Below are positions 1-64,000 of a stretch of DNA of 64,000 nucleotides, piece by piece. Below the pieces are notes generated by a model, which searched no databases, was not told the DNA's origin, and was given only the letters and a program-made list of their open reading frames with translations. Source of the DNA: Paenibacillus sp. (GTDB lineage Bacteria; Bacillota; Bacilli; Paenibacillales; Paenibacillaceae); assembly GCA_023512345.1 (NCBI GenBank), contig JAILZT010000005.1:1-64000 (forward strand). The letters run 5' to 3'. The stretch's first letter is position 1. Each line of letters begins with the position of its first letter. A program made the translations under genes and the position numbers.

Positions 1-379
1 AAATCAGTGCTCGACAGGTGACGGGTAGGACAGTAAATCGTTACGCCCTAATAGAGGGATTTTCTCCCTCTATTTCTTCACCTGACATCTCTTTTGGGCT
101 ATTAGAGGGAATTTCACCCGCTAATTTTGAGAATATACCTCTTTGAGGCGTTATGGCTAAGATTAGAGGGATATTTTCCCTTTAATCTCGAAATAAAGGC
201 TTTTCTGTCGGTATTAGCGGGCATTTTTCCCTCTATTTCGCCGAAGGATGGGTCCGCAACCCCGAATGGGGTACCTTTAAGGCGAGCGTAGTTACCCCAA
301 ATCCGGTGAAACATCAGGCGAAGTTAGATCGAAATCGTTCCCGATTCAGTGACGCAAGCGGAAAGTCAAGCACTGTTTT
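1..379. repeat. Four-hairpin intergenic repeat (TAGAGGGA...TCCCTCTA family), copy 1, with terminal inverted repeats
   Basis: Hairpins at about 52-72, 102-124, 161-187, 215-235. Ends aaatcagtgctcgac (1-15) and gtcaagcactgtttt (365-379) are near-perfect inverted repeats. A diverged inverted copy lies at 33606-33894. Confidence 0.85.
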
Positions 380-483
380 CGAGAAAAAGCCTAAATACTT
401 AAGCTTCATTACCAAAAAAACCAAAAAAGAGCGCCCCAACAACCATTATCATGGTTATTGAGACACTCAATTAAAAGAATAAT

Positions 484-1269
484 TTATAACGACTCTACTA
501 AAGGAATAAGATCTGCCAAATCTTCTATTTCGAAATGTGGTTGTATCTCAGGGTTCGGCTCTTTGCCAGTTCGGTTAATCCAAACCGTGGTTAAGCCCGC
601 GGCTAATCCGCCTCGGATATCCGTAGTGAGCTTATCCCCAACCATAACCCCTTGCTCAGGAGTGATATCAAGCATTTCAAGAGCATGTATGAAAATACCC
701 TTATCTGGTTTTCCTTTGCCGAAGCTTCCCGAGATCACAATATGGTCAAAATAGGGGATTAAATCTGGCACCCCATCCAGCTTCTCTTGCTGAAGTGCAG
801 GGCAGCCATTCGTTAGAAGCAGCAGCTTCACTTTGCCACGCAATTGATCAAGAATATGGAAGGTCTCCTTATAAATATAAGGTCTGCTTCTACGTTCAAG
901 TGCGAACCTGTCAGACAATGTCTGAGCGAGATCCTCATCATGAATTCCAAGAGCTTCTAACCCCCGGCGCCATGATTCCTTACGGTACAGCGGAGCTAAC
1001 TTTTCCATTTGTCGAAATTCGTTCTGCTCACCCGCAGTAAAATTACCCCAAAGTGCTTCGAAGGGATTGATCCCGATCATCTGAGTAAAGGGGAAGGTCT
1101 CGTAGGACTCATATAAACCTCTTGCTTCCCTACGAACCGCTTCCTCCAGTGCTTGAGGGTTAACAGTGTCTCCAGCTGCTTTACAAGTAAATTCAAATGC
1201 TTCCTCTATACTGCGCTCATCCCAGAGCAGCGTGTCGTCCAGATCAAACAGTACGGCTGTAATCGGCAT
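484..1269 (-). CDS. HAD family hydrolase (HAD-IA, YjjG-like)
   Basis: N-terminal LFDLDDTLLWD motif, LLLTNG, and VMVGDKLTTDIRGG motif IV. Confidence 0.9.
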   Translation of the reverse strand: MPITAVLFDLDDTLLWDERSIEEAFEFTCKAAGDTVNPQALEEAVRREARGLYESYETFPFTQMIGINPFEALWGNFTAGEQNEFRQMEKLAPLYRKESWRRGLEALGIHDEDLAQTLSDRFALERRSRPYIYKETFHILDQLRGKVKLLLLTNGCPALQQEKLDGVPDLIPYFDHIVISGSFGKGKPDKGIFIHALEMLDITPEQGVMVGDKLTTDIRGGLAAGLTTVWINRTGKEPNPEIQPHFEIEDLADLIPLVESL

Positions 1270-1303
1270 TAAATTTCTCCCTCTCCCTCAATAACTGTGT
1301 TAT

Positions 1304-1825
1304 CTACTCTTGCTCTAGTAAAATGTTATTGTCTTTGGCAAACTGCTGTAGGCGTTCTCCCATAACTGCAGTATCATAACGATTGATGAGTCTGGAGAAA
1401 ATCCATTTCATCCGTTTGCCCTTATGTTTAATGGTTACAGAACCGCGGGAAATAATGATTTTCTCAATGTCCGCTGCTCCTAGAAAACGTTCACGATTAA
1501 ATTTGAAGGTCGAAAGTCTTGCGCGCTCCACCTTCAGGTACGGACGGCGGAAAAAGAGAAGAGCGGCCAATGCAAAATAAAGAGCAATTCCGATCCAATT
1601 CATTAACGAGCCGTTACCCTCGGTTTGGTCTATTGTTCCAACCATCCAGTACATAATTCCCAGTCCGAGCAGAACTACAGGCAGAACAATATTACGTCCT
1701 CTGTATACATCACCTGTCTTCGTTGAAACTGTTGTAGCATGAATTGAATCTTTACCAGCTTTTTTTCTTTGCTGATTGACTTTTTGCGAATTGCGTTGAA
1801 CCATTCTTTCCCAAGAACGGGCCAT
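1304..1825 (-). CDS. Hypothetical membrane protein
   Basis: Basic N-terminus and two hydrophobic segments; intact ORF. Confidence 0.65.
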   Translation of the reverse strand: MARSWERMVQRNSQKVNQQRKKAGKDSIHATTVSTKTGDVYRGRNIVLPVVLLGLGIMYWMVGTIDQTEGNGSLMNWIGIALYFALAALLFFRRPYLKVERARLSTFKFNRERFLGAADIEKIIISRGSVTIKHKGKRMKWIFSRLINRYDTAVMGERLQQFAKDNNILLEQE

Positions 1826-1874
1826 GTGATTTCCCCCTAGTCATACTGTAATATCTATGAAAAGGAAATAGGTA

Positions 1875-2084
1875 CTAATGCAAAAGTCCCTTGTTCCCTT
1901 CGTCATGCTTGTCATCTTCTACAATCTCAATAGTGTTCAACTGAGCTCGGAAATTATTCCGTATGTTGTCCAAATAGATTTCACGAAGCTTAGAGCGTTC
2001 CGCCAATTCCTCTTCATTCAGGCCAACGGTCTTCTGTTTGCGTGCTAATTCGTTAATCCGTCCGACCAGTTTATCGATGTCCAC
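1875..2084 (-). CDS. DUF896 family protein (YnzC-like)
   Basis: MDIDKLVGRINELARKQKTVGLNEEELAERSKLREIYLDNIRNNFRAQL is typical of DUF896; next to yneA/lexA as in Bacillus. Confidence 0.9.
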   Translation of the reverse strand: MDIDKLVGRINELARKQKTVGLNEEELAERSKLREIYLDNIRNNFRAQLNTIEIVEDDKHDEGNKGLLH

Positions 2085-2125
2085 TGCTTTTCCCTCCCTT
2101 ATAAATTCATACTAACTTTGCCATG

Positions 2126-2166
2126 AGAAAAAGAGCTTGTCAAGGTCTTCCCCCTGCAAGCTCTTC
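2126..2166 (-). terminator. Rho-independent terminator downstream of yneA-like gene
   Basis: gagcttg...caagctc stem with a T-run on the minus strand. Confidence 0.7.
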
Positions 2167-2193
2167 GGTAAGCAATTAAGTTCTCAATAAATC

Positions 2194-2571
2194 TTAGTAA
2201 ATAGGAAGTGATAAGATATCTCCAGCCTGAATACTGGTATCCGTAAGCCCGTTGTACTGCCTAATTCCTTCTATATATACAACCGTTCTCATACCCGACG
2301 GCTTATTACTCAATGCAATACTCCAAAGTGTATCACCACGTTCTACCACAATCTCTTTCTCTTGATGCTTAACTGCAGAAATCGAACTGGCAAAGACATT
2401 TCCTACGACTGTAAACCCGGAAACAACCAGCATAACAATCATCATAAGCTTAATAAGATAGGCTTTTCTAAATAGTGAAGCATTCAAACGACTAAATGCA
2501 GAACGTTTTTCTATAGTGTCAACCCTCGGTGTCATTTCATAAATGCTGCGATATGTGCTGTATTTTAACAT
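2194..2571 (-). CDS. yneA: LysM-domain protein, YneA-like SOS cell-division inhibitor (start could be 2580)
   Basis: N-terminal TM segment plus LysM-type sequence (VVERGDTLWSIA...GDILSLPIY); divergent from lexA with SOS boxes between. Confidence 0.8.
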   Translation of the reverse strand: MLKYSTYRSIYEMTPRVDTIEKRSAFSRLNASLFRKAYLIKLMMIVMLVVSGFTVVGNVFASSISAVKHQEKEIVVERGDTLWSIALSNKPSGMRTVVYIEGIRQYNGLTDTSIQAGDILSLPIY

Positions 2572-2620
2572 GTATACCATCCTCCAAACACTTGTTCTTA
2601 CTTTCAAATTTAATATAGCA

Positions 2621-2634
2621 CGAACATGTGTTTG
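2621..2634. promoter_or_regulatory. LexA (SOS) box, exact match to CGAACRNRYGTTYG
   Basis: CGAACATGTGTTTG. Confidence 0.9.
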
Positions 2635-2649
2635 AATCAATACTAATTT

Positions 2650-2708
2650 AGAACAATTGTTCGCTTTTAATTATATTTAGAACTTATGTTTGTACGAACG
2701 GTAGTTCT
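2650..2708. promoter_or_regulatory. Additional degenerate LexA boxes upstream of lexA
   Basis: agaacaattgttcg (2650-2663), agaacttatgtttg (2679-2692) and cgaacggtagttct (2695-2708) resemble CGAACRNRYGTTYG with mismatches. Confidence 0.65.
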
Positions 2709-2751
2709 ATGTTATAATTTTCCCAAACATTACTATATGGGGTTGATTCCG

Positions 2752-3378
2752 ATGTCCAAGATTTCAAGTCGTCAATTGGCGATCCTGGAATTCATACGTA
2801 GCGAAGTCCGCAGCAAGGGTTATCCGCCTTCCGTACGCGAAATAGGAGAAGCTGTAGGCCTTGCATCCAGTTCCACGGTCCATGGTCATCTAGACAGGCT
2901 GGAGAAGAAAGGGCTTATCCGACGTGATCCAACGAAGCCACGTGCAATTGAACTTCTGGGTCAAGAAGATTCTGATAATGTCCACCAATTTGCACAGACG
3001 ATCACCCGTGTTCCGGTCGTTGGTAAGGTAACTGCCGGTCTTCCTATTACCGCAACTGAGAATATCGAGGATTACTTTCCACTTCCCTCACATTATGTTG
3101 GGGATAACAAAGTATTCATGTTATCCGTTCTCGGAGATAGTATGGTCGAAGCAGGTATTATGAATGGGGATTACGTTATCGTTCGCCAACAACAAACAGC
3201 TGACAATGGCGATATCGTTGTAGCCATGACAGATGAAGATGAAGCAACAGTTAAGACCTTTTATAAGGAACGTGATCATATTCGCCTGCAGCCTGAGAAC
3301 CCAGCCTACGAACCCTTACGCCTTAACCGTGTAACGATATTAGGCAGAGTTATCGGATTGTTCAGAGATATTCATTAA
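2752..3378 (+). CDS. lexA: Transcriptional repressor LexA
   Basis: [54 protein letters not shown]... with Ser/Lys peptidase motifs ([15 protein letters not shown]). Start moved to 2752 from the ORF track start. Confidence 0.98.
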
Positions 3379-3410
3379 TTCCCTTATTCATTATTTTCTG
3401 TAAGAACCCA

Positions 3411-3452
3411 AATAGGCTGCTATCGCATATTTTGCGAAGCAGCCTTTTGTAT
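3411..3452 (+). terminator. lexA terminator
   Basis: aggctgct...agcagcct stem followed by a T-rich tract. Confidence 0.7.
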
Positions 3453-3520
3453 TTAATACCTTCTTTTTTTGAACGTCTTAGGCTTGGGACACATATCCTG
3501 CTATAAAAGGAGTGCTGATG

Positions 3521-3862
3521 ACCATGCCAAATCTTCGAATCATCGTCGATTTATCTCAACGTATGCTATACCTATTAGAAGATAATATAGTCGTCCGAGG
3601 TTTTCCTGTAGGAATCGGTTCTATGCTAAATCAATCTCCTGAAGGTGAGTATACGATTATCAACAAACAGGCTAACCCCGGAGGACCCTACGGGGCATTT
3701 TGGATGGGGCTTTCTAAACCTCATTATGGGATTCACGGAACCAATAACCCTTCATCTATTGGCAAAAGAGTATCTCGCGGCTGTATTCGTATGTATAATG
3801 CGGATGTGTTGACGCTTTCGAGTAAGGTGTCGGTAGGAACAAGAGTAACTATACGTCAGTAA
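3521..3862 (+). CDS. L,D-transpeptidase (YkuD domain)
   Basis: HGTNNPSSIGKRVSRGCIRMYNADV is the catalytic HGT...SxGCIRM motif. Confidence 0.9.
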   Translation, partial: TMPNLRIIVDLSQRMLYLLEDNIVVRGFPVGIGSMLNQSPEGEYTIINKQANPGGPYGAFWMGLSKPHYGIHGTNNPSSIGKRVSRGCIRMYNADVLTLSSKVSVGTRVTIRQ

Positions 3863-3968
3863 GATAACTACAACTAAAAATTTTAAAAATTCTAAATTGA
3901 GTAACTAAGCCGTTACCATCTATCCGTTTCTCCATAAGTTAATAAAGAAAAGGAGGCGGATTGAATCT

Positions 3969-4208
3969 ATGGAAGCCTATTACAATTGCTTACACTGCAA
4001 GAACAAAAAAGTCCGTATTTTAACTGTGGATGGCCAACAGCATGTTGGTGTAATTATGGATGTAGACAGAAATAATGTATATTTAAAACCGGAACGAAGC
4101 GGCAGAGTACAGACCTCAGGTTTTTATCCCTACCCCTATCCCAATCCTTATGCCAATCAAATTCTAACGCTAAGCCTGTTCACATTGTTAGCAATTGCTT
4201 TAATTTAA
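3969..4208 (+). CDS. Small hypothetical protein
   Basis: ORF with RBS aaaggaggcgg upstream; Tyr/Pro-rich C-terminal half. Confidence 0.6.
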   Translation: MEAYYNCLHCKNKKVRILTVDGQQHVGVIMDVDRNNVYLKPERSGRVQTSGFYPYPYPNPYANQILTLSLFTLLAIALI

Positions 4209-4218
4209 TCTTACGCTG

Positions 4219-4248
4219 ACTCTCCTTCATAAAGGGGAGTTTTTTACT
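4219..4248 (+). terminator. Terminator after small ORF 3969-4208
   Basis: actctcc...ggggagt followed by tttttt. Confidence 0.7.
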
Positions 4249-4398
4249 GTTTCCAGCTATAAAAGTGAGTAAATAATTACGCAATGACACGGTTAAGAGC
4301 GAATCTTTCAGGAACTCGAACATATCTTTTAGTAGTTTGTGTATAGGAGAAAGATTCTATATAGATTGAACTTAAGATTTTTGGAAAAAAGGATTAGT

Positions 4399-4770
4399 CG
4401 GACTGTGGTGAATGTATGGACTTCCGTCAGCAGTTGTCTACAGATTCTATGAATCCTATAGCTCTAAGTACTTTTTCTGGTGAATGAACAGACGTAGATC
4501 ATTGGTTCGCATAATAGCCACTCACTCCCCTCTAGATGTACGAACACGCGTGGATATCCGCTCAAGAAGAATGCTTAAGCTATACGGACTCAGGGTACGC
4601 TATTTAGTCCATTTACCTGAATTCCTTATCTATACGGACTCAGAAGACCTTATTTCTAAGAATTCGGTCATAAATAGCCCAGTATTCATAAATAACGGCT
4701 TCTGTGTCCGCATAACATACTAATAGAGCAATATATAGACGATAAGGGATCTGTAGTCCGCATAGCGTTC
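4399..4770. repeat. Degenerate ~50-bp intergenic repeat array (ACGGACTCAG / GTCCGCATA motifs)
   Basis: tatacggactcag at 4581 and 4631 (50 bp apart); gtccgcata at 4706 and 4756 (50 bp apart); related motifs upstream. Confidence 0.6.
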
Positions 4771-4952
4771 TCCACCACGATCTACTTTTAAATATATAAT
4801 ACTTTAGTTGCTGATATTTGGCTCAATCTTAATTACTAGTTTTATGAATATATTGGAAGTCCAAACCTTCACCATAGGTACTACCGCACGCCCAACAAGT
4901 GAATCATTAGTTCATTCTATATAGTAAAAAATAGTGTGAAGGAGGTATTCCA

Positions 4953-5525
4953 ATGCTCATTTTTTTAGTATACCTGTTCAGTTTCATAGGATCTTCCTTG
5001 TTATTCATTGCCGCTATTATAAAACTCAAATTAGTATTCCCGCTAACTGACCACAACAAGTTAATTGCTGCAGTCTCGCTTTTCAAAATAAAATTCCCAG
5101 TTCAATTTATAACTTCTAATAATACCTGCATTGTAGCAATCAATAAAACCTCCAGAAAAGTTGCCATAGGAACTATTAGTTCTACCTTTCAAAACAAGCC
5201 CACGGCAAACCTGTATGCTTTTGATGAAATTCTTGGCTGTGAAATCGTAGAAAATTCCCTAACTCTTTCAAAGGTCACTAAAACAAGTCTAATTAGTCGC
5301 AGGGAGATTGAGATTGGAGAAGAAATAACTGAGCTAACCATTAATATCTATATCAATGCTGCAAAAGTAAAGGTCCTCTCAATCTCCATCCTACCAGATC
5401 AGTTATCCCTAATAAGAACCGAACACCAATATACTCAAATATTTACGGAAGCGCTTCATCTATATCAATTGTTAACAGAGGTTGTTGTAGACGGAGATCG
5501 TGATCTGCGTAGAGTCGCCCAATGA
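4953..5525 (+). CDS. Hypothetical membrane-anchored protein
   Basis: ORF with RBS gaaggaggt and an N-terminal TM segment. Confidence 0.65.
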   Translation: MLIFLVYLFSFIGSSLLFIAAIIKLKLVFPLTDHNKLIAAVSLFKIKFPVQFITSNNTCIVAINKTSRKVAIGTISSTFQNKPTANLYAFDEILGCEIVENSLTLSKVTKTSLISRREIEIGEEITELTINIYINAAKVKVLSISILPDQLSLIRTEHQYTQIFTEALHLYQLLTEVVVDGDRDLRRVAQ

Positions 5526-5532
5526 GTATTGA

Positions 5533-5751
5533 CTATCCAGCAGATACAAATTGAATTACTCCTATGACCATAAGCACTAACATGATCCCGAGCAAAATAG
5601 CGATAGCTCTATACACTAGCTTTTTCGCAAATCCAGAAGAATATTCAGGAGATCTCTTTTCCAAATTGGATATACGACCTTCGAGATCCCGGAGTTTTTC
5701 ATCGTTATTGGTCATTAATTTCCCTCCGATCATTATTAAAAGCGCACCCAA
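5533..5751 (-). CDS. Small hypothetical membrane protein
   Basis: Short ORF with heptad-like region (LRDLEGRISNLEKR) and C-terminal TM segment. Confidence 0.5.
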   Translation of the reverse strand: MGALLIMIGGKLMTNNDEKLRDLEGRISNLEKRSPEYSSGFAKKLVYRAIAILLGIMLVLMVIGVIQFVSAG

Positions 5752-6025
5752 ATCTAACCAAATATATACTGCACCGAGCTACGAAACTGTGTTCACAACA
5801 TAACATATATGGAACATTATGTAAATGTATCGCGCTAAACGAAACATTATTACCCCCACAAACAACAAAAAGCTCATGTTCTTTATTATAAAAACTTTAG
5901 CTTCTGATTAGAATTAACACTCTCATCAATAAATCACCTAAAAAAAATCATCAAATAACTTTTGTGAGTATTTCGTGGGCACTTTATGATAGACGATCTG
6001 ACACTCAACTTTGCCCACACAGAGA

Positions 6026-6058
6026 AAAACCCTCAACGCTTAGAGCGTCAAGGGTTCT
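6026..6058 (-). terminator. glnA terminator
   Basis: aaccctcaacgct-tag-agcgtcaagggtt dyad, T-rich on the minus strand, just after the glnA stop. Confidence 0.7.
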
Positions 6059-6063
6059 GGGTT

Positions 6064-7392
6064 CTAGTAAAGAGTCATGTACTGATTACGTTCCCACTCA
6101 TGTACTTGGGTCCGGTAGATATCCCACTCAATTTCTTTCAACTCATAGAAGTGAGCAAGGGCATGTTCGCCGAGAGCATCCGTAATTACCTGACTGCGGA
6201 TCAATTCGCTTAGCGCTTCCTTCAAATCGGCTGGCAAGCTTGGGATGCCTTCTTCAATACGCTCTTCCTCAGACATAACGTAGATGTTGCGGTCAATTGG
6301 AGCAGGAAGTTCAAGCTGACGCTTGATACCGTCGAGTCCAGCCTTCAACATTACAGCAAGCGCAAGGTAAGGGTTAGCTGCAGGGTCCGGATTACGAACT
6401 TCAACGCGAGTACTCAATCCTCTTGATGCCGGGATACGGATCATTGGACTACGGTTACTTGCGGACCAAGCTACATAACAAGGCGCTTCATAACCAGGCA
6501 CAAGACGTTTGTAAGAGTTTACTGTCGGGTTAGTAATCGCTGCAAAAGCACGTGCATGCTTCAGAATGCCAGCCATGTAGTAACGTGCAGTTTTACTTAG
6601 GCCCAACTTATCGCTCTCATCGTAGAACATGTTCTCACTGCCCTTGAACAAGGATTGGTGAGCATGCATACCGGATCCGTTCATACCAAATAGTGGTTTA
6701 GGCATAAAAGTTGCATGCAAGCCGTGTTGACGGGCAACCGTCTTCACAACGAGCTTAAAGGTTTGAATTTGATCAGCTGCTTTGATAGCATCAGCATACT
6801 TGAAGTCGATCTCATGTTGGCCAGAAGCCACTTCATGATGGGATGCTTCAACTTCAAAGCCCATTTCCTCAAGTGTCAATACGATTTCGCGACGGCAGTT
6901 CTCCCCAAGATCCATCGGCGCCAAATCAAAATATCCACCTTGATCGTTCAATTCAGTTGTAGGATTACCTCTCTCGTCCGTTTTGAACAAGAAAAACTCA
7001 GGTTCAGGTCCAACATTCATCGCTGTAAAGCCCATTTCTTCTGCTTCCTTCAGACAACGTTTGAGGATACCGCGCGGGTCTCCAGCAAAAGGTGTGCCAT
7101 CCGGCATGTACACATCACAGATAAGGCGTGCCACACGACTGTCAGTCACCCAAGGGAAAATAACCCATGTACTAAGGTCAGGATACAAATACATATCTGA
7201 CTCTTCGATACGAACATAACCCTCGATGGAAGAACCATCGAACATCATTTTGTTATCAAGTGCCTTTTCCAATTGGCTGAAAGGAATTTCTACATTCTTG
7301 ATCGTACCCAGTAGATCAGTAAATTGCAGACGAATAAAACGTACATTCTCTTCCTTGGCAATTCTCATAATATCCTCTTTAGAAAAGCTCAC
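6064..7392 (-). CDS. glnA: Type I glutamine synthetase
   Basis: [36 protein letters not shown], and C-terminal glutamine synthetase sequence; downstream of glnR. Confidence 0.98.
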
Positions 7393-7419
7393 TTTACCCT
7401 CTCCCTTACGCTCTTTATA

Positions 7420-7830
7420 TTATTTATTAAAAAACCGGGATAATTCTCCTTGAATGAGAGATACTTGGCCCGGTCTTTTACCTGAGACCAGCTCCTGCTT
7501 CAGCAAACGGTGAAGCTGGGAATCGGACAACTCTCTACGTCTTACCTCAGTATCCGGGGTAATTACCGTAGCTTCCTCAGATTCCTTAGTGACAGGATTC
7601 ATCACCTGCTTAATGCCGGCAATGTTAACACCTTTCTCTATCAATGCTTTGATTTCTAAAAGTCTTTCTACATCATTAAATGAAAATAAACGCTGATTCC
7701 CGGATGTACGTGCAGGCACGATCAGGCTATGCTGCTCATAATAACGGATTTGTCTTGCCGATAAATCAGTAAGTTTCATTACGATACCAATAGGGAATAA
7801 TGCCATATTTCTGCGGATTTCATCACCCAT
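7420..7830 (-). CDS. glnR: MerR family nitrogen regulator GlnR
   Basis: ALFPIGIVMKLTDLSARQIRYYEQHSLIVPARTSGNQRLFSFNDVERLLEIK; next to glnA. Confidence 0.96.
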   Translation of the reverse strand: MGDEIRRNMALFPIGIVMKLTDLSARQIRYYEQHSLIVPARTSGNQRLFSFNDVERLLEIKALIEKGVNIAGIKQVMNPVTKESEEATVITPDTEVRRRELSDSQLHRLLKQELVSGKRPGQVSLIQGELSRFFNK

Positions 7831-7901
7831 GACTCATCCAACCTTCCAATGATCTTTTTCTCATCTCATTGTACATTTCCTAATTTGGCGTGTCAATGGT
7901 A

Positions 7902-7918
7902 TGTAAGATATTCTTACA
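7902..7918. promoter_or_regulatory. GlnR/TnrA box TGTNAN7TNACA
   Basis: TGTAAGATATTCTTACA matches the consensus exactly; upstream of glnR and overlapping the ynbB stop codon. Confidence 0.85.
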
Positions 7919-9194
7919 ATAAATTGCGATCCCGCATACTTTGCAAAGCCATAAGAACTCCGTACTTGACATGTGAGTATGTTAATCCGCCTTGCATATA
8001 CCCAATATAAGGGGCTCGAATAGGTGCATCAGCAGATAACTCCAAGCTGCCACCCTGGATAAACGTACCTGCCGCCATAATGACAGGATGCTCATAACCA
8101 GGCATATCCCATGGTTCAGGAACTACATGACTATCGACTGCCGCTGCCCGTTGAATACCTTGCACGAATGCAATGAGATGCTCAGGGCCGTCAAAGGACA
8201 CCGCTTGTATTAAATCTGTACGCATGTCATTCCAAGCCGGCTTCGTCTTGAATCCACAGCGTTCAAATACGGATGCCGCAAAAATACTTCCTTTGACTGC
8301 CTGTCCTACTGTGTGTGGAGCCATAAACAACCCTTGATAGATTCCACGAGTGGTACCCAGCATAGCACCTACCTCACCACCTATACCCGGAGCGGTCAAA
8401 CGGTAAGCAGCCAGCTCTACCAACTCTTTCCGGCCACAAATATATCCCCCCGTCTCCGCAATTCCACCACCCGGATTCTTAATCAACGAGCCCGCTACAA
8501 GATCTGCACCGACTTGTGGTGGTTCCAATTCCTCCGTAAACTCACCGTAGCAATTGTCTACAAATACGATAACATCAGGCTTCAAAGCTTTAACCTTGTT
8601 AGTCATTTCACCAATTTCAGAGACTGTAAAAGACGAACGCCAATCATAACCCCGCGAACGCTGAATTCCGATGACTTTGGTCTTAGGAGTTATTGATAGG
8701 GCCACTTCACCCCAGTCTACCTTCCCATCACCTGTTAGTGCAACCTCACGATATGAAATCCCAAAATCAGCCAGTGAGCCTGTCCCGTCACCCGGTTTCC
8801 CCACAACCTTATGAAGGGTATCATACGGGCGTCCAGTAATGTAGAGCAGCTCATCTCCAGGCCGCAGGACACCAAATAAGGCAGTAGATATGGTATGCGT
8901 TCCTGAAGCAAAATGCGGGCGTACTAAAGCTGCCTCAGCCCCGAACACATCCGCATACACAAGCTCAAGCACTTCTCGCCCTCTGTCGTTATAGGCATAC
9001 CCTGTTGAGCCGGCAAAATGAAAATCACTAACCTGATGCCGCTGAAACGCTTCAATAACCTTCCACTGATTCTGATCCACAATTCGATTTAGCTGTTTTA
9101 CAGCACTTTCAATTTCAAGTTCCGCAGCTTCAGCTGCTTGTAATAGGTCATCTGCAAATACTGCCATGCTTTTAATATCTCTCCTAACATTCAC
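7914..9194 (-). CDS. ynbB: YnbB-like methionine gamma-lyase / aluminium-resistance family protein (PLP-dependent)
   Basis: HFASGTHTISTALFGVLRPGDELLYITGRPYDTLHKV and GSLIKNPGGGIAETGGYICG; hflX-ynbB-glnR synteny. Confidence 0.9.
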   Translation of the reverse strand: MNVRRDIKSMAVFADDLLQAAEAAELEIESAVKQLNRIVDQNQWKVIEAFQRHQVSDFHFAGSTGYAYNDRGREVLELVYADVFGAEAALVRPHFASGTHTISTALFGVLRPGDELLYITGRPYDTLHKVVGKPGDGTGSLADFGISYREVALTGDGKVDWGEVALSITPKTKVIGIQRSRGYDWRSSFTVSEIGEMTNKVKALKPDVIVFVDNCYGEFTEELEPPQVGADLVAGSLIKNPGGGIAETGGYICGRKELVELAAYRLTAPGIGGEVGAMLGTTRGIYQGLFMAPHTVGQAVKGSIFAASVFERCGFKTKPAWNDMRTDLIQAVSFDGPEHLIAFVQGIQRAAAVDSHVVPEPWDMPGYEHPVIMAAGTFIQGGSLELSADAPIRAPYIGYMQGGLTYSHVKYGVLMALQSMRDRNLL

Positions 9195-9205
9195 TTATCA
9201 TAATA

Positions 9206-9233
9206 GTGACAGGGAACGGAAGCTCCCTGTCAC
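9206..9233. other. Perfect 10-bp-stem hairpin between hflX and ynbB
   Basis: gtgacaggga-acggaagc-tccctgtcac. Confidence 0.7.
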
Positions 9234-9263
9234 TTATTTCATTTATGAATTACCATTTACTTG

Positions 9264-10586
9264 CTATAACTCTGTCTGTTCTTCATCAGTGTTGCTTTCT
9301 GGCTGATCTATAAATTCATTAAGCATGTAAGCCCACTTTTCATAATCCTCTTTATTCAAACGAACATTATAGAGAATATCATTTTCATCAAAGTCCTGTT
9401 CCAATACATCGCCTACTCTATAAAGCAATGAAGAAAGGTCTCCTCGATCTGCTGGAATCCTAAAGACCAGTGTATCTCCGGCTAGCTCATCCTGAATGAT
9501 ATTCGTTATACGCTCCAAGTCATCCGGATTAAAAGCGCTGATCTTTAAATGTCGGGCATCGGCTGGCAGCATCTCGTGTTGTTCAGGCTCACAAAGATCA
9601 ATTTTGTTAAACAATGTGATCTGAGGTTTACTCGCAGCCCCTAGATCTTGAAGGATAGCTTGCACGACATCCATCTGCTCCGTACGCATCGGTGATGAGG
9701 AGTCAACTACATGAAGCACCAGATTGGCCTCATTAACTTCCTCCAGTGTGGATCGGAAAGCGGCTACCAGGTGATGCGGAAGATTCTGAATAAATCCTAC
9801 GGTATCTGTAAGGACCACCTCTTTGCCGCCGGGCAGTCCAAGCACGCGAGAGGTAGGATCCAATGTAGCGAATAGCTGGTTCTCGATATAAACATCTGCA
9901 TCTGTTAGCTGCTTCAATAAAGTCGATTTGCCAGCGTTAGTGTAACCCACCAGCGCCACTTGAACAGCCCCACTCTTACGGCGACGTTCACGATGCAATT
10001 CACGAGTCTTAATTACCTCATCCAACTGGCGTTTCAGTTCAGTGATTCGATTTCGGATATGACGGCGATCTGTCTCCAACTTACTCTCCCCGGGGCCTCT
10101 CGTACCAATTCCGCCACCAAGTCTGGATAAGTTCTTGCCCTGTCCCGAAAGTCGGGGCAGCAAGTACGACAATTGTGCCAACTCGACCTGAATAATACCC
10201 TCACGTGTTTTTGCACGACCGGCAAAGATATCGAGAATTAACTGCGTACGGTCGATGATTTTCAAATCAAGAGATTCTTCCAGATTCCGTACTTGGGCAC
10301 CCGAGAGCTCCTGATCAAATATCGCCGTTGTAGCTCCTAATCCATCAGCGGCCATTCTTAGTTCTTCAACCTTGCCTTTACCAATAAACCATTTGGTATC
10401 AGGGGTTTCTTTGTTCTGGCGCAGTACATCGAGCACTTCGACTCCTGCAGTTTCGGCCAATTGAACCAGCTCCTGTAAAGAAAGCTCAGGATCGATCCCG
10501 GTCCGTTTAATTTTATCTGTTACCAGACTGACTAATATCGCTCTGTCCTGTATTTCTGTCATTGTATCATGTGTTGTTATTACCAT
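9264..10586 (-). CDS. hflX: GTPase HflX
   Basis: RLGGGIGTRGPGESKLETDRR, VALVGYTNAGKSTLLKQLT, DTVGFIQNLPHHLVAAFRSTLEE. Confidence 0.97.
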   Translation of the reverse strand: MVITTHDTMTEIQDRAILVSLVTDKIKRTGIDPELSLQELVQLAETAGVEVLDVLRQNKETPDTKWFIGKGKVEELRMAADGLGATTAIFDQELSGAQVRNLEESLDLKIIDRTQLILDIFAGRAKTREGIIQVELAQLSYLLPRLSGQGKNLSRLGGGIGTRGPGESKLETDRRHIRNRITELKRQLDEVIKTRELHRERRRKSGAVQVALVGYTNAGKSTLLKQLTDADVYIENQLFATLDPTSRVLGLPGGKEVVLTDTVGFIQNLPHHLVAAFRSTLEEVNEANLVLHVVDSSSPMRTEQMDVVQAILQDLGAASKPQITLFNKIDLCEPEQHEMLPADARHLKISAFNPDDLERITNIIQDELAGDTLVFRIPADRGDLSSLLYRVGDVLEQDFDENDILYNVRLNKEDYEKWAYMLNEFIDQPESNTDEEQTEL

Positions 10587-10636
10587 TTATGAGATGCTCC
10601 TTATGCCGGTTATATTAATATCTAATCATGCTGGGC

Positions 10637-11611
10637 TTATAGCCTAAAATCCTCCGTACGCAGCGACATCAATTCCTGCTTCCCAGGACTGCTGTTCTCA
10701 TACTGGGTCAGCAGCCGAACTGCCTGATTGCGCACAGCTTTCTCAATAGAATTTCGTACGTAGCGGGCATTGCTGAAAGCGTGGATGCTTTCATTTTTCT
10801 CCAACAGCAGGTATTGCTTTAGTTTGAGTATAGCCTGCGGCATCAAAATATAATCCCGCTCCTTAGCCATTAGATCAGCAATCTGTAATAACTCATCAAT
10901 CGTATAATCCGGAAATTCAACCTGAATAGGAAACCTAGAAGGAAGACCGGGATTGCTCATCAAGAAATAGTCGATCTCTCCTGAGTATCCAGCCAGAATG
11001 AGAACGAATTGACTACGGTGATCCTCCATGGATTTTACTAAGGTATCAATCGCTTCTTTGCCGAAATCCTTTTCCCCGCCACGTGCCAGACTGTAGGCTT
11101 CATCAATAAAAAGAATTCCTCCCAGCGCTTTCTTGACGAGATCTCGTGTCTTCTGTGCAGTATGACCAATGTATTCACCCACAAGGTCAGCTCTCTCCAC
11201 CTCAATCAAATGCCCTTTAGACAGAACTCCCATGCGCTGGAACAGCTTGGCGACAATTCGGGCCACTGTTGTCTTCCCTGTACCAGGGTTTCCTTTGAAT
11301 ACCATATGATACGCCTGCCCGCCGCTCGCAAGGCCTGCTTGACTACGCATCTGGGCAATCTGCAGCAAGGCGTAAATTTCAAACACCAATTCCTTGATAT
11401 TATCCAGACCTACTAGGGCATCCAGTTCATGGCTAATTTCCTGAAAAAGTCCGCTGTGACTATGGCCTTTGGGCGTTACAGCCTCATTCTCTACTACTGG
11501 ATTACTCACGATTGGAGGCTCCTGATTCCGCAATACAATATTAATTTGCCTTGACGGTCTGCCATCCTCCCGCCCGCTTGCTGCTGCTATGCGTCCGTTC
11601 ATGAATTTCAC
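10637..11611 (-). CDS. spoVK: Stage V sporulation protein K (AAA+ ATPase)
   Basis: MVFKGNPGTGKTTVARIVAKLF, GGILFIDEAYSLARGGEKDFGKEAIDTLVK. Confidence 0.95.
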   Translation of the reverse strand: MKFMNGRIAAASGREDGRPSRQINIVLRNQEPPIVSNPVVENEAVTPKGHSHSGLFQEISHELDALVGLDNIKELVFEIYALLQIAQMRSQAGLASGGQAYHMVFKGNPGTGKTTVARIVAKLFQRMGVLSKGHLIEVERADLVGEYIGHTAQKTRDLVKKALGGILFIDEAYSLARGGEKDFGKEAIDTLVKSMEDHRSQFVLILAGYSGEIDYFLMSNPGLPSRFPIQVEFPDYTIDELLQIADLMAKERDYILMPQAILKLKQYLLLEKNESIHAFSNARYVRNSIEKAVRNQAVRLLTQYENSSPGKQELMSLRTEDFRL

Positions 11612-11684
11612 CTCATTATACAGGGCTGACTACTCTACTCAAGTCTATTCCCATAGATGAAGTGTTATTAGCAGATTCAAGATT

Positions 11685-12350
11685 TTAACTACCAAATTGC
11701 AATGTAAACTGCTTTCCCTTCCATTTGGTATAGGCTAAAATCTCACGGGATTTGTGCCATGCCATGGACATGATTTTTGAATCTGTCAATCCAAGCTCAG
11801 TTTTGTTATATCCGAGTTCAGCTGCAATTTCCTGCGAACGTCTGCCATGATACGTATGAGTTACGATTACCGCACTAGTCCAACCTTCACGATCCATAAT
11901 TTCTTTACTGAATAATAGGTTCTCATAAGTGCTCGTGGCTTTGTTCTCTACATAGATTTGATCTTCTGGAACTCCCTGCTGCACGAGGTAATTACGCATA
12001 CCTTGAGCTTCAGTATATTTAAGATCCGGTTTATCCAATCCTCCTGAAACTATAAATCGAGAAAATTTACCCTCTTTATATAGGTTTAAGCCATAATCCA
12101 GCCTTTCTTTTAATCCAGGACTTGGCTCATCTCCCCACATCGACATTCCAAGAATGATACCCACATCACCACCTGTCATCGGTGTGGTCGTCTTTGTCCG
12201 ATTAATATTCCAAAAGGTGAATGCACACCATAGCAGACCCGCTGCCAGCAAAGAAATCAATGAAATCTTAAACCAATGCATATACCGAAATCTTCGTCTT
12301 CTGGACATTACCCGAATTGGGGAAGATCCGCTGCCGCCATACCACTCCAT
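11685..12350 (-). CDS. YdcF family protein (DUF218)
   Basis: GGDVGIILGMSMWGDEPSPGLKERLDYGLNLYKEGKFSRFIVSGG...EDQIYVENKATSTYENLLFSKEI; start after AGGAGG at 12350. Confidence 0.9.
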   Translation of the reverse strand: MEWYGGSGSSPIRVMSRRRRFRYMHWFKISLISLLAAGLLWCAFTFWNINRTKTTTPMTGGDVGIILGMSMWGDEPSPGLKERLDYGLNLYKEGKFSRFIVSGGLDKPDLKYTEAQGMRNYLVQQGVPEDQIYVENKATSTYENLLFSKEIMDREGWTSAVIVTHTYHGRRSQEIAAELGYNKTELGLTDSKIMSMAWHKSREILAYTKWKGKQFTLQFGS

Positions 12351-12351
12351 C

Positions 12352-12906
12352 TTATTTCCTCCTGAAATCTCCATTATGGAACAATTCGGCTCGATGCTTC
12401 AACGAGAGAGCGAAATAAGGAAAGGCATGTGCATCGATGCTCCGCAATAGGGTCTTAGCTGTAGCCCAGGCTAGATTGTATTCGCTATCCGTTATATCGC
12501 TATGCTCCAGGGCCTCTTCAAGCTCATCTTCGTCAAGCAGAAATACCTCACCATTCCATAGCACCACCACATCAAGGTACAAATCATCAAACCAAGGAAC
12601 CCCTTGATCGGTTACGCCCTGTACCTTACAGGTATCAATGTACCATTGAATAATATTTTGCTTATCATCAAACATTGCAGTCACGATAAAATGACTGTCT
12701 TTAGGAAAATACTGCAGCCAAGAATACCCTTTGTCTGCAATGCGATATGTATGCCTGCCATAGCTCTTCCATAGCGGTTCTTTAAGCCCATAGATGGTAT
12801 ACAGTGTAATAAAACCACTGAATTCCCGGCTTTCCACATAGCGGCAGGCAAAATGGCGGCGCGTAATCCGGCGCCAGTTGGCCCGGTCTCCGAATTTACG
12901 TTTCAT
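12352..12906 (-). CDS. DUF402 domain-containing protein
   Basis: SYGRHTYRIADKGYSWLQYFPKDSHFIVTAMFDDKQNIIQWYIDTCKV...PWFDDLYLDVVVL. Confidence 0.88.
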   Translation of the reverse strand: MKRKFGDRANWRRITRRHFACRYVESREFSGFITLYTIYGLKEPLWKSYGRHTYRIADKGYSWLQYFPKDSHFIVTAMFDDKQNIIQWYIDTCKVQGVTDQGVPWFDDLYLDVVVLWNGEVFLLDEDELEEALEHSDITDSEYNLAWATAKTLLRSIDAHAFPYFALSLKHRAELFHNGDFRRK

Positions 12907-12964
12907 ATAAATAACCCTCTCCAGTATGGTGTCTTCAGCTTACCACATTTAGGAGATACACTCA

Positions 12965-13022
12965 AAAAGAAACCCCGACATCCCTAATATCCGTACAAAA
13001 GGATAATAGGGAATATCAGGGC
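12965..13022 (-). terminator. Terminator of PBP1A gene
   Basis: Long imperfect stem (ccctgatattccctattatcc / ggatattagggatgtcgggg), T-rich on the minus strand. Confidence 0.75.
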
Positions 13023-13030
13023 TCTGAAAC

Positions 13031-15637
13031 TTATTTTTTGGATAACTTCTCTTTGGAATCTTCATTTTCTACAAATCCGGTTTCTGGATTAGGGCTGACC
13101 GTTACACCCGAATCCGTTCCTTCTCCAACGCCTGGATCAACGGTAGGCGATTCGGTAGGCACGGGAGTTGCTGTAGGAGGAACAGGAGTTGCAGTCAAAT
13201 CCGGAGTTTCTCCAACGTTTCCGTTTCCGTTTCCATTTCCGTTTCCGTTTCCGTTTCCATTGCCGTTTCCATTACCGTTTCCATTCCCATTACCCTCTGT
13301 ATTACCGTCGTTTGAACCGTTGTTACCCCCATTATTCGTTGGATCTGTAGGTAGAGTCGGATCCAATGTGGGTATAGGTTCCTCGCTAGGCGGGGTATCC
13401 TGTACGGAAACTGTAGCTAAATTAGATGGCTCACTTTCCACATCTTGAGTTGAATAATACCCAGTTACATAGTACTCATAAATCAACCCTGGCATCGCAC
13501 TTATATCAGCAGCACTAGGAGACATAGTATTTAACAACTGTGTAAATTCCGCTTCCGAGGTTTCTCTGCGGTAGACTCTATACTCTACACCCTCTGTCGG
13601 GAGTCCCGTCCAGCTCAGATTCACTGTCATCGTAGATGGATCATATTGAGCTGACAAATCTGCGATTGTCTGATTCACTGTTGGATCCTCAGTGGCTTCA
13701 GGAATATCAATACCTGAGTCAGGGAATGCCTTCACAGGCTGATCCTTCAGAGCTTCTTCCATAACCTTGCCCCAGAATGCAGCTGCCAGCGGACTGCTGT
13801 TCTTAAGCAAATGCTGCTTGTCAGGCTTATCGTAGCCCATCCATACTGCAGCTGTCCATTCTGGTGTATAACCTACAAACCATACATCCCTATTTGAACT
13901 AATTCCAGAATATCCACTCTGCGTGGTTCCTGTCTTACCAGCTACTGGTCGGTTAATCCGTGCTTTTTTACCTGTACCACTCTCTACAACTTTCTGCATC
14001 ATTTGCGTCATCTGATAGGCTGTATTTTCAGACATCACACGCTCCGGTGTGGTATCTGCTTTAAATACGGTTTTATCATCACTGTCTGTAATGGATTTAA
14101 TGGCGTATGCCTCTCTCAATTCCCCGCCATTCGCAAAAGCACTGTAAGCCTGAGCCATTTCCAATGTGTTGGTTCCTTTGCTCATTCCCCCAAGTGCCAG
14201 TGATAAATTCTTGTCTTCATCACTTAAAGAGATCCCCATTTTCTTCGCGAATTGAAATCCGGTGTTAACACCGATTTCATTCAACAGCCAAACCGCAGGG
14301 ATATTCTCCGACTTCTGTAACGCATCTGTCATACTTATATCAGAGGAATATCCATGAAGGTTATTCGGGCAGTATTTGCCGAAGCATTGTTTTTCATTAC
14401 TCAACTGGGAATCAATCGTGAACTTCCCAGATTCCAATGCAGGAGCGTAAGACACGAGCGGCTTAAATGCCGAACCCGGTGAACGACGGCTGGCGGAAAC
14501 GCGGCTGTAGCCTTTTTTCTCATAATTACGTCCGCCTAACAATGCAACTATACTGCCATTCTCTTGGTTCATGATTACCATGGAACCTTGGACCACTTCG
14601 TCATCTACACTTTCCTCGAAGTTGTCAGCATCCGCGAAAGCTTCTTCTACGGTTTGTTGGGCATGCTTATCCATTGTGGTATAGATTTTATATCCGCCAA
14701 TGTTCAGATCATCCTCGGTAAGCCCGAACTTCTCTTCAGCCTCGTCTACAGCAAAGTCTATAAAAGCTTGATACCGTTGATTGCTAGCTGGTGGTTTATA
14801 AGTATAATCAATTTCCCTAGCTTCAAGCCGTTGTTGTTCTGTTATATAACCTTGTTCATGCATTAACTGCAGCACAATCGCACGACGTTCCTTAGAAAGC
14901 TCTGGATTACGTAATGGATTATAGCGGGATGGGCCTTTAGGCATTGCAGCTAAGGTAGCCATCTCCCAAATTTCCAACTCATCAAGGTTGCTTTTTCCGA
15001 AATATCTTATTGATGCAGCCTTAATCCCATAAATTGTACCGCCGAAGTTAATCCGGTTTAAATACATTGTTATAATTTCATCTTTAGTATTATCGTTCTC
15101 TAATGCTACTGCAATTGAAACCTCCGTCGCTTTACGGAAGAAGGTTTTATCTCGAGTCAAAAATATATTTTTGGCTAGCTGCTGAGTTATCGTACTGCCG
15201 CCTTCAACCATACTGCGGGCAGCAATATCCTTAACTGCGGCGCGTCCGATGGACCAGAAATCAACACCTTTGTGTTCAAAAAAGCGTTTATCCTCTGTAG
15301 CAACAAAAGCGTCAATAAGCATCTGAGGAATTTTATCATGTTCTACAGGATCACTTTTTTCCAGTGACAACTCACCAATCAGATTTGCATTCCGGTCATA
15401 GACCTTCGTGGTTGGATTAACTGTCAGCTTACCCGCATTTTCTTTCAGTAACTTTTCACCGTTCAACATGATGAATAGATAGCCGCCTAAAGCGCAAAAA
15501 ATGGCTAGTGCCGTCGCGAAAAATAAGGTCCAAAGCACTCGTTTTTTGGTCAACAGCTTCTTCTTCTTTTTCTTTTTAGGTGTGGGTTGCTCTCTGTCTC
15601 TATTCCGGTTTGGTCTTGTACTATCATCTCTAGACAT
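13031..15637 (-). CDS. Class A penicillin-binding protein 1A with C-terminal FN3-like domain and Gly-Asn repeat tail
   Basis: ATEDKRFFEHKGVDFWSIGRA, GGSTITQQLAKNIFL, SPGSAFKPL, KTGTTQ; tail NGNGNGNG... Confidence 0.95.
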   Translation of the reverse strand: MSRDDSTRPNRNRDREQPTPKKKKKKKLLTKKRVLWTLFFATALAIFCALGGYLFIMLNGEKLLKENAGKLTVNPTTKVYDRNANLIGELSLEKSDPVEHDKIPQMLIDAFVATEDKRFFEHKGVDFWSIGRAAVKDIAARSMVEGGSTITQQLAKNIFLTRDKTFFRKATEVSIAVALENDNTKDEIITMYLNRINFGGTIYGIKAASIRYFGKSNLDELEIWEMATLAAMPKGPSRYNPLRNPELSKERRAIVLQLMHEQGYITEQQRLEAREIDYTYKPPASNQRYQAFIDFAVDEAEEKFGLTEDDLNIGGYKIYTTMDKHAQQTVEEAFADADNFEESVDDEVVQGSMVIMNQENGSIVALLGGRNYEKKGYSRVSASRRSPGSAFKPLVSYAPALESGKFTIDSQLSNEKQCFGKYCPNNLHGYSSDISMTDALQKSENIPAVWLLNEIGVNTGFQFAKKMGISLSDEDKNLSLALGGMSKGTNTLEMAQAYSAFANGGELREAYAIKSITDSDDKTVFKADTTPERVMSENTAYQMTQMMQKVVESGTGKKARINRPVAGKTGTTQSGYSGISSNRDVWFVGYTPEWTAAVWMGYDKPDKQHLLKNSSPLAAAFWGKVMEEALKDQPVKAFPDSGIDIPEATEDPTVNQTIADLSAQYDPSTMTVNLSWTGLPTEGVEYRVYRRETSEAEFTQLLNTMSPSAADISAMPGLIYEYYVTGYYSTQDVESEPSNLATVSVQDTPPSEEPIPTLDPTLPTDPTNNGGNNGSNDGNTEGNGNGNGNGNGNGNGNGNGNGNGNGNVGETPDLTATPVPPTATPVPTESPTVDPGVGEGTDSGVTVSPNPETGFVENEDSKEKLSKK
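13215..13305. repeat. 6-bp (CCGTTT/CCATTT) coding minisatellite encoding (GN)n in the PBP1A tail
   Basis: ccgtttccgtttccatttccgtttccg... tandem hexamers. Confidence 0.95.
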
Positions 15638-15689
15638 GGTGCCTCCTGACTCCCTTTTGGAAAAAAATCAATTTAGTCTTCCCCGAATG

Positions 15690-15720
15690 AAAAGAACAAC
15701 CTTCTCAGGTTGCTCTCTTT
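15690..15720 (-). terminator. Terminator downstream of hfq
   Basis: gagcaacc-tgagaa-ggttgttc followed by a T-rich tract on the minus strand. Confidence 0.75.
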
Positions 15721-15816
15721 CATTCTATTCAAACGAATTATAAACAAAAAGGTTTCACTTCAAGCTTGTTGAATCTTCCAGGTGATTACGTTTCTCTCTT
15801 AAAGGCTGCCGATAAA

Positions 15817-16056
15817 TTACTCGTTATTCCCACTATCCTGCATCAAAGATACACTCCGCTGCGGGGTAAACGTTGATATGGCATGCTTGTACACCATCTG
15901 CTGGCGTCCGTCACTATCAATGACGATTGTAAAATTATCGAACGCTTTAATAATCCCTCGAATCTGGAAGCCGTTGGTTAAATATACTGTTGCAGGGATA
16001 TTCTCTTTACGCAGTTGGTTCAAGAACGTATCTTGGATGTTAATGGACTTGTTCAT
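15817..16056 (-). CDS. hfq: RNA chaperone Hfq
   Basis: [63 protein letters not shown]; start moved to 16056. Confidence 0.98.
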
Positions 16057-16270
16057 ATGCCGTACCCCCAATGATTCAATTAGATTGTTCAGAAGTATAT
16101 TCAAGACCTGAGAGAAACTTTCCTGCTATTATATCACGTATTATGTAATTACTTCAATGAAGTTAAAAAGGGTGCAACCCAGCCCTTTCTCTTAACATTG
16201 ATTCAATTATTACCTCCCGGTGCAAAAGTTGTCAATATTAGAGCATTTGCTTCAGGTTCGGGAGTATGCC

Positions 16271-17221
16271 TTAACTGAATTTTTTTGTAATAATATCGCG
16301 TACTTTTTCAAAAATATCAGAAGAGTCTTTCGCTTCATCAACATCAATCCACTCAATTTCCTTCATATGCCGGAACCATGACAGCTGTCTTTTGGCGAAT
16401 CGGCGAGTATCTCGTTTAAGCAGCGTAACAGCTTCCTCATAGGTTGTTTCCCCCTCGAGATATGCTGCAATTTCTTTATAGCCTAGTCCTTGCATGGACA
16501 CTAATCCTCTACCGTAGCCCCGTTCTAGTAGAGTTTTCACTTCATCAACAAGTCCGTCAGCCAGCATAAGATCAATACGGTCCTCGATACGTTTATATAG
16601 GATTTTCCGATCCATTGTCAACCCTATGATGCATAAGTCGTAAGGAGACTCTTTTGTTTGAGCAGCATGTGAGGAAGAAAGTGTCGTATCTGTCTGGTGG
16701 TGAATTTCTAGTGCCCGAATTATCCTGCGACGATCATTTGGATGCAGCCGTGCTGCGCTAATCGGATCTACTGCCTCTAATCGAGCGTGTAAAGCAAGTG
16801 CCCCATGCTCTTCGGCATAATCATCCTGCACCTTACGGAAGGCCTCATCCGCCACAGCTTCAGAGAATTGGAACCCATAGCATAAGGACTCTATGTAAAG
16901 CCCTGTACCGCCTACAATGAAAGGAAGCTTACCCCGATCACTGATATCCTGTATCGCTTTACGTGCTTGTTCCTGAAATTCAGCTGCTGAAAAAGGAAAA
17001 TCAGGATCATGGATATCTATTAAATGATGCGGAATACCTTTCATTTCCTCAGAAGTGATCTTCGCTGTGCCAATATCCATCCCTCGATATACCTGCATGG
17101 AGTCACCGGAGATTATTTCCGCTTCATAAGCAGCTGCAAGGTCAAGGCTTAACCCCGTCTTGCCAACAGCCGTTGGACCCAACAGGACTAACAGCTTTCT
17201 CTTTTTATTAGTTGTTGTCAA
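16271..17221 (-). CDS. miaA: tRNA dimethylallyltransferase
   Basis: LLVLLGPTAVGKTGLSLDLA, GDSMQVYRGMDIGTAK, RRFAKRQLSWFR. Confidence 0.97.
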   Translation of the reverse strand: MTTTNKKRKLLVLLGPTAVGKTGLSLDLAAAYEAEIISGDSMQVYRGMDIGTAKITSEEMKGIPHHLIDIHDPDFPFSAAEFQEQARKAIQDISDRGKLPFIVGGTGLYIESLCYGFQFSEAVADEAFRKVQDDYAEEHGALALHARLEAVDPISAARLHPNDRRRIIRALEIHHQTDTTLSSSHAAQTKESPYDLCIIGLTMDRKILYKRIEDRIDLMLADGLVDEVKTLLERGYGRGLVSMQGLGYKEIAAYLEGETTYEEAVTLLKRDTRRFAKRQLSWFRHMKEIEWIDVDEAKDSSDIFEKVRDIITKKFS

Positions 17222-17990
17222 TCTGTATCACCCCGTAAGATGTTTTAGAATTACTTCGCAGCAGCTCAGAAAAACCCAATCTATTGAATTCTCCGCTAAG
17301 GCTTTTTTCTTTTAGGAGCACTGCTTTGCGGGCAATTCTCACGGCTTCAGTTACACTTTCCAGTGACAAGGCCGCACCGTTGGCGAACTGGCGAAGCGGA
17401 GAAATTGCTGCAGAATCGGTTAGTGGCTGACGGAACATTGGATCAAAGTAAACGATATCCACACTGTTGTCCGGCTGTGCTTTTAAATAATCCAAGTGAT
17501 CGCTATGGACAAACTTGACCCGGCGTAAAGCGGCATTTACTTGTTCATTTCCGGAGATGTAATGGCTCATCCCTTCCAATAAAAGTGCATAGAGCGGAAG
17601 TGAACTTTCGATAGCAGTAACTTCCGATGCTTCACCCCCAAATACAGCAAACAGAAGCGAATCCGTTCCAAGACCTGCCGTACAATCCAGCACACTATCC
17701 CCCGGCATCATGCCAGCAGCCTCTAGCATAGGGTCACTTTCGCCTTTTAAAACCCGTTTAGCACGGACGAACCCCATACTTGGATGAAATTCCATCGGCG
17801 GCATTCCAGGACGGAGCAGACGCACGGCTTCTTGTAGCACAACTAGTACCTCTTGATCTTGATAACGTTCAACCAACTTCGATAATGAAAAAGTACCACG
17901 CGGTTTATATTCAACTTTTAATCGATCTGCAAGTGTCTGCGCACGTTCCACAATTTCTGGAATCGGGCCACTGCCCGTAGTTATAATCAT
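17208..17990 (-). CDS. Class I SAM-dependent methyltransferase (RsmJ-like)
   Basis: DSVLDCTAGLGTDSLLFA, VDIVYFDPMFRQPL; overlaps the miaA start by 14 bp. Confidence 0.85.
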   Translation of the reverse strand: MIITTGSGPIPEIVERAQTLADRLKVEYKPRGTFSLSKLVERYQDQEVLVVLQEAVRLLRPGMPPMEFHPSMGFVRAKRVLKGESDPMLEAAGMMPGDSVLDCTAGLGTDSLLFAVFGGEASEVTAIESSLPLYALLLEGMSHYISGNEQVNAALRRVKFVHSDHLDYLKAQPDNSVDIVYFDPMFRQPLTDSAAISPLRQFANGAALSLESVTEAVRIARKAVLLKEKSLSGEFNRLGFSELLRSNSKTSYGVIQIDNN

Positions 17991-18033
17991 GTTGCCTCCT
18001 GACTAATTGCAATACACATTTTTGCTTGGCGAA

Positions 18034-20085
18034 TCACATGACCCGTTTGAATAATTTCTCCAGATCATAAGCAGAGAAAGAAATCAAAATCGGACGCCCA
18101 TGCGGACAAGTGTATGGCTGTCTGCAAGCAGACAATCGGGATAATAAGCTATCCACTTCTTGTTCTGTGAGTTTGTGATTCGCTTTTATTGATGCCTTAC
18201 AGGAGCATAAAATAGATGACTTTTCACGAAGCTTTGCCAAATCGATCGTTTTTTCACTCAGCACCCACTCTGCCATTTCCTCGATAATTGCTTTCTCCTC
18301 ACCCTGAGGGAACCAATAAGGTAAAGAACGAACGAGAAAAGTCTGACCCCCAAAGTGTTCTAAATACACTCCTGCCTGCTCGAACCAGTGCAAACGCTCT
18401 CCAAGCTGGCGGCTTTCTGAGGGTGTAAATTCGAGTGTTATTGGCAGCAATAGCTCTTGGGAGGCATCTGCGGGCCGTCCAAATTTCTCATAATAAAACT
18501 CATAATTAATTCGTTCGTGAGCGGCATGCTGATCTATTAAATACAAGCCCTGATCATTTTGAGCAATGATATAGGTTCCGTGATGCTGACCAATGTAATT
18601 GAGCTCTGGAAAAACCGGCAGGCCCGTATCCTCCCCATCAGGAGGTGCCCACATTTGTTCGATCCCCGCAGCCACTTCTCGTGCATTATAAGCAGGCTGG
18701 GGTGTGCGGTAGTTGTTACTTTTTCCTGCTTCACGGATTTGCGATGAAGTTTGTGGTACATTGCTGCTTCTGTAAGGTTCTTTTGGCTTATCCTGATCAG
18801 AAAATGCTGGGGCCGCTGAAAATGTTCTTGAGTTATCAAACTTTGTCGGACTAGCATCAGTGTATTGAATTTGATCAGGCTGGCTCAGTCCAGGATGGCT
18901 CAGACCACGTTGGCTTTGACCAAACTCCCGGACACCTCCTTCAAAGGAGATTTCGTGTCCGGGAGCTCCTGTTGGAGCAATATTGTTGTCACTCATTGGC
19001 TGATCTTTTGAACCCTTTGGAAAAGCGAATTGCTCCTGAATAAAAGATGAGCTTCCCTTAGGCCCAATGGTTTCTCTGCTTGGCCTAGGTATAAGACTCT
19101 GCCCGAGTAGAATCTTTCGGGTTTCCTCTTCAACAAACTTGTACAATTCCACTTCCTTACTGAAACGAACCTCCAATTTGGCCGGATGTACGTTCACGTC
19201 AACAAGCGAAGGATGCATGTCCAGCTTCATTACAAGCAACGGATAGCGGTTAATTGGCAACAAAGTATGGTATGCGCGCATGATTGCTGCGTTCAACCCG
19301 TTACTCCGAATATAACGGCCTCCTACTATTGTAGTGACAGCATTTCGGTTGGAACGAGTCCAATCGGGACGGCTTACATAACCGGAAATCCGGTAGTCAG
19401 GATCCTCGGCTGCAATCGGCAGCATAGCCTTAGCTGCTGATGTCCCGTACACAGCAGCAATCACTTGCAGCAAATCCCCATTTCCCAGCGTATGGAGCAA
19501 TTGGTTACCGTTATGTTGGAATCTAAAGGAGATGTCTGGATGAGCTAAAGCCATCCGGTACATTGCATCCGAGATATGCCCAAGCTCCGTCTGGATGCTT
19601 TTCATGTATTTCAGTCTTGCCGGAGTATTAAAAAATAACTCCCGAACTTCAAAGTCAGTCCCCTGCCCTGAAGGTGCATCTTCATTACAAATAAGCTTGC
19701 CACCTTCAATTTTGATCAGCTTACCTTTGCCATCATCCGCACTAGCGGTGAGCAGCGATACCTTGGATACAGCGGCAATACTGGGTAATGCCTCACCTCG
19801 GAAGCCTAGGCTCGTAATCTGAAATAAATCCCGTCCATTCGCAATTTTACTAGTAGCATGCCGATAAAAAGCAGTCTCGCAATCATCCGCCTCAATACCC
19901 GAGCCGTTATCCTTCACTCGAATACTCTGTAGCCCGCCTTCTTCCACAGAGACCTCAATAACCGTACTCTTGGCATCAATCGCATTTTCAACTAATTCCT
20001 TAACGACCGATGCTGGCCGCTCAACAACCTCACCAGCTGCGATCTGGTTGGCAATATGCTCGTCCAATACATGAATTTTAGCCAT
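18034..20085 (-). CDS. mutL: DNA mismatch repair endonuclease MutL
   Basis: IANQIAAGEVVERPASVVKELVENAIDA, GFRGEALPSI, C-terminal DQHAAHERINYE and CPHGRPI. Confidence 0.98.
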   Translation of the reverse strand: MAKIHVLDEHIANQIAAGEVVERPASVVKELVENAIDAKSTVIEVSVEEGGLQSIRVKDNGSGIEADDCETAFYRHATSKIANGRDLFQITSLGFRGEALPSIAAVSKVSLLTASADDGKGKLIKIEGGKLICNEDAPSGQGTDFEVRELFFNTPARLKYMKSIQTELGHISDAMYRMALAHPDISFRFQHNGNQLLHTLGNGDLLQVIAAVYGTSAAKAMLPIAAEDPDYRISGYVSRPDWTRSNRNAVTTIVGGRYIRSNGLNAAIMRAYHTLLPINRYPLLVMKLDMHPSLVDVNVHPAKLEVRFSKEVELYKFVEEETRKILLGQSLIPRPSRETIGPKGSSSFIQEQFAFPKGSKDQPMSDNNIAPTGAPGHEISFEGGVREFGQSQRGLSHPGLSQPDQIQYTDASPTKFDNSRTFSAAPAFSDQDKPKEPYRSSNVPQTSSQIREAGKSNNYRTPQPAYNAREVAAGIEQMWAPPDGEDTGLPVFPELNYIGQHHGTYIIAQNDQGLYLIDQHAAHERINYEFYYEKFGRPADASQELLLPITLEFTPSESRQLGERLHWFEQAGVYLEHFGGQTFLVRSLPYWFPQGEEKAIIEEMAEWVLSEKTIDLAKLREKSSILCSCKASIKANHKLTEQEVDSLLSRLSACRQPYTCPHGRPILISFSAYDLEKLFKRVM

Positions 20086-20140
20086 TTACATTCACCTCAC
20101 TGTTAGACAATTTAGATAGTGGCTTTGGTTCAGCCAATTT

Positions 20141-20232
20141 GAGCTATGGGAGACGAATCAAGTGTATTTTTACACTTGATATCGCCGATTCGAGCTATGG
20201 GAGGCGAATCAAGTGTACTTTTACATCTGATT
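20141..20232. repeat. Two tandem 51-bp units with 10-bp-stem dyads in the mutS-mutL spacer
   Basis: gagctatgggag(a/g)cgaatcaagtgta(t/c)ttttaca... at 20141 and 20192; dyads at 20157-20180 and 20208-20231. Confidence 0.85.
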
Positions 20233-20445
20233 ACTAATTGGACATAGATGTACAATTGGTTCGACAACCCGGTGTTCAGTAGTTAAGCAACCTATTTTTT
20301 TCAATTACCTGTTGTACGTTTCCTATAGTTCGTCACCTGATATACGTTGTCTGTAATACGTTAACTGTCATTCGGTATCTGTTGTACGTCACCTATTGTT
20401 CAGTTATCTGACATCATTTTATAAACTGGGTGCAAAACGAAACGA

Positions 20446-23238
20446 CTATAGATCCCTGGCTTTCATCTTGAGATCATTTAGTAAGCCCATTGCCTGAAGC
20501 GGCGTCATATTCATAAGATCCGCGTCTTTTACGGCGGCGATGATCTGTTTCATGAATGGATTTTCATGAACGATTGGTGACGATGCTGGTGCAGGTGCAA
20601 TTGTACCACCCTTACGGTTCTTACGCGGCTCTTCTTCTCCAAAGATTGAAAGCTGCACCACACCGAGACTATCAGCCTCACTTGAGGAGGACAGTGAAGC
20701 CGCTGCTTCCGCATATGCCTCATTTATAGAAAACTCAGTAGTTGCTGCACCAGATTCTTCTTTTACCAATGTAGATGAAGTTATAGCACTTGGGGTAGGA
20801 AGATTCTCTTGTCCACCCGTATAAACTCGAGCTCCAGCACCAATTGGAGAAGAGTGTTCGATTTCTTGTAAAAGACCATATGCCCGATCGATAATACCTT
20901 CCGGCAATCCCGCCAGACGGGCGCAATAGATTCCATAACTGCTATCTGCGGCACCTGGTACAAGTTTGCGCAGGAAATTCACTTTATCGCCGCTCTCTTG
21001 TACGGCCATTGAATAATTGCTTAGCCCCGCTAGACTCTCTTCCAAATGTGCTAATTCATGAAAATGGGTCGAGACCAGCGCCTTACATGCAATTGTATCA
21101 TGAACATATTCAATTACGGCCTGTGCGATCGCCATACCCTCACTTGTAGATGTACCTCGACCCAGCTCGTCAATAATGATAAGGCTGCGTGGGGTTGCTT
21201 TTTCTGTCATCACCTGAATATCAGCCATCTCAACCATGAACGTACTTTGACCACCGATAAGATCATCCGCTGCCCCTATACGTGTAAATATCCGGTCAAT
21301 TAATGGGATCTCCGCACTTGCCGCCGGAACAAAGCAGCCAATTTGCGCCAAAATGGTGATTAATGCCACCTGGCGCATATAAGTACTTTTACCTGCCATG
21401 TTAGGGCCGGTAATTAGTAAAATGTTCCCTTCACCTTTACTAAGGTTGCTGGCATTTGCGATGAAGGCCGAATCCTTCAAAACTGCCTCCACTACCGGAT
21501 GCCGCCCGCCCTCTATGAACAGATCATACCCATCCGAAAGCTTAGGTTTAACGAAACGGTACTCGGCGCTGACAGCTGCTAGACATTGGTAGACATCGAT
21601 TTCCGCTACTTTTTCAGCTAGATTCTGCAAACGGGGGATTTCCGCACTCAGACGATCTCTCAGCTCAGTAAAGAGGGAGTATTCCAGATCTGTCATTTTA
21701 TCCTGTGCTTCCAGAATAAGAGCTTCCTTCACCTTAAGCTCCGGTGTCACAAACCGCTCTGCATTCGCCAGTGTCTGCTTGCGTTCATACCGCCCTTCCG
21801 GTAAGGAAGCCAAATGAGAGCGGGTAATTTCTATAAAATAACCGAATATTTTGTTGTAACCGATTTTTAAGGACTTGATGCCGGTCGCCAGGCGTTCCTT
21901 CGCCTCAAGTTCAGCAATCCAGCGCTTGCCGTTACTGCTCGCTTCTCTTAGCTCGTCCAGCCGTGAGTGATAGCCCGATCGGATAATTCCGCCGTCCCGG
22001 ACAGAAACGGGAGCATCTTCGACGATAGCTCGCTCTATATCTTCGCGAAGCTCAGCACATTCATCCATGGATGAACCAATCTCCCGCAAAGTTGCCGAAC
22101 CCGAGTTCAGACACATTTCCTTCAAGCTAGGAATCTGAGCCAAGGACAGCTTCAGCGCATTCATATCCCGGCCATTTGCACTGCCGAAGGCAATACGCCC
22201 GGTTAATCGCTCCAGGTCATAAATTTCCTTCAAGGCAAGACGAAGATCCTCACGAACGATAAATTGGTTATATAAATAGTCCACAGCTTCCAGCCGTCGT
22301 TCAATGGGGGAACGCTGGAGCAAAGGTTTGTCAATTCTACGCCGGAGCAACCGTGCTCCCATTGAGGTTTCTGTGCGATCCAGCAGCCAAAGCAGCGAAC
22401 CTTTTTTAGAACGCTCACGAACAGTTTCAGTAAGCTCTAGATTGCGTCGGGTAAACGGATCGAGAATCATGTAGTTCCCCGGCTCGTAAGGAGAAATCTG
22501 GCTTAGCTGTCCAAGTGAACGCCGCTGCGTTTCGCCCAAATAAGAGATCAAGAGAGCCAAGCATTGGCCCCGCTCTTTCTCTAATCGCACCCAAGCTGCC
22601 TCCCCGAACTGACGCCGTGCCGATTCCTCGTCCTTTTTCTCCCATGGTGTATATACAACGGGCTTAGCTCCAAAAACCGCCTCACCACGAATACTGTTCA
22701 GCAAGGCTGCATCCCCGATAATCTCTGCAGGCTCATAAATGCCAATCTCATCCCGAAGCCATTCCGCTCCAGAGAGAACGGACGTAACATAGAGCTCACC
22801 TGTAGTGAGATCGCAGGCTGCCAAAGCCATCATCCCGTCATTTTCAGTGACGCACACCAGATAATTATTGGATTTCTCCGAGAGGATTTTACCGTCCATC
22901 ACTGTGCCTGGAGTAACCACACGAACGATATCCCGTTTCACCATTCCTTTTGTGGTCGCGGCATCTTCAAGCTGCTCGCAGATGGCCACCTTGTAGCCTT
23001 TTTCAATCAGGCGTTGAATATATCCCTCGGCAGCGTGATGAGGCACTCCGCACATGGGGATTTTCTCATCGATCCCGCCTTCACGGCCTGTTAAAGTAAT
23101 CTCAAGCTCTTTGGACGCCAATATCGCATCATCAAAGAACATCTCATAAAAATCTCCCAAACGGAAAAAGAGAAAGGCATCCTTAGCCCCTTCCTTTACT
23201 CGTAAATATTGCTCTATCATCGGCGTATATTTTGCCAT
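20446..23238 (-). CDS. mutS: DNA mismatch repair protein MutS
   Basis: LFFRLGDFYEMFFDDA, LLITGPNMAGKSTYMRQVALI, LIIIDELGRGTSTSEGMAIAQAV. Confidence 0.98.
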   Translation of the reverse strand: MAKYTPMIEQYLRVKEGAKDAFLFFRLGDFYEMFFDDAILASKELEITLTGREGGIDEKIPMCGVPHHAAEGYIQRLIEKGYKVAICEQLEDAATTKGMVKRDIVRVVTPGTVMDGKILSEKSNNYLVCVTENDGMMALAACDLTTGELYVTSVLSGAEWLRDEIGIYEPAEIIGDAALLNSIRGEAVFGAKPVVYTPWEKKDEESARRQFGEAAWVRLEKERGQCLALLISYLGETQRRSLGQLSQISPYEPGNYMILDPFTRRNLELTETVRERSKKGSLLWLLDRTETSMGARLLRRRIDKPLLQRSPIERRLEAVDYLYNQFIVREDLRLALKEIYDLERLTGRIAFGSANGRDMNALKLSLAQIPSLKEMCLNSGSATLREIGSSMDECAELREDIERAIVEDAPVSVRDGGIIRSGYHSRLDELREASSNGKRWIAELEAKERLATGIKSLKIGYNKIFGYFIEITRSHLASLPEGRYERKQTLANAERFVTPELKVKEALILEAQDKMTDLEYSLFTELRDRLSAEIPRLQNLAEKVAEIDVYQCLAAVSAEYRFVKPKLSDGYDLFIEGGRHPVVEAVLKDSAFIANASNLSKGEGNILLITGPNMAGKSTYMRQVALITILAQIGCFVPAASAEIPLIDRIFTRIGAADDLIGGQSTFMVEMADIQVMTEKATPRSLIIIDELGRGTSTSEGMAIAQAVIEYVHDTIACKALVSTHFHELAHLEESLAGLSNYSMAVQESGDKVNFLRKLVPGAADSSYGIYCARLAGLPEGIIDRAYGLLQEIEHSSPIGAGARVYTGGQENLPTPSAITSSTLVKEESGAATTEFSINEAYAEAAASLSSSSEADSLGVVQLSIFGEEEPRKNRKGGTIAPAPASSPIVHENPFMKQIIAAVKDADLMNMTPLQAMGLLNDLKMKARDL

Positions 23239-23364
23239 GGTCAACCTCCATGCCTATTTCATGCTACCGTCCATTATAACAGAAGATAGACAATCAGGGT
23301 TATACCTGAACGCAGAGTGATCTTTGAAATGGATGGTAACCAGGATTGAATAACTGGGCCAAAA

Positions 23365-23400
23365 TAAAAAGAAGCGCCGGGTCATGGCACTTCTTTTGTA
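23365..23400 (-). terminator. Terminator overlapping the 3' end of the amidoligase-like gene
   Basis: gaagtgccatgacccggcgcttcttttt on the minus strand; the stem includes the stop codon. Confidence 0.65.
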
Positions 23401-24704
23401 CACCAGAGCCCACGAATATCTCGGGCTTCGTCCCAGGTTTTACCTTCATGGATATAGCGGAATAGTGGCTCTATATAGCGGGCGGCGGTGTCGTAGCCGC
23501 CTAATTCGCGGAGCTGGCCCATGAGCGGAGCGAAGGCCGCGCGGAGCGGAAGTTTGTCGCCGCTATAGTAGGCGGCATGCAGCTCTTCCCTGTCGAGCGG
23601 GCGGAGGGGCAGGTCTTCATAGCGGCTCACGATTAGGTGAGCCAGAAAGACTGCCCCCTTGGCGACGACCGGAGACACCAGGAAGCTCGGCAGGGTCCGG
23701 TACTCGAAGCCGCCATGCGGCTGGTACCGGAAATCGCCGAGCACGCCGTAACGCGGACGCCGGGCAGTCGCCCGGGCGTCCTCCAGCAGTAACATGGGCA
23801 GCGCGAGGTAGTTATCGAGCGCGCGCAGGAGCGGCGCCGTCAGCGTCACGCCGCTGAAGTGCAAGTGGCCGCCGAGGGCCCAGCCCCGCAGCGGCATGCC
23901 TCCCGCCCGCCAAGCCAGCGAGCGGTCGGCGATGAGCCGGTCCGCCGTGGCTGCGGCGGACATCAGCTGCGCCAGCAGCGCGCGCGGGGAACCGCGCGGC
24001 CGAGGGCGCAGCTCCGCGACCGGGAACGTGCCGCGCGTTCCCGGGGGCCCGCCGTCGCAGCCGGCGACGCCGTCCGTCGGCAAGTACAGCGACGCCGGCA
24101 CGACGCTGCCGGCGGAGCCCCGCTGGAGCAGGAACTCCGGGTCCATGCCCATGAGTAAGCCGGGTCTCCCGGGCAACTCATAGGCAAGACTCCGTTCGAG
24201 TACCAGCTCCGCTGTGCGGAAGGGCTCCGGCAAGGGGTCCCCAACTTGCATCTTAAGCGGTGTAATCTCCTCCACCACATATTTGCGGTCCCCCTTGGAG
24301 AGCAGTAGAACCACACCACTATCAAGTCCTACACTGTACAACGCACGAACAGCGACTCCCTCAAGCAATTTGGTTAACCCGCGGCGCTCAGGAGGTTCTT
24401 CCGATTGGCTCGAGCCACTAATCAAAGACAACCCATTCATCCCCGCTCCTGTCCGGAACGGTACGATCTTAAGTACACCCAAGTTAAATATGTATACCTT
24501 GTAACGCAACCTATGCCGCATGTAAGCTAAGGCAGCGCCGTTGCCAACAGTTCCAGATATCCCGGAATCTGCCCACCTTCCATTTCTTATCATCATCTTG
24601 CTCTGACGAGTCAGTGCTGCCTCCACTCCACTGCGAAGAAGCCGCTTTTCTATCTGCTCCTGAGACAAGTCATCAAACACCTGATGTCCTTCATTCAATG
24701 TCAT
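23382..24704 (-). CDS. Putative amidoligase-like enzyme (phiEco32-like COOH-NH2 ligase type 2 family)
   Basis: GMDPEFLLQRG...TDGVAGCDGGPPGTRGTFPVAELRPRPRGSPRALLAQL...GGHLHFSGV...GDFRYQPHGGFEYRTLPSFL; family call from recalled motif pattern. Start probably 24704 (MTLNEGH). Confidence 0.65.
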   Translation of the reverse strand: MTLNEGHQVFDDLSQEQIEKRLLRSGVEAALTRQSKMMIRNGRWADSGISGTVGNGAALAYMRHRLRYKVYIFNLGVLKIVPFRTGAGMNGLSLISGSSQSEEPPERRGLTKLLEGVAVRALYSVGLDSGVVLLLSKGDRKYVVEEITPLKMQVGDPLPEPFRTAELVLERSLAYELPGRPGLLMGMDPEFLLQRGSAGSVVPASLYLPTDGVAGCDGGPPGTRGTFPVAELRPRPRGSPRALLAQLMSAAATADRLIADRSLAWRAGGMPLRGWALGGHLHFSGVTLTAPLLRALDNYLALPMLLLEDARATARRPRYGVLGDFRYQPHGGFEYRTLPSFLVSPVVAKGAVFLAHLIVSRYEDLPLRPLDREELHAAYYSGDKLPLRAAFAPLMGQLRELGGYDTAARYIEPLFRYIHEGKTWDEARDIRGLWCTKEVP

Positions 24705-24829
24705 CCCCCCGAACACCACCGTATCGCTATAAAGGATTAGATAGCAAAAAACGGTTTTCCATCCTATGGACGGCACCGTTTCCTGCAGATCTTCTGCTGT
24801 TGCTATTTACGCAAGACGCAAAATAAATT

Positions 24830-24857
24830 TAAAAAGGAGGGCATCCGCCCTCTACAC
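24830..24857 (-). terminator. cotE terminator
   Basis: gagggc-ggat-gccctc followed by ctttttaaat on the minus strand. Confidence 0.75.
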
Positions 24858-24923
24858 CGCCGCACCCTCATCATATAATGGTTTCAAACCCATTGAAGAA
24901 GAGTTAGCAGCGGCGCACCTTTC

Positions 24924-25481
24924 TTACAGCTCATCATCCAGCACATCAGGGTCTAAATCCTCATAATCGAAGCTCTCACCGTCAAAGTCGTAGTCCTTAT
25001 CCTCTGGATCATCGCTTTGATCGCTGACGTACACGCGGACCTTGGTCTCAGCCACCATCTCCGCCTCGAATTCCCGTTCTACCCGGATTGTAACACTGCC
25101 TCCACCGGGAGATACGCCAGCTTCCACACAGTTGGGCTCCTGCGTTGCATCCGCAGAAACCTCGACCGTGGAAGCACGGTGTCTGGGATCTAAATACGAA
25201 AGTGGGATAAGCTCAACATAGGAGACCGTTTCTTTGGCTACTTCGGTCTGCTTGTTTTTGTCATACGAGTACCAGATGTTCACATCATAAGTACCGATGA
25301 CTTCGATTCCGTTCCCAGCAGCTACCGCTTCATATTGGTGGTTGATAATCCAAGCCCCCAAGATACTCGTCGGATGATGCGGCGGGGTTACGGTATGGGT
25401 TGCGGTAGAGAACTTACGACCTTTGCCGCAGATCGCCTTCGTAATGATCTCCCTTGTTTGACGTTTATGGCTCAATGGCAT
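24924..25481 (-). CDS. cotE: Outer spore coat morphogenetic protein CotE
   Basis: REIITKAICGKGRKFSTATHTVTPPHHPTSILGAWIINHQYEA; acidic C-terminus; upstream of mutS. Start after ggaggaggt. Confidence 0.96.
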   Translation of the reverse strand: MPLSHKRQTREIITKAICGKGRKFSTATHTVTPPHHPTSILGAWIINHQYEAVAAGNGIEVIGTYDVNIWYSYDKNKQTEVAKETVSYVELIPLSYLDPRHRASTVEVSADATQEPNCVEAGVSPGGGSVTIRVEREFEAEMVAETKVRVYVSDQSDDPEDKDYDFDGESFDYEDLDPDVLDDEL

Positions 25482-25607
25482 TTTTAAACCTCCTCCATAC
25501 AATCATTCACTATCAAGTGTATGCAGGACATGGGCGTTTGTTGATTGTTAGAGTATAAAAAAATTTGAGTAAGCCTAACGAGCCTTCTCACGTGACTCTT
25601 TCTTCTA

Positions 25608-26624
25608 TTATTTCGGGAATACACGAACAATACCCAGTGTTCTTTCTTTACTTAGATCTATAAAAACTTCTTCTATTTTCACAAGCGGGCGAATCGGGTC
25701 ATGGGGAAGAATCATAATGATCCTGCCCACTCTTCCGTCAGTCAGCTCTACCTCGTTTCCTATCATCGACTGCATCAGCTTATCCATAAAGACTCTGCAA
25801 ATATATGGATCAAGCTTCCCAAAGGCACTCTCCCCCATTTGTTTCAAAACCTCATACAGTGGCGAAGCTTTACGATATAAACGGTCAGAAGTCATAGCAT
25901 GGAAGACATCTGCAACGGCTACAATTTTGCTAAAGTCTGTAATTCGATGTCCCAATACGCCAAACGGATAGCCGCTTCCATCCATTCTTTCATGATGCTG
26001 AAGCGCCACAAGAGCCTGCATGTGATCTGTTCCTACGGTATCTCTTATTAATTCATAACCTATAGTGGTGTGTTTCTTCATGAATTCGTATTCTTCATCC
26101 GTCAAGGGTCCTGGCTTTGCCAAAATTTCAGCAGGAATCATAATTTTCCCAATATCATGAAGAGTCGCAGCAACGGTCAGCATTCCCAGCTCTTCGGGAT
26201 CCATCTTGAGCCATTTACCCAGTAATGTAGATAATATTCCAACCGCTATATTGTGCCTGTATGTATAGTCATCTTTAGATTGCAATGCGGACAACATTCC
26301 GTAGAAATCATTTTTTTCTGTAACTTTATCGATGAAAGGAATGACCTCGGAACGAAGCTCCTTAAGAGGAACTTTCTTACTGAACTTTATCTGGTCAAAA
26401 ATCATCTCCATGGCAGTCGTACAATCGTCAACGGCGATATGAAAGAAGGCTGCACTATCTATTTCAATAATATCCAGGTCTTCTAAAAAAATTCGATGCT
26501 GGTCAAGCAATCGGATATGCTCTGTATTTAACAGGGTCATAGCAGGTAAAACGAATACTCCATGGCTATTGAAAAGATCTACTCCAAGCTGCTTGCCGAT
26601 ATATATCTTATTGCTATTCTCCAT
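25608..26624 (-). CDS. HD-GYP domain phosphodiesterase-like protein
   Basis: ATLHDIGKIMIPAEILAKPGPLTDEEYEFMKKHTTIGYELI...QHHERMDGSGYPFGVLG. Confidence 0.92.
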   Translation of the reverse strand: MENSNKIYIGKQLGVDLFNSHGVFVLPAMTLLNTEHIRLLDQHRIFLEDLDIIEIDSAAFFHIAVDDCTTAMEMIFDQIKFSKKVPLKELRSEVIPFIDKVTEKNDFYGMLSALQSKDDYTYRHNIAVGILSTLLGKWLKMDPEELGMLTVAATLHDIGKIMIPAEILAKPGPLTDEEYEFMKKHTTIGYELIRDTVGTDHMQALVALQHHERMDGSGYPFGVLGHRITDFSKIVAVADVFHAMTSDRLYRKASPLYEVLKQMGESAFGKLDPYICRVFMDKLMQSMIGNEVELTDGRVGRIIMILPHDPIRPLVKIEEVFIDLSKERTLGIVRVFPK

Positions 26625-26667
26625 ATCCTCTCACCTTCTCAAATAATTTTGACCGTTTGCTCCTAAG

Positions 26668-27636
26668 TCAGCCGTTGCTTCGTTGGTTTATAACAACGGG
26701 CATTTTATGGCGTTTGGCGATTTTTAAATAGAGTGCCAGTTCTCGGCATAGCTGCAGAATGGCAGAACGAACCTCAAATTCCTCTCGGGATGAAGGCAGC
26801 TCCATGCTTTGAAATTTTTTCTCGAGATCTTCCAGCAGGTGCTCCGTTCGACCGGTATATTCCTCAGCAAGAACATCCCCGCTTAGTTGATCGAACAAAT
26901 CGGCCACCATATCACCGTGCGGGAAACTGCGATACACTTGAGATAACAACTGCATCATTCCCTGAATAGATTCCAGCTGTTCTTTACGCATATAAAAATA
27001 TACATTCCATGCCTGATCTGGATGAATGACGTGATTCTCCATTTCTCTTCCCGCTGCCGTCAATCCTTGCTGCACCGCTGTATTGGCCGTAATGAGCTCT
27101 TTGCCATCCCATAAATATTGAGGGTCACGAAGCGTTCGGGCCATTTGGCTGAATATTACGGAGAATGCTCCATCAACCTCTTTTCGAATTTGATACATTA
27201 CGCCTTCGGTCTTTGGCATGTAGATCAGGTTAACCATGCCGGCAGAACCAAGCCCAATCACCAACAGCTCTACTTGCTGCAGCAGGACATGAAGAGAGAT
27301 TTCAGCTTGTCCAAAAACACGGAAAACAATAACCGAGCTTGTGACAATTCCCTCTTTGAAGCCAGCTCGGACAATGAGTGGGAACCCAAATAGTACAAAT
27401 ACCCCAAGTACCCAATAATGGAATCCGAAAACCCAGAATAGAATACACCCGAAAAAGAGTCCTACGAGCGAGGCTAAAAATCGTGCAGATATCGTTCGCA
27501 GGCTCCTTTTACGAGTGACTTCTACACCTAAAATGGCTAAAAGCCCAGCACTCTGCGCATTGGGAATGCCCACAGCAGCCGCTATAAGTATAGACATTAA
27601 CGTTGCAGCCGCTGTTTTAATAATTCGAAACCCCAT
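26668..27636 (-). CDS. Aromatic acid exporter / FUSC-like (DUF939, YqjA-like) membrane protein
   Basis: MGFRIIKTAAATLMSILIAAAVGIPNAQSAGLLAILGVEVTRKRSL; start after aaggagagg. Confidence 0.85.
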   Translation of the reverse strand: MGFRIIKTAAATLMSILIAAAVGIPNAQSAGLLAILGVEVTRKRSLRTISARFLASLVGLFFGCILFWVFGFHYWVLGVFVLFGFPLIVRAGFKEGIVTSSVIVFRVFGQAEISLHVLLQQVELLVIGLGSAGMVNLIYMPKTEGVMYQIRKEVDGAFSVIFSQMARTLRDPQYLWDGKELITANTAVQQGLTAAGREMENHVIHPDQAWNVYFYMRKEQLESIQGMMQLLSQVYRSFPHGDMVADLFDQLSGDVLAEEYTGRTEHLLEDLEKKFQSMELPSSREEFEVRSAILQLCRELALYLKIAKRHKMPVVINQRSNG

Positions 27637-27727
27637 GAAATTACCTCTCCTTAAAACATTGCCTACATTTATTAACAGTATAATCATGGTACTTGATTTT
27701 CTTAACAGGCACAATATGACATCTTTT

Positions 27728-28561
27728 TCACCTATGCGACAAAAGGAGTTTCTCTACATAAACCACGAGCTGATACATGGCGGTTGCCACAGCGGCTATA
27801 ATGAGCAGACTCGACATGACCAACGTGAAATTGAATACTTGAAACCCGTAAATAATCAGATAACCCAGCCCAGACTTGGCTACCAGAAATTCTCCGACAA
27901 TAACTCCTACCCACGACATGCCTACATTTACTTTTAGCGTGGACACAACAGTTGGAAAGGAAGCAGGTAGAATTACCTTTGTAAACACCTGGGTACGTGA
28001 TGCTCCGAACGATTTTACAACCTTAATTAGGTTAGGATCTACACCGCAAAAGCTGTTATAGACAACTAATGTAGTAACAATGACAGTTATAGATAAAGTT
28101 GTAACTACAATTGCAGTAAATCCAGCTCCAAACATTACAATAAAAATCGGACCCAGCGCCACCTTCGGCATACTGTTAAATACAACCATGTAGGGATCCA
28201 GCACGGCTGATAAAAAAGGTGACCACCAGATCAACACCGCCAGTAGTGTTCCTAACAGTGTTCCTAATACAAATCCTACAGCAGTTTCACCTACAGTCAT
28301 TCCTAGATGAGGCCACAAACTCCCGCTGATAATATCGCCATATATCTGTTGAAAAACCTTGGTTGGATAGCTAAACAGCAGTTCGTCAATCCATCCTACT
28401 CTAGCCCCAACTTCCCAAGATACAAAAAACAACAGTAGAATAACCGCTCTTACAGCAAAGACGTTCCTCTTGCGTTGTTTCTTATCCCGAGTGTAACCCT
28501 GATGCATTTCATGCAGCCATTGTGAGCGGGTATCTGCGGTCCCGGACGGCCCTGTTTTATT
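27728..28561 (-). CDS. ABC transporter permease (nitrate/sulfonate/taurine type), probable GTG start overlapping the ATPase stop
   Basis: FVLGTLLGTLLAVLIWWSPFLSAVLDPYMVVFNSMPKVALGPIFIVMFG; GTG at 28561 preceded by ggaggg. Confidence 0.8.
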   Translation of the reverse strand, partial: NKTGPSGTADTRSQWLHEMHQGYTRDKKQRKRNVFAVRAVILLLFFVSWEVGARVGWIDELLFSYPTKVFQQIYGDIISGSLWPHLGMTVGETAVGFVLGTLLGTLLAVLIWWSPFLSAVLDPYMVVFNSMPKVALGPIFIVMFGAGFTAIVVTTLSITVIVTTLVVYNSFCGVDPNLIKVVKSFGASRTQVFTKVILPASFPTVVSTLKVNVGMSWVGVIVGEFLVAKSGLGYLIIYGFQVFNFTLVMSSLLIIAAVATAMYQLVVYVEKLLLSHR

Positions 28562-29339
28562 CACTAGCCTTCCCTCCTGCCAGCTCCATTTCCTTCCATA
28601 TCTCATTAAAAAGCTCTGTAAATCCCCTTTGATTACGAGCATGTAGAGGCGGAGCGTCACGAATGATATCCGGAATTGCAAACACTTTACGAATTCTTCC
28701 TGGATTCCGCTCCAACAAGATCACTGTACTGCTGACCGCTATGGCTTCAGATAGATCATGTGTGACTAGTATTGCGGTTGTACCCCGGCGACGGAGCGTT
28801 TCAGAGACAAGATCCTCAAGTTGCAGCTTAATCTGGTAATCCAACGCCGAGAAAGGTTCATCTAACAACAATAAACTTGGGTCTGTTGCTAAAGTTCTTA
28901 CTAAAGCCACCCGCTGCCGCATCCCACCCGATAGCTGGGATGGATATTGGTTCCCCGCTCCCTCAAGACCCATATCCGCCAACAGACCCAATGTTTTTTC
29001 TTTTGTTTCATCATTTAATCGTCCTGCCAGTTCAAGGCCTAGAACTGCATTGTTCAGTATGCTGCGCCAAGGAAAGAGATAATCCTGCTGCAGCATGTAC
29101 CCAACCTCCGGTGAAGGGCCATCTACCTTTGATCCGTTAAGAAGCACCTCACCCTGTGAAGGTTGAAGCAATCCGGCAATGATCGATAACAATGTTGTTT
29201 TCCCGCATCCACTGGGTCCAACCAGGCTGACGAACTCTCCCTGCTCAATACTGAGGCTCAGATCTTCCAGGGCCAGAGAAGCTTCCCGATCACCAAGATA
29301 AGCGTGCGTTATCCCCTTCAATTGCACTACTGGAAGCAT
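28557..29339 (-). CDS. ABC transporter ATP-binding protein (nitrate/sulfonate/taurine type)
   Basis: Walker A GPSGCGKTTLLSI, signature LSGGMRQRVALVRTLA, LLLLDEPFSALD. Confidence 0.93.
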   Translation of the reverse strand: MLPVVQLKGITHAYLGDREASLALEDLSLSIEQGEFVSLVGPSGCGKTTLLSIIAGLLQPSQGEVLLNGSKVDGPSPEVGYMLQQDYLFPWRSILNNAVLGLELAGRLNDETKEKTLGLLADMGLEGAGNQYPSQLSGGMRQRVALVRTLATDPSLLLLDEPFSALDYQIKLQLEDLVSETLRRRGTTAILVTHDLSEAIAVSSTVILLERNPGRIRKVFAIPDIIRDAPPLHARNQRGFTELFNEIWKEMELAGGKASE

Positions 29340-29370
29340 TTCATCGCCCCCTCCCTCTTAATTGAGTGCA

Positions 29371-30378
29371 CTAATCCTTGATATTTACCGCTGCCTTCTC
29401 AGCAAACGTGTTATTAACAATTTTCTCTGCCGGGACACGTTCCTTCAATTCCCCTGCGTTATTCATCACATCCAAAAGATTGTTCCATTCCTTATCGTCC
29501 ACTACTGGGTTGATAGCATAGGTATCCTGATCTTTATACCGCTTAACTGCCGATATCACAATATCCTTATCTGTTTTTTCGAAGTAAGGCATAATGGCTG
29601 CTGCAATCTCCTCGGGACTATGGTCTTTGACCCATAGCTGTGCCCGTTGAATTGCATTTGTGAATTTCTGTACGGTGTCTCCGTTTTTAGAAATATAGCT
29701 GCTCTTAGACATGAAAACCGTATACGGCAAATACCCGCTTTCAACGCCAAAGGAAGCTACTACTTTACCCCGGCCTTCTCGTTCGAAGATTGAAGCTTGC
29801 GGTTCAAAAAGCTGGACGTAATCCCCTGTTCCAGATGCATAGGCACCTGCAATATTGGCAAAATCAATGTTCTGAATCAGCGTTAAATCCTTCGCAGGAT
29901 CAATCCCTTTTTGAAGTAAGGTAAAGGCCCCCGCCATCTGCGGCATTCCACCTTTTCTTTGTCCGAGGAAGGTTGCCCCCTTCACTTTATCCCAGCTAAA
30001 AGCCCCGTCCGCATTGCGGGCAAACAGGAATGTCCCATCTCTTTGTGTCAACTGAGCGAAATTAATAACAGGATCATCAGCACCTTGCTGGTATACATAT
30101 ATTGAAGTTTCCGAGCCCACCAGCGCGACATCAATGGCTCCTGACAGAAGTGCCGTCATAGTCTTGTCTCCACCGGGTATGGTCTGCAATTCTACCTCTA
30201 AACCCTCATCTTCGAAAAATCCCTGCGACAGTGCTACATATTCGGGTGCATAAAATACAGATCGTGTAACCTCACCAATCTTAACCTTAACCGTTGAATC
30301 TCCACCGCAGCCTGCAAGTATGGAAAAACACATACCGAACATCAAGAAAAGTATTGCAGCTTGTTTCACTCTCTTCAT
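29371..30378 (-). CDS. ABC transporter substrate-binding lipoprotein
   Basis: Signal peptide with lipobox (LAGCGG); periplasmic-binding fold sequence GFFEDEGLEVELQTIPGGDKTMTALLSGAIDVAL. Confidence 0.92.
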   Translation of the reverse strand: MKRVKQAAILFLMFGMCFSILAGCGGDSTVKVKIGEVTRSVFYAPEYVALSQGFFEDEGLEVELQTIPGGDKTMTALLSGAIDVALVGSETSIYVYQQGADDPVINFAQLTQRDGTFLFARNADGAFSWDKVKGATFLGQRKGGMPQMAGAFTLLQKGIDPAKDLTLIQNIDFANIAGAYASGTGDYVQLFEPQASIFEREGRGKVVASFGVESGYLPYTVFMSKSSYISKNGDTVQKFTNAIQRAQLWVKDHSPEEIAAAIMPYFEKTDKDIVISAVKRYKDQDTYAINPVVDDKEWNNLLDVMNNAGELKERVPAEKIVNNTFAEKAAVNIKD

Positions 30379-30687
30379 CTTTTATTCTCCTTTCTCATCC
30401 GCTTATAATCCCTCTATAAATCATATGCGGGTGTCCATAGAAAGGTTAAGGAGAGCTTACGGTAACGTTTGCGCTATAATTCGTCCTACTTTTCGGGTGA
30501 ATCATTTTGTAATTCACAATAAAAAATAGTGAATAATTACAATAAACAGCGTAAATCAGAATAAACAGAAGAATATCAACGATATATACTTTTATATATT
30601 CAATATCGAGAAAATTCGTTTAAATATAGAACTATTTAAGTTGTGCAAACGTTTTAACAAACCTTGTTTTTTCCTGTAAGATGAATA

Positions 30688-30701
30688 AAAAAGCGCTTTC
30701 G
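30688..30701. promoter_or_regulatory. Putative CcpA cre site upstream of alpha-amylase family gene
   Basis: aaaaagcgctttcg, with a core close to TGWAARCGYTWNCW; second cre-like gtgcaaacgttttaac nearby. Confidence 0.5.
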
Positions 30702-30733
30702 TCATTTCATAATTACATTAGGGGGAAATCTAA

Positions 30734-32452
30734 ATGAAGAAGAACGTGTCAATTATACATAAACGCCACTCATTCCTAGCTGTAACTGCCGTTGCTTTAA
30801 CTCTGAGTTTACTTAGCGGCTGCTCCTCGGCATCTACAACAAAATCTTCAAATCTTTCTACAACGCCATCCCAAAGTGCTTCACCTGCCCCAACTCAAAC
30901 CGATTCTGCTTCCTCCTCAATCAAGCCGGTTGCTGGAGCAATAGATGAGCAGCCATCGACTGTTTATTATGAAATATTCGTACGTTCCTTCTATGATTCG
31001 GATGGGGATGGAATTGGTGATTTGAGAGGCATAACCGAAAAGCTGGATTATTTGAATGACGGAGACTCAAGTACCAAGGATGATCTAGGGGTAGGTGGAA
31101 TCTGGCTGATGCCTATTAACCCATCACCCAGCTATCACGGTTATGATGTTACGGATTATCGAGCGATTAATCCAGATTACGGAACCCTGGAAGATCTACA
31201 AAATCTTGTGGATGAAGCGCATAAACGAGGCATCAAGGTCATTATGGACCTTGTGGTCAACCATACCAGTAAGGCCAACCCATGGTTTGTGGACTCTGCC
31301 AAGAATAAAGAGGGCAGCTTGCGCGATTGGTACATTTGGGCTGAGGACGAGAATCGCCCGATAAGAGGAACAAGTGCCTCAGGCAGCGGAGATCCTTGGC
31401 ACTCCGTACTGGGGAGTCACTACCTAGGTATTTTTTGGGAGGGAATGCCCGATCTTAACTTTGACAATCCAGAGGTGCGCAACGAAATGAAGGATATCGG
31501 TCGTTTTTGGCTGGAGAAAGGCATTGACGGTTTCCGGTTGGATGCAGCCAAGCATATCTTTGAAGATTTATCCAGTGATAAAAGTGAAGCAACAACCGCT
31601 AAAAATGTAGCTTGGTGGCAGGAATTCCGAAAAGCAATGTTAGAGATAAATCCGAATGCATATATAGTAGGAGAAGTGTGGGAGAATTCTGCGGTTTCCG
31701 TTGGTGCATATCTTAATCAGGCCTTTGATTCGGGCTTTAACTTTGGGCTGGCTGAATCGCTGATTCAAACAACGAAAAGCGAAAAGGATACAGGGATCGC
31801 ATACACCTTGGAGCGGACCTACAAGCTATACTCCAAAATCTCATCTAATGCATTTTCTGATGCTATCTTCTTGGCAAATCATGATCAGAATCGCGTCATG
31901 AGCCAGCTAGAGGGTAATCAAAATCATGCCAAAATGGCCGCGGCCCTTCTGCTGACATTACCGGGAAATCCTTTTATTTATTATGGAGAAGAAATCGGAA
32001 TGTTGGGTGTGAAGCCAGATGAAGGTATTCGTGAGCCTATGGGTTGGTATGCAGGAGGTTCTGGTAAGGGTCAAACCACTTGGGAAAACAGAAGCCATAA
32101 CGAGGGTTCAGATGCAAGCAGCGTGGACAATCAGATGAATAAAGCTGATTCACTCCTTCAAAATTACCGTGATTTGATCACAGCCCGAAATGAAGTTCCT
32201 GCTTTGCAGAATGGGGCAATACGTGAGTACTCAGCGGATATTGCGGGAATTATGGCTTTTGAACGAATAACGTCCAAGGAGCGGGTGCTCGTGGTTCATA
32301 ATTTGAGCGGACAAGAGAAGCACATGAAGCTGTCCACTGGAGATAAAGCTGCTACTTATTCTTCTATTCTAAAGGATTTATCCAAAGCAGCAGCTCTAAA
32401 TGGAGAAGATCTAACGCTCCCACCCTACTCTACGGTAATTCTAGAACCTTAA
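30734..32452 (+). CDS. Alpha-amylase family glycosyl hydrolase, lipoprotein (GH13)
   Basis: Lipobox LLSGCSS; YEIFVRSFYDSDGDGIGDLRGI, MDLVVNHTS, GFRLDAAKHIFED, GEVWEN, FLANHDQNR. Confidence 0.95.
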   Translation: MKKNVSIIHKRHSFLAVTAVALTLSLLSGCSSASTTKSSNLSTTPSQSASPAPTQTDSASSSIKPVAGAIDEQPSTVYYEIFVRSFYDSDGDGIGDLRGITEKLDYLNDGDSSTKDDLGVGGIWLMPINPSPSYHGYDVTDYRAINPDYGTLEDLQNLVDEAHKRGIKVIMDLVVNHTSKANPWFVDSAKNKEGSLRDWYIWAEDENRPIRGTSASGSGDPWHSVLGSHYLGIFWEGMPDLNFDNPEVRNEMKDIGRFWLEKGIDGFRLDAAKHIFEDLSSDKSEATTAKNVAWWQEFRKAMLEINPNAYIVGEVWENSAVSVGAYLNQAFDSGFNFGLAESLIQTTKSEKDTGIAYTLERTYKLYSKISSNAFSDAIFLANHDQNRVMSQLEGNQNHAKMAAALLLTLPGNPFIYYGEEIGMLGVKPDEGIREPMGWYAGGSGKGQTTWENRSHNEGSDASSVDNQMNKADSLLQNYRDLITARNEVPALQNGAIREYSADIAGIMAFERITSKERVLVVHNLSGQEKHMKLSTGDKAATYSSILKDLSKAAALNGEDLTLPPYSTVILEP

Positions 32453-32550
32453 TTTAGTAATCTTTATGTTATTATAAGCTAATTTTAATGTAAAATTAAG
32501 AAATGAGAGGTACTATTTGAATATGAAATACTTTTAGCGAGGTGATTTCA

Positions 32551-32790
32551 ATGAGAATGGTCATAACATTTCAGAACAAGTCAGTACCTGTGTACTTCAC
32601 CACAGAAAATAAACAGCCTACCCAAAAAGTACTTCGATTGCTCACCAGCACCTTGGATCTCAAAATTCAAAAGGGCAAAAGTGCCCTGAAGAAATGCTTG
32701 AATTCTCTGATTAGTATCGAAATTAAAGGCTCGGAAGCTATATTGCACAGTTACAGTGAAAATGATTCATTAGCGCTATCCCTTTATTAA
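32551..32790 (+). CDS. Small hypothetical protein
   Basis: ORF with RBS gaggtg, followed by a strong terminator. Confidence 0.5.
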   Translation: MRMVITFQNKSVPVYFTTENKQPTQKVLRLLTSTLDLKIQKGKSALKKCLNSLISIEIKGSEAILHSYSENDSLALSLY

Positions 32791-32809
32791 GAGGGGTAGC
32801 TTTTTTTTG
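32775..32809 (+). terminator. Terminator after ORF 32551-32790
   Basis: gctatccct...aggggtagc followed by tttttttt. Confidence 0.8.
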
Positions 32810-32817
32810 ATTATATC

Positions 32818-32955
32818 TTAACCTGTCTTGTATTTTCCCTTTTCTTCTTTTTCAGCCTTCTGGATCCGTAATTTAAAAAGCTTCACCAAATTAAGACGCG
32901 TATGTTCCTCATGACAGTTATCCAGTTTCTTAATAATAAACCGGTCAATGGACAT
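32818..32955 (-). CDS. Unannotated 45-aa basic small ORF
   Basis: MSIDRFIIKKLDNCHEEHTRLNLVKLFKLRIQKAEKEEKGKYKTG with RBS aaaggag 7-8 nt upstream; below the ORF-track length cutoff. Confidence 0.55.
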   Translation of the reverse strand: MSIDRFIIKKLDNCHEEHTRLNLVKLFKLRIQKAEKEEKGKYKTG

Positions 32956-33136
32956 ATCAATCGCTCCTTTTTAGTACTAGCCTATTTAAGGAAATGATTT
33001 CCTATTCCCGTGTATCCCCTATTAACCGGGTTATTGCTCTTTCAAACGTCTTTAAATACGAGAAGGAAAAAATATACAGATACCGAATTATGTATACAGC
33101 TTGGTTATTATCCATATTCCCTAGGAGGGACTGTAA

Positions 33137-33613
33137 TTGCAAAATAAAGAACAATTATTAGATGAGTTTTCTGCACTTATTTCATTTGTTCAATCCTTAA
33201 GGCAGTTGGATGAGGGAAAATGGATTACTCCTATTGAGGAGGGTAAATGGACAACTCGAGATGTCATAGCTCACATAATGCTTTGGGATAAATTCTTCTT
33301 TGAAGAAGCAATTGAAAAAATATCCAATAGTCAAGCAGTAAGCATCCAGAATCTAGATTTCTTTGAATTTAACAAAACAGCTGTAGAATATGCAAAGTCG
33401 AAAGACAAGCAAGAAATTATTGATATGACTATTTATTACCGAAGTGAAATTCTACATCACTTAAGAGAGATTTCAGAGGTAGAATTTCCAGTAGAGCATA
33501 TCGGCGGTGATGGTAAGACATTTACTATTTATAGTTTTTTAATCGATTTTATCTTACATGATACACAGCACATGAACCAACTTAAATCCTTCTTATCAAA
33601 AGATCACGCCTGA
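33137..33613 (+). CDS. DinB-like / DfsB family four-helix protein
   Basis: DEGKWITPIEEGKWTTRDVIAHIMLWDKFFFEEAI...DFILHDTQHMNQLKSFL. ORF starts with TTG after taggagg. Confidence 0.85.
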   Translation: MQNKEQLLDEFSALISFVQSLRQLDEGKWITPIEEGKWTTRDVIAHIMLWDKFFFEEAIEKISNSQAVSIQNLDFFEFNKTAVEYAKSKDKQEIIDMTIYYRSEILHHLREISEVEFPVEHIGGDGKTFTIYSFLIDFILHDTQHMNQLKSFLSKDHA

Positions 33614-33894
33614 TGTTTCAGGTAGCCAACTCGGGGTTGCGGACCCGTTCGTTGGCGAATTAGAGGGAAAAATGCCCGCTAATACTGACCAAAACGCCTT
33701 TATTTTGAGATTAAAGGGAAAATATCCCTCTAATTTTACCCATAACGCTCCAAAGTAGTATATCCTCAAAATTAGCGGGCAAAATTCCCTCTAATCTCCC
33801 AAATGGGGCGTCGAACGCAGAAATAGAGGGAGAAATTCCCTCTTTAGGCGTATCGGCTTTCTATCCTTCCCCTCGCCAGTCAAGCACTGATTTT
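33606..33894. repeat. Four-hairpin intergenic repeat, copy 2, inverted relative to copy 1
   Basis: Matches the reverse complement of 1-320 over most of its length; ends gtcaagcactgatttt; hairpins centred about 33671, 33722, 33783, 33834. Confidence 0.85.
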
Positions 33895-34031
33895 GGTGTT
33901 GAGCCATAAAAAATTCGAACAGTTTAAACCACCACTCTTGTTAGTGAGGGTTTTTTGTTGTTGACAAACAAAAACTCCTGTACTATATTATTTATAGTAA
34001 ATATCAAATGCATATTAAAGGAGAAATTATA

Positions 34032-34658
34032 ATGTCTAATGTCCTGTTTATCAAAGCCAATAACCGCCCAATCGAACAATCCGTGAGCGTTAAGCTCTAC
34101 CATGAATTTTTGGATAACTATAAACTTAGCCATCCCGAGGATGTAATTACAGAGCTTGACCTTTTCGCTGAAAATCTTCCCTATTACGACAACACCTTGA
34201 TCACAGGGATGTACAAAGCATCACAAGGGTTTGAAGCCACCGAGGAAGAAGCTAGTGGGGCTGCTCTAGTTAACAAATATTTCGACCAGTTCGAAGCAGC
34301 TGACAAAATCGTATTTGCTTTTCCTCTTTGGAATTTGACGGTTCCAGCTGTATTGCATACTTATATCGATTACCTCAACCAAGCAGGAAAATCGTTCAAA
34401 TACACTGCTGAAGGCCCAGTAGGCTTGCTTACTGGCAAAAAAGTAGCGGTACTTAATGCAAGAGGAGGCATTTATTCTGAAGGTCCTGCCGCTAGTGCGG
34501 AAATGGCTGTGAATTTTGTACTCGGCATGTTAGGATTCTGGGGTATTCAAGATATCACTCAAGTGATTATTGAAGGACACAACCAGTTACCACAACAAGC
34601 TGGAGAAATCGTGGAGAGCGGATTACAACGTGCTAAAGCCGCAGCTGCCTCCTTCTAA
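34032..34658 (+). CDS. azoR: FMN-dependent NADH-azoreductase
   Basis: MSNVLFIKANNRPIEQSVSVKLYHEFL...FAFPLWNLTVPAVLHTYIDYLNQAGKSFKYTAEGPVGLLTGKKVAVLNARGG. Confidence 0.93.
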   Translation: MSNVLFIKANNRPIEQSVSVKLYHEFLDNYKLSHPEDVITELDLFAENLPYYDNTLITGMYKASQGFEATEEEASGAALVNKYFDQFEAADKIVFAFPLWNLTVPAVLHTYIDYLNQAGKSFKYTAEGPVGLLTGKKVAVLNARGGIYSEGPAASAEMAVNFVLGMLGFWGIQDITQVIIEGHNQLPQQAGEIVESGLQRAKAAAASF

Positions 34659-34673
34659 ATGCTTTCAATTCTA

Positions 34674-34731
34674 AAGGTCCGGTTATATACCGCAGCTTTA
34701 TAGAAGATATACGCTCAACCGGACTTTTATT
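34674..34731 (+). terminator. azoR terminator
   Basis: ggtccggtt...aaccggac followed by ttttatt. Confidence 0.7.
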
Positions 34732-34749
34732 AATATAGAAGTTATAAAG

Positions 34750-34791
34750 CAATACCTCCCTAATTCCTTCAAGGAACGGGAGGTATTGTTT
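34750..34791. terminator. Hairpin terminator between convergent azoR and rsgA
   Basis: caatacctccc...gggaggtattg. Confidence 0.75.
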
Positions 34792-34802
34792 GATTTAGAC
34801 CT

Positions 34803-35894
34803 CTAAAACTCTTCTATTTCCTTACGCCAACCCTTTCTTCCTGTTCGAGAGGCCGTGACCTTAGTTTGAAGGGATACGCTTTTGCGCTTAGCTTTTTCCT
34901 CTTTTACGCTATGATACTGCAATTCTCGTTGTGTTCTGCGGTAGTTCAACAGCCGCTTCTCTTCCAGTTCACCGGTTCGTACGGCTTCAAGAACAGCACA
35001 TCCCTCTTCTTGTTGATGACGGCAGTCACCAAAACGACAACCTGATGCTAAGAGAGTTACATCTCCGAAAGCTAGATCAAGACCCCCGTCATCATTCCAC
35101 AGCTGCAGCTCCCGCATCCCTGGTGTATCTACGATAATTCCTCCGTCAGGCATCACGAATAGTTCACGATGTGTCGTAGTATGGCGCCCTCGGCTGTCAT
35201 CCTCTCTAACCTCTTGAGTTCGTTGCACCGGCTTACCGCATAACCAGTTCACCAGCGTTGACTTCCCGCAGCCTGAGGATCCGGTTAGAGCGACGGTCTG
35301 ACCAAATCCGATATAAGGCAACAGCGATTCTCGCCCACTATCCTCCACAGCGCTAACAGCATGCACGGCTACTCCAGGAGCTGCGCGCTCCATTTCAGCG
35401 ATCTTTAGCTCAGAATCCAGACATAAATCTGCTTTGGTTAACAGAATTACCGGATTTGCCCCACTATTCCAAGCCATAATCAGGTACCTTTCCATTCTTC
35501 TTACGTTGTAATCATCATTTAAGGCACTGACCAGAAACAATGTGTCAACATTGGCAGCAATAATCTGCTCCGACACAACATTCCCAGCCGCTTGTCTGGA
35601 GATCACACTATTACGAGGCACAACACTGTGAATGATGGCATGATCACCTTTATCCAAAAGTGTAAGGGCCACCCAATCACCAATCGCCGGAAAATCTCCG
35701 GAATGGCTTAAATCATGCCGGAGCCGGCCTGCAAGTTCACCCCAAATCTCCCCTGACTCCGTCAGCACTCGATATTTACTTCCGAAATCACCGACAATAC
35801 GACCAGGGGTTAAACCCTTGCCCACGTTTTTATTTTCAATTCCACTCCACTTACTGGCCCAGCTTCGATTCCAACCATATTGTTCTATACTCAA
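34803..35894 (-). CDS. rsgA: Ribosome small subunit-dependent GTPase A (RsgA/YjeQ family)
   Basis: Circularly permuted GTPase motifs LTKADLC, LTGSSGCGKSTLVNWL, HTTTHRELF, DTPGMRELQLW; C-terminal Cys/His zinc motif. TTG start after aggagg. Confidence 0.93.
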   Translation of the reverse strand: MSIEQYGWNRSWASKWSGIENKNVGKGLTPGRIVGDFGSKYRVLTESGEIWGELAGRLRHDLSHSGDFPAIGDWVALTLLDKGDHAIIHSVVPRNSVISRQAAGNVVSEQIIAANVDTLFLVSALNDDYNVRRMERYLIMAWNSGANPVILLTKADLCLDSELKIAEMERAAPGVAVHAVSAVEDSGRESLLPYIGFGQTVALTGSSGCGKSTLVNWLCGKPVQRTQEVREDDSRGRHTTTHRELFVMPDGGIIVDTPGMRELQLWNDDGGLDLAFGDVTLLASGCRFGDCRHQQEEGCAVLEAVRTGELEEKRLLNYRRTQRELQYHSVKEEKAKRKSVSLQTKVTASRTGRKGWRKEIEEF

Positions 35895-35964
35895 CGTATA
35901 ACCTCCTGAAATGTTGTTTGATTAATAGGTGTAATTCCTTATTCCTAACGATTTCCGGGTACAC

Positions 35965-35994
35965 AAAAAACCGCTGGAAACTAAGCCCCGGCGG
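35965..35994 (-). terminator. Second terminator-like hairpin upstream of rsgA
   Basis: ccgccgggg...ttccagcgg followed by tttttt on the minus strand. Confidence 0.6.
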
Positions 35995-36008
35995 CAAGTA
36001 TATTCATA

Positions 36009-36047
36009 CATAAACAGACCCTGTTGTGTTTCCACAGGTTATTTATG
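36009..36047 (-). ncRNA. Structured RNA element (two-part stem) between tandem terminators upstream of rsgA
   Basis: cataaa...tttatg outer stem and cctgt...acagg inner stem. Confidence 0.45.
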
Positions 36048-36051
36048 CACG

Positions 36052-36089
36052 CAAAAAAGCCGCCGGAACCCTTACGGTCCCCGGCGGCT
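36052..36089 (-). terminator. Strong terminator after 32-codon ORF
   Basis: gccgccgg...ccggcggc followed by tttttt on the minus strand. Confidence 0.85.
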
Positions 36090-36115
36090 CTAAAAGGCAT
36101 AAAAGAGCAGACCTG

Positions 36116-36214
36116 CTAAACTGCGTTGATTAAACCTCTGCAGCCGCTGTTCCCCGGAAGACACGTATTTATAACAGTTATTACTGATTGGGTCGCTCCT
36201 GTATAAACTGTCAT
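36116..36214 (-). CDS. Unannotated 32-aa peptide ORF
   Basis: ATG...TAG encoding MTVYTGATQSVITVINTCLPGNSGCRGLINAV; RBS gaaggag 10 nt upstream; TTGACA-N17-TATGAT promoter at 36249-36277; strong terminator downstream. Confidence 0.55.
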   Translation of the reverse strand: MTVYTGATQSVITVINTCLPGNSGCRGLINAV

Positions 36215-36239
36215 ATCACATCGTCTCCTTCCAGAATAT

Positions 36240-36277
36240 TATGATGCCATCATAAACGGATCACATTTAGTTGTCAA
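36240..36277 (-). promoter_or_regulatory. SigmaA-type promoter with palindromic operator-like element at the -10
   Basis: -35 TTGACA (36272-36277), 17-bp spacer, -10 TATGAT (36249-36254); palindrome TATGATG-G-CATCATA at 36240-36254. Confidence 0.75.
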
Positions 36278-36298
36278 CTGCAAATGTATTTTTTCCCA

Positions 36299-37003
36299 TC
36301 ACAATATATCTTTCAGTTCATCCAGCTCTCGTATGGTTTTCCAAGGCACAACATCCAAATTATCATCCCATTGGTGATTTCTTTGCAGCCAAATCCCTTT
36401 CATACCTGCTTTTCCAGCACCCCAAATATCATTAATTGGATGATCCCCTATGAAGACTGTGTGGTCAGCATCAACACCCATTCGTTCAAGTGCCAATCCG
36501 TAAATTTCAGAGTCCGGTTTACTGATGCCTTCTTCCGCTGAGATCACAATAACGTTGAAATGCTGACGAATTCCCAGCAGATCTATTTTAGCGTGTTGGA
36601 TATCTATTTTTCCGTTGGTAACAAGACCTAACCTATAACCTCTTTCCCGGCAATAATTCAAAATAGTCTCAGCGTGTCTCATCGCAGCTCCATGACCTGC
36701 ATAATGCTCATCATAATAGATCCGTATATCTGCTGCAGATACAGGGCTTTGCCAAGGCAATACCTGGCTCAACTCCTCAAAATAGCCATCTTTGTCTCGA
36801 TATCCGTCTGCGTCTCTTAGTATCATTTCTTCGATAACCTGTTGCGCAGCGGTAGACTCCAGATGCCCTAATAAATCCTGCACGAATTGTGTGCTGAAGC
36901 TGCGAAACGTATAATCACGGTCCATTAAAGTATTATCAAGATCAAATAATAAGGCTTGTACATCCTTCATATCCAGATTGATTCTCCTTAGGTGCGCATT
37001 CAT
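36299..37003 (-). CDS. HAD family hydrolase (YjjG-like)
   Basis: LLFDLDNTLMDRDYTF, LGLVTNGKIDIQHAK, VFIGDHPINDIWGAGKAGM. Confidence 0.92.
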   Translation of the reverse strand: MNAHLRRINLDMKDVQALLFDLDNTLMDRDYTFRSFSTQFVQDLLGHLESTAAQQVIEEMILRDADGYRDKDGYFEELSQVLPWQSPVSAADIRIYYDEHYAGHGAAMRHAETILNYCRERGYRLGLVTNGKIDIQHAKIDLLGIRQHFNVIVISAEEGISKPDSEIYGLALERMGVDADHTVFIGDHPINDIWGAGKAGMKGIWLQRNHQWDDNLDVVPWKTIRELDELKDIL

Positions 37004-37049
37004 ATTTTAAAACCTCAGAAATTTATTGTACTATGACCCCGTAACCAAA

Positions 37050-37105
37050 GAAAAGACCATTCTGGAAAAAGGAAATTAGCTTTCCCTTTTTACAGAACAG
37101 TCTTT
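37050..37105 (-). terminator. Terminator downstream of ORF 37133-37588
   Basis: Long hairpin aagac..ttctg..aaaaaggaaa/tttccctttttacagaacagtctt. Confidence 0.7.
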
Positions 37106-37132
37106 AGTGTACTTATTATCATTATTGCCGCC

Positions 37133-37588
37133 CTATATAAAACGATCACTTCGATGGGTCAGCATCATTTCCTCGTCCGTAATATAAAGCGGAAAAGGAG
37201 GAGTTTCTTTCAAATATCGCTCCGTCGATAACAAACGATAATGGACCTCAGGAAGCCAAGAATCTTCGAGCAGCGGCAGTTTGCCCGTATCATTGATATA
37301 GTTATCCACAGCGGATTGAACCATGTCCAAATAATAGGGAACGAGCTTGTCTTCCTCCGCAAAAATCTCGAAGGTTTCACGCGACATATAAAATTTCTGC
37401 TCCGATACCCCGCCTAAATAACGTTTCAGACGGTTAAGATCAATGCTCTTGTCATCTAGTATCAACGCTGTTCGATTAATGGGCGATGGCATCTCTTCCT
37501 CGAACTTCCTTACAGCCTGCTTGATTTGGGGCAGGGTGACTGTCACATTTTTTGGAGAGGGTTCCTTTTTGATTCGCTTGAATATCAT
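37133..37588 (-). CDS. Hypothetical protein, possibly DUF3939
   Basis: Intact ORF; family suggestion from recalled pattern only. Confidence 0.5.
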   Translation of the reverse strand: MIFKRIKKEPSPKNVTVTLPQIKQAVRKFEEEMPSPINRTALILDDKSIDLNRLKRYLGGVSEQKFYMSRETFEIFAEEDKLVPYYLDMVQSAVDNYINDTGKLPLLEDSWLPEVHYRLLSTERYLKETPPFPLYITDEEMMLTHRSDRFI

Positions 37589-37707
37589 ACTGATGATCTC
37601 CTTTCGAAGTCAATTCAGATAACGCTTACAATTCCAGTTTATTCGTTTTCTGAGTTTTTAATCAGTACTAATCGGAACGTCACAAAAACTTACCATTTTC
37701 AAGTCAA

Positions 37708-38331
37708 TTATTTGACATGTTCCCAGTGAGTCCACACCTCAGGAGGGTTAAGCTCATATTGCTCATTTTCACGATACATAAATTGATGCATGATGAATTC
37801 CCGCCGAATGGTGGCAAAATCTTCATGGAATCGCTTAATGAATTCATTGATCTCTTTCTCAGAGTACACCACGCCCGGTTCTAGCTTTTCCACAATATAC
37901 TGAAGGGCTATCAGCTTTTTTTTGTATTGTGCAGGGATTTGTCTCAGTCTTCCATCCTTGGAGAAAAAATTACGAATGACCGTATCCTTGAGCGTATTGA
38001 TTTCGCTTTTCTCTTCCATGTCTACTGCTCCTTTAGTAAAAATAAACTGCAGAGTTGCCTCTGAGGTGAGCTTGATATATTCCGGATCCAACGTGAAGTA
38101 CACCGTATTTTTGTCGCGCCGCTCCTTAATCAGCGCTGCTTCGCGTAATTTGGACGCATGGTGTGTTACTGTCGGCTGTGATAGACTCAATTTTTCAGCT
38201 AATGCCTGGCCGTGCATTTCTCCCTTGGAGAGAAGCAGCAATAGTCGTAGACGTGTAGGATCAGCCAACGCCTTATGGAAGTTTACAATTTTTTCAAGCT
38301 GCAACGGGGGACACTCCTTTGTGATGGACAA
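37708..38331 (-). CDS. ArsR-family winged-helix regulator with DUF2087-like C-terminal domain
   Basis: KALADPTRLRLLLLLSKGEMHGQALAEKLSLSQPTVTHHASKLREAALIKERRDKNTVYFTL; C-terminal NEFIKRFHEDFATIRREFIMHQFMYRENEQYEL. Confidence 0.9.
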   Translation of the reverse strand: MSITKECPPLQLEKIVNFHKALADPTRLRLLLLLSKGEMHGQALAEKLSLSQPTVTHHASKLREAALIKERRDKNTVYFTLDPEYIKLTSEATLQFIFTKGAVDMEEKSEINTLKDTVIRNFFSKDGRLRQIPAQYKKKLIALQYIVEKLEPGVVYSEKEINEFIKRFHEDFATIRREFIMHQFMYRENEQYELNPPEVWTHWEHVK

Positions 38332-38350
38332 TCATGACTAAAAAATCTAT

Positions 38351-38366
38351 TTAGATATATATCTAA
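38351..38366. promoter_or_regulatory. 16-bp perfect palindrome, candidate ArsR-family operator
   Basis: TTAGATATATATCTAA between the divergent regulator and ypdA. Confidence 0.65.
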
Positions 38367-38491
38367 TTTTATCATAGTTAATATTGCTTAACAACATCTT
38401 TCCTAAACAAAAGGGCAGAATGGAAAAATAACTTAAATTGGAGTAGGATTTAGAACAGAGACAACATCATAATTGGGAGGTAATCAGCAGT

Positions 38492-39496
38492 ATGAAGGAT
38501 GTAATCATTATCGGAGCGGGACCTTGCGGGCTATCTGCCGCTATCGAATGTCAACGCCAGGGCTTATCAAGCCTAATTATAGAAAAAAACTTTATCGTCC
38601 ACTCCATCTATTTATATCCGACCAACATGCAGTTCTTCAGTACAACCGAGTTGCTGGAAATCGGGAATGTTCCTTTTACATCCCCTAACGACAAACCTTA
38701 CCGCCACGAAGCCCTCGTATATTACCGGCGGGCAGCTAAACAGCATGGTCTTGAGATCGCCGCCTATGAGGAAGCGTTGAATGTAGAACCGCTTGAGGAC
38801 GGAAGCTTTTCCGTACATACATCGAACTTGCGAGGAGAACGGCAGGTTCACCATGCCGCGAATGTTGTTATTGCAACAGGTTATTTTGACCAGCCTAATC
38901 TAATTGGAATCCCAGGTGAGGAGTTGCCCAAAGTTACCCACTATTTCGGGGAAGCCCATCCTTATACGGGGATGAAGGTTACTGTAATTGGCGGCAGTAA
39001 CTCCGCAGTGGATGCGGCACTGGAGCTTATGCGTGTAGGAGCATCTGTTGATATAGTATACCGTGGAGACAGTATCTCAGATAATATCAAACCTTGGGTT
39101 CGCCCCATATTTGAGAGCATGGTACAAAAGGAAAAAATCACAATGCATCTTCAATCAAAGGTTACCGAAATTACTACAAACTCCGTGATTGTCACATCGA
39201 ACGAGGGCAAGACAACCATTCTTGACAATGATTTTGTACTGGCTCTGACCGGCTTCCGCCCGAGTCGTGTCCTGCTCTCCTCCGCCGGTGTCACCATGGA
39301 CGATGATATGGACAAACCTGCCTTCCATCCCGCTACAATGGAGAGCAATATCCCAGGTCTCTATGTCGCTGGTGTCATTGCTTCCGGACGGAATGCGAAT
39401 GAGGTCTTTATTGAAACCGGACGTGGCCACGGTAAACTGATCGCAGACCACATTGTGGAAAAGCGATTGTCTCGGGAAATGGAGCTGAAAAGTTAG
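38492..39496 (+). CDS. ypdA: YpdA-family FAD-dependent oxidoreductase (putative bacillithiol disulfide reductase)
   Basis: [88 protein letters not shown]. Confidence 0.92.
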
Positions 39497-39497
39497 T

Positions 39498-39941
39498 ATG
39501 GATATGACATCCTTACTCCTCCTCGGACTCGCCGCTCTAGGTGTGATCAGCAGTAATTCACCAATTACGATTGCTATGGTTTTCCTATTGCTGCTACGTG
39601 TACTGGGATGGGATCAGGCTTTTCCGTGGCTGGAAAAGAATGGCCTAACCCTAGGCATCATTATCCTTACGATTGGGGTTATGACACCACTAGCCAGCGG
39701 TAAAATTTCATTAGAAACCGTTGGACAGTCATTCCTTCATTGGAAATCACTATTGGCTATCGGCATCGGTATCCTCGTAGCTTATTTAGGCGGACGCGGA
39801 GCCGTATTAATGGGCAGCCAACCGACAATCGTAGCTGGACTCCTAATTGGCACCGTTATCGGTGTCGCTGTCTTCAAAGGCGTGCCGGTTGGCCCCCTAA
39901 TAGCAGCAGGTATTCTCTCCCTGCTAATTGGCAGAGTCTAA
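39498..39941 (+). CDS. DUF441 family membrane protein (YtwI-like)
   Basis: [73 protein letters not shown]. Confidence 0.92.
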
Positions 39942-39949
39942 TAACATGG

Positions 39950-39999
39950 GTGTCCCCAAAGCCACATTTCTAGTGATGGCTGGGGGACATCTTTTTTTT
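39950..39999 (+). terminator. Terminator downstream of the ypdA/DUF441 genes
   Basis: gtccccaaagcca...tggctgggggac followed by tttttttt. Confidence 0.85.
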
Positions 40000-40241
40000 C
40001 ATTGGGTAAAATAGAAAGAGTGATCACCTCTGATGAGATGACCACTCTTCTGCTTATACGTATCTAACTTATCTACCGCTCATTAAAACCTTCGCTATTA
40101 ACTCCATAATATATACTACTATTCACTCCATACAAATTTACCGCAACATAACTCCCCTATCCACTGTTCCTACTACTCTGCTACTCCTTACTACTCTCCT
40201 TCTTCGTACTTTCCTGCTACATCGTCTACTTGTAATTGATA

Positions 40242-40426
40242 TAGTTGTACTTAGTACAACTAAAACCATTGTACTTGGAGAGTGTTACTTTTTAGTTGTA
40301 CTTTATGCAGTTATTTTTTCAATATAAGACCTTCTTGGCAGTCTAGAAACTTTATAGTTGTATAAAGTGCAATTAAAAGCCAAGGCGAGCTATTTTAACC
40401 CTAAATAAGTGTAAAAAGTACAACTA
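40242..40426. repeat. Array of four 21-bp dyads (TAGTTGTAC-TTA-GTACAACTA family)
   Basis: Dyads at 40242-40262 (perfect 9-bp arms), 40293-40313, 40355-40375, 40406-40426; spacing 51, 62, 51. Confidence 0.85.
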
Positions 40427-40499
40427 TATTAACCATTCTACTAAATTTTGTAAATCAACCACTTTACGCCATCCATTTTACAATAATTAGGTCTAAATG

Positions 40500-42251
40500 T
40501 TACCCGTCCAGCCGCTGAACGTTAAACAACCGAGCATAACTGCCCTCTTTTAAAATCATCAACTCATCATGTGTACCCTGCTCGGTAATTTCCCCGTTCT
40601 CGATCACAACAATCTGGTCTGCATGCGTGATCGTCGATAAACGATGAGCTACGATTAGTGTTGTTCGCTGGGACGAAAGGGATTGCAACGATTGCTGGAT
40701 CAAATGTTCAGACTCCAGATCTAACGCTGAGGTAGCCTCGTCTAGAATAAGTACCTTCGGATCTTTCAGGAATACCCGCGCAATCGCAACACGCTGCTTC
40801 TGTCCACCCGACAACTTAACTCCCCGCTCGCCTACCTCGGTGTCATAGCCTTGGGGAAGCTGTTCTATAAAATCATGAGCATTGGCCGCTTGTGCCGCAG
40901 AGATAATCTCCTTCTCCGAAGCATTCGGATTCCCGAACAAAATATTATCACGTACCGATCCGCTGAATAAAAAATTATCCTGCAGCACCATACCGACCGC
41001 TTTCCGCAGACTTTCCTGTGTCAAACCTTTAATATCTTGTCCATCCATTTTCAGGCTGCCTTCCTGAATGTCATAAAAACGCGGAATCAAACTAATGAGA
41101 GACGATTTCCCCCCACCGCTCATCCCCACAAAAGCAACCGTATCCCCAGGCTTAATATTCAGGTTAATGCTCTTCAGCACCCATTCATTCTCATCGTTAT
41201 ATTTAAACCATACGTTCTCAAATTCAATGGCTCCAGTTGCACCAATAAGCGGTCTCGCATCTGGTTCATCAACGATATCATAAGGCTCCTCCAACAACTC
41301 CAACACCCGCTCCAACGATGCAGAGGCCTGCGTCAAAACAGTAGAAGAATTGATTAAACGGCGCAGAGGTGCATACATTCTATCAAGGTAACCGAAGAAA
41401 GCAACAAAAGTTCCCAGAGTTAAATTACCGTGAATAACCTGATAACCCCCGTAACCAATAACCAGCAAAGGAGCAATATCTGTCAGCGTATTAATAATAG
41501 CGAAGGTGAATGCATTCCAGCGTGTCTGAGCCATGGCTTTATCCAAAAAATTTCCGTTAATTCCTTCGAATTTCTTCTGGTCCACTCGTTCCATGGTGAA
41601 GCTTCGGATAATAGAAATCCCTTGAATACGCTCGTGCAGATATCCCTGAATGCCGGCCAGCGCAGCCGAACGGTCTTTAGTCAACACTTTTAACCGCTTA
41701 TATAATGTATTAACAGCAATACCATACAGAGGTAAAATCGCAATAGATACGAGGGCAAGCACCGGATTCAGGTAAATCATGAACGCCAGCGCGAACAAGA
41801 GTGTGAACATATCCAGCCAAACATTCATCATCCCGACTTCAACGAGATTCTTGGTCTGTTCTACGTCATTGATGAATCGGGAGATCGCCTCCCCCACTTT
41901 GGTGTTCTGGTAATACCGCAGCGACAAACGCTGCATATGTCCATACAGCTTGTTACGCATATCAAATAAGACTCTGCTTGTGATAAGCTGGGCAAAATAT
42001 TGGCGGTAATACTCTACCGGCCCTCTAATGACTACAAATAATACTAAAGCTCCACCTAAGATAAGCATAAGCTGAGATACCCGATCTTCTACCGTCATCT
42101 GAGGGTTCAGCAAAAGATCGTCCACTACATACTTCATGATCATAGGCAGGGTTAACGGGATGCTAAATTTGATCATACCAATGAACAGCGTCAGTATAAT
42201 TAGTTTCATGTAAGGTCGTACAAAAGTAAAATATGATTTCCATTGTTTCAC
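40500..42251 (-). CDS. ABC transporter, fused permease/ATPase (multidrug/lipid exporter type)
   Basis: ABC membrane domain; Walker A VGMSGGGKSSLISL, LSGGQKQRVAIARVFL, LILDEATSALD. Confidence 0.95.
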   Translation of the reverse strand: MKQWKSYFTFVRPYMKLIILTLFIGMIKFSIPLTLPMIMKYVVDDLLLNPQMTVEDRVSQLMLILGGALVLFVVIRGPVEYYRQYFAQLITSRVLFDMRNKLYGHMQRLSLRYYQNTKVGEAISRFINDVEQTKNLVEVGMMNVWLDMFTLLFALAFMIYLNPVLALVSIAILPLYGIAVNTLYKRLKVLTKDRSAALAGIQGYLHERIQGISIIRSFTMERVDQKKFEGINGNFLDKAMAQTRWNAFTFAIINTLTDIAPLLVIGYGGYQVIHGNLTLGTFVAFFGYLDRMYAPLRRLINSSTVLTQASASLERVLELLEEPYDIVDEPDARPLIGATGAIEFENVWFKYNDENEWVLKSINLNIKPGDTVAFVGMSGGGKSSLISLIPRFYDIQEGSLKMDGQDIKGLTQESLRKAVGMVLQDNFLFSGSVRDNILFGNPNASEKEIISAAQAANAHDFIEQLPQGYDTEVGERGVKLSGGQKQRVAIARVFLKDPKVLILDEATSALDLESEHLIQQSLQSLSSQRTTLIVAHRLSTITHADQIVVIENGEITEQGTHDELMILKEGSYARLFNVQRLDG

Positions 42252-42375
42252 AGTTATTTTCTGTCCTCTCTATTAGCCATTCACACAACAATTGTTGACT
42301 TTTACTCCATACAGTGTTTTTATAATTTTAAGTCCTTAAGGACTATAGCAGTACCGTACCCTCAGGAGGATAACG

Positions 42376-42897
42376 ATGTCCAGACAATTTGTGACGGAAG
42401 CCGTCATGATGGCGATTTACGGCCAGCTTCTCGTACCGGGAAGCCCTGTAGAATATATTGTGCCATATACAAGTGTACTAGAACTTTACGAACTTCAGGA
42501 CAGTGAAGACCCGATAATGAATTTCCCAGAAGACGACGCGCATGTCAAAAGTAAAATCAAAGAACTTATCAACTACTTCGAAGAGCCCTTGAATAAGAAA
42601 AAAATCAATCGCTGCCTAGCAATGCCTTGGTCTAAAAGCTCAGCCATCCTGCTCGGCGGGAAGGTACAGTTGACCATCATCAACAGCATGGATACAGCAC
42701 CCTATGGAGAACTGTTCGATCCTATTGAAACGGAGCTTTTGCTAACCTCACAACGAGAAAAAGTACCTATTTTGACGGACCAATTCGAGTTGATCCAGCG
42801 TATCATCGAAGGCGGCGTTGCTGTTCAGGTGTATGATATTGATGATTTTGATTATGCCATCGAAGAAAGTTCGCGCAGCTCACTCACGGATAGCTAA
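42376..42897 (+). CDS. Hypothetical protein
   Basis: Intact ORF with RBS aggagg. Confidence 0.65.
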   Translation: MSRQFVTEAVMMAIYGQLLVPGSPVEYIVPYTSVLELYELQDSEDPIMNFPEDDAHVKSKIKELINYFEEPLNKKKINRCLAMPWSKSSAILLGGKVQLTIINSMDTAPYGELFDPIETELLLTSQREKVPILTDQFELIQRIIEGGVAVQVYDIDDFDYAIEESSRSSLTDS

Positions 42898-42937
42898 GGT
42901 CATTAAGCTGAAGTCTAATGAGTGGAGTTCATTATGA

Positions 42938-42966
42938 AAGCCCATGCTTTTAGCAAGGGCTTTTTT
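42938..42966 (+). terminator. Terminator after ORF 42376-42897
   Basis: aaagcccatgcttttagcaagggctttttt. Confidence 0.75.
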
Positions 42967-43024
42967 AGTGCATTCAGTGCGGCTTAGCTATAGGCTTATG
43001 GTTTGAATTATGTGGATCTACAAT

Positions 43025-43342
43025 TTAATCACTTGTTACAGTCTTAGCTTCGTACTTGTACTCAATATCATCCTCGGCCTCAGAGTATACCACAGATAGA
43101 CCGTACCCCTCCATATACCATAAGTCCTGCTCTTCCATATAAAACACAATACCCTCCTGTGTTGTCTCAATCATCGGGCGTGCGGGCGGTTCTATGGCTA
43201 TACCGAGCGAGAACCCGGGATGCAGTCCGCCGCCCGAACTATAACGCGGGAATAATCGAATATAATCTCCTTCAGCAACGCCTAACTCCCTTTTGAACCA
43301 GGAAGCAGCTCCTGAACTAATAACGATACTCATGGCTCTCAA
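43025..43342 (-). CDS. HesB/YadR/YfhF-family (IscA-like) protein
   Basis: ISSGAASWFKRELGVAEGDYIRLFPRYSSGGGLHPGFSLGIA. Confidence 0.85.
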   Translation of the reverse strand: MRAMSIVISSGAASWFKRELGVAEGDYIRLFPRYSSGGGLHPGFSLGIAIEPPARPMIETTQEGIVFYMEEQDLWYMEGYGLSVVYSEAEDDIEYKYEAKTVTSD

Positions 43343-43497
43343 CTCCTTTGTGTTCCTTCATCATACTTAAAAAATTGAATTTTACCAAATCAAAAAACTC
43401 CAAATTTCTATTTGACAAGATCTTAGCGTCAATGATAAACTCTGAACATAACTTAGCGACTTCAAGTTATTACCAAATTAACGAAAGGGTGAGAGCG

Positions 43498-43590
43498 GTG
43501 TTTAATCCATTACTGGACCGGAAATTTACTATTGTTGGAGATTTCATACAACTAAATACCGAAGCAGCCCGTGTGGTGAAACCTTTCTGA
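43498..43590 (+). CDS. Putative 30-aa leader peptide (BmrB-like) of the downstream ABC pair
   Basis: GTG start after aaagggtga; MFNPLLDRKFTIVGDFIQLNTEAARVVKPF*; followed by hairpins and a strong terminator before the bmrC-like gene. Confidence 0.6.
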   Translation: MFNPLLDRKFTIVGDFIQLNTEAARVVKPF

Positions 43591-43597
43591 AGCTAAT

Positions 43598-43724
43598 GCG
43601 ATTAACGTTTATCGCATCCTTATAGCCAATGAATTTTCCTTGCCCGGTGCTGCTTTGCACCGTGCGCATGATAAGCTCTAAATTCCAAGCATATCGTCCG
43701 TTTTCGGATGATATGCTTTTTTGT
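43598..43724 (+). promoter_or_regulatory. Attenuator region: upstream hairpins plus terminator before the ABC pair
   Basis: gcgat..atcgc and cggtgc..gcaccg hairpins, then aagcatatcgtccg-tttt-cggatgatatgctt followed by tttttg. Confidence 0.7.
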
Positions 43725-43775
43725 GTGTTCTAGAGCTAAACCACTATTACATTAACCCGAAAGAAGGGATTTACT

Positions 43776-45524
43776 GTGTTTTCAGTTCTTAAAGATCTCG
43801 GATGGTTCTTTCGCCGAGAAAAAAAACGTTATGTGATTGGTCTCGTCCTGCTTATTGCAGCGGGTGTTCTGGAACTCCTTCCTCCACGCCTCTTGGGCAA
43901 TGCCATTGACGAAATTGTAAGTGGTACAATAACAGCGGCATCCTTAACCAAGTATATTGCTATGATCGTGGCCATGCTGCTGATTATCTATTGGATCACG
44001 TACATATGGATGCACAAGCTGTTTGGCGGGTCCAATCTCGTGGAACGACTGTTGCGTTCTCGGTATATGAACCATTTGATGACAATGACACCTTCCTTCT
44101 TCGAGAGAAATCGTACAGGCGATTTAATGGCTCGTGCAACCAATGATATTCGTGCCGTCTCCGCTACTGTTGGCTTCGGTATGCTGACACTTGTAGACTC
44201 CACGATTTTCCTTTCAGTCGTGCTGCTGGCCATGGGTTTTCTCGTCAGCTGGAAGCTTACACTGGCTGCAGTATTACCACTTCCACTTATAGCAGTAGCC
44301 ATGATTTTTTATGGCAGAGCTATTCATGACCGTTATAGTCTTGCACAGGATGCCTTCGGAGATATGAATGATCAAGTGCTTGAATCCGTCTCGGGCGTAC
44401 GTGTTATCCGTGCCTATGTACAGGAACGATTGGATGAAAAGCGATTCTCCGACATCACGGAAGACGTATATCGTAAAAATATGGCCGTAGCACGTGTTGA
44501 TGCCTTTTTCGAGCCTACGATTCGCCTATGTGTCGGGTTAAGTTACATCATCGGCCTCACCTATGGGATCTATCTAGTATTCCGCAACCAAATTACTTTA
44601 GGTGATCTAGTCTCCTTTAATATGTATCTGGGAATGATTGTATGGCCTATGTTCGCTATAGGTGAGCTGATCAATATTATGCAGCGCGGTGGTGCTTCGC
44701 TTGAGCGTATTGATGAGACTACGAACACCAAGCCAGATGTGATGGATATCGCCCAACCGACTCAAGTTGCTAGCCCAACACGTATTGAGTTAAACAACGT
44801 GACTTTCCGTTATCCAACATCAACCGTCGATAATCTAAGTAATGTAAGCTTATCCCTATCCCAAGGAGAAACGCTTGGCATTGTTGGCCGTACCGGCAGC
44901 GGGAAATCCACACTCTTGAAGCAGCTTCTCCATGAATATCCAACGGGTACCGGTGATATATTGATATCCGATGTACCTATTGAACACATCACACTTGACC
45001 AGTTGCATAGCTGGATGGGTTACGTACCACAGGAGCAGATCCTCTTCTCCAAAACCGTTCGAGAGAATATTCAGTTTGGCTACGACAACGCCAGTGATGA
45101 AAGAATATTGGATGCTATTACTGCAGCCGCCTTCCAAAATGACCTCGGTACGCTTTCCGATGGACTAGACACACTGGTTGGTGAACGCGGGGTCTCCCTC
45201 TCAGGGGGTCAGAAGCAACGTGTTTCTCTCTCAAGGGCCTTTATCTCTAATCCAGATATTCTAATCTTGGATGATGCTCTTTCCGCGGTCGATGCACGAA
45301 CTGAAGCCCGAATTATTGAGAATATCCGCCAGCAAAGATCTGGGAAAACCACATTGATCTCCACACACCGACTGTCTGCGATTGAACATGCAGATCAAAT
45401 CGTTGTTTTGGATAATGGATACATTACGGAGCGGGGGACCCACCAAGAACTACTTGATCTAAATGGCTGGTACCGTGAACAGTATGATCGCCAACAAGTG
45501 GAGAATAACTTATCGAATGACTAA
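43776..45524 (+). CDS. ABC transporter half (YheI/BmrC-like)
   Basis: ABC membrane domain; GRTGSGKSTLLKQL, LSGGQKQRVSLSRAF, LILDDALSAVDARTE (degenerate catalytic Glu position, DD). Confidence 0.88.
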   Translation: MFSVLKDLGWFFRREKKRYVIGLVLLIAAGVLELLPPRLLGNAIDEIVSGTITAASLTKYIAMIVAMLLIIYWITYIWMHKLFGGSNLVERLLRSRYMNHLMTMTPSFFERNRTGDLMARATNDIRAVSATVGFGMLTLVDSTIFLSVVLLAMGFLVSWKLTLAAVLPLPLIAVAMIFYGRAIHDRYSLAQDAFGDMNDQVLESVSGVRVIRAYVQERLDEKRFSDITEDVYRKNMAVARVDAFFEPTIRLCVGLSYIIGLTYGIYLVFRNQITLGDLVSFNMYLGMIVWPMFAIGELINIMQRGGASLERIDETTNTKPDVMDIAQPTQVASPTRIELNNVTFRYPTSTVDNLSNVSLSLSQGETLGIVGRTGSGKSTLLKQLLHEYPTGTGDILISDVPIEHITLDQLHSWMGYVPQEQILFSKTVRENIQFGYDNASDERILDAITAAAFQNDLGTLSDGLDTLVGERGVSLSGGQKQRVSLSRAFISNPDILILDDALSAVDARTEARIIENIRQQRSGKTTLISTHRLSAIEHADQIVVLDNGYITERGTHQELLDLNGWYREQYDRQQVENNLSND

Positions 45525-45543
45525 TTCAGCAAACATTTAGGGG

Positions 45544-47628
45544 GTGTCACCGTTGACACAAAGTACAGGCAAACGCCTGCTGCACTATGCATTAACTGCT
45601 AAAAAAACCTTTATCTCTGCCCTTTTATTACTATCCATTGGTGTAGGAGCAGAACTTGCAGGTCCTTTTATCGCCAAGAATATGATCGACAATCATATGC
45701 TGGCTATTGAAAAGCCCTATTACCAGACAAATTCACAGGATGAGGCAGCTGTTTACAACGGGAATTTATATAAACGTGCTGACCGATTTGAGCCGGGTGA
45801 AACTAAAGGTCAGGAGATTCGCCTGCTACAAGCAGGAAGAAGCTTCTACTTTATTAACGAACCCGTACCACAACCTGAGGGTGAGCGAACTTTCCGTAAT
45901 GGTGAACTGCATATTGAGCGCGGTGACAATGAAGTTATTTATCCAGCCACCAAACTATCGGCTGACGAGCTCTTTGCTTTTTATAAGCCAGAACTTCCAG
46001 GTATGTATGAGCTGGTAGGATTGTATGCAATGTTTCTAGTGATATCCATCTTCGCTGAATTTGGCAAAACCTACTGGCTGCAATCATCAGCCAATCAGGT
46101 AATTCGAAAGCTTCGAACCGACGTATATGCCCATATTCAGCGTCTTCCCGTATACTTTTTCGATAACTTACCTGCGGGCAAGGTTGTATCCAGAGTGACC
46201 AATGATACTGAAGCCATCAAGGATCTATTCATTGCAGTTCTATCTAATTTCAGCACAGGTATTATCAATCTTATCGGTGTCTATATAGCATTGTTTCTGC
46301 TCGACATTCGATTGGGCCTGATCAGCTTGTTCATTATACCGATTCTGGTGCTGTGGATTGTGTTCTACCGAAAAGTGGCTACCAAATACAATACAATTAT
46401 TCGCTCACGCCTTAGTGAGATCAACGCGATCATCAATGAATCCATTCAGGGGATGTCAATCATCCGTATCTTCCGACGTCAGAAGCAGCGGCGTGAAGAG
46501 TTCGAAAACCTCAACGATGATTACCTGAAATACCAAAATAAAATGCTTAACCTAAATGCCTTCACTTCCCACAACCTAGTCAATTCGTTGCGCAGCTTTT
46601 CCTTTGTGCTGGTGTTATGGTATTTCGGCTTTGGCAGTCTAGACGGCAACACTTTTGTTTCCTTGGGTGTACTTTATGCCTTCGTCGATGTTCTCGGACG
46701 TATGTTTCACCCGATTACAGGGATGGTGAATCAGCTGGCTAATTTGGATACATCCATGGTATCCGCAGGTCGTCTTTTCACACTTATGGATGAACCCGGA
46801 GAAGCTGTAACGGACGGATCAATGCCACGCTATAAGGGGAATGTGGTCTTTAAGGATGTCTCCTTTGCCTACAAAAAAGACTTCGTCCTTCGTGACATTT
46901 CATTCGAGGCCCGTTCAGGGCAAACAGTCGCACTTGTGGGTCATACAGGCTCGGGCAAAAGCTCTATTATTAACCTGTTATTCCGCTTCTATGATCCTCA
47001 GCAAGGGACAATCACGATAGATGGTCAAGAGGTCAAATCCATTCCTAAGCAGTGGCTGCGCAGCCATATGGGAATTGTACTTCAGGACCCATATCTATTC
47101 ACAGGTACAATTGCTTCCAACGTGAGTCTAGGTGATGAAAGGATTTCACGCGAACGAGTGGAACGTGCTTTGCGTGAGGTCGGTGCGGATAAGTTACTCT
47201 CCCATCTGCCGCAAGGGTTCGATGAGCCTGTAGTAGAAAAAGGAAGTACTCTTTCTGCGGGACAGCGACAGCTGATTTCATTCGCACGTGCCCTATCCTT
47301 CGATCCTGCAATTCTTATTCTTGATGAAGCTACTTCAAATATCGACACCGAGACGGAAAGTATTATTCAAGAGGCACTTGAGGTTCTCAAAAAGGGCCGG
47401 ACTACCTTCATTATCGCTCACCGGTTGTCTACAATTAGAAGTGCTGATCAGATACTCGTTCTGCATCACGGTGAAATTGTGGAACGCGGCAACCATGACG
47501 AACTTATGTCACTTGGTGGCAGATACTTCCGTATGTATCAGCTTCAGGTGGGTGCCATCGCTGCAAGCAATGGAACTAATCTCACCCAAATCCCAGCTCT
47601 TCAGCATGCTCCTGAGGGAAGCTTCTAA
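45544..47628 (+). CDS. ABC transporter half (YheH/BmrD-like)
   Basis: Long N-terminal insert after TM1; GHTGSGKSSIINLLFRF, LSAGQRQLISFARAL, LILDEATSNIDTETE. Confidence 0.88.
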   Translation: MSPLTQSTGKRLLHYALTAKKTFISALLLLSIGVGAELAGPFIAKNMIDNHMLAIEKPYYQTNSQDEAAVYNGNLYKRADRFEPGETKGQEIRLLQAGRSFYFINEPVPQPEGERTFRNGELHIERGDNEVIYPATKLSADELFAFYKPELPGMYELVGLYAMFLVISIFAEFGKTYWLQSSANQVIRKLRTDVYAHIQRLPVYFFDNLPAGKVVSRVTNDTEAIKDLFIAVLSNFSTGIINLIGVYIALFLLDIRLGLISLFIIPILVLWIVFYRKVATKYNTIIRSRLSEINAIINESIQGMSIIRIFRRQKQRREEFENLNDDYLKYQNKMLNLNAFTSHNLVNSLRSFSFVLVLWYFGFGSLDGNTFVSLGVLYAFVDVLGRMFHPITGMVNQLANLDTSMVSAGRLFTLMDEPGEAVTDGSMPRYKGNVVFKDVSFAYKKDFVLRDISFEARSGQTVALVGHTGSGKSSIINLLFRFYDPQQGTITIDGQEVKSIPKQWLRSHMGIVLQDPYLFTGTIASNVSLGDERISRERVERALREVGADKLLSHLPQGFDEPVVEKGSTLSAGQRQLISFARALSFDPAILILDEATSNIDTETESIIQEALEVLKKGRTTFIIAHRLSTIRSADQILVLHHGEIVERGNHDELMSLGGRYFRMYQLQVGAIAASNGTNLTQIPALQHAPEGSF

Positions 47629-47650
47629 TCCATGGAAACTTGATGTTTCC

Positions 47651-47688
47651 AAAAGCCCCGGCCCATTGTAATGGTGCCGGGGCTTTTG
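47651..47688. terminator. Terminator after the BmrD-like gene
   Basis: aaaagccccggc...gccggggctttt. Confidence 0.85.
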
Positions 47689-47757
47689 TTGTTATTGTGT
47701 ACGGAACATTCGTTCTGTATAATGAAAATTAATACATATGAGCGGAGTGATCAAACG

Positions 47758-49008
47758 TTGATCAACTACTTAATTACCAAAAAACAGGCCAGACTGTTCC
47801 TACTGCAACATCAGCAGCTAAATCCTTCCATCCTTTCAGGCTCGAAACAAAGTATTTACGATTATATTAGACGTGTGGGATGTATACAGTATGATCCACT
47901 TAGCATTACAGGCCATAATCATGAACTTGTTCTCCAGGCCCGTATCCCGGGATTCACCCCAGAGCTGGTACAGGAACTCCTCTATCAGGACCGGTTGCTA
48001 ATCGATGGCTGGGATAAGAATATGTCCATATATTGCACAGAGGATTGGCCTTATTTTCAGCGGAGCCGTGAGCTTGCAACCTCTCGATATGAAAGGAATA
48101 GTGAGATCATGGCAACCGTTGAACGTGTTCGCCGGGAATTAACGGAACGAGGTCCTCTCTCCTCTCTGGATTTGGAGGGAAAAGACAAAATCAACTGGGC
48201 CTGGGCTCCAGCCCGTCTCTCCCGCGCAGCGTTGGAAAGTATGTATTTCTGGGGAGAGTTGGTCATACATCATCGAGTTCATACCCGACGTTATTACGAT
48301 TTCACGACCAGATTACTGCCTGAATCCATCCTTGAACGTCAAGATCCTAATGAAACAGAAGATCAGTATTACGATTGGTATGTATTACGGCGAATTGGCA
48401 GTATCGGACTTCAATGGAACAGATCGGGCGATGGTTGGTTGGGTATTAACGGATTGAAGAGCAAGGAGAGAACAGGTGCCGTCCAGCGATTGCTGCATAC
48501 CGACAAGATCAGGGAAGTAAATGTTGAGGGAATCAAACTCCCTTTCTATATCAGAAGTATTGATGCACCTGTTCTAGAGGGGATTTTAGAGGAAACAAAT
48601 GAACATGGGGAAGATTATTCAATTACATCAACCGCCACTGCACTTGCTCCCTTGGATAATTTACTGTGGGACCGAGAGCTGATCAAACAGCTCTTTGATT
48701 TTGAGTATCGCTGGGAAGTCTACAAACCAGCAGCGGAGCGGCAATACGGTTATTATGTACTGCCACTGCTGTATGGAGACCGATTCGTAGCCAGAATTGA
48801 GCCCGTCATGGATAAAAAAAGTGGAATCTTAACCATCATTAATTGGTGGTGGGAACTGGGAGAAAGCTTATCCCCAGAGCTGACACTTGCAATCAGGGAC
48901 GCTATGATTTCCTTGGCTCGTTGCGTGAGAGCGAACTCTGTTCAGTTCCTGCCCGAGGTCGTAACTAAATCAGGATTACAGGAGCTTATAATAATGATGC
49001 CAGAATAA
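47758..49008 (+). CDS. Winged-helix DNA-binding / crosslink-repair family protein (YcaQ-like)
   Basis: RRVGCIQYDPLSITGHNHELVLQARIPGFTPELVQELLYQDRLLIDGWDKNMSIYCTEDWPYF. Likely TTG start at 47758. Confidence 0.85.
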   Translation: MINYLITKKQARLFLLQHQQLNPSILSGSKQSIYDYIRRVGCIQYDPLSITGHNHELVLQARIPGFTPELVQELLYQDRLLIDGWDKNMSIYCTEDWPYFQRSRELATSRYERNSEIMATVERVRRELTERGPLSSLDLEGKDKINWAWAPARLSRAALESMYFWGELVIHHRVHTRRYYDFTTRLLPESILERQDPNETEDQYYDWYVLRRIGSIGLQWNRSGDGWLGINGLKSKERTGAVQRLLHTDKIREVNVEGIKLPFYIRSIDAPVLEGILEETNEHGEDYSITSTATALAPLDNLLWDRELIKQLFDFEYRWEVYKPAAERQYGYYVLPLLYGDRFVARIEPVMDKKSGILTIINWWWELGESLSPELTLAIRDAMISLARCVRANSVQFLPEVVTKSGLQELIIMMPE

Positions 49009-49051
49009 GAACGCTCTCCGTTTGAGAGAAGAATTCTAGGTGTTAATGTGA

Positions 49052-49088
49052 AAAAAGAACGGCCTCCCTTTAGAGAGCCGTTCTTTTT
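49052..49088. terminator. Bidirectional terminator between convergent genes
   Basis: aagaacggc...gccgttcttttt. Confidence 0.8.
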
Positions 49089-49094
49089 ATGTAG

Positions 49095-49715
49095 TTATAT
49101 TTTTTTCGCAATATAGTCTACAAAGCCTTGCCGTATCCGTTCACCTTCAAAAATACGCTCCAACACCCTGTCTTCTTTGTACAATACTTCCATGTCACTG
49201 AACAAAATATCCGGCTCATCGGGTCTGTAATAAGAATGAATAACCGGAAGATCATCATCGAATTGTTCATATTGATTTTCACCGAGGTCCGGTCCCTCAC
49301 CACAGCGGAAGTCATTCACTGTGAGGAAATTAACGAAGAGTAGTCCACCGGGTTTTAGTACACGCTTCATCTCTTCAACGGACTGTACGACTTCGCTTTT
49401 CCTCATGTGAAAGACTGAGTTATAGGAATATACAAAGGGGATCGATTCATCCGCAAAGGTCAGCTGCCGCATATCTCCCTGCCGAATATCCAGAAAAAAT
49501 TGATGCTTTTGTCCAAAAGTATTAGCCAGTTCGATTTGCTGCTCATCACTATCGATGCCATGGGTTATGTATCCATACTGAGCGAATAAAGCTAAAGGCG
49601 GGGTATCTCCACCAGCTCCACAGTCTAAAACGACCCTGTTCATTTCTGTCTCATTGCAGAACATCAAGTATCGGTATAAAGGCGTCTGTTTGAAAATTTC
49701 GGCCACAGTGAACAC
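49095..49715 (-). CDS. Class I SAM-dependent methyltransferase
   Basis: VVLDCGAGGDTPPLALFAQYGYITHGIDSDEQQIELA...VLKPGGLLFVNFL. Confidence 0.85.
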   Translation of the reverse strand: MFTVAEIFKQTPLYRYLMFCNETEMNRVVLDCGAGGDTPPLALFAQYGYITHGIDSDEQQIELANTFGQKHQFFLDIRQGDMRQLTFADESIPFVYSYNSVFHMRKSEVVQSVEEMKRVLKPGGLLFVNFLTVNDFRCGEGPDLGENQYEQFDDDLPVIHSYYRPDEPDILFSDMEVLYKEDRVLERIFEGERIRQGFVDYIAKKI

Positions 49716-49720
49716 TCCTT

Positions 49721-50290
49721 TTATTTTTTCTGCTTCTTAAAGCAGGAGGTATCACGTTCTAATCGTTCGGCAGAGAGTCCTTTATGTACTAGCTGTTTTT
49801 CATTCCAGTGATAGAGCCCCTCATATGCCCCATCCAACCCAAGCTTCGCATACATTTCTGTGCAATAACCCTGTAATTTGATTTCTAGTCTGCTGGCATT
49901 ATTTTTAAATCTCTTCAGCTCCCGGATGATATGAGCTCTTCCTGCTGGTGTGAAGGTATCTTGAATACGCTCTTTAAAATAATCATGAACTATGTAGTTG
50001 CGCTGCTTCCACACGTTCTGCAATTGTGCTGTTTCCTCCTCAGAGAAAGGGAAATGATGCTGGATTTCTTTGATGAGCTGGCCGAGTGTATTGCCAAGTT
50101 TACGCTGATACAGATCCGCTAAATCTGCTTCGGAAGGTGTTTTACCCTGTGACAGCTTCGTGAGCAGCAACAGGTTGGTAAGCTGCTGTTCCAGCGCTTG
50201 TCCATAGTAAACAGCCAGTCCGAAATAAGCGAATAACTCTTTGGAATGTTCACTCTCCGGTAATTGTGTGTCCTTCATCTTTCCTCCCAC
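49721..50290 (-). CDS. Hypothetical protein
   Basis: Intact ORF with RBS; no family recognised. Confidence 0.6.
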   Translation of the reverse strand: MGGKMKDTQLPESEHSKELFAYFGLAVYYGQALEQQLTNLLLLTKLSQGKTPSEADLADLYQRKLGNTLGQLIKEIQHHFPFSEEETAQLQNVWKQRNYIVHDYFKERIQDTFTPAGRAHIIRELKRFKNNASRLEIKLQGYCTEMYAKLGLDGAYEGLYHWNEKQLVHKGLSAERLERDTSCFKKQKK

Positions 50291-50322
50291 TGAAATTTTT
50301 TAATAAATTGATAAGGACTTAT

Positions 50323-51036
50323 TTATATTCTCGAATAATCTTTTTTTCCAACTCTAAATAAGTACAATGCTATTAAAAGAACTATATACAATGATACATG
50401 AACAAAAGACATTAGCATACTTGAAACTGGCAGGGAGTCCCCATTCATCAGGGCATTCATTAATGGAGCTACCGGCGGCAGAAGAAGGCCTAAGAGTTTG
50501 AGGTATCCGGTTAACAGGCCACTAATCTGAGTTCCACCAATGGACAGGATGATAATCCCTAACATGAGCCCGGCAGCATAACTCCTTTTAGCAATCCAGG
50601 ATGATTGAAGAAACAAGGAAATAGTAATTCCTAGTAGTCCCATGAGACCATGTCCTGCCAATGCCAGCAGAAATCGATAAAAACCTACCGGTTCAGAGAA
50701 CTGTCTTGTGATCAGTGGATACAACACTATCATCACATCTAATAGTAGAGTAAGGATTGACAGGCTAAGGATTCCACCAATACTATATCTTCTCGCACTT
50801 CTTAAATGAACAATTAACACTTGCCTTAGAACTGCATGCTCATGATTCAGAAAACTCAATCCCATAGCGGCACACCCGATAAACAAAATCACAGCAGTAG
50901 CAGCATAACTATTCATTACGGGGTTCGGCTTGTATGAATACAATACTAACACCGCGATAACTATACCCGACAATGGAGCAAAATAACGCTGAGAGCGAGT
51001 GTAGCTTTTGAGTATATGACCTATCAATGAGCTCAT
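50323..51036 (-). CDS. ABC transporter permease-like membrane protein
   Basis: Multiple TM segments; start overlaps the stop of the adjacent ABC ATPase gene. Confidence 0.65.
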   Translation of the reverse strand: MSSLIGHILKSYTRSQRYFAPLSGIVIAVLVLYSYKPNPVMNSYAATAVILFIGCAAMGLSFLNHEHAVLRQVLIVHLRSARRYSIGGILSLSILTLLLDVMIVLYPLITRQFSEPVGFYRFLLALAGHGLMGLLGITISLFLQSSWIAKRSYAAGLMLGIIILSIGGTQISGLLTGYLKLLGLLLPPVAPLMNALMNGDSLPVSSMLMSFVHVSLYIVLLIALYLFRVGKKDYSRI

Positions 51037-51977
51037 GACTCAGACCCCCTTAGGTTAGAAGCTTTAGGGGTCATCCATGACTCTAGTCCCGAAAGTCCTC
51101 CGATACGCTCCACCGAGATCACAGAGCCTCCAGCATCCAGTATGTTCCGCAGAAAGGTGTCGCAGTGTGAAGCTTGAACAGAAATCAGTGAACAATCATA
51201 ACCCATTTGCTCAACCGATGTATCCCAAGAAAGAAACCCTGGCATCTGCTCTAATTGTGTGTTTGACTCCTGCTGCGAAAGGCCTCTGTAACTAATTCTC
51301 GAATAAGAGGTGCTATGTAATTCTGATCGGTTTATCGTCCGTATCGTTCTACCTGTCTGCAGCACATGGACGTTATCAGCCAACGCTTTTATCCATTGCG
51401 GTTCATGAACTGAAAATACCAAAGCCGTCCCTTGCCTTTTCATGTCACTAACGCATTCAAGCAAAGATTCCTTAGCAGGAGCATCAAGTCCTGACATCGG
51501 CTCATCAAGCAGCAGCAACGAAGGCCTAACGAGCATGCTTTGCATGAGATTCACCTTTTGAAGCATGCCTTTTGAGAAGCTCTCCATTGGACGTGTACGG
51601 TAACTTTCCAGGCGAAAACAGACTAACAGCTCTGAAATCCTACGATCTATTTCTACAGGTGCAAAACCGTGTAAGCGTCCAACACACCTCAAAAACTCCT
51701 CTGGAGTAAACTTTAGACCCGGGAAAATCTCGGGAGCATACCCGATCCTCATTCCCTTCTCCTTATAGAGCAAACGGCCGCACGAGATCTGAATTAAACC
51801 AGCAAGAATGGACAACATTGTACTTTTACCGGAGCCATTTCGACCAATTATAGCTGTAGCAGACCCCGGCTCAATCCTCATAGAGACTTCATCAAGCACC
51901 GATATTCCGTTATATTTTTTCCCGACTCGCTCAAGTTCAATTAGAGGTAATTCGCTGACTTTATCCTTGGTTTTCAT
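51033..51977 (-). CDS. ABC transporter ATP-binding protein
   Basis: IGRNGSGKSTMLSILAGL, FSKGMLQKVNLMQSML, LLLLDEPMSGLD. Confidence 0.9.
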   Translation of the reverse strand: MKTKDKVSELPLIELERVGKKYNGISVLDEVSMRIEPGSATAIIGRNGSGKSTMLSILAGLIQISCGRLLYKEKGMRIGYAPEIFPGLKFTPEEFLRCVGRLHGFAPVEIDRRISELLVCFRLESYRTRPMESFSKGMLQKVNLMQSMLVRPSLLLLDEPMSGLDAPAKESLLECVSDMKRQGTALVFSVHEPQWIKALADNVHVLQTGRTIRTINRSELHSTSYSRISYRGLSQQESNTQLEQMPGFLSWDTSVEQMGYDCSLISVQASHCDTFLRNILDAGGSVISVERIGGLSGLESWMTPKASNLRGSES

Positions 51978-52096
51978 TGATACTCCTATCAAAAATTCAG
52001 TTCTAACCTGTAGTAACTCTACATCCCATTTATTCGCCGGATACATACTAATTTCCTTTTAACGAAGACGATTAAAGTTATCATTCATAATTAAAT

Positions 52097-52142
52097 AAGA
52101 CCAAGCTAGTGCAGTGTGTTTCCTGCTCCAGCCTGGTCTTAT
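52097..52142 (-). terminator. Terminator downstream of Cys-rich protein
   Basis: aagacca...tggtctt with T-rich flank on the minus strand. Confidence 0.6.
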
Positions 52143-52172
52143 ATACACTAACTTCAACAATCCCTCAGGCCA

Positions 52173-52520
52173 TTATGCATACACCGCAACAGCTTCACTT
52201 ATCTGACGACAAGCCTCTGCACATTCTCGGCAAGCTTCGATGCAGTCCTTACAATGTGTATGTACATTTAGGCTGCATACTTCAGCACAGGCTTCACAAA
52301 TTTCCGCACACAAGCGGCATATTTCAGCAACAAAAGGGCTTTGACGGGACATCGCCTGTATTGCATATCCACAAATATCAGCACATTCCCGATCCATACG
52401 AATCGTATCTCGCAGTAATTCAAGGTCGTACTTTTTCAGGCTTGAGACATAACTATAATTACAGGCGTTCATACACTTGATACAAGCATCAATGCACTCC
52501 TGATATTGAATTGGGGTCAT
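52173..52520 (-). CDS. Four-helix bundle copper-binding-type Cys-rich protein (DUF326)
   Basis: CIDACIKCMNACN...CADICGYAI...CRLCAEICEACAEVCSLNVHTHCKDCIEACRECAEACRQI. Confidence 0.92.
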   Translation of the reverse strand: MTPIQYQECIDACIKCMNACNYSYVSSLKKYDLELLRDTIRMDRECADICGYAIQAMSRQSPFVAEICRLCAEICEACAEVCSLNVHTHCKDCIEACRECAEACRQISEAVAVYA

Positions 52521-52652
52521 AGCCTTAACCTCCTGCTTTTTGATGGGTATGTCTTTGTATTAACCTATAGGAATAGCAACGAACCAACCAATTTATAGCG
52601 CTAATTATTGAAAATTAAGATTTTATTCTGGAGGAAAATCATTCATTATCCA

Positions 52653-53690
52653 TTACAAATTTCTTTTCACAGTGCTCGGCCTTACCAAAATCCGCTTCTC
52701 CATCTGCAGCAACTTCTTACGCAGCTCACTAGATGAGAAGTGCTCCCCAATAAATACAGCAACGTCCGGGACCTCACCTTGTGGAGTGATTTTCATATAA
52801 TCCGCTTCCCGATAAGCATATTGGAAAAGAAAACGGCTTGAGGTATCACTAAACGTTAAAATCCCCTTAGCCCTATACACATCCCGAGGAAGCGCTTGAA
52901 CAAACTCTTCAAATTCCACACTGTCCACTGGACGTTTAAAATAATGCGTGTATGCCATTACATGATCGTGTGCGGCATGAACAGAACCATTTTCCTGCTG
53001 ACTCCCAGGGTCGCCACTGTCTAACAGAAGTTCTGAGGCCACATCCTCCTCTACCTCATACTCACCTTCACTTAAAATCCCCCCAGAATTGCTGAGGAGT
53101 TCCTCAGGTTCCAGTTCACAGCGAACAGTAGGCATAATCGGTGCAAAAGCATTCCATTTTCGCAGCACACCAGTAACCTCTTCGACTTCTTCTGCGGTCA
53201 CTCGATCCGTCTTGTTTAAGATCAGCACTGAAGCACAGCGGATTTGCTCCTGCATCAGCCTATAAGTCTTGCCTTGCTGCGAACGGTGCAGCTCGAGAAT
53301 ATGGGCGGCATCTACAACTGTAATTAGGCTCCTTAGCTCAACTTTGAGGTACAGCGACGTTTCGGTCACACCATCCACAATTTCAAGCGGATTCGCCGCA
53401 CCTGTAGCTTCGATTATCACCACATCCGGTGACTCCTTTTTCACAAGGGTTGTCAGTTCAGTACTGAGATCCCCGCGAATAGAGCAGCAGATACAACCTC
53501 CCAGTAATTCCGCCATCGGCACCGTTTGTTCCACTAGAAGCCCGTCCAGGTTCACCTCTCCCAGCTCATTCATAACGACTGCCGGACGCAGTCCCTGGCT
53601 CTTCCAATGCTCCAATAAACGCTGCAGCAAAGTTGTTTTGCCACTTCCCAAAAATCCAGACAATATATATACAGGTACAACCTGTTCCAC
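52653..53690 (-). CDS. CobW/COG0523 family GTP-binding protein
   Basis: VYILSGFLGSGKTTLLQRLLEHW, GGCICCSIRGDL, ILNKTDRV. Confidence 0.93.
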   Translation of the reverse strand: MEQVVPVYILSGFLGSGKTTLLQRLLEHWKSQGLRPAVVMNELGEVNLDGLLVEQTVPMAELLGGCICCSIRGDLSTELTTLVKKESPDVVIIEATGAANPLEIVDGVTETSLYLKVELRSLITVVDAAHILELHRSQQGKTYRLMQEQIRCASVLILNKTDRVTAEEVEEVTGVLRKWNAFAPIMPTVRCELEPEELLSNSGGILSEGEYEVEEDVASELLLDSGDPGSQQENGSVHAAHDHVMAYTHYFKRPVDSVEFEEFVQALPRDVYRAKGILTFSDTSSRFLFQYAYREADYMKITPQGEVPDVAVFIGEHFSSSELRKKLLQMEKRILVRPSTVKRNL

Positions 53691-53872
53691 GCTTCATCTC
53701 TCCCAATAAAAACCTTTATGCTAGCGAGTGTACTACAACCAGTCATATAGACGCAACCTCATAACTAACGCCAGACCCGTCTGCTAACAAATTGGATAAC
53801 TTGTCTTTGCCTAAGCCATACCCTATCATGAGGATATACTGTAGTCTAAACCCCGCCAAGGAGCTGATCAAG

Positions 53873-54388
53873 TTGTCATCTGTCGAAGAACATCGCAAGG
53901 AAGCGCCAAAATCTGTTAACTGCTACATCATCACCGTCTCCGATACCCGTACCCCTGAAACTGATTCCGGTGGTGACCTTGTTCAAAAATTCCTTGAAGA
54001 AGCTGGCCATACGATTGCAGGCCGGACTATTGTGAAGGACGATTATGAAGATATTCGAGAACTGGTCTATAAAAATTCAGTACATACTGGGATAGAAGCC
54101 ATCATCCTAACAGGTGGCACAGGTATTTCCCCGCGAGATACAACTTACGAATCTGTAGCGTCATTGCTCGACAAAGTATTACCGGGTTTTGGTGAGATTT
54201 TTCGGTTTCTCAGTTTCACGGAGGATATTGGATCAGCAGCCATCCTTAGCCGCGCTATTGCGGGTACGATCGGGAACACCGCTATTTTTTCCATACCCGG
54301 TTCAACGGGAGCGGTTAAGCTGGCTATGAGCAGAATCATCATCCCCGAGCTGGGACATGTGATGCGGGAGATTTATAAGCGTGGTTGA
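53873..54388 (+). CDS. moaB: Molybdenum cofactor biosynthesis protein MoaB (MogA/MoaB family)
   Basis: CYIITVSDTRTPETDSGGDLVQKFLEEAGH, ILTGGTGISPRDTTYE, FSIPGSTGAVKLAM. TTG start after aaggag at 53873. Confidence 0.92.
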   Translation: MSSVEEHRKEAPKSVNCYIITVSDTRTPETDSGGDLVQKFLEEAGHTIAGRTIVKDDYEDIRELVYKNSVHTGIEAIILTGGTGISPRDTTYESVASLLDKVLPGFGEIFRFLSFTEDIGSAAILSRAIAGTIGNTAIFSIPGSTGAVKLAMSRIIIPELGHVMREIYKRG

Positions 54389-54449
54389 TATGATTTCCGA
54401 CCATAAGTTCATGTGATTCCGGGTATCTGTCCGGTTTTCAACGTTTGTG

Positions 54450-54636
54450 TTGTATATATGCAATTGAATTCCACCATTTGGCTCGTTTTCCTGGTTCCTG
54501 TTGCATATATGCAATAGATTCTGGCTATCTGGGTGATTTTCTTGATATATGTTGTATATATACAATAACTCTGACCATCTGGCCACTTTTCTTAGTTTGT
54601 GTTGTATATATGCAATTGGATTCCACCATTTGGCTG
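54450..54636. repeat. Tandem array of four ~51-bp units each with a TTG(T/C)ATATAT(G/A)CAA dyad
   Basis: Dyads start at 54450, 54501, 54552, 54602; shared ...ccaccatttggc... spacer motif. Confidence 0.92.
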
Positions 54637-54700
54637 TTTACCCTCGGTGCTTAGTGGCACGATACGTACATCAATTCTACTAACCCATTTTTTTCGCACC

Positions 54701-54758
54701 CTAAAAATCGCTACATTGTAGGAGGCAGGCATCCGCCGCCCCTTAATGAGCGATTTTT
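54701..54758. terminator. Bidirectional terminator between moaB and convergent lipoprotein gene
   Basis: aaaaatcgct...agcgattttt. Confidence 0.75.
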
Positions 54759-54814
54759 TAATGTAATATCCTAATAGAGTTTGAATTTAGAATTGGATTA
54801 GGTTTTATTGGGGT

Positions 54815-55357
54815 TTATTGAAATTGACGACCATTATTGCCTGCACCCTGCCCGCTATCCAAACGATCAAGAATCCCTGAAAATAAGGCTTTCACCTTTT
54901 GCGAATATTTCCCCTTGTTCTTCCCCATTGAAGTATAGATAAGAGAAGTATTGTTCTTATTGTAGATTTCTGTCAATGTCGTGGAGGTTTCAGCCACTCG
55001 AAGTGTTCCATACCAGTGCGGTACCCGATTCATCAGCTCTTGTTCACTGGAGAACACATGAATTGTAATCATCTGTGTCGGCTGGCTGTCAATGAGATAC
55101 TGGTAACTAATATTGCCTCTTCCGTCTTCTGTATACTTTTCATGGGTCAAATTGACGTGATCACGAGCAAAAGCGAGTCTCATTTGCTTCAAGAAGCGTC
55201 CATTCAATCCTTTTCCTTGCGACTGTGCTCGTAATACACCCTCCTGAACGGTTTGCATGTTGTACCTTCCAGCTTCCTTCTGCACTTGATCATCACTGCA
55301 GCCCGTCATCACCATCCCTAACAACATTACAGCAGCTACTATTATACGGCGTTTCAT
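54815..55357 (-). CDS. Hypothetical lipoprotein
   Basis: MKRRIIVAAVMLLGMVMTGCSDD lipoprotein signal. Confidence 0.75.
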   Translation of the reverse strand: MKRRIIVAAVMLLGMVMTGCSDDQVQKEAGRYNMQTVQEGVLRAQSQGKGLNGRFLKQMRLAFARDHVNLTHEKYTEDGRGNISYQYLIDSQPTQMITIHVFSSEQELMNRVPHWYGTLRVAETSTTLTEIYNKNNTSLIYTSMGKNKGKYSQKVKALFSGILDRLDSGQGAGNNGRQFQ

Positions 55358-55460
55358 GCCTGCTAACCCTTCTTTCTCACGGTTAATAATCCTGATAGGT
55401 ATAGCATGTCTGAGAAAAGAAAAACTATTCAGTCGCCGCAAACGGATCTGAGGGCAAAAG

Positions 55461-55495
55461 AAAAAGCCCGGCAGATTGCTTCTGCCAGGCTCTAC
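55461..55495 (-). terminator. Terminator of the 2-oxoacid oxidoreductase operon
   Basis: gcctggca...tgccgggc followed by ttttt on the minus strand. Confidence 0.75.
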
Positions 55496-55518
55496 ATTTA
55501 ATCAAATTCTAATCGATT

Positions 55519-57825
55519 TTACAAATCTGGATGCTCATGTTTTGCTTTCAGACGATTCCAGCGACGCTGTACCTCATCCTCGAAGCTTCGCAGAGCCGGT
55601 TCATTCTCAGGCTTCAACAGATGGCGGGTTTTGCCCATCGTTTTGAGCCAAGCAGAAAGTTCTACACGATTGTCTTTGTCCTCAGGATTGTAAGTAATCG
55701 TCGTTGTTCCATGCTCTACTTCATAAAGCGGGAAGAAGCAGGAATTCACGGCGAGGGACACAATGTTTTGACCATCCTTGTCGTCAGACATCCAGTTCAG
55801 CGGGCATGCGATAAGAATTTTGCCGTATACAAGGCCTTCATTCTGAGCGTACCACTGTGCTTTGGCTGCTTTCTTCACCAGATCCTGCGGATAAGCTTCG
55901 GAGCCTGTGAACACGTAAGGAATATTCGTAGCCGCCATAATTTGTGCAGTATCCTTATGTTGAGTAACTTTACCTTGTTGTTTCTTGCCTATGCTGGATG
56001 TAGAAGTACGGTGACCAAGCGGTGTAGAGTACGACTGTTGTGCTCCCGTGTTCATGTAACCCTCATTGTCATATTCTACAATAATCATCTTGTGGCCGCG
56101 GAGTGCCGCACCTATTGCTGGACCCATACCAATATCCATACCACCGTCTCCGGTTACCATGACAAAGGTAAAGTCATCTTGAAGACCAAGACCTTCGAGC
56201 TCGCCGCGACGTTTACGTTCCCAGAACATTTCTACCACACCGGAAAGTGTAGCTGCCCCATTTTGGAACAAGTTATGGATGAAGGTCGATTTATGGGAAG
56301 AATACGGATAACCCGTAGTCGTTACCATAGCACAGCCCGTATGATACAACGCTACGATATCACCCTCAATACCTTTGAAGAAAGTTTCCAATCCCGAGAA
56401 AATACCGCAGCCAGGACATGCACCGTGACCCGGTGATAACCGCTTAGGTTTCTTAGTTAAGTTCCGCAGGGGTGGAATCCGTACACTTAGTTTACCGGTT
56501 ACTTCATCCTGCTTAACCGTGATCAGTCCTGTTTTGAGAGAATCAAAATCCATTGGTTTCAATAAACGTTGTGGTGCTTTATCCGGAGAACCCGGGTTAT
56601 GACCGTAGTAGTCAAAAGGTACTGCTACACGATCTTCAGCTACTGCATCAATAGCCAACTGGAAGAAGTGATGCCCGTCCTCTGCATAAAAGTCTTTACC
56701 GCCCAATCCAAATACGCGGCTGATTACTTTAGTAGTTGTGTTGCCGTAAGTGAACAAGGCGGCCTTAATTTCATTCACCATATTACCACCGTGTCCACCT
56801 ATGGAATCCGCACGGTCACCTACAGTTATTGCTTTGACGTTCTTCAGCGCTTCAGCGATTTGCTTTTGCGGGAAAGGACGAATCATATTCGGTGAGATGG
56901 AACCTGCTTTGACGCCTTCAAGACGGAGCTGGTCCACTACATCCTTAATAATCTCCGAAGCCGAGTTCATTAGGAATACGACTACCTCAGCATCCTCCAT
57001 ACGGTATTGCTCAATCATAGGATAATGACGTCCGGTTAATTCACCGAATTCTTTAGCGATTTCTTCAAAGACTTCGCCTGCATTGTACATGGCTACCGAC
57101 TGCTGATATTTATTGTTGATGTAGTCCGGCTCATTCATATATGGACCCACAGTAACTGGATTATTGCGGTCTAGTGTATCTGTAAACCCTGTTGGCGGCT
57201 GCTCTCCCACAAAATTATGGACATCTGTACGGTGCGCGAAGGCTTGTACACGACGTTTTTGGTGAGAAGTGAAATATCCGTCAGAAGCCACCATAACGGG
57301 TAGGCGAACCTTGGCATGTTCAGCTAGTTTAAGGGCCATCAGGTTCATATCGTAAACAGATTGTGGATCACGGCACATCAGGATCGGCCAACCCGTATTT
57401 AGGGCATAATACAGATCCGAATGATCCCCATGAATATTAAGCGGTCCTGAAACGGAGCGGCAGATCAGATTCATAACCATCGGCATGCGTGTACCTGATT
57501 GTACAGGCATTTGCTCTAACATGAACATATAACCTTGCGCACTGGTAGCATTGAATACCCGTCCACCCGCTGTAGATGCACCGTAACAAATACCCGCTGA
57601 GCTGTGCTCGCCGTCTGATGGAATGAGCATAATATCATGCTGCCCGTTCGCTTTCATAGTATCGAGAAACTGTGCCACCTCCGTAGATGGCGAGATTGGG
57701 AAATAACCCATTACATGATAATTAATCTGATGGGCAGCGTAAGCCGCCATTTCATTACCGGATTCATATAGAAATTTCTGCTCAACCTTCGCCGAGCCTA
57801 CTTCTTTTTCATAATCGATAGCCAT
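55519..57825 (-). CDS. 2-oxoacid:acceptor (pyruvate:ferredoxin-type) oxidoreductase, fused alpha and beta (TPP) subunits
   Basis: N-terminal NYHVMGYFPISPSTEVAQFLD...; C-terminal GHGACPGCGIFSGLETFFKG, GDGGMDIGMGPAIGAALRG (TPP motif). Confidence 0.92.
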   Translation of the reverse strand: MAIDYEKEVGSAKVEQKFLYESGNEMAAYAAHQINYHVMGYFPISPSTEVAQFLDTMKANGQHDIMLIPSDGEHSSAGICYGASTAGGRVFNATSAQGYMFMLEQMPVQSGTRMPMVMNLICRSVSGPLNIHGDHSDLYYALNTGWPILMCRDPQSVYDMNLMALKLAEHAKVRLPVMVASDGYFTSHQKRRVQAFAHRTDVHNFVGEQPPTGFTDTLDRNNPVTVGPYMNEPDYINNKYQQSVAMYNAGEVFEEIAKEFGELTGRHYPMIEQYRMEDAEVVVFLMNSASEIIKDVVDQLRLEGVKAGSISPNMIRPFPQKQIAEALKNVKAITVGDRADSIGGHGGNMVNEIKAALFTYGNTTTKVISRVFGLGGKDFYAEDGHHFFQLAIDAVAEDRVAVPFDYYGHNPGSPDKAPQRLLKPMDFDSLKTGLITVKQDEVTGKLSVRIPPLRNLTKKPKRLSPGHGACPGCGIFSGLETFFKGIEGDIVALYHTGCAMVTTTGYPYSSHKSTFIHNLFQNGAATLSGVVEMFWERKRRGELEGLGLQDDFTFVMVTGDGGMDIGMGPAIGAALRGHKMIIVEYDNEGYMNTGAQQSYSTPLGHRTSTSSIGKKQQGKVTQHKDTAQIMAATNIPYVFTGSEAYPQDLVKKAAKAQWYAQNEGLVYGKILIACPLNWMSDDKDGQNIVSLAVNSCFFPLYEVEHGTTTITYNPEDKDNRVELSAWLKTMGKTRHLLKPENEPALRSFEDEVQRRWNRLKAKHEHPDL

Positions 57826-57850
57826 GTATGTTCCACCTTTCCTCCATTAA

Positions 57851-58879
57851 TTAAGCTTGGGTAATTAAATCGAAGATATGCCGCACGGTGTGACTCTCTG
57901 CATAGCCTTCTTCTTCACGTTCACTAGAAAGTGCAGTAGTAGGACAAGCTTCTACGCATTTCAGACAACCTTTGCAGTATTGATAATCAATACCTTGCAG
58001 GAACATTTGCGGGCGACCCTTCTTATCAGGCTGCTCTTCCCATACAAAACATAAATCCGGGCAAGCTGTATCACACTGCGCACAATGAATACAATCTTCA
58101 GCCTTGAAGTGAGGCAGATGACCAGAACGGGAAATGCTTAGATTTTTCAAAAAGCTGCTTCCTGGGTTGATGATAGTACCGCCAATAGGCTGTGTCTCAT
58201 ATCCAAGTGCAGAAATATCTGTGCGAACAAAGGCAGGCATAGACACACCCTCAGGCAGAGGGAAATGCATAAACTTCACTTCATTAAAACCACGATCAAA
58301 GGTAGTTAGGGCTGATTGGACAGCCTGCGGATATTTTTTGCCTAGTGACTGCTCAATAACACCCTTCATAATTTCTGGGTCAAGAAAATCACACATCCGG
58401 AACATAGCACCCAGCATGGCCATGTTAACCCGATTCTTCTCATCTAAAGCAATGCTAGTAGCATCAACCACTGCTATAGTTCCTGCCAGCATCTTCATGG
58501 ACGCCTTCAATTCCTCAGGTGATTTGGTCGAATTAACCAGTACCGTACTATGATCATAAATACCACTGGTTACATTAACTGTCTTCGCAAGTGCTTCATG
58601 AAATATTCCAACGACATGCGGCCGTTCTACAGGTGAAGTATCGCGGATAGGAGTGTTCAGATCACAAAAACGAATATGCGCTTTTACCGCTGAACCTTTT
58701 TTCTCCGAGCCATAGGACGAGAAGCTTACACCGTTCATTCCCGCACCAACAACTCCCGCCTCCGCGAGCATTTTACCGGCCAGGTTCGCACCCAGACCTC
58801 CTATTGATTCCAGACGAATCTCAAAAAAACCGAGCTCGTTCACTTTTGGCAACTGTACCACCGACATAGCCCCTTTCAT
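57851..58879 (-). CDS. 2-oxoacid:acceptor oxidoreductase, fused gamma subunit and 2x[4Fe-4S] ferredoxin domain
   Basis: GGLGANLAGKMLAEAGVV; CIHCAQCDTACPDLC and CKGCLKCVEACPTTA. Confidence 0.93.
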   Translation of the reverse strand: MKGAMSVVQLPKVNELGFFEIRLESIGGLGANLAGKMLAEAGVVGAGMNGVSFSSYGSEKKGSAVKAHIRFCDLNTPIRDTSPVERPHVVGIFHEALAKTVNVTSGIYDHSTVLVNSTKSPEELKASMKMLAGTIAVVDATSIALDEKNRVNMAMLGAMFRMCDFLDPEIMKGVIEQSLGKKYPQAVQSALTTFDRGFNEVKFMHFPLPEGVSMPAFVRTDISALGYETQPIGGTIINPGSSFLKNLSISRSGHLPHFKAEDCIHCAQCDTACPDLCFVWEEQPDKKGRPQMFLQGIDYQYCKGCLKCVEACPTTALSSEREEEGYAESHTVRHIFDLITQA

Positions 58880-59199
58880 AATGTCAACTAGAATAACATC
58901 CTTTTGACTTTTTCAACGATTGTAACGTGATTTTGCGGGACGCGAAGTGACAAATCTTGCTTTTTCGGCACTTCACAAATCACAATAATTTATTGATTTC
59001 AATGGATTTCCTTATACACTACAGAGTCACGTTACTTTGTTAGAAGATTATCTGCCACAAAAGCAACATTTTGTGTATATTCTGTGAAAACTCGCGTTCC
59101 CGCTTACTATTCAAACTGAATCTATCAATCTTAATTTAGCAATAAAATTAAAAATTAAGATGTTAAATTTGTCACATTAATCATGATAAATATCACACA

Positions 59200-59236
59200 A
59201 AAAAGACGCACCCCGATGTAGCAGGCACGTCTTTAT
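59200..59236 (-). terminator. pncB terminator
   Basis: aaagacg...cgtcttt with T-run on the minus strand. Confidence 0.8.
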
Positions 59237-59259
59237 TAAAAGATACTTAGGTTGAATCC

Positions 59260-60729
59260 TTAGTCTATTTCGGGCGGCATGTGTTTCTCTATTAATTCCT
59301 GCTTGCGTGACCAAACTTGCTGGCTCAGGTTCACTCTGAATACCTCAGGGTTAAGCTTACGCAGATATTCCGGCCAGAACAGGTCCAGCTGTTCTTGGTG
59401 ATAGCGCCGAATTTCATTCAGATCTGGTAAGGTGTAAGTACGGAATCCATTCACGTAAATTGGCTCCAGCATCGGCAAAGCATCGTAGCGGTCAACGTGC
59501 TTTTGCATGTAAGGATGAAGCGGATTGAACAACTTCAGTTTTTTGCCATTACGAGGGGCTTCTTCTTCAGGAAAGCTAATATAATCAGCTAACGCCTTGC
59601 CGTTGGTTCCGATGATCCGGTATACATCCTTCTTACCAGGTGTAGAAACCTTCTCTGGGTTCGACGAGATTTTGATCGTAGGAACCATCTCACCCGTAGC
59701 AGACTCAATCTCAACCAGTTTGTAAACACCGCCAAGCGAAGGCTGGTCGGAGGCTGTAATGAGCTGCGTTCCTACACCCCAGGTGTCTATTGCGGACCCT
59801 TGTGACTTTAAGTTCATGATGGTATTTTCATCGAGATCATTGGAAGCTACGATTTTGACGTATTGCAGACCCGCCGCATCAAGCATCTTCCTTGCCTGAA
59901 TGGACAGGTAAGCCAAGTCACCACTATCAAGACGAATCCCATTCATCCGTTTGCCTTGGGCTTCCAGCTTCTTTGCAGTACGAATCGCATTCGGCACACC
60001 GCTGCGCAGCGTATCGAAGGTATCTACAAGCAGAGTAACGCCATCTGGCATTACCTTGGCATAAGCATCAAAAGCTTCCTGCTCGCTGGCAAAGCTCTGT
60101 ACCCAGGAATGAGCATGTGTCCCCTTCGTGGGAATCCCGAATAATTTGCCTGCCAGCATGTTGGAGGTTGCATCGAATCCACCGATATAGGCCGCACGAG
60201 CGCCCCATACTGCTGCATCCGCCTCCTGAGCACGCCGGGTACCAAACTCCAGCAGAATGTCGTTCCCAGCCACTTGTTTGATTCTAGAGGCTTTTGTCGC
60301 AATCAGAGTCTGGAAGTTCATGAAGTTAAGAATGGCGGTTTCTACGAGCTGCGCCTCCATAATGGTACCTTCAACACGAACTAACGGTTCATCCGGAAAT
60401 ACTAAAGCTCCCTCTTTCATGGAGTGAATACTGCCTTGGAAATGAAACTGCAGCAGCTCCTCCAAAAAAGCAGGAGAATAATTCTCTTCCTGCTCCGACA
60501 AATAACGGATATCCTCCTCGGAAAAGCGCAGGCTCTCAATATAAGCAGCGATACGTTCCAGACCCGCAAATACAGCAAAACCATTTCCAAAAGGAAGCCT
60601 CCGGAAATACGCCTCGAATACGGCCTTGCGCTTATGGGTTCCATTCACCCAGTGAGCATACATCATATTGATTTGATATTTATCTGTATGTAAAGCAAGC
60701 TCTCTCTTCAAGTCCTCATCTCCTGTCAC
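59260..60729 (-). CDS. pncB: Nicotinate phosphoribosyltransferase
   Basis: HTDKYQINMMYAHWVNGTHKRKAVFEAYFRRLPFGNGFAVFAGLERI...LLEFGTRRAQEADAAVWGARAAYIGGFDATSN. Confidence 0.95.
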   Translation of the reverse strand: MTGDEDLKRELALHTDKYQINMMYAHWVNGTHKRKAVFEAYFRRLPFGNGFAVFAGLERIAAYIESLRFSEEDIRYLSEQEENYSPAFLEELLQFHFQGSIHSMKEGALVFPDEPLVRVEGTIMEAQLVETAILNFMNFQTLIATKASRIKQVAGNDILLEFGTRRAQEADAAVWGARAAYIGGFDATSNMLAGKLFGIPTKGTHAHSWVQSFASEQEAFDAYAKVMPDGVTLLVDTFDTLRSGVPNAIRTAKKLEAQGKRMNGIRLDSGDLAYLSIQARKMLDAAGLQYVKIVASNDLDENTIMNLKSQGSAIDTWGVGTQLITASDQPSLGGVYKLVEIESATGEMVPTIKISSNPEKVSTPGKKDVYRIIGTNGKALADYISFPEEEAPRNGKKLKLFNPLHPYMQKHVDRYDALPMLEPIYVNGFRTYTLPDLNEIRRYHQEQLDLFWPEYLRKLNPEVFRVNLSQQVWSRKQELIEKHMPPEID

Positions 60730-60760
60730 TGCTGTCTCTGAATACCCACTAAAGCTGCGT

Positions 60761-61303
60761 TTATTCTCCCTTAATCACCTTTGCACCTAAGCTTCCTTGA
60801 AAATGTCCTAGGGCCCAAGTGTGTCCGCCCGGGTTAAAGCTGGCAACCGCATCCTCATGCACGTTGATCGAAAAGCCTTTATTATAAGCATCCACCGCTG
60901 TATGCAGCACACAGATATCTGTACACACTCCGATTAGATGCAGTTCAGAAATTCCACGCTCTCTAAGCTTTAACTCCAGATCCGTTCCGGAAAAAGCACT
61001 ATAGCGAGTTTTATCTATCCAGTAAATGTCCTTATGATTCTCTTCATATACAACATTCAATTGTCCATAAAGGTCCCGTCCTTCACTGCCTCGCAGGTTA
61101 TGCGGTGGAAACAGCTTGCTCTCAGGATGATACGCGTCATTCTCTTCGTGAAGATCCACAGCCATAACAACAAAATCCTTGTTATCTACAAACTGCTTCG
61201 TCAATTGACATACTCTAGATTCAATATCTATTCCTGGCTGGCCAACGGGCAAGCTTCCGACTACAAAATCATTCGTATAATCAATAACAATCAATGCTTT
61301 CAT
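60761..61303 (-). CDS. pncA: Nicotinamidase / isochorismatase-family hydrolase
   Basis: ALIVIDYTNDFVVGSLPVG, SAFSGTDLELKLRERGISELHLIGVCTDICVLHTAVDAYNKGF. Confidence 0.92.
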   Translation of the reverse strand: MKALIVIDYTNDFVVGSLPVGQPGIDIESRVCQLTKQFVDNKDFVVMAVDLHEENDAYHPESKLFPPHNLRGSEGRDLYGQLNVVYEENHKDIYWIDKTRYSAFSGTDLELKLRERGISELHLIGVCTDICVLHTAVDAYNKGFSINVHEDAVASFNPGGHTWALGHFQGSLGAKVIKGE

Positions 61304-61327
61304 GAGAAACGACCTCCTTTGATAAGC

Positions 61328-62098
61328 CTACGTATAGATGGACAAAAGCGGCTCATTATCAGTAAACATATACAGCTGTGCTGGACGTTGGGAGTACTGA
61401 TTAGAGCTGAGTGTATTTCCCTCTTCATCCCTGACATCCTGCAAAATACCTTGGCGGCTGCGTGTTGAGGTAATTTTACGAATAAAGTTAGGCTCTTTAA
61501 ACTCAGGAACAACCGTCTGTATCACCTGATACAATTCACTTAATGTGAAGTGACGAGGTAAAAATTGTCTAGCGATAGTTGTCTGCAGCATTTGCTGCTG
61601 AATACGTACATAAGCGTCTTTTATAATATCATGATGGTCAAAAGCGAGATCCAGCTCCTCCAGGGCCTCCTTGAGGGTGAATAAGCCTACCTCCCCTGCA
61701 TCATCCGACGCCTGTCTGTGCTCTAGCATCCACTCCTCTACCAAGGCGAAGAAGGCATGACTGATAATCCAACCGCGTGGATCGCGTCCTGGTGTGCTGT
61801 ACACTCCAAGATATTCGAGATGCCCGCCATCAACACCGGTCTCTTCTTTGAGTTCCCGTGTTGCTGCATCATAAATTGACTCATCTTCTTGGCAAAAGCC
61901 TCCAGGCAAGGCCCACTTCCCCGCATAAGGCCATTTCTTCCGTCTGATCAACATTACTTTTAATTCGCGTAGGGGAAGCGTCTTGGTTACTGTCTTCCGT
62001 TCGCGTTTGGTTAATGTAAACATAACAATATCGGCCGGAACACCATCCGGTGTGCGGTACTTTTTGACGTTATAGGATTGTTGCTCGTTGTCGCTCAC
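61328..62098 (-). CDS. Nudix-domain protein with C-terminal winged-helix-like region (NrtR-like)
   Basis: Intact Nudix box GGFCQEDESIYDAATRELKEETGV; C-terminal FTLSELYQVIQTVVPEFKEPNFIRKITS...; upstream of pncA-pncB. Confidence 0.85.
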   Translation of the reverse strand: MSDNEQQSYNVKKYRTPDGVPADIVMFTLTKRERKTVTKTLPLRELKVMLIRRKKWPYAGKWALPGGFCQEDESIYDAATRELKEETGVDGGHLEYLGVYSTPGRDPRGWIISHAFFALVEEWMLEHRQASDDAGEVGLFTLKEALEELDLAFDHHDIIKDAYVRIQQQMLQTTIARQFLPRHFTLSELYQVIQTVVPEFKEPNFIRKITSTRSRQGILQDVRDEEGNTLSSNQYSQRPAQLYMFTDNEPLLSIYT

Positions 62099-62136
62099 TC
62101 TTAATCATCCTTTGCCGCAGCTAAAATTTGCTTTTC

Positions 62137-62152
62137 GTACCTTTAAATGTAC
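62137..62152. promoter_or_regulatory. Near-palindromic candidate operator upstream of Nudix/winged-helix gene
   Basis: GTACCTTTAAATGTAC (one mismatched pair), about 40 bp upstream of the start. Confidence 0.4.
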
Positions 62153-62213
62153 CAAACCTGAACTTCTAAAATCAACAACCTTGTTCGACATGCTTAACTT
62201 GCTTATATTTAAA

Positions 62214-62240
62214 TAAGGGGCGGATATTTATCCGCCCCTG
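62214..62240 (-). terminator. ricA terminator
   Basis: aggggcggat...atccgcccct followed by tattt on the minus strand. Confidence 0.8.
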
Positions 62241-62249
62241 ACTTTCTGG

Positions 62250-62681
62250 TTAATCACCGCATGTGGATGGAGGTGCCTCTGTACCCGCTTCTACATTAAT
62301 CTTCTCCGAAACAGTATCTCTAATTACAGAAATGACGAGCTGCAGCAAGTAATTGATATCTGACTGACTCTGCTGGAACTCGTTCACAACAGGGATTCCG
62401 TCAATCTCATCTTGAAGCTCTTCGATTTCACGTTCGATTTTAGCCACCATATCTTTATTATTGAAGCTCTCGAAGGCTACAATCTCTTTCTGTTTCTTTT
62501 TGATCGTTGCAATCAATCCCTGCACACGTTCATGCGCAAGAATTTTTTGTTCAGCCTGCTGAAAATGTTGAACCTCTTCGCTTGTGGAGATTAATGAAGC
62601 AAGCTCTTTGGCTTTTCCCATAATATCATCGCGAACGATTAAATCACGGCTGTTGTAGGTCGGCATTCCATATTTGTTCAT
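62250..62681 (-). CDS. ricA: RicA (YmcA) family protein, RicAFT complex subunit
   Basis: DIMGKAKELASLISTSEEVQHFQQAEQKILAHERVQGLIATIKKKQKEIVAFE; directly downstream of miaB. Confidence 0.9.
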   Translation of the reverse strand: MNKYGMPTYNSRDLIVRDDIMGKAKELASLISTSEEVQHFQQAEQKILAHERVQGLIATIKKKQKEIVAFESFNNKDMVAKIEREIEELQDEIDGIPVVNEFQQSQSDINYLLQLVISVIRDTVSEKINVEAGTEAPPSTCGD

Positions 62682-62727
62682 ACGTCCTTCTTCCATCGCC
62701 ACTTGAATCTCCCCATTCTTATATGAT

Positions 62728-63993
62728 TTAGACGACTACTGCAGCTTCCACCACGTGATCACCTTTGATGTACCATGTTTTTGTATCTGTAATTCTCACC
62801 TGAACAAAGGTACCGATGAGTTCCTTCGAGCCTTCGAAATGGACCAGTTTGTTGCTGCGGGAACGACCGGATAACATTTCTGTATTATTCTTGCTCTCGC
62901 CTTCAACCAGCACTTCTACAACTTCACCCAGCATCCGGTCATTGCTGATCCGGCTATTTTCTTTTATCAGATCATTCAATCGCTGTAATCGGGCACTCTT
63001 GACCTCCATCGGCACGTTATCCTCCATGCTTGCGGCAGGCGTACCTTCACGAGGAGAATAGATGAACGTATAAGCCATATCAAATCCTACCTCACGAACC
63101 AAAGACAGCGTGTCCTCGAATTGCTCTTCGGTTTCACCAGGGAAGCCAACAATTATATCTGTAGTAAGTACTGGATTCTTCACTGCCGCCTTAATTTTGT
63201 CTACTAACTCCAAATACCGTTCACGAGTATACTTGCGGCTCATCTTCTTGAGTACTTCCGTGCTCCCGGATTGTACTGGCAAATGTATATGTTCAGTCAA
63301 GTTGCCGCCTTTACCTAATACCTCTATCAAACGGTCATCAAAATCACGCGGATGAGAGGTCATGAAGCGGATACGTGGTATATCAATCAACCTCATATCA
63401 TCCATCAAATCCCCAAAGGTATAGTTGAGATCCGTAAAGTCCTTACCATAGGCGTTCACATTTTGCCCCAGGAGTGTTACTTCCTTGAAACCTTGACGAG
63501 CTAGATCACGCACTTCTGCAATAACATCCTCAGGTCGACGACTTCTTTCCTTGCCTCTAGTGAAGGGTACTATACAATACGTACAGAACTTATCGCAGCC
63601 ATACATAATATTAACCCAGGCGCGCATTCCCTCCCGCTTCTTCGGCAGGTTCTCAATAATGTCGCCTTCCTTGGACCATACTTCAATGACCAGTTCCTTG
63701 CTGAACATAGCTTCCTTAATCAAGTGAGGCAGACGGTGAATGTTGTGCGTTCCAAAAATCATATCGACAAACCCGTGCTTCGACATGATCCGGTTCACAA
63801 CGCCTTCTTCCTGGGACATACAACCGCAGACTCCCAACAGAAGTCCAGGCTTCTCGATCTTCAAATGCTTCAGGTGGCCCAACTCACCAAAAACTTTATC
63901 TTCAGCATTTTCCCGAATAGCACAAGTATTCAGCAAAATAATATCTGCTTGATTACGATCCTCGATGCTGCGGTATCCCATTTGTTCGAGCAT
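62728..63993 (-). CDS. miaB: tRNA-2-methylthio-N6-dimethylallyladenosine synthase MiaB (5' end probably beyond the window)
   Basis: [41 protein letters not shown] (radical SAM CxxxCxxC), [13 protein letters not shown]. Confidence 0.96.
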
Positions 63994-64000
63994 GCCCTTC

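Follow-up and report, generated by a model that had tools for sequence, protein, structure and literature searches.

Several intergenic repeats of dissimilar sequence on a single Paenibacillus contig place their dyads at much the same intervals, which raises the question of whether the spacing itself is what is conserved and, if so, what might read it. The window analyzed here is the first 64,000 nucleotides of contig JAILZT010000005.1 (assembly GCA_023512345.1), and it holds the following features.

1..391, + strand: MITE carrying the first A-family element, delimited by alignment of copies; truncated on the left by the contig start; terminal inverted repeat of the right end at 365-391 (GTCAAGCACTG...AGCC)
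51..236, + strand: A-family element; dyads 51-73, 102-124, 163-185, 214-236; centers 62/113/174/225, spaced 51-61-51
4569..4655, + strand: ACGGAC degenerate repeat, two units 50 bp apart; membership doubtful
20157..20231, + strand: E-type pair of (A)TCAAGTGTA-N4-TACACTTGA-like dyads in the mutS-mutL spacer; centers 20168.5 and about 20219, 51 bp apart
33660..33845, − strand: second A-family element, inverted; dyads 33660-33682, 33711-33733, 33772-33794, 33823-33845; centers 33671/33722/33783/33834, spaced 51, 61, 51
33879..33905, − strand: terminal inverted repeat GTCAAGCACTGATTTTGGTGTTGAGCC belonging to the MITE around the second A element, from alignment of copies, including both-ended ones
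40241..40427, + strand: C-family element; dyads 40241-40263, 40292-40314, 40354-40376, 40405-40427; centers 40252/40303/40365/40416, spaced 51-62-51
54450..54615, + strand: D array of four TTGYATATATGCAA-like 14-mers starting at 54450, 54501, 54552, 54602; centers 54456.5/54507.5/54558.5/54608.5, spaced 51, 51, 50

Rereading the sequence gave the same centers as a preliminary description of this DNA for the A array, its inverted copy, and the C array, and likewise the 51-bp pair in the mutS-mutL spacer. The spacings proposed for the D array also stand, although the positions taken there as centers are the starts of the 14-mers. For the ACGGAC array the 50-bp unit holds, but no dyad rose above the score threshold of the dyad scan, so this array lends no support to a dyad architecture. 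The dyads had been thought unrelated between families. We found instead a single degenerate consensus, TTARNKGNA-N5-TNCMNYTAA (half-site TTARNKGNA, 5-bp center), of which the A and C dyads are both variants, and shared ancestry of the two is therefore likely; as far as the tests go, all that links the D and E arrays to A/C elements is their geometry. Across Paenibacillaceae, the element is a high-copy, almost purely intergenic unit of ~187 bp with four 23-bp dyads at 51-62-51 (51-61-51 in the A family of the source genome). Its dyad centers are mirror-symmetric, and the left and right dyad pairs have opposite orientations, which would put the 2-fold axis of a bound complex at the midpoint of the 62-bp interval.

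In ~864 kb of the source genome, a mismatch-tolerant score gave an enrichment of intergenic dyad pairs over dinucleotide-shuffled controls at 51 bp (7 versus 0.4), 61 bp (6 versus 0.25), and 112 bp (5 versus 0). Much of this local excess is owed to A-family copies. A stricter scan of the same 864 kb (exact 7-bp arms, loops up to 9) showed no spacing peak, and in four congeners generic dyad autocorrelation, which lacks the power of motif-specific scans, gave no clear peak at 51/61 shared among them. The reality of the spacing is decided by family-wide tests rather than by local shuffles: a motif-pair pattern with the distance left free returns essentially only 50-52 and 61-63 bp, control patterns gave zero matches in 300 genomes, and a sequence-agnostic measure of symmetry, run onward from a 51-bp pair, has peaks at exactly 62 and 113 bp beyond it.

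Applied to 84,980 species, the distance-free scan found dyads paired 50-52 or 62 bp apart in Paenibacillus and Cohnella, and pairs 40-41 bp apart in Chloroflexi MAGs. Counts over the 300 genomes place the elements in genera g1, g13, and g18 and in part of g16 and g17, whereas genera g2-g10 have few or none. Paenibacillus relatives carry dozens to hundreds of elements per genome, with 104-121 51-bp pairs in each of three congeners. The suggestion that phased dyads, not one sequence, are under selection is supported well beyond the window by a genus- and family-wide enrichment of the spacing. Arrays are intergenic in 194 of 196 cases and favor convergent gaps (64/180 arrays versus 66/394 background gaps) over divergent ones (15/180 versus 77/394); the C-family element of the window has convergent genes on either side. 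No shared partner gene lies beside the elements in low-copy genomes, where the neighbors are ordinary and diverse. Tandem arrays at 50-52 bp reach 18 dyads, and in the long ones of Cohnella the tandem spacers are GC-rich and show no obvious phase.

Spacers of different elements are unrelated (28% identity), even within a single genome, yet their length is kept to about 1 bp. A/T and G/C alternate through the whole element in register with the dyads, and the signal ends at the outer dyads. In the spacers alone, alternation power was 1.18, compared with a maximum of 0.31 in 500 shuffles. The phase was significant individually in 47 of 63 elements, with a concentration of 0.96 versus about 0.1-0.3 in the flanks; the C element of the window, taken by itself, was not significant (p = 0.21). 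Elements with A-type, C-type, and mixed dyads have equal phase and similar strength, and D array spacers show ~10 bp phasing too. The A/T peaks hold A and T at about equal frequency, from which we conclude that bendability is kept rather than a given sequence. The whole-element period is 10.23 bp (95% 10.22-10.24), and power at 10.7 bp is 4% of the peak. This would place the dyads on one helical face 5 and 6 turns apart, as had been proposed, with a helical repeat of ~10.2 rather than 10.5 bp.

These measurements bear directly on two explanations that ask nothing of a protein. If the arrays were diverged copies of one ancestral repeat, their spacing would be a relic, and the common A/C consensus does point to common descent; however, spacers have been randomized without change of length, and the helical phase survives as A-or-T, not as given bases, so the shared spacing is not simple homology and we give passive descent almost no credence. 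The window's C element and its ortholog in genome G098 illustrate the pattern, with dyads 82% identical, spacers 45% identical, and lengths identical. The dyads could alternatively be hairpins of a structured RNA or DNA cruciforms, a reading to which the common 7-9 bp stems with 5-nt loops lend themselves and which the preliminary description had entertained as a regularly folded RNA. Complementary double changes, however, are hardly more common within a dyad (17.2%) than between dyads (15.2%), and the two halves of a dyad resemble each other no more than they resemble halves taken from other dyads. Since half-sites vary independently, without stem-like covariation, neither an RNA hairpin nor a cruciform explains the constraint. 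Mismatched dyads are also conserved among A copies, an RNA would not be expected to fix spacer length or helical phase, and no window match in Rfam reached its gathering score. A sub-threshold mir-277 match at 20191-20277 was taken as chance, and weak Rfam matches were otherwise unconvincing. We regard hairpins as very improbable.

Two further explanations invoke proteins of other kinds. The A family spreads in the source genome as MITE cargo: there are 24 full-length copies, several with MITE ends GGCTC...AAATCAGTGCTTGAC, and one both-ended copy is flanked by an 8-bp target duplication, GTAAATAT, which two other both-ended copies did not show. The A-family consensus had no match to plasmids. 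One might accordingly see the dyads as paired transposase or integrase sites, two per end (>> <<), in minimal transposons whose synapse requires the geometry, and the numerous dispersed copies, together with flanks shared beyond the array in one G008 subfamily, fit that picture. Terminal inverted repeats and target duplication mark the A-family carrier only. Against the transposon reading, in other subfamilies the flanks diverge right at the outer dyads with no common border sequence, the interiors of elements from a single genome are unrelated though fixed in length, one orthologous element has persisted as its spacers decay, and the loci read contained no gene with matching ends. We judge this reading improbable. 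Regulator dimers might instead bind one face cooperatively and touch or loop without wrapping, the A/T phase serving as intrinsic curvature that brings them together. Integral-turn spacing and independent half-sites would follow, and the long tandem arrays at 50-52 bp exist, but such binding by itself needs no in-register alternation that runs through all three spacers and ends sharply at the edges, and promoter-bearing divergent regions are avoided, unlike with an ordinary regulator. We consider this explanation unlikely, though one to keep in view.

The elements are probably cis sites for a candidate multimeric, two-fold symmetric architectural protein that would bind ~18 helical turns (187 bp) along one face and wrap or strongly bend the DNA. 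The four dyads would correspond to four dimers, with eight half-sites suggesting a stoichiometry of eight, and anchoring would be sequence-specific, in protein-facing major grooves 5, 6, and 5 turns apart. Spacer sequence would be free except for A/T-rich minor grooves facing inward every ~10.2 bp. The wrap may be left-handed, assuming that the DNA behind the 10.23-bp period has normal intrinsic twist. Its physiological output could be a chromosome-architecture site, a supercoil trap, or an insulator, mainly at gene 3' ends. Bacterial interspersed repeats are normally recognized by sequence or hairpins. This class is defined by distances and bendability, and sequence-based repeat finders would therefore split it into unrelated families. 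The elements point to a putative new complex that would wrap DNA in a large bacterial family, and the hundreds of natural variants with built-in register make site-defined DNA wrapping in bacteria directly testable.

We found no published description of such a Paenibacillus element in the open-access literature. A CRISPR reading was dropped on the repeat architecture (degenerate dyads, a mirror-symmetric four-dyad plan, a 62-bp middle, AT-phased spacers), and integron-like readings were dropped for the same degeneracy and symmetry. The E. coli BIME/REP repeats are likewise palindromic arrays that occur between genes in high copy, mostly at 3' ends, and binding of architectural proteins or topoisomerase, namely IHF and gyrase, has been demonstrated or proposed for them. 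REPs, however, form families by sequence and have true hairpin pairing, whereas the elements here are degenerate, do not conserve pairing, and keep inter-dyad distance and helical phase. Phased AT/GC content is a recognized mark of wrapped DNA: strong DNA gyrase sites (the E. coli cleavage motif consensus, Mu SGS) show this alternation in helical phase along >100 bp as a result of DNA wrapping, with flanks modeled at 10.7 bp/turn in a positive wrap (PMC6379681). The present elements, with a 10.23 bp period, ~187 bp of length, and four specific dyads, are not gyrase wrapping sites. RemA (YlzA/DUF370) forms an octamer/16-mer ring for which wrapping of poorly conserved DNA, contacted every ~10 bp, has been proposed, and also occurs in Chloroflexi (PMC8481266). 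Unlike the elements, it has no known sequence-specific dyads and its known sites lie upstream of promoters; present in every genome tested (two copies in practically all 300) with or without elements, it fails to explain their distribution. Lrp/AsnC octamers such as LrpC expose the helix-turn-helix domains of four dimers and wrap DNA in a nucleosome-like manner (PMC8481266); the title of a paper cited there describes the LrpC wrap as right-handed. Compared from the literature only, they resemble the proposed complex in having four dimers and in wrapping. To our knowledge, Lrp/AsnC sites are not spaced 51/62 bp. In nucleosome-positioning DNA, A/T steps recur in phase every ~10.2 bp with G/C half a turn off; the elements differ in being bacterial, in their four fixed specific dyads, and in their defined 187-bp boundary. 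We tentatively suggest that they might be a geometry-coded bacterial counterpart of such DNA, in which a dedicated multi-dimer protein would hold a left-handed wrap of ~187 bp at intergenic sites numbering from dozens to hundreds in each Paenibacillaceae genome, for packaging, supercoil storage, or transcription-unit insulation.

According to the preliminary description, intergenic repeats in the window share a geometry of phased dyads rather than a sequence. The dyads and spacings it listed are present with small corrections only: the D array (54450-54615) has the dyads and spacing reported, but the positions taken as centres are starts, and the degenerate ACGGAC repeat (4569-4655) keeps its 50-bp unit but has no convincing dyad. 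The anticipated enrichment over shuffled controls was also observed, as dyad pairs in ~864 kb of the window's own genome (GCA_023512345.1) exceeded dinucleotide shuffles at 51, 61, and 112 bp, and 51-61-51 was prominent in a sequence-agnostic scan for four-dyad geometries (4 vs mean 0.08). Both this excess and this peak are largely driven by the A family (24 full-length copies in the genome). Because the local results mostly reflect one family, we moved the test to relatives.

Exact 51-bp-unit tandem arrays of other sequence (ATTSTATTGTACTTTTACATCTCATT...) occur in a relative (G097:C2:303866-304426) and in the own genome (C12:245113-245316 and C12:262073-262276), and are kin of the E-type pair between mutS and mutL. 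The own genome holds two further hairpin repeat families:
C12:110130-110475, GCTTTCCGTAGGAAAGCT (dyads 49-50 bp apart)
C46:149661-150417, GCTTTCCGTAGGAAAGCT (dyads 49-50 bp apart)
C12:194310-194514, AAGAAGAAACGGC..GCCGTC..GGTTCTCGG
C46:10052-10247, AAGAAGAAACGGC..GCCGTC..GGTTCTCGG
C1:112732-112961, AAGAAGAAACGGC..GCCGTC..GGTTCTCGG
A neighbouring genus, g8, seems to have a phased design of its own, with TAACGGAA..TTCCGTTA dyads spaced 49-50 and 71 bp and adjoining REP-like GC hairpins (loci L391, L392, and L393).

One degenerate 23-bp dyad, with half-site TTARNKGNA and a 5-bp centre, underlies both the A and the C variants. Of 100 congeners, 56 have C-type and 37 have A-type dyads, and a reversed control pattern has almost no matches. 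At 60 loci picked by single dyads, pair distances were 51 (52 cases), 62 (31), 113 (45), and 164 bp (20), and the control gave zero pairs. A free-distance pattern allowing centres 39-69 bp apart returned 50-52 and 62-63 bp exclusively, and the same kind of any-distance pattern found 87 stretches in 84,980 species; distances among the loci listed were 50 (16), 51 (53), 52 (7), 62 (23), 63 (1), and 40-41 bp (6). Nearly all these loci are from Paenibacillus and Cohnella; the sole 63-bp case is a tandem repeat in Mariniphaga, and the 40-41-bp cases are from Chloroflexi MAGs. Sequence-agnostic symmetry peaks at 62 and 113 bp from anchor pairs (n = 59). Among 196 arrays with at least three dyads, 194 are intergenic and 91 are exactly 51-62-51; most others are off by 1 bp, and some are tandem, with up to 18 dyads at 50-52-bp spacing. 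Dyad pairs occur in 109/300 family genomes (control 0), their presence tracking genus, and three congeners carry 104-121 51-bp pairs per genome. No earlier account of such an element turned up in the open-access literature.

At three Chloroflexi MAG loci (L264, L270, and L275) the same consensus recurs, as TTAGRCGGA-N5-TCCGYCTAA, with dyads 40-41 bp apart (four helical turns) and variable spacers; these arrays are a possible distant or convergent counterpart of the element. By crude, open-reading-frame-based gene calls, which also underlie the intergenic count of the 196 arrays, convergent gaps are over-represented among those carrying arrays (64/180 vs 66/394 background gaps) and divergent gaps under-represented (15/180 vs 77/394). 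The terminus half of relative G075 holds 4/23 of the best A-type dyad loci, assuming that coordinate 1 is the origin; G008 does not clearly repeat this pattern.

The carrier of the A family in the own genome is a MITE of ~400 bp with terminal repeats GGCTC..., and an 8-bp target duplication accompanies one copy that has both ends; the contig starts within a copy (1-391), and the window therefore lacks the left end of the MITE carrying the first A element. In G008, flanks beyond the array are common to one subfamily, while other subfamilies end at the outer dyads. Mobility thus accounts for some copies, not for the conserved geometry. Once similar copies had been discarded, 108 four-dyad elements were left, with between-element identity of 63% in dyads and 28% in spacers. 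The window C element (40241-40427) is flanked by convergent genes; at its G098 ortholog, where the neighbouring protein is 96% identical, 51-62-51 is kept with dyads 82% and spacers 45% identical. A further orthologous locus (L343, in G076) holds a 51-62-51 element of a different dyad type. In composition, dyads 1 and 2 have centres that are the reverse complement of those in dyads 3 and 4, making the element two-fold symmetric.

What the spacers retain is helical phase. When 63 exact 51-62-51 elements were stacked, the spacers showed an A/T versus G/C alternation (~90% to 22% A/T) that kept register with the dyads, and the flanks were flat. Spacer-only power was 1.18 (maximum of 500 shuffles, 0.31), and phase was significant at 0.05 in 47/63 individual elements, with a phase concentration of 0.96. 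Over the whole element the period was 10.23 bp (10.22-10.24); the spacers gave 10.09 bp. A and T are about equally frequent at the A/T peaks; therefore, bendability is kept, not sequence. Phase is identical and strength similar across A-type, C-type, and mixed elements, and the spacers of the D array, which has a different dyad, are phased too (p = 0.002); the window C element on its own is not significant (p = 0.21).

The dyads might instead be hairpins, in which case pairing would demand matched changes between arms. Of 489 deviating sites, 17.2% showed a complementary double change within the dyad, hardly more than the 15.2% for the same coincidence across different dyads, even though the consensus score that found the dyad set partly rewards pairing and so biases against this result. 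Half-sites of the same dyad (likeness 0.63-0.66) are no more alike than those of different dyads of an element (0.63-0.72; between elements, 0.43). Both observations argue against hairpins, and the element-wide likeness is as expected if each element type had a single DNA-binding specificity.

We propose that a symmetric protein assembly would wrap the DNA around itself or bend it strongly, because the spacings are integral turns (51/5 = 10.2, 62/6 = 10.3), A/T minor grooves are phased, the 187-bp bound is sharp, and the element has two-fold symmetry with eight independent half-sites. Four dimers would be the simplest count for the putative assembly. Low-copy genomes have no shared partner gene beside their elements. 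Known or proposed DNA wrappers in Bacillales include RemA rings and Lrp octamers (PMC8481266); practically all genomes, however, carry two copies of RemA irrespective of the elements, so it does not explain their distribution. The period is below 10.5, which by analogy with nucleosomal DNA would suggest a left-handed wrap. The 10.23 bp of the element does not match gyrase sites, for which 10.7 bp per turn was modelled (PMC6379681).
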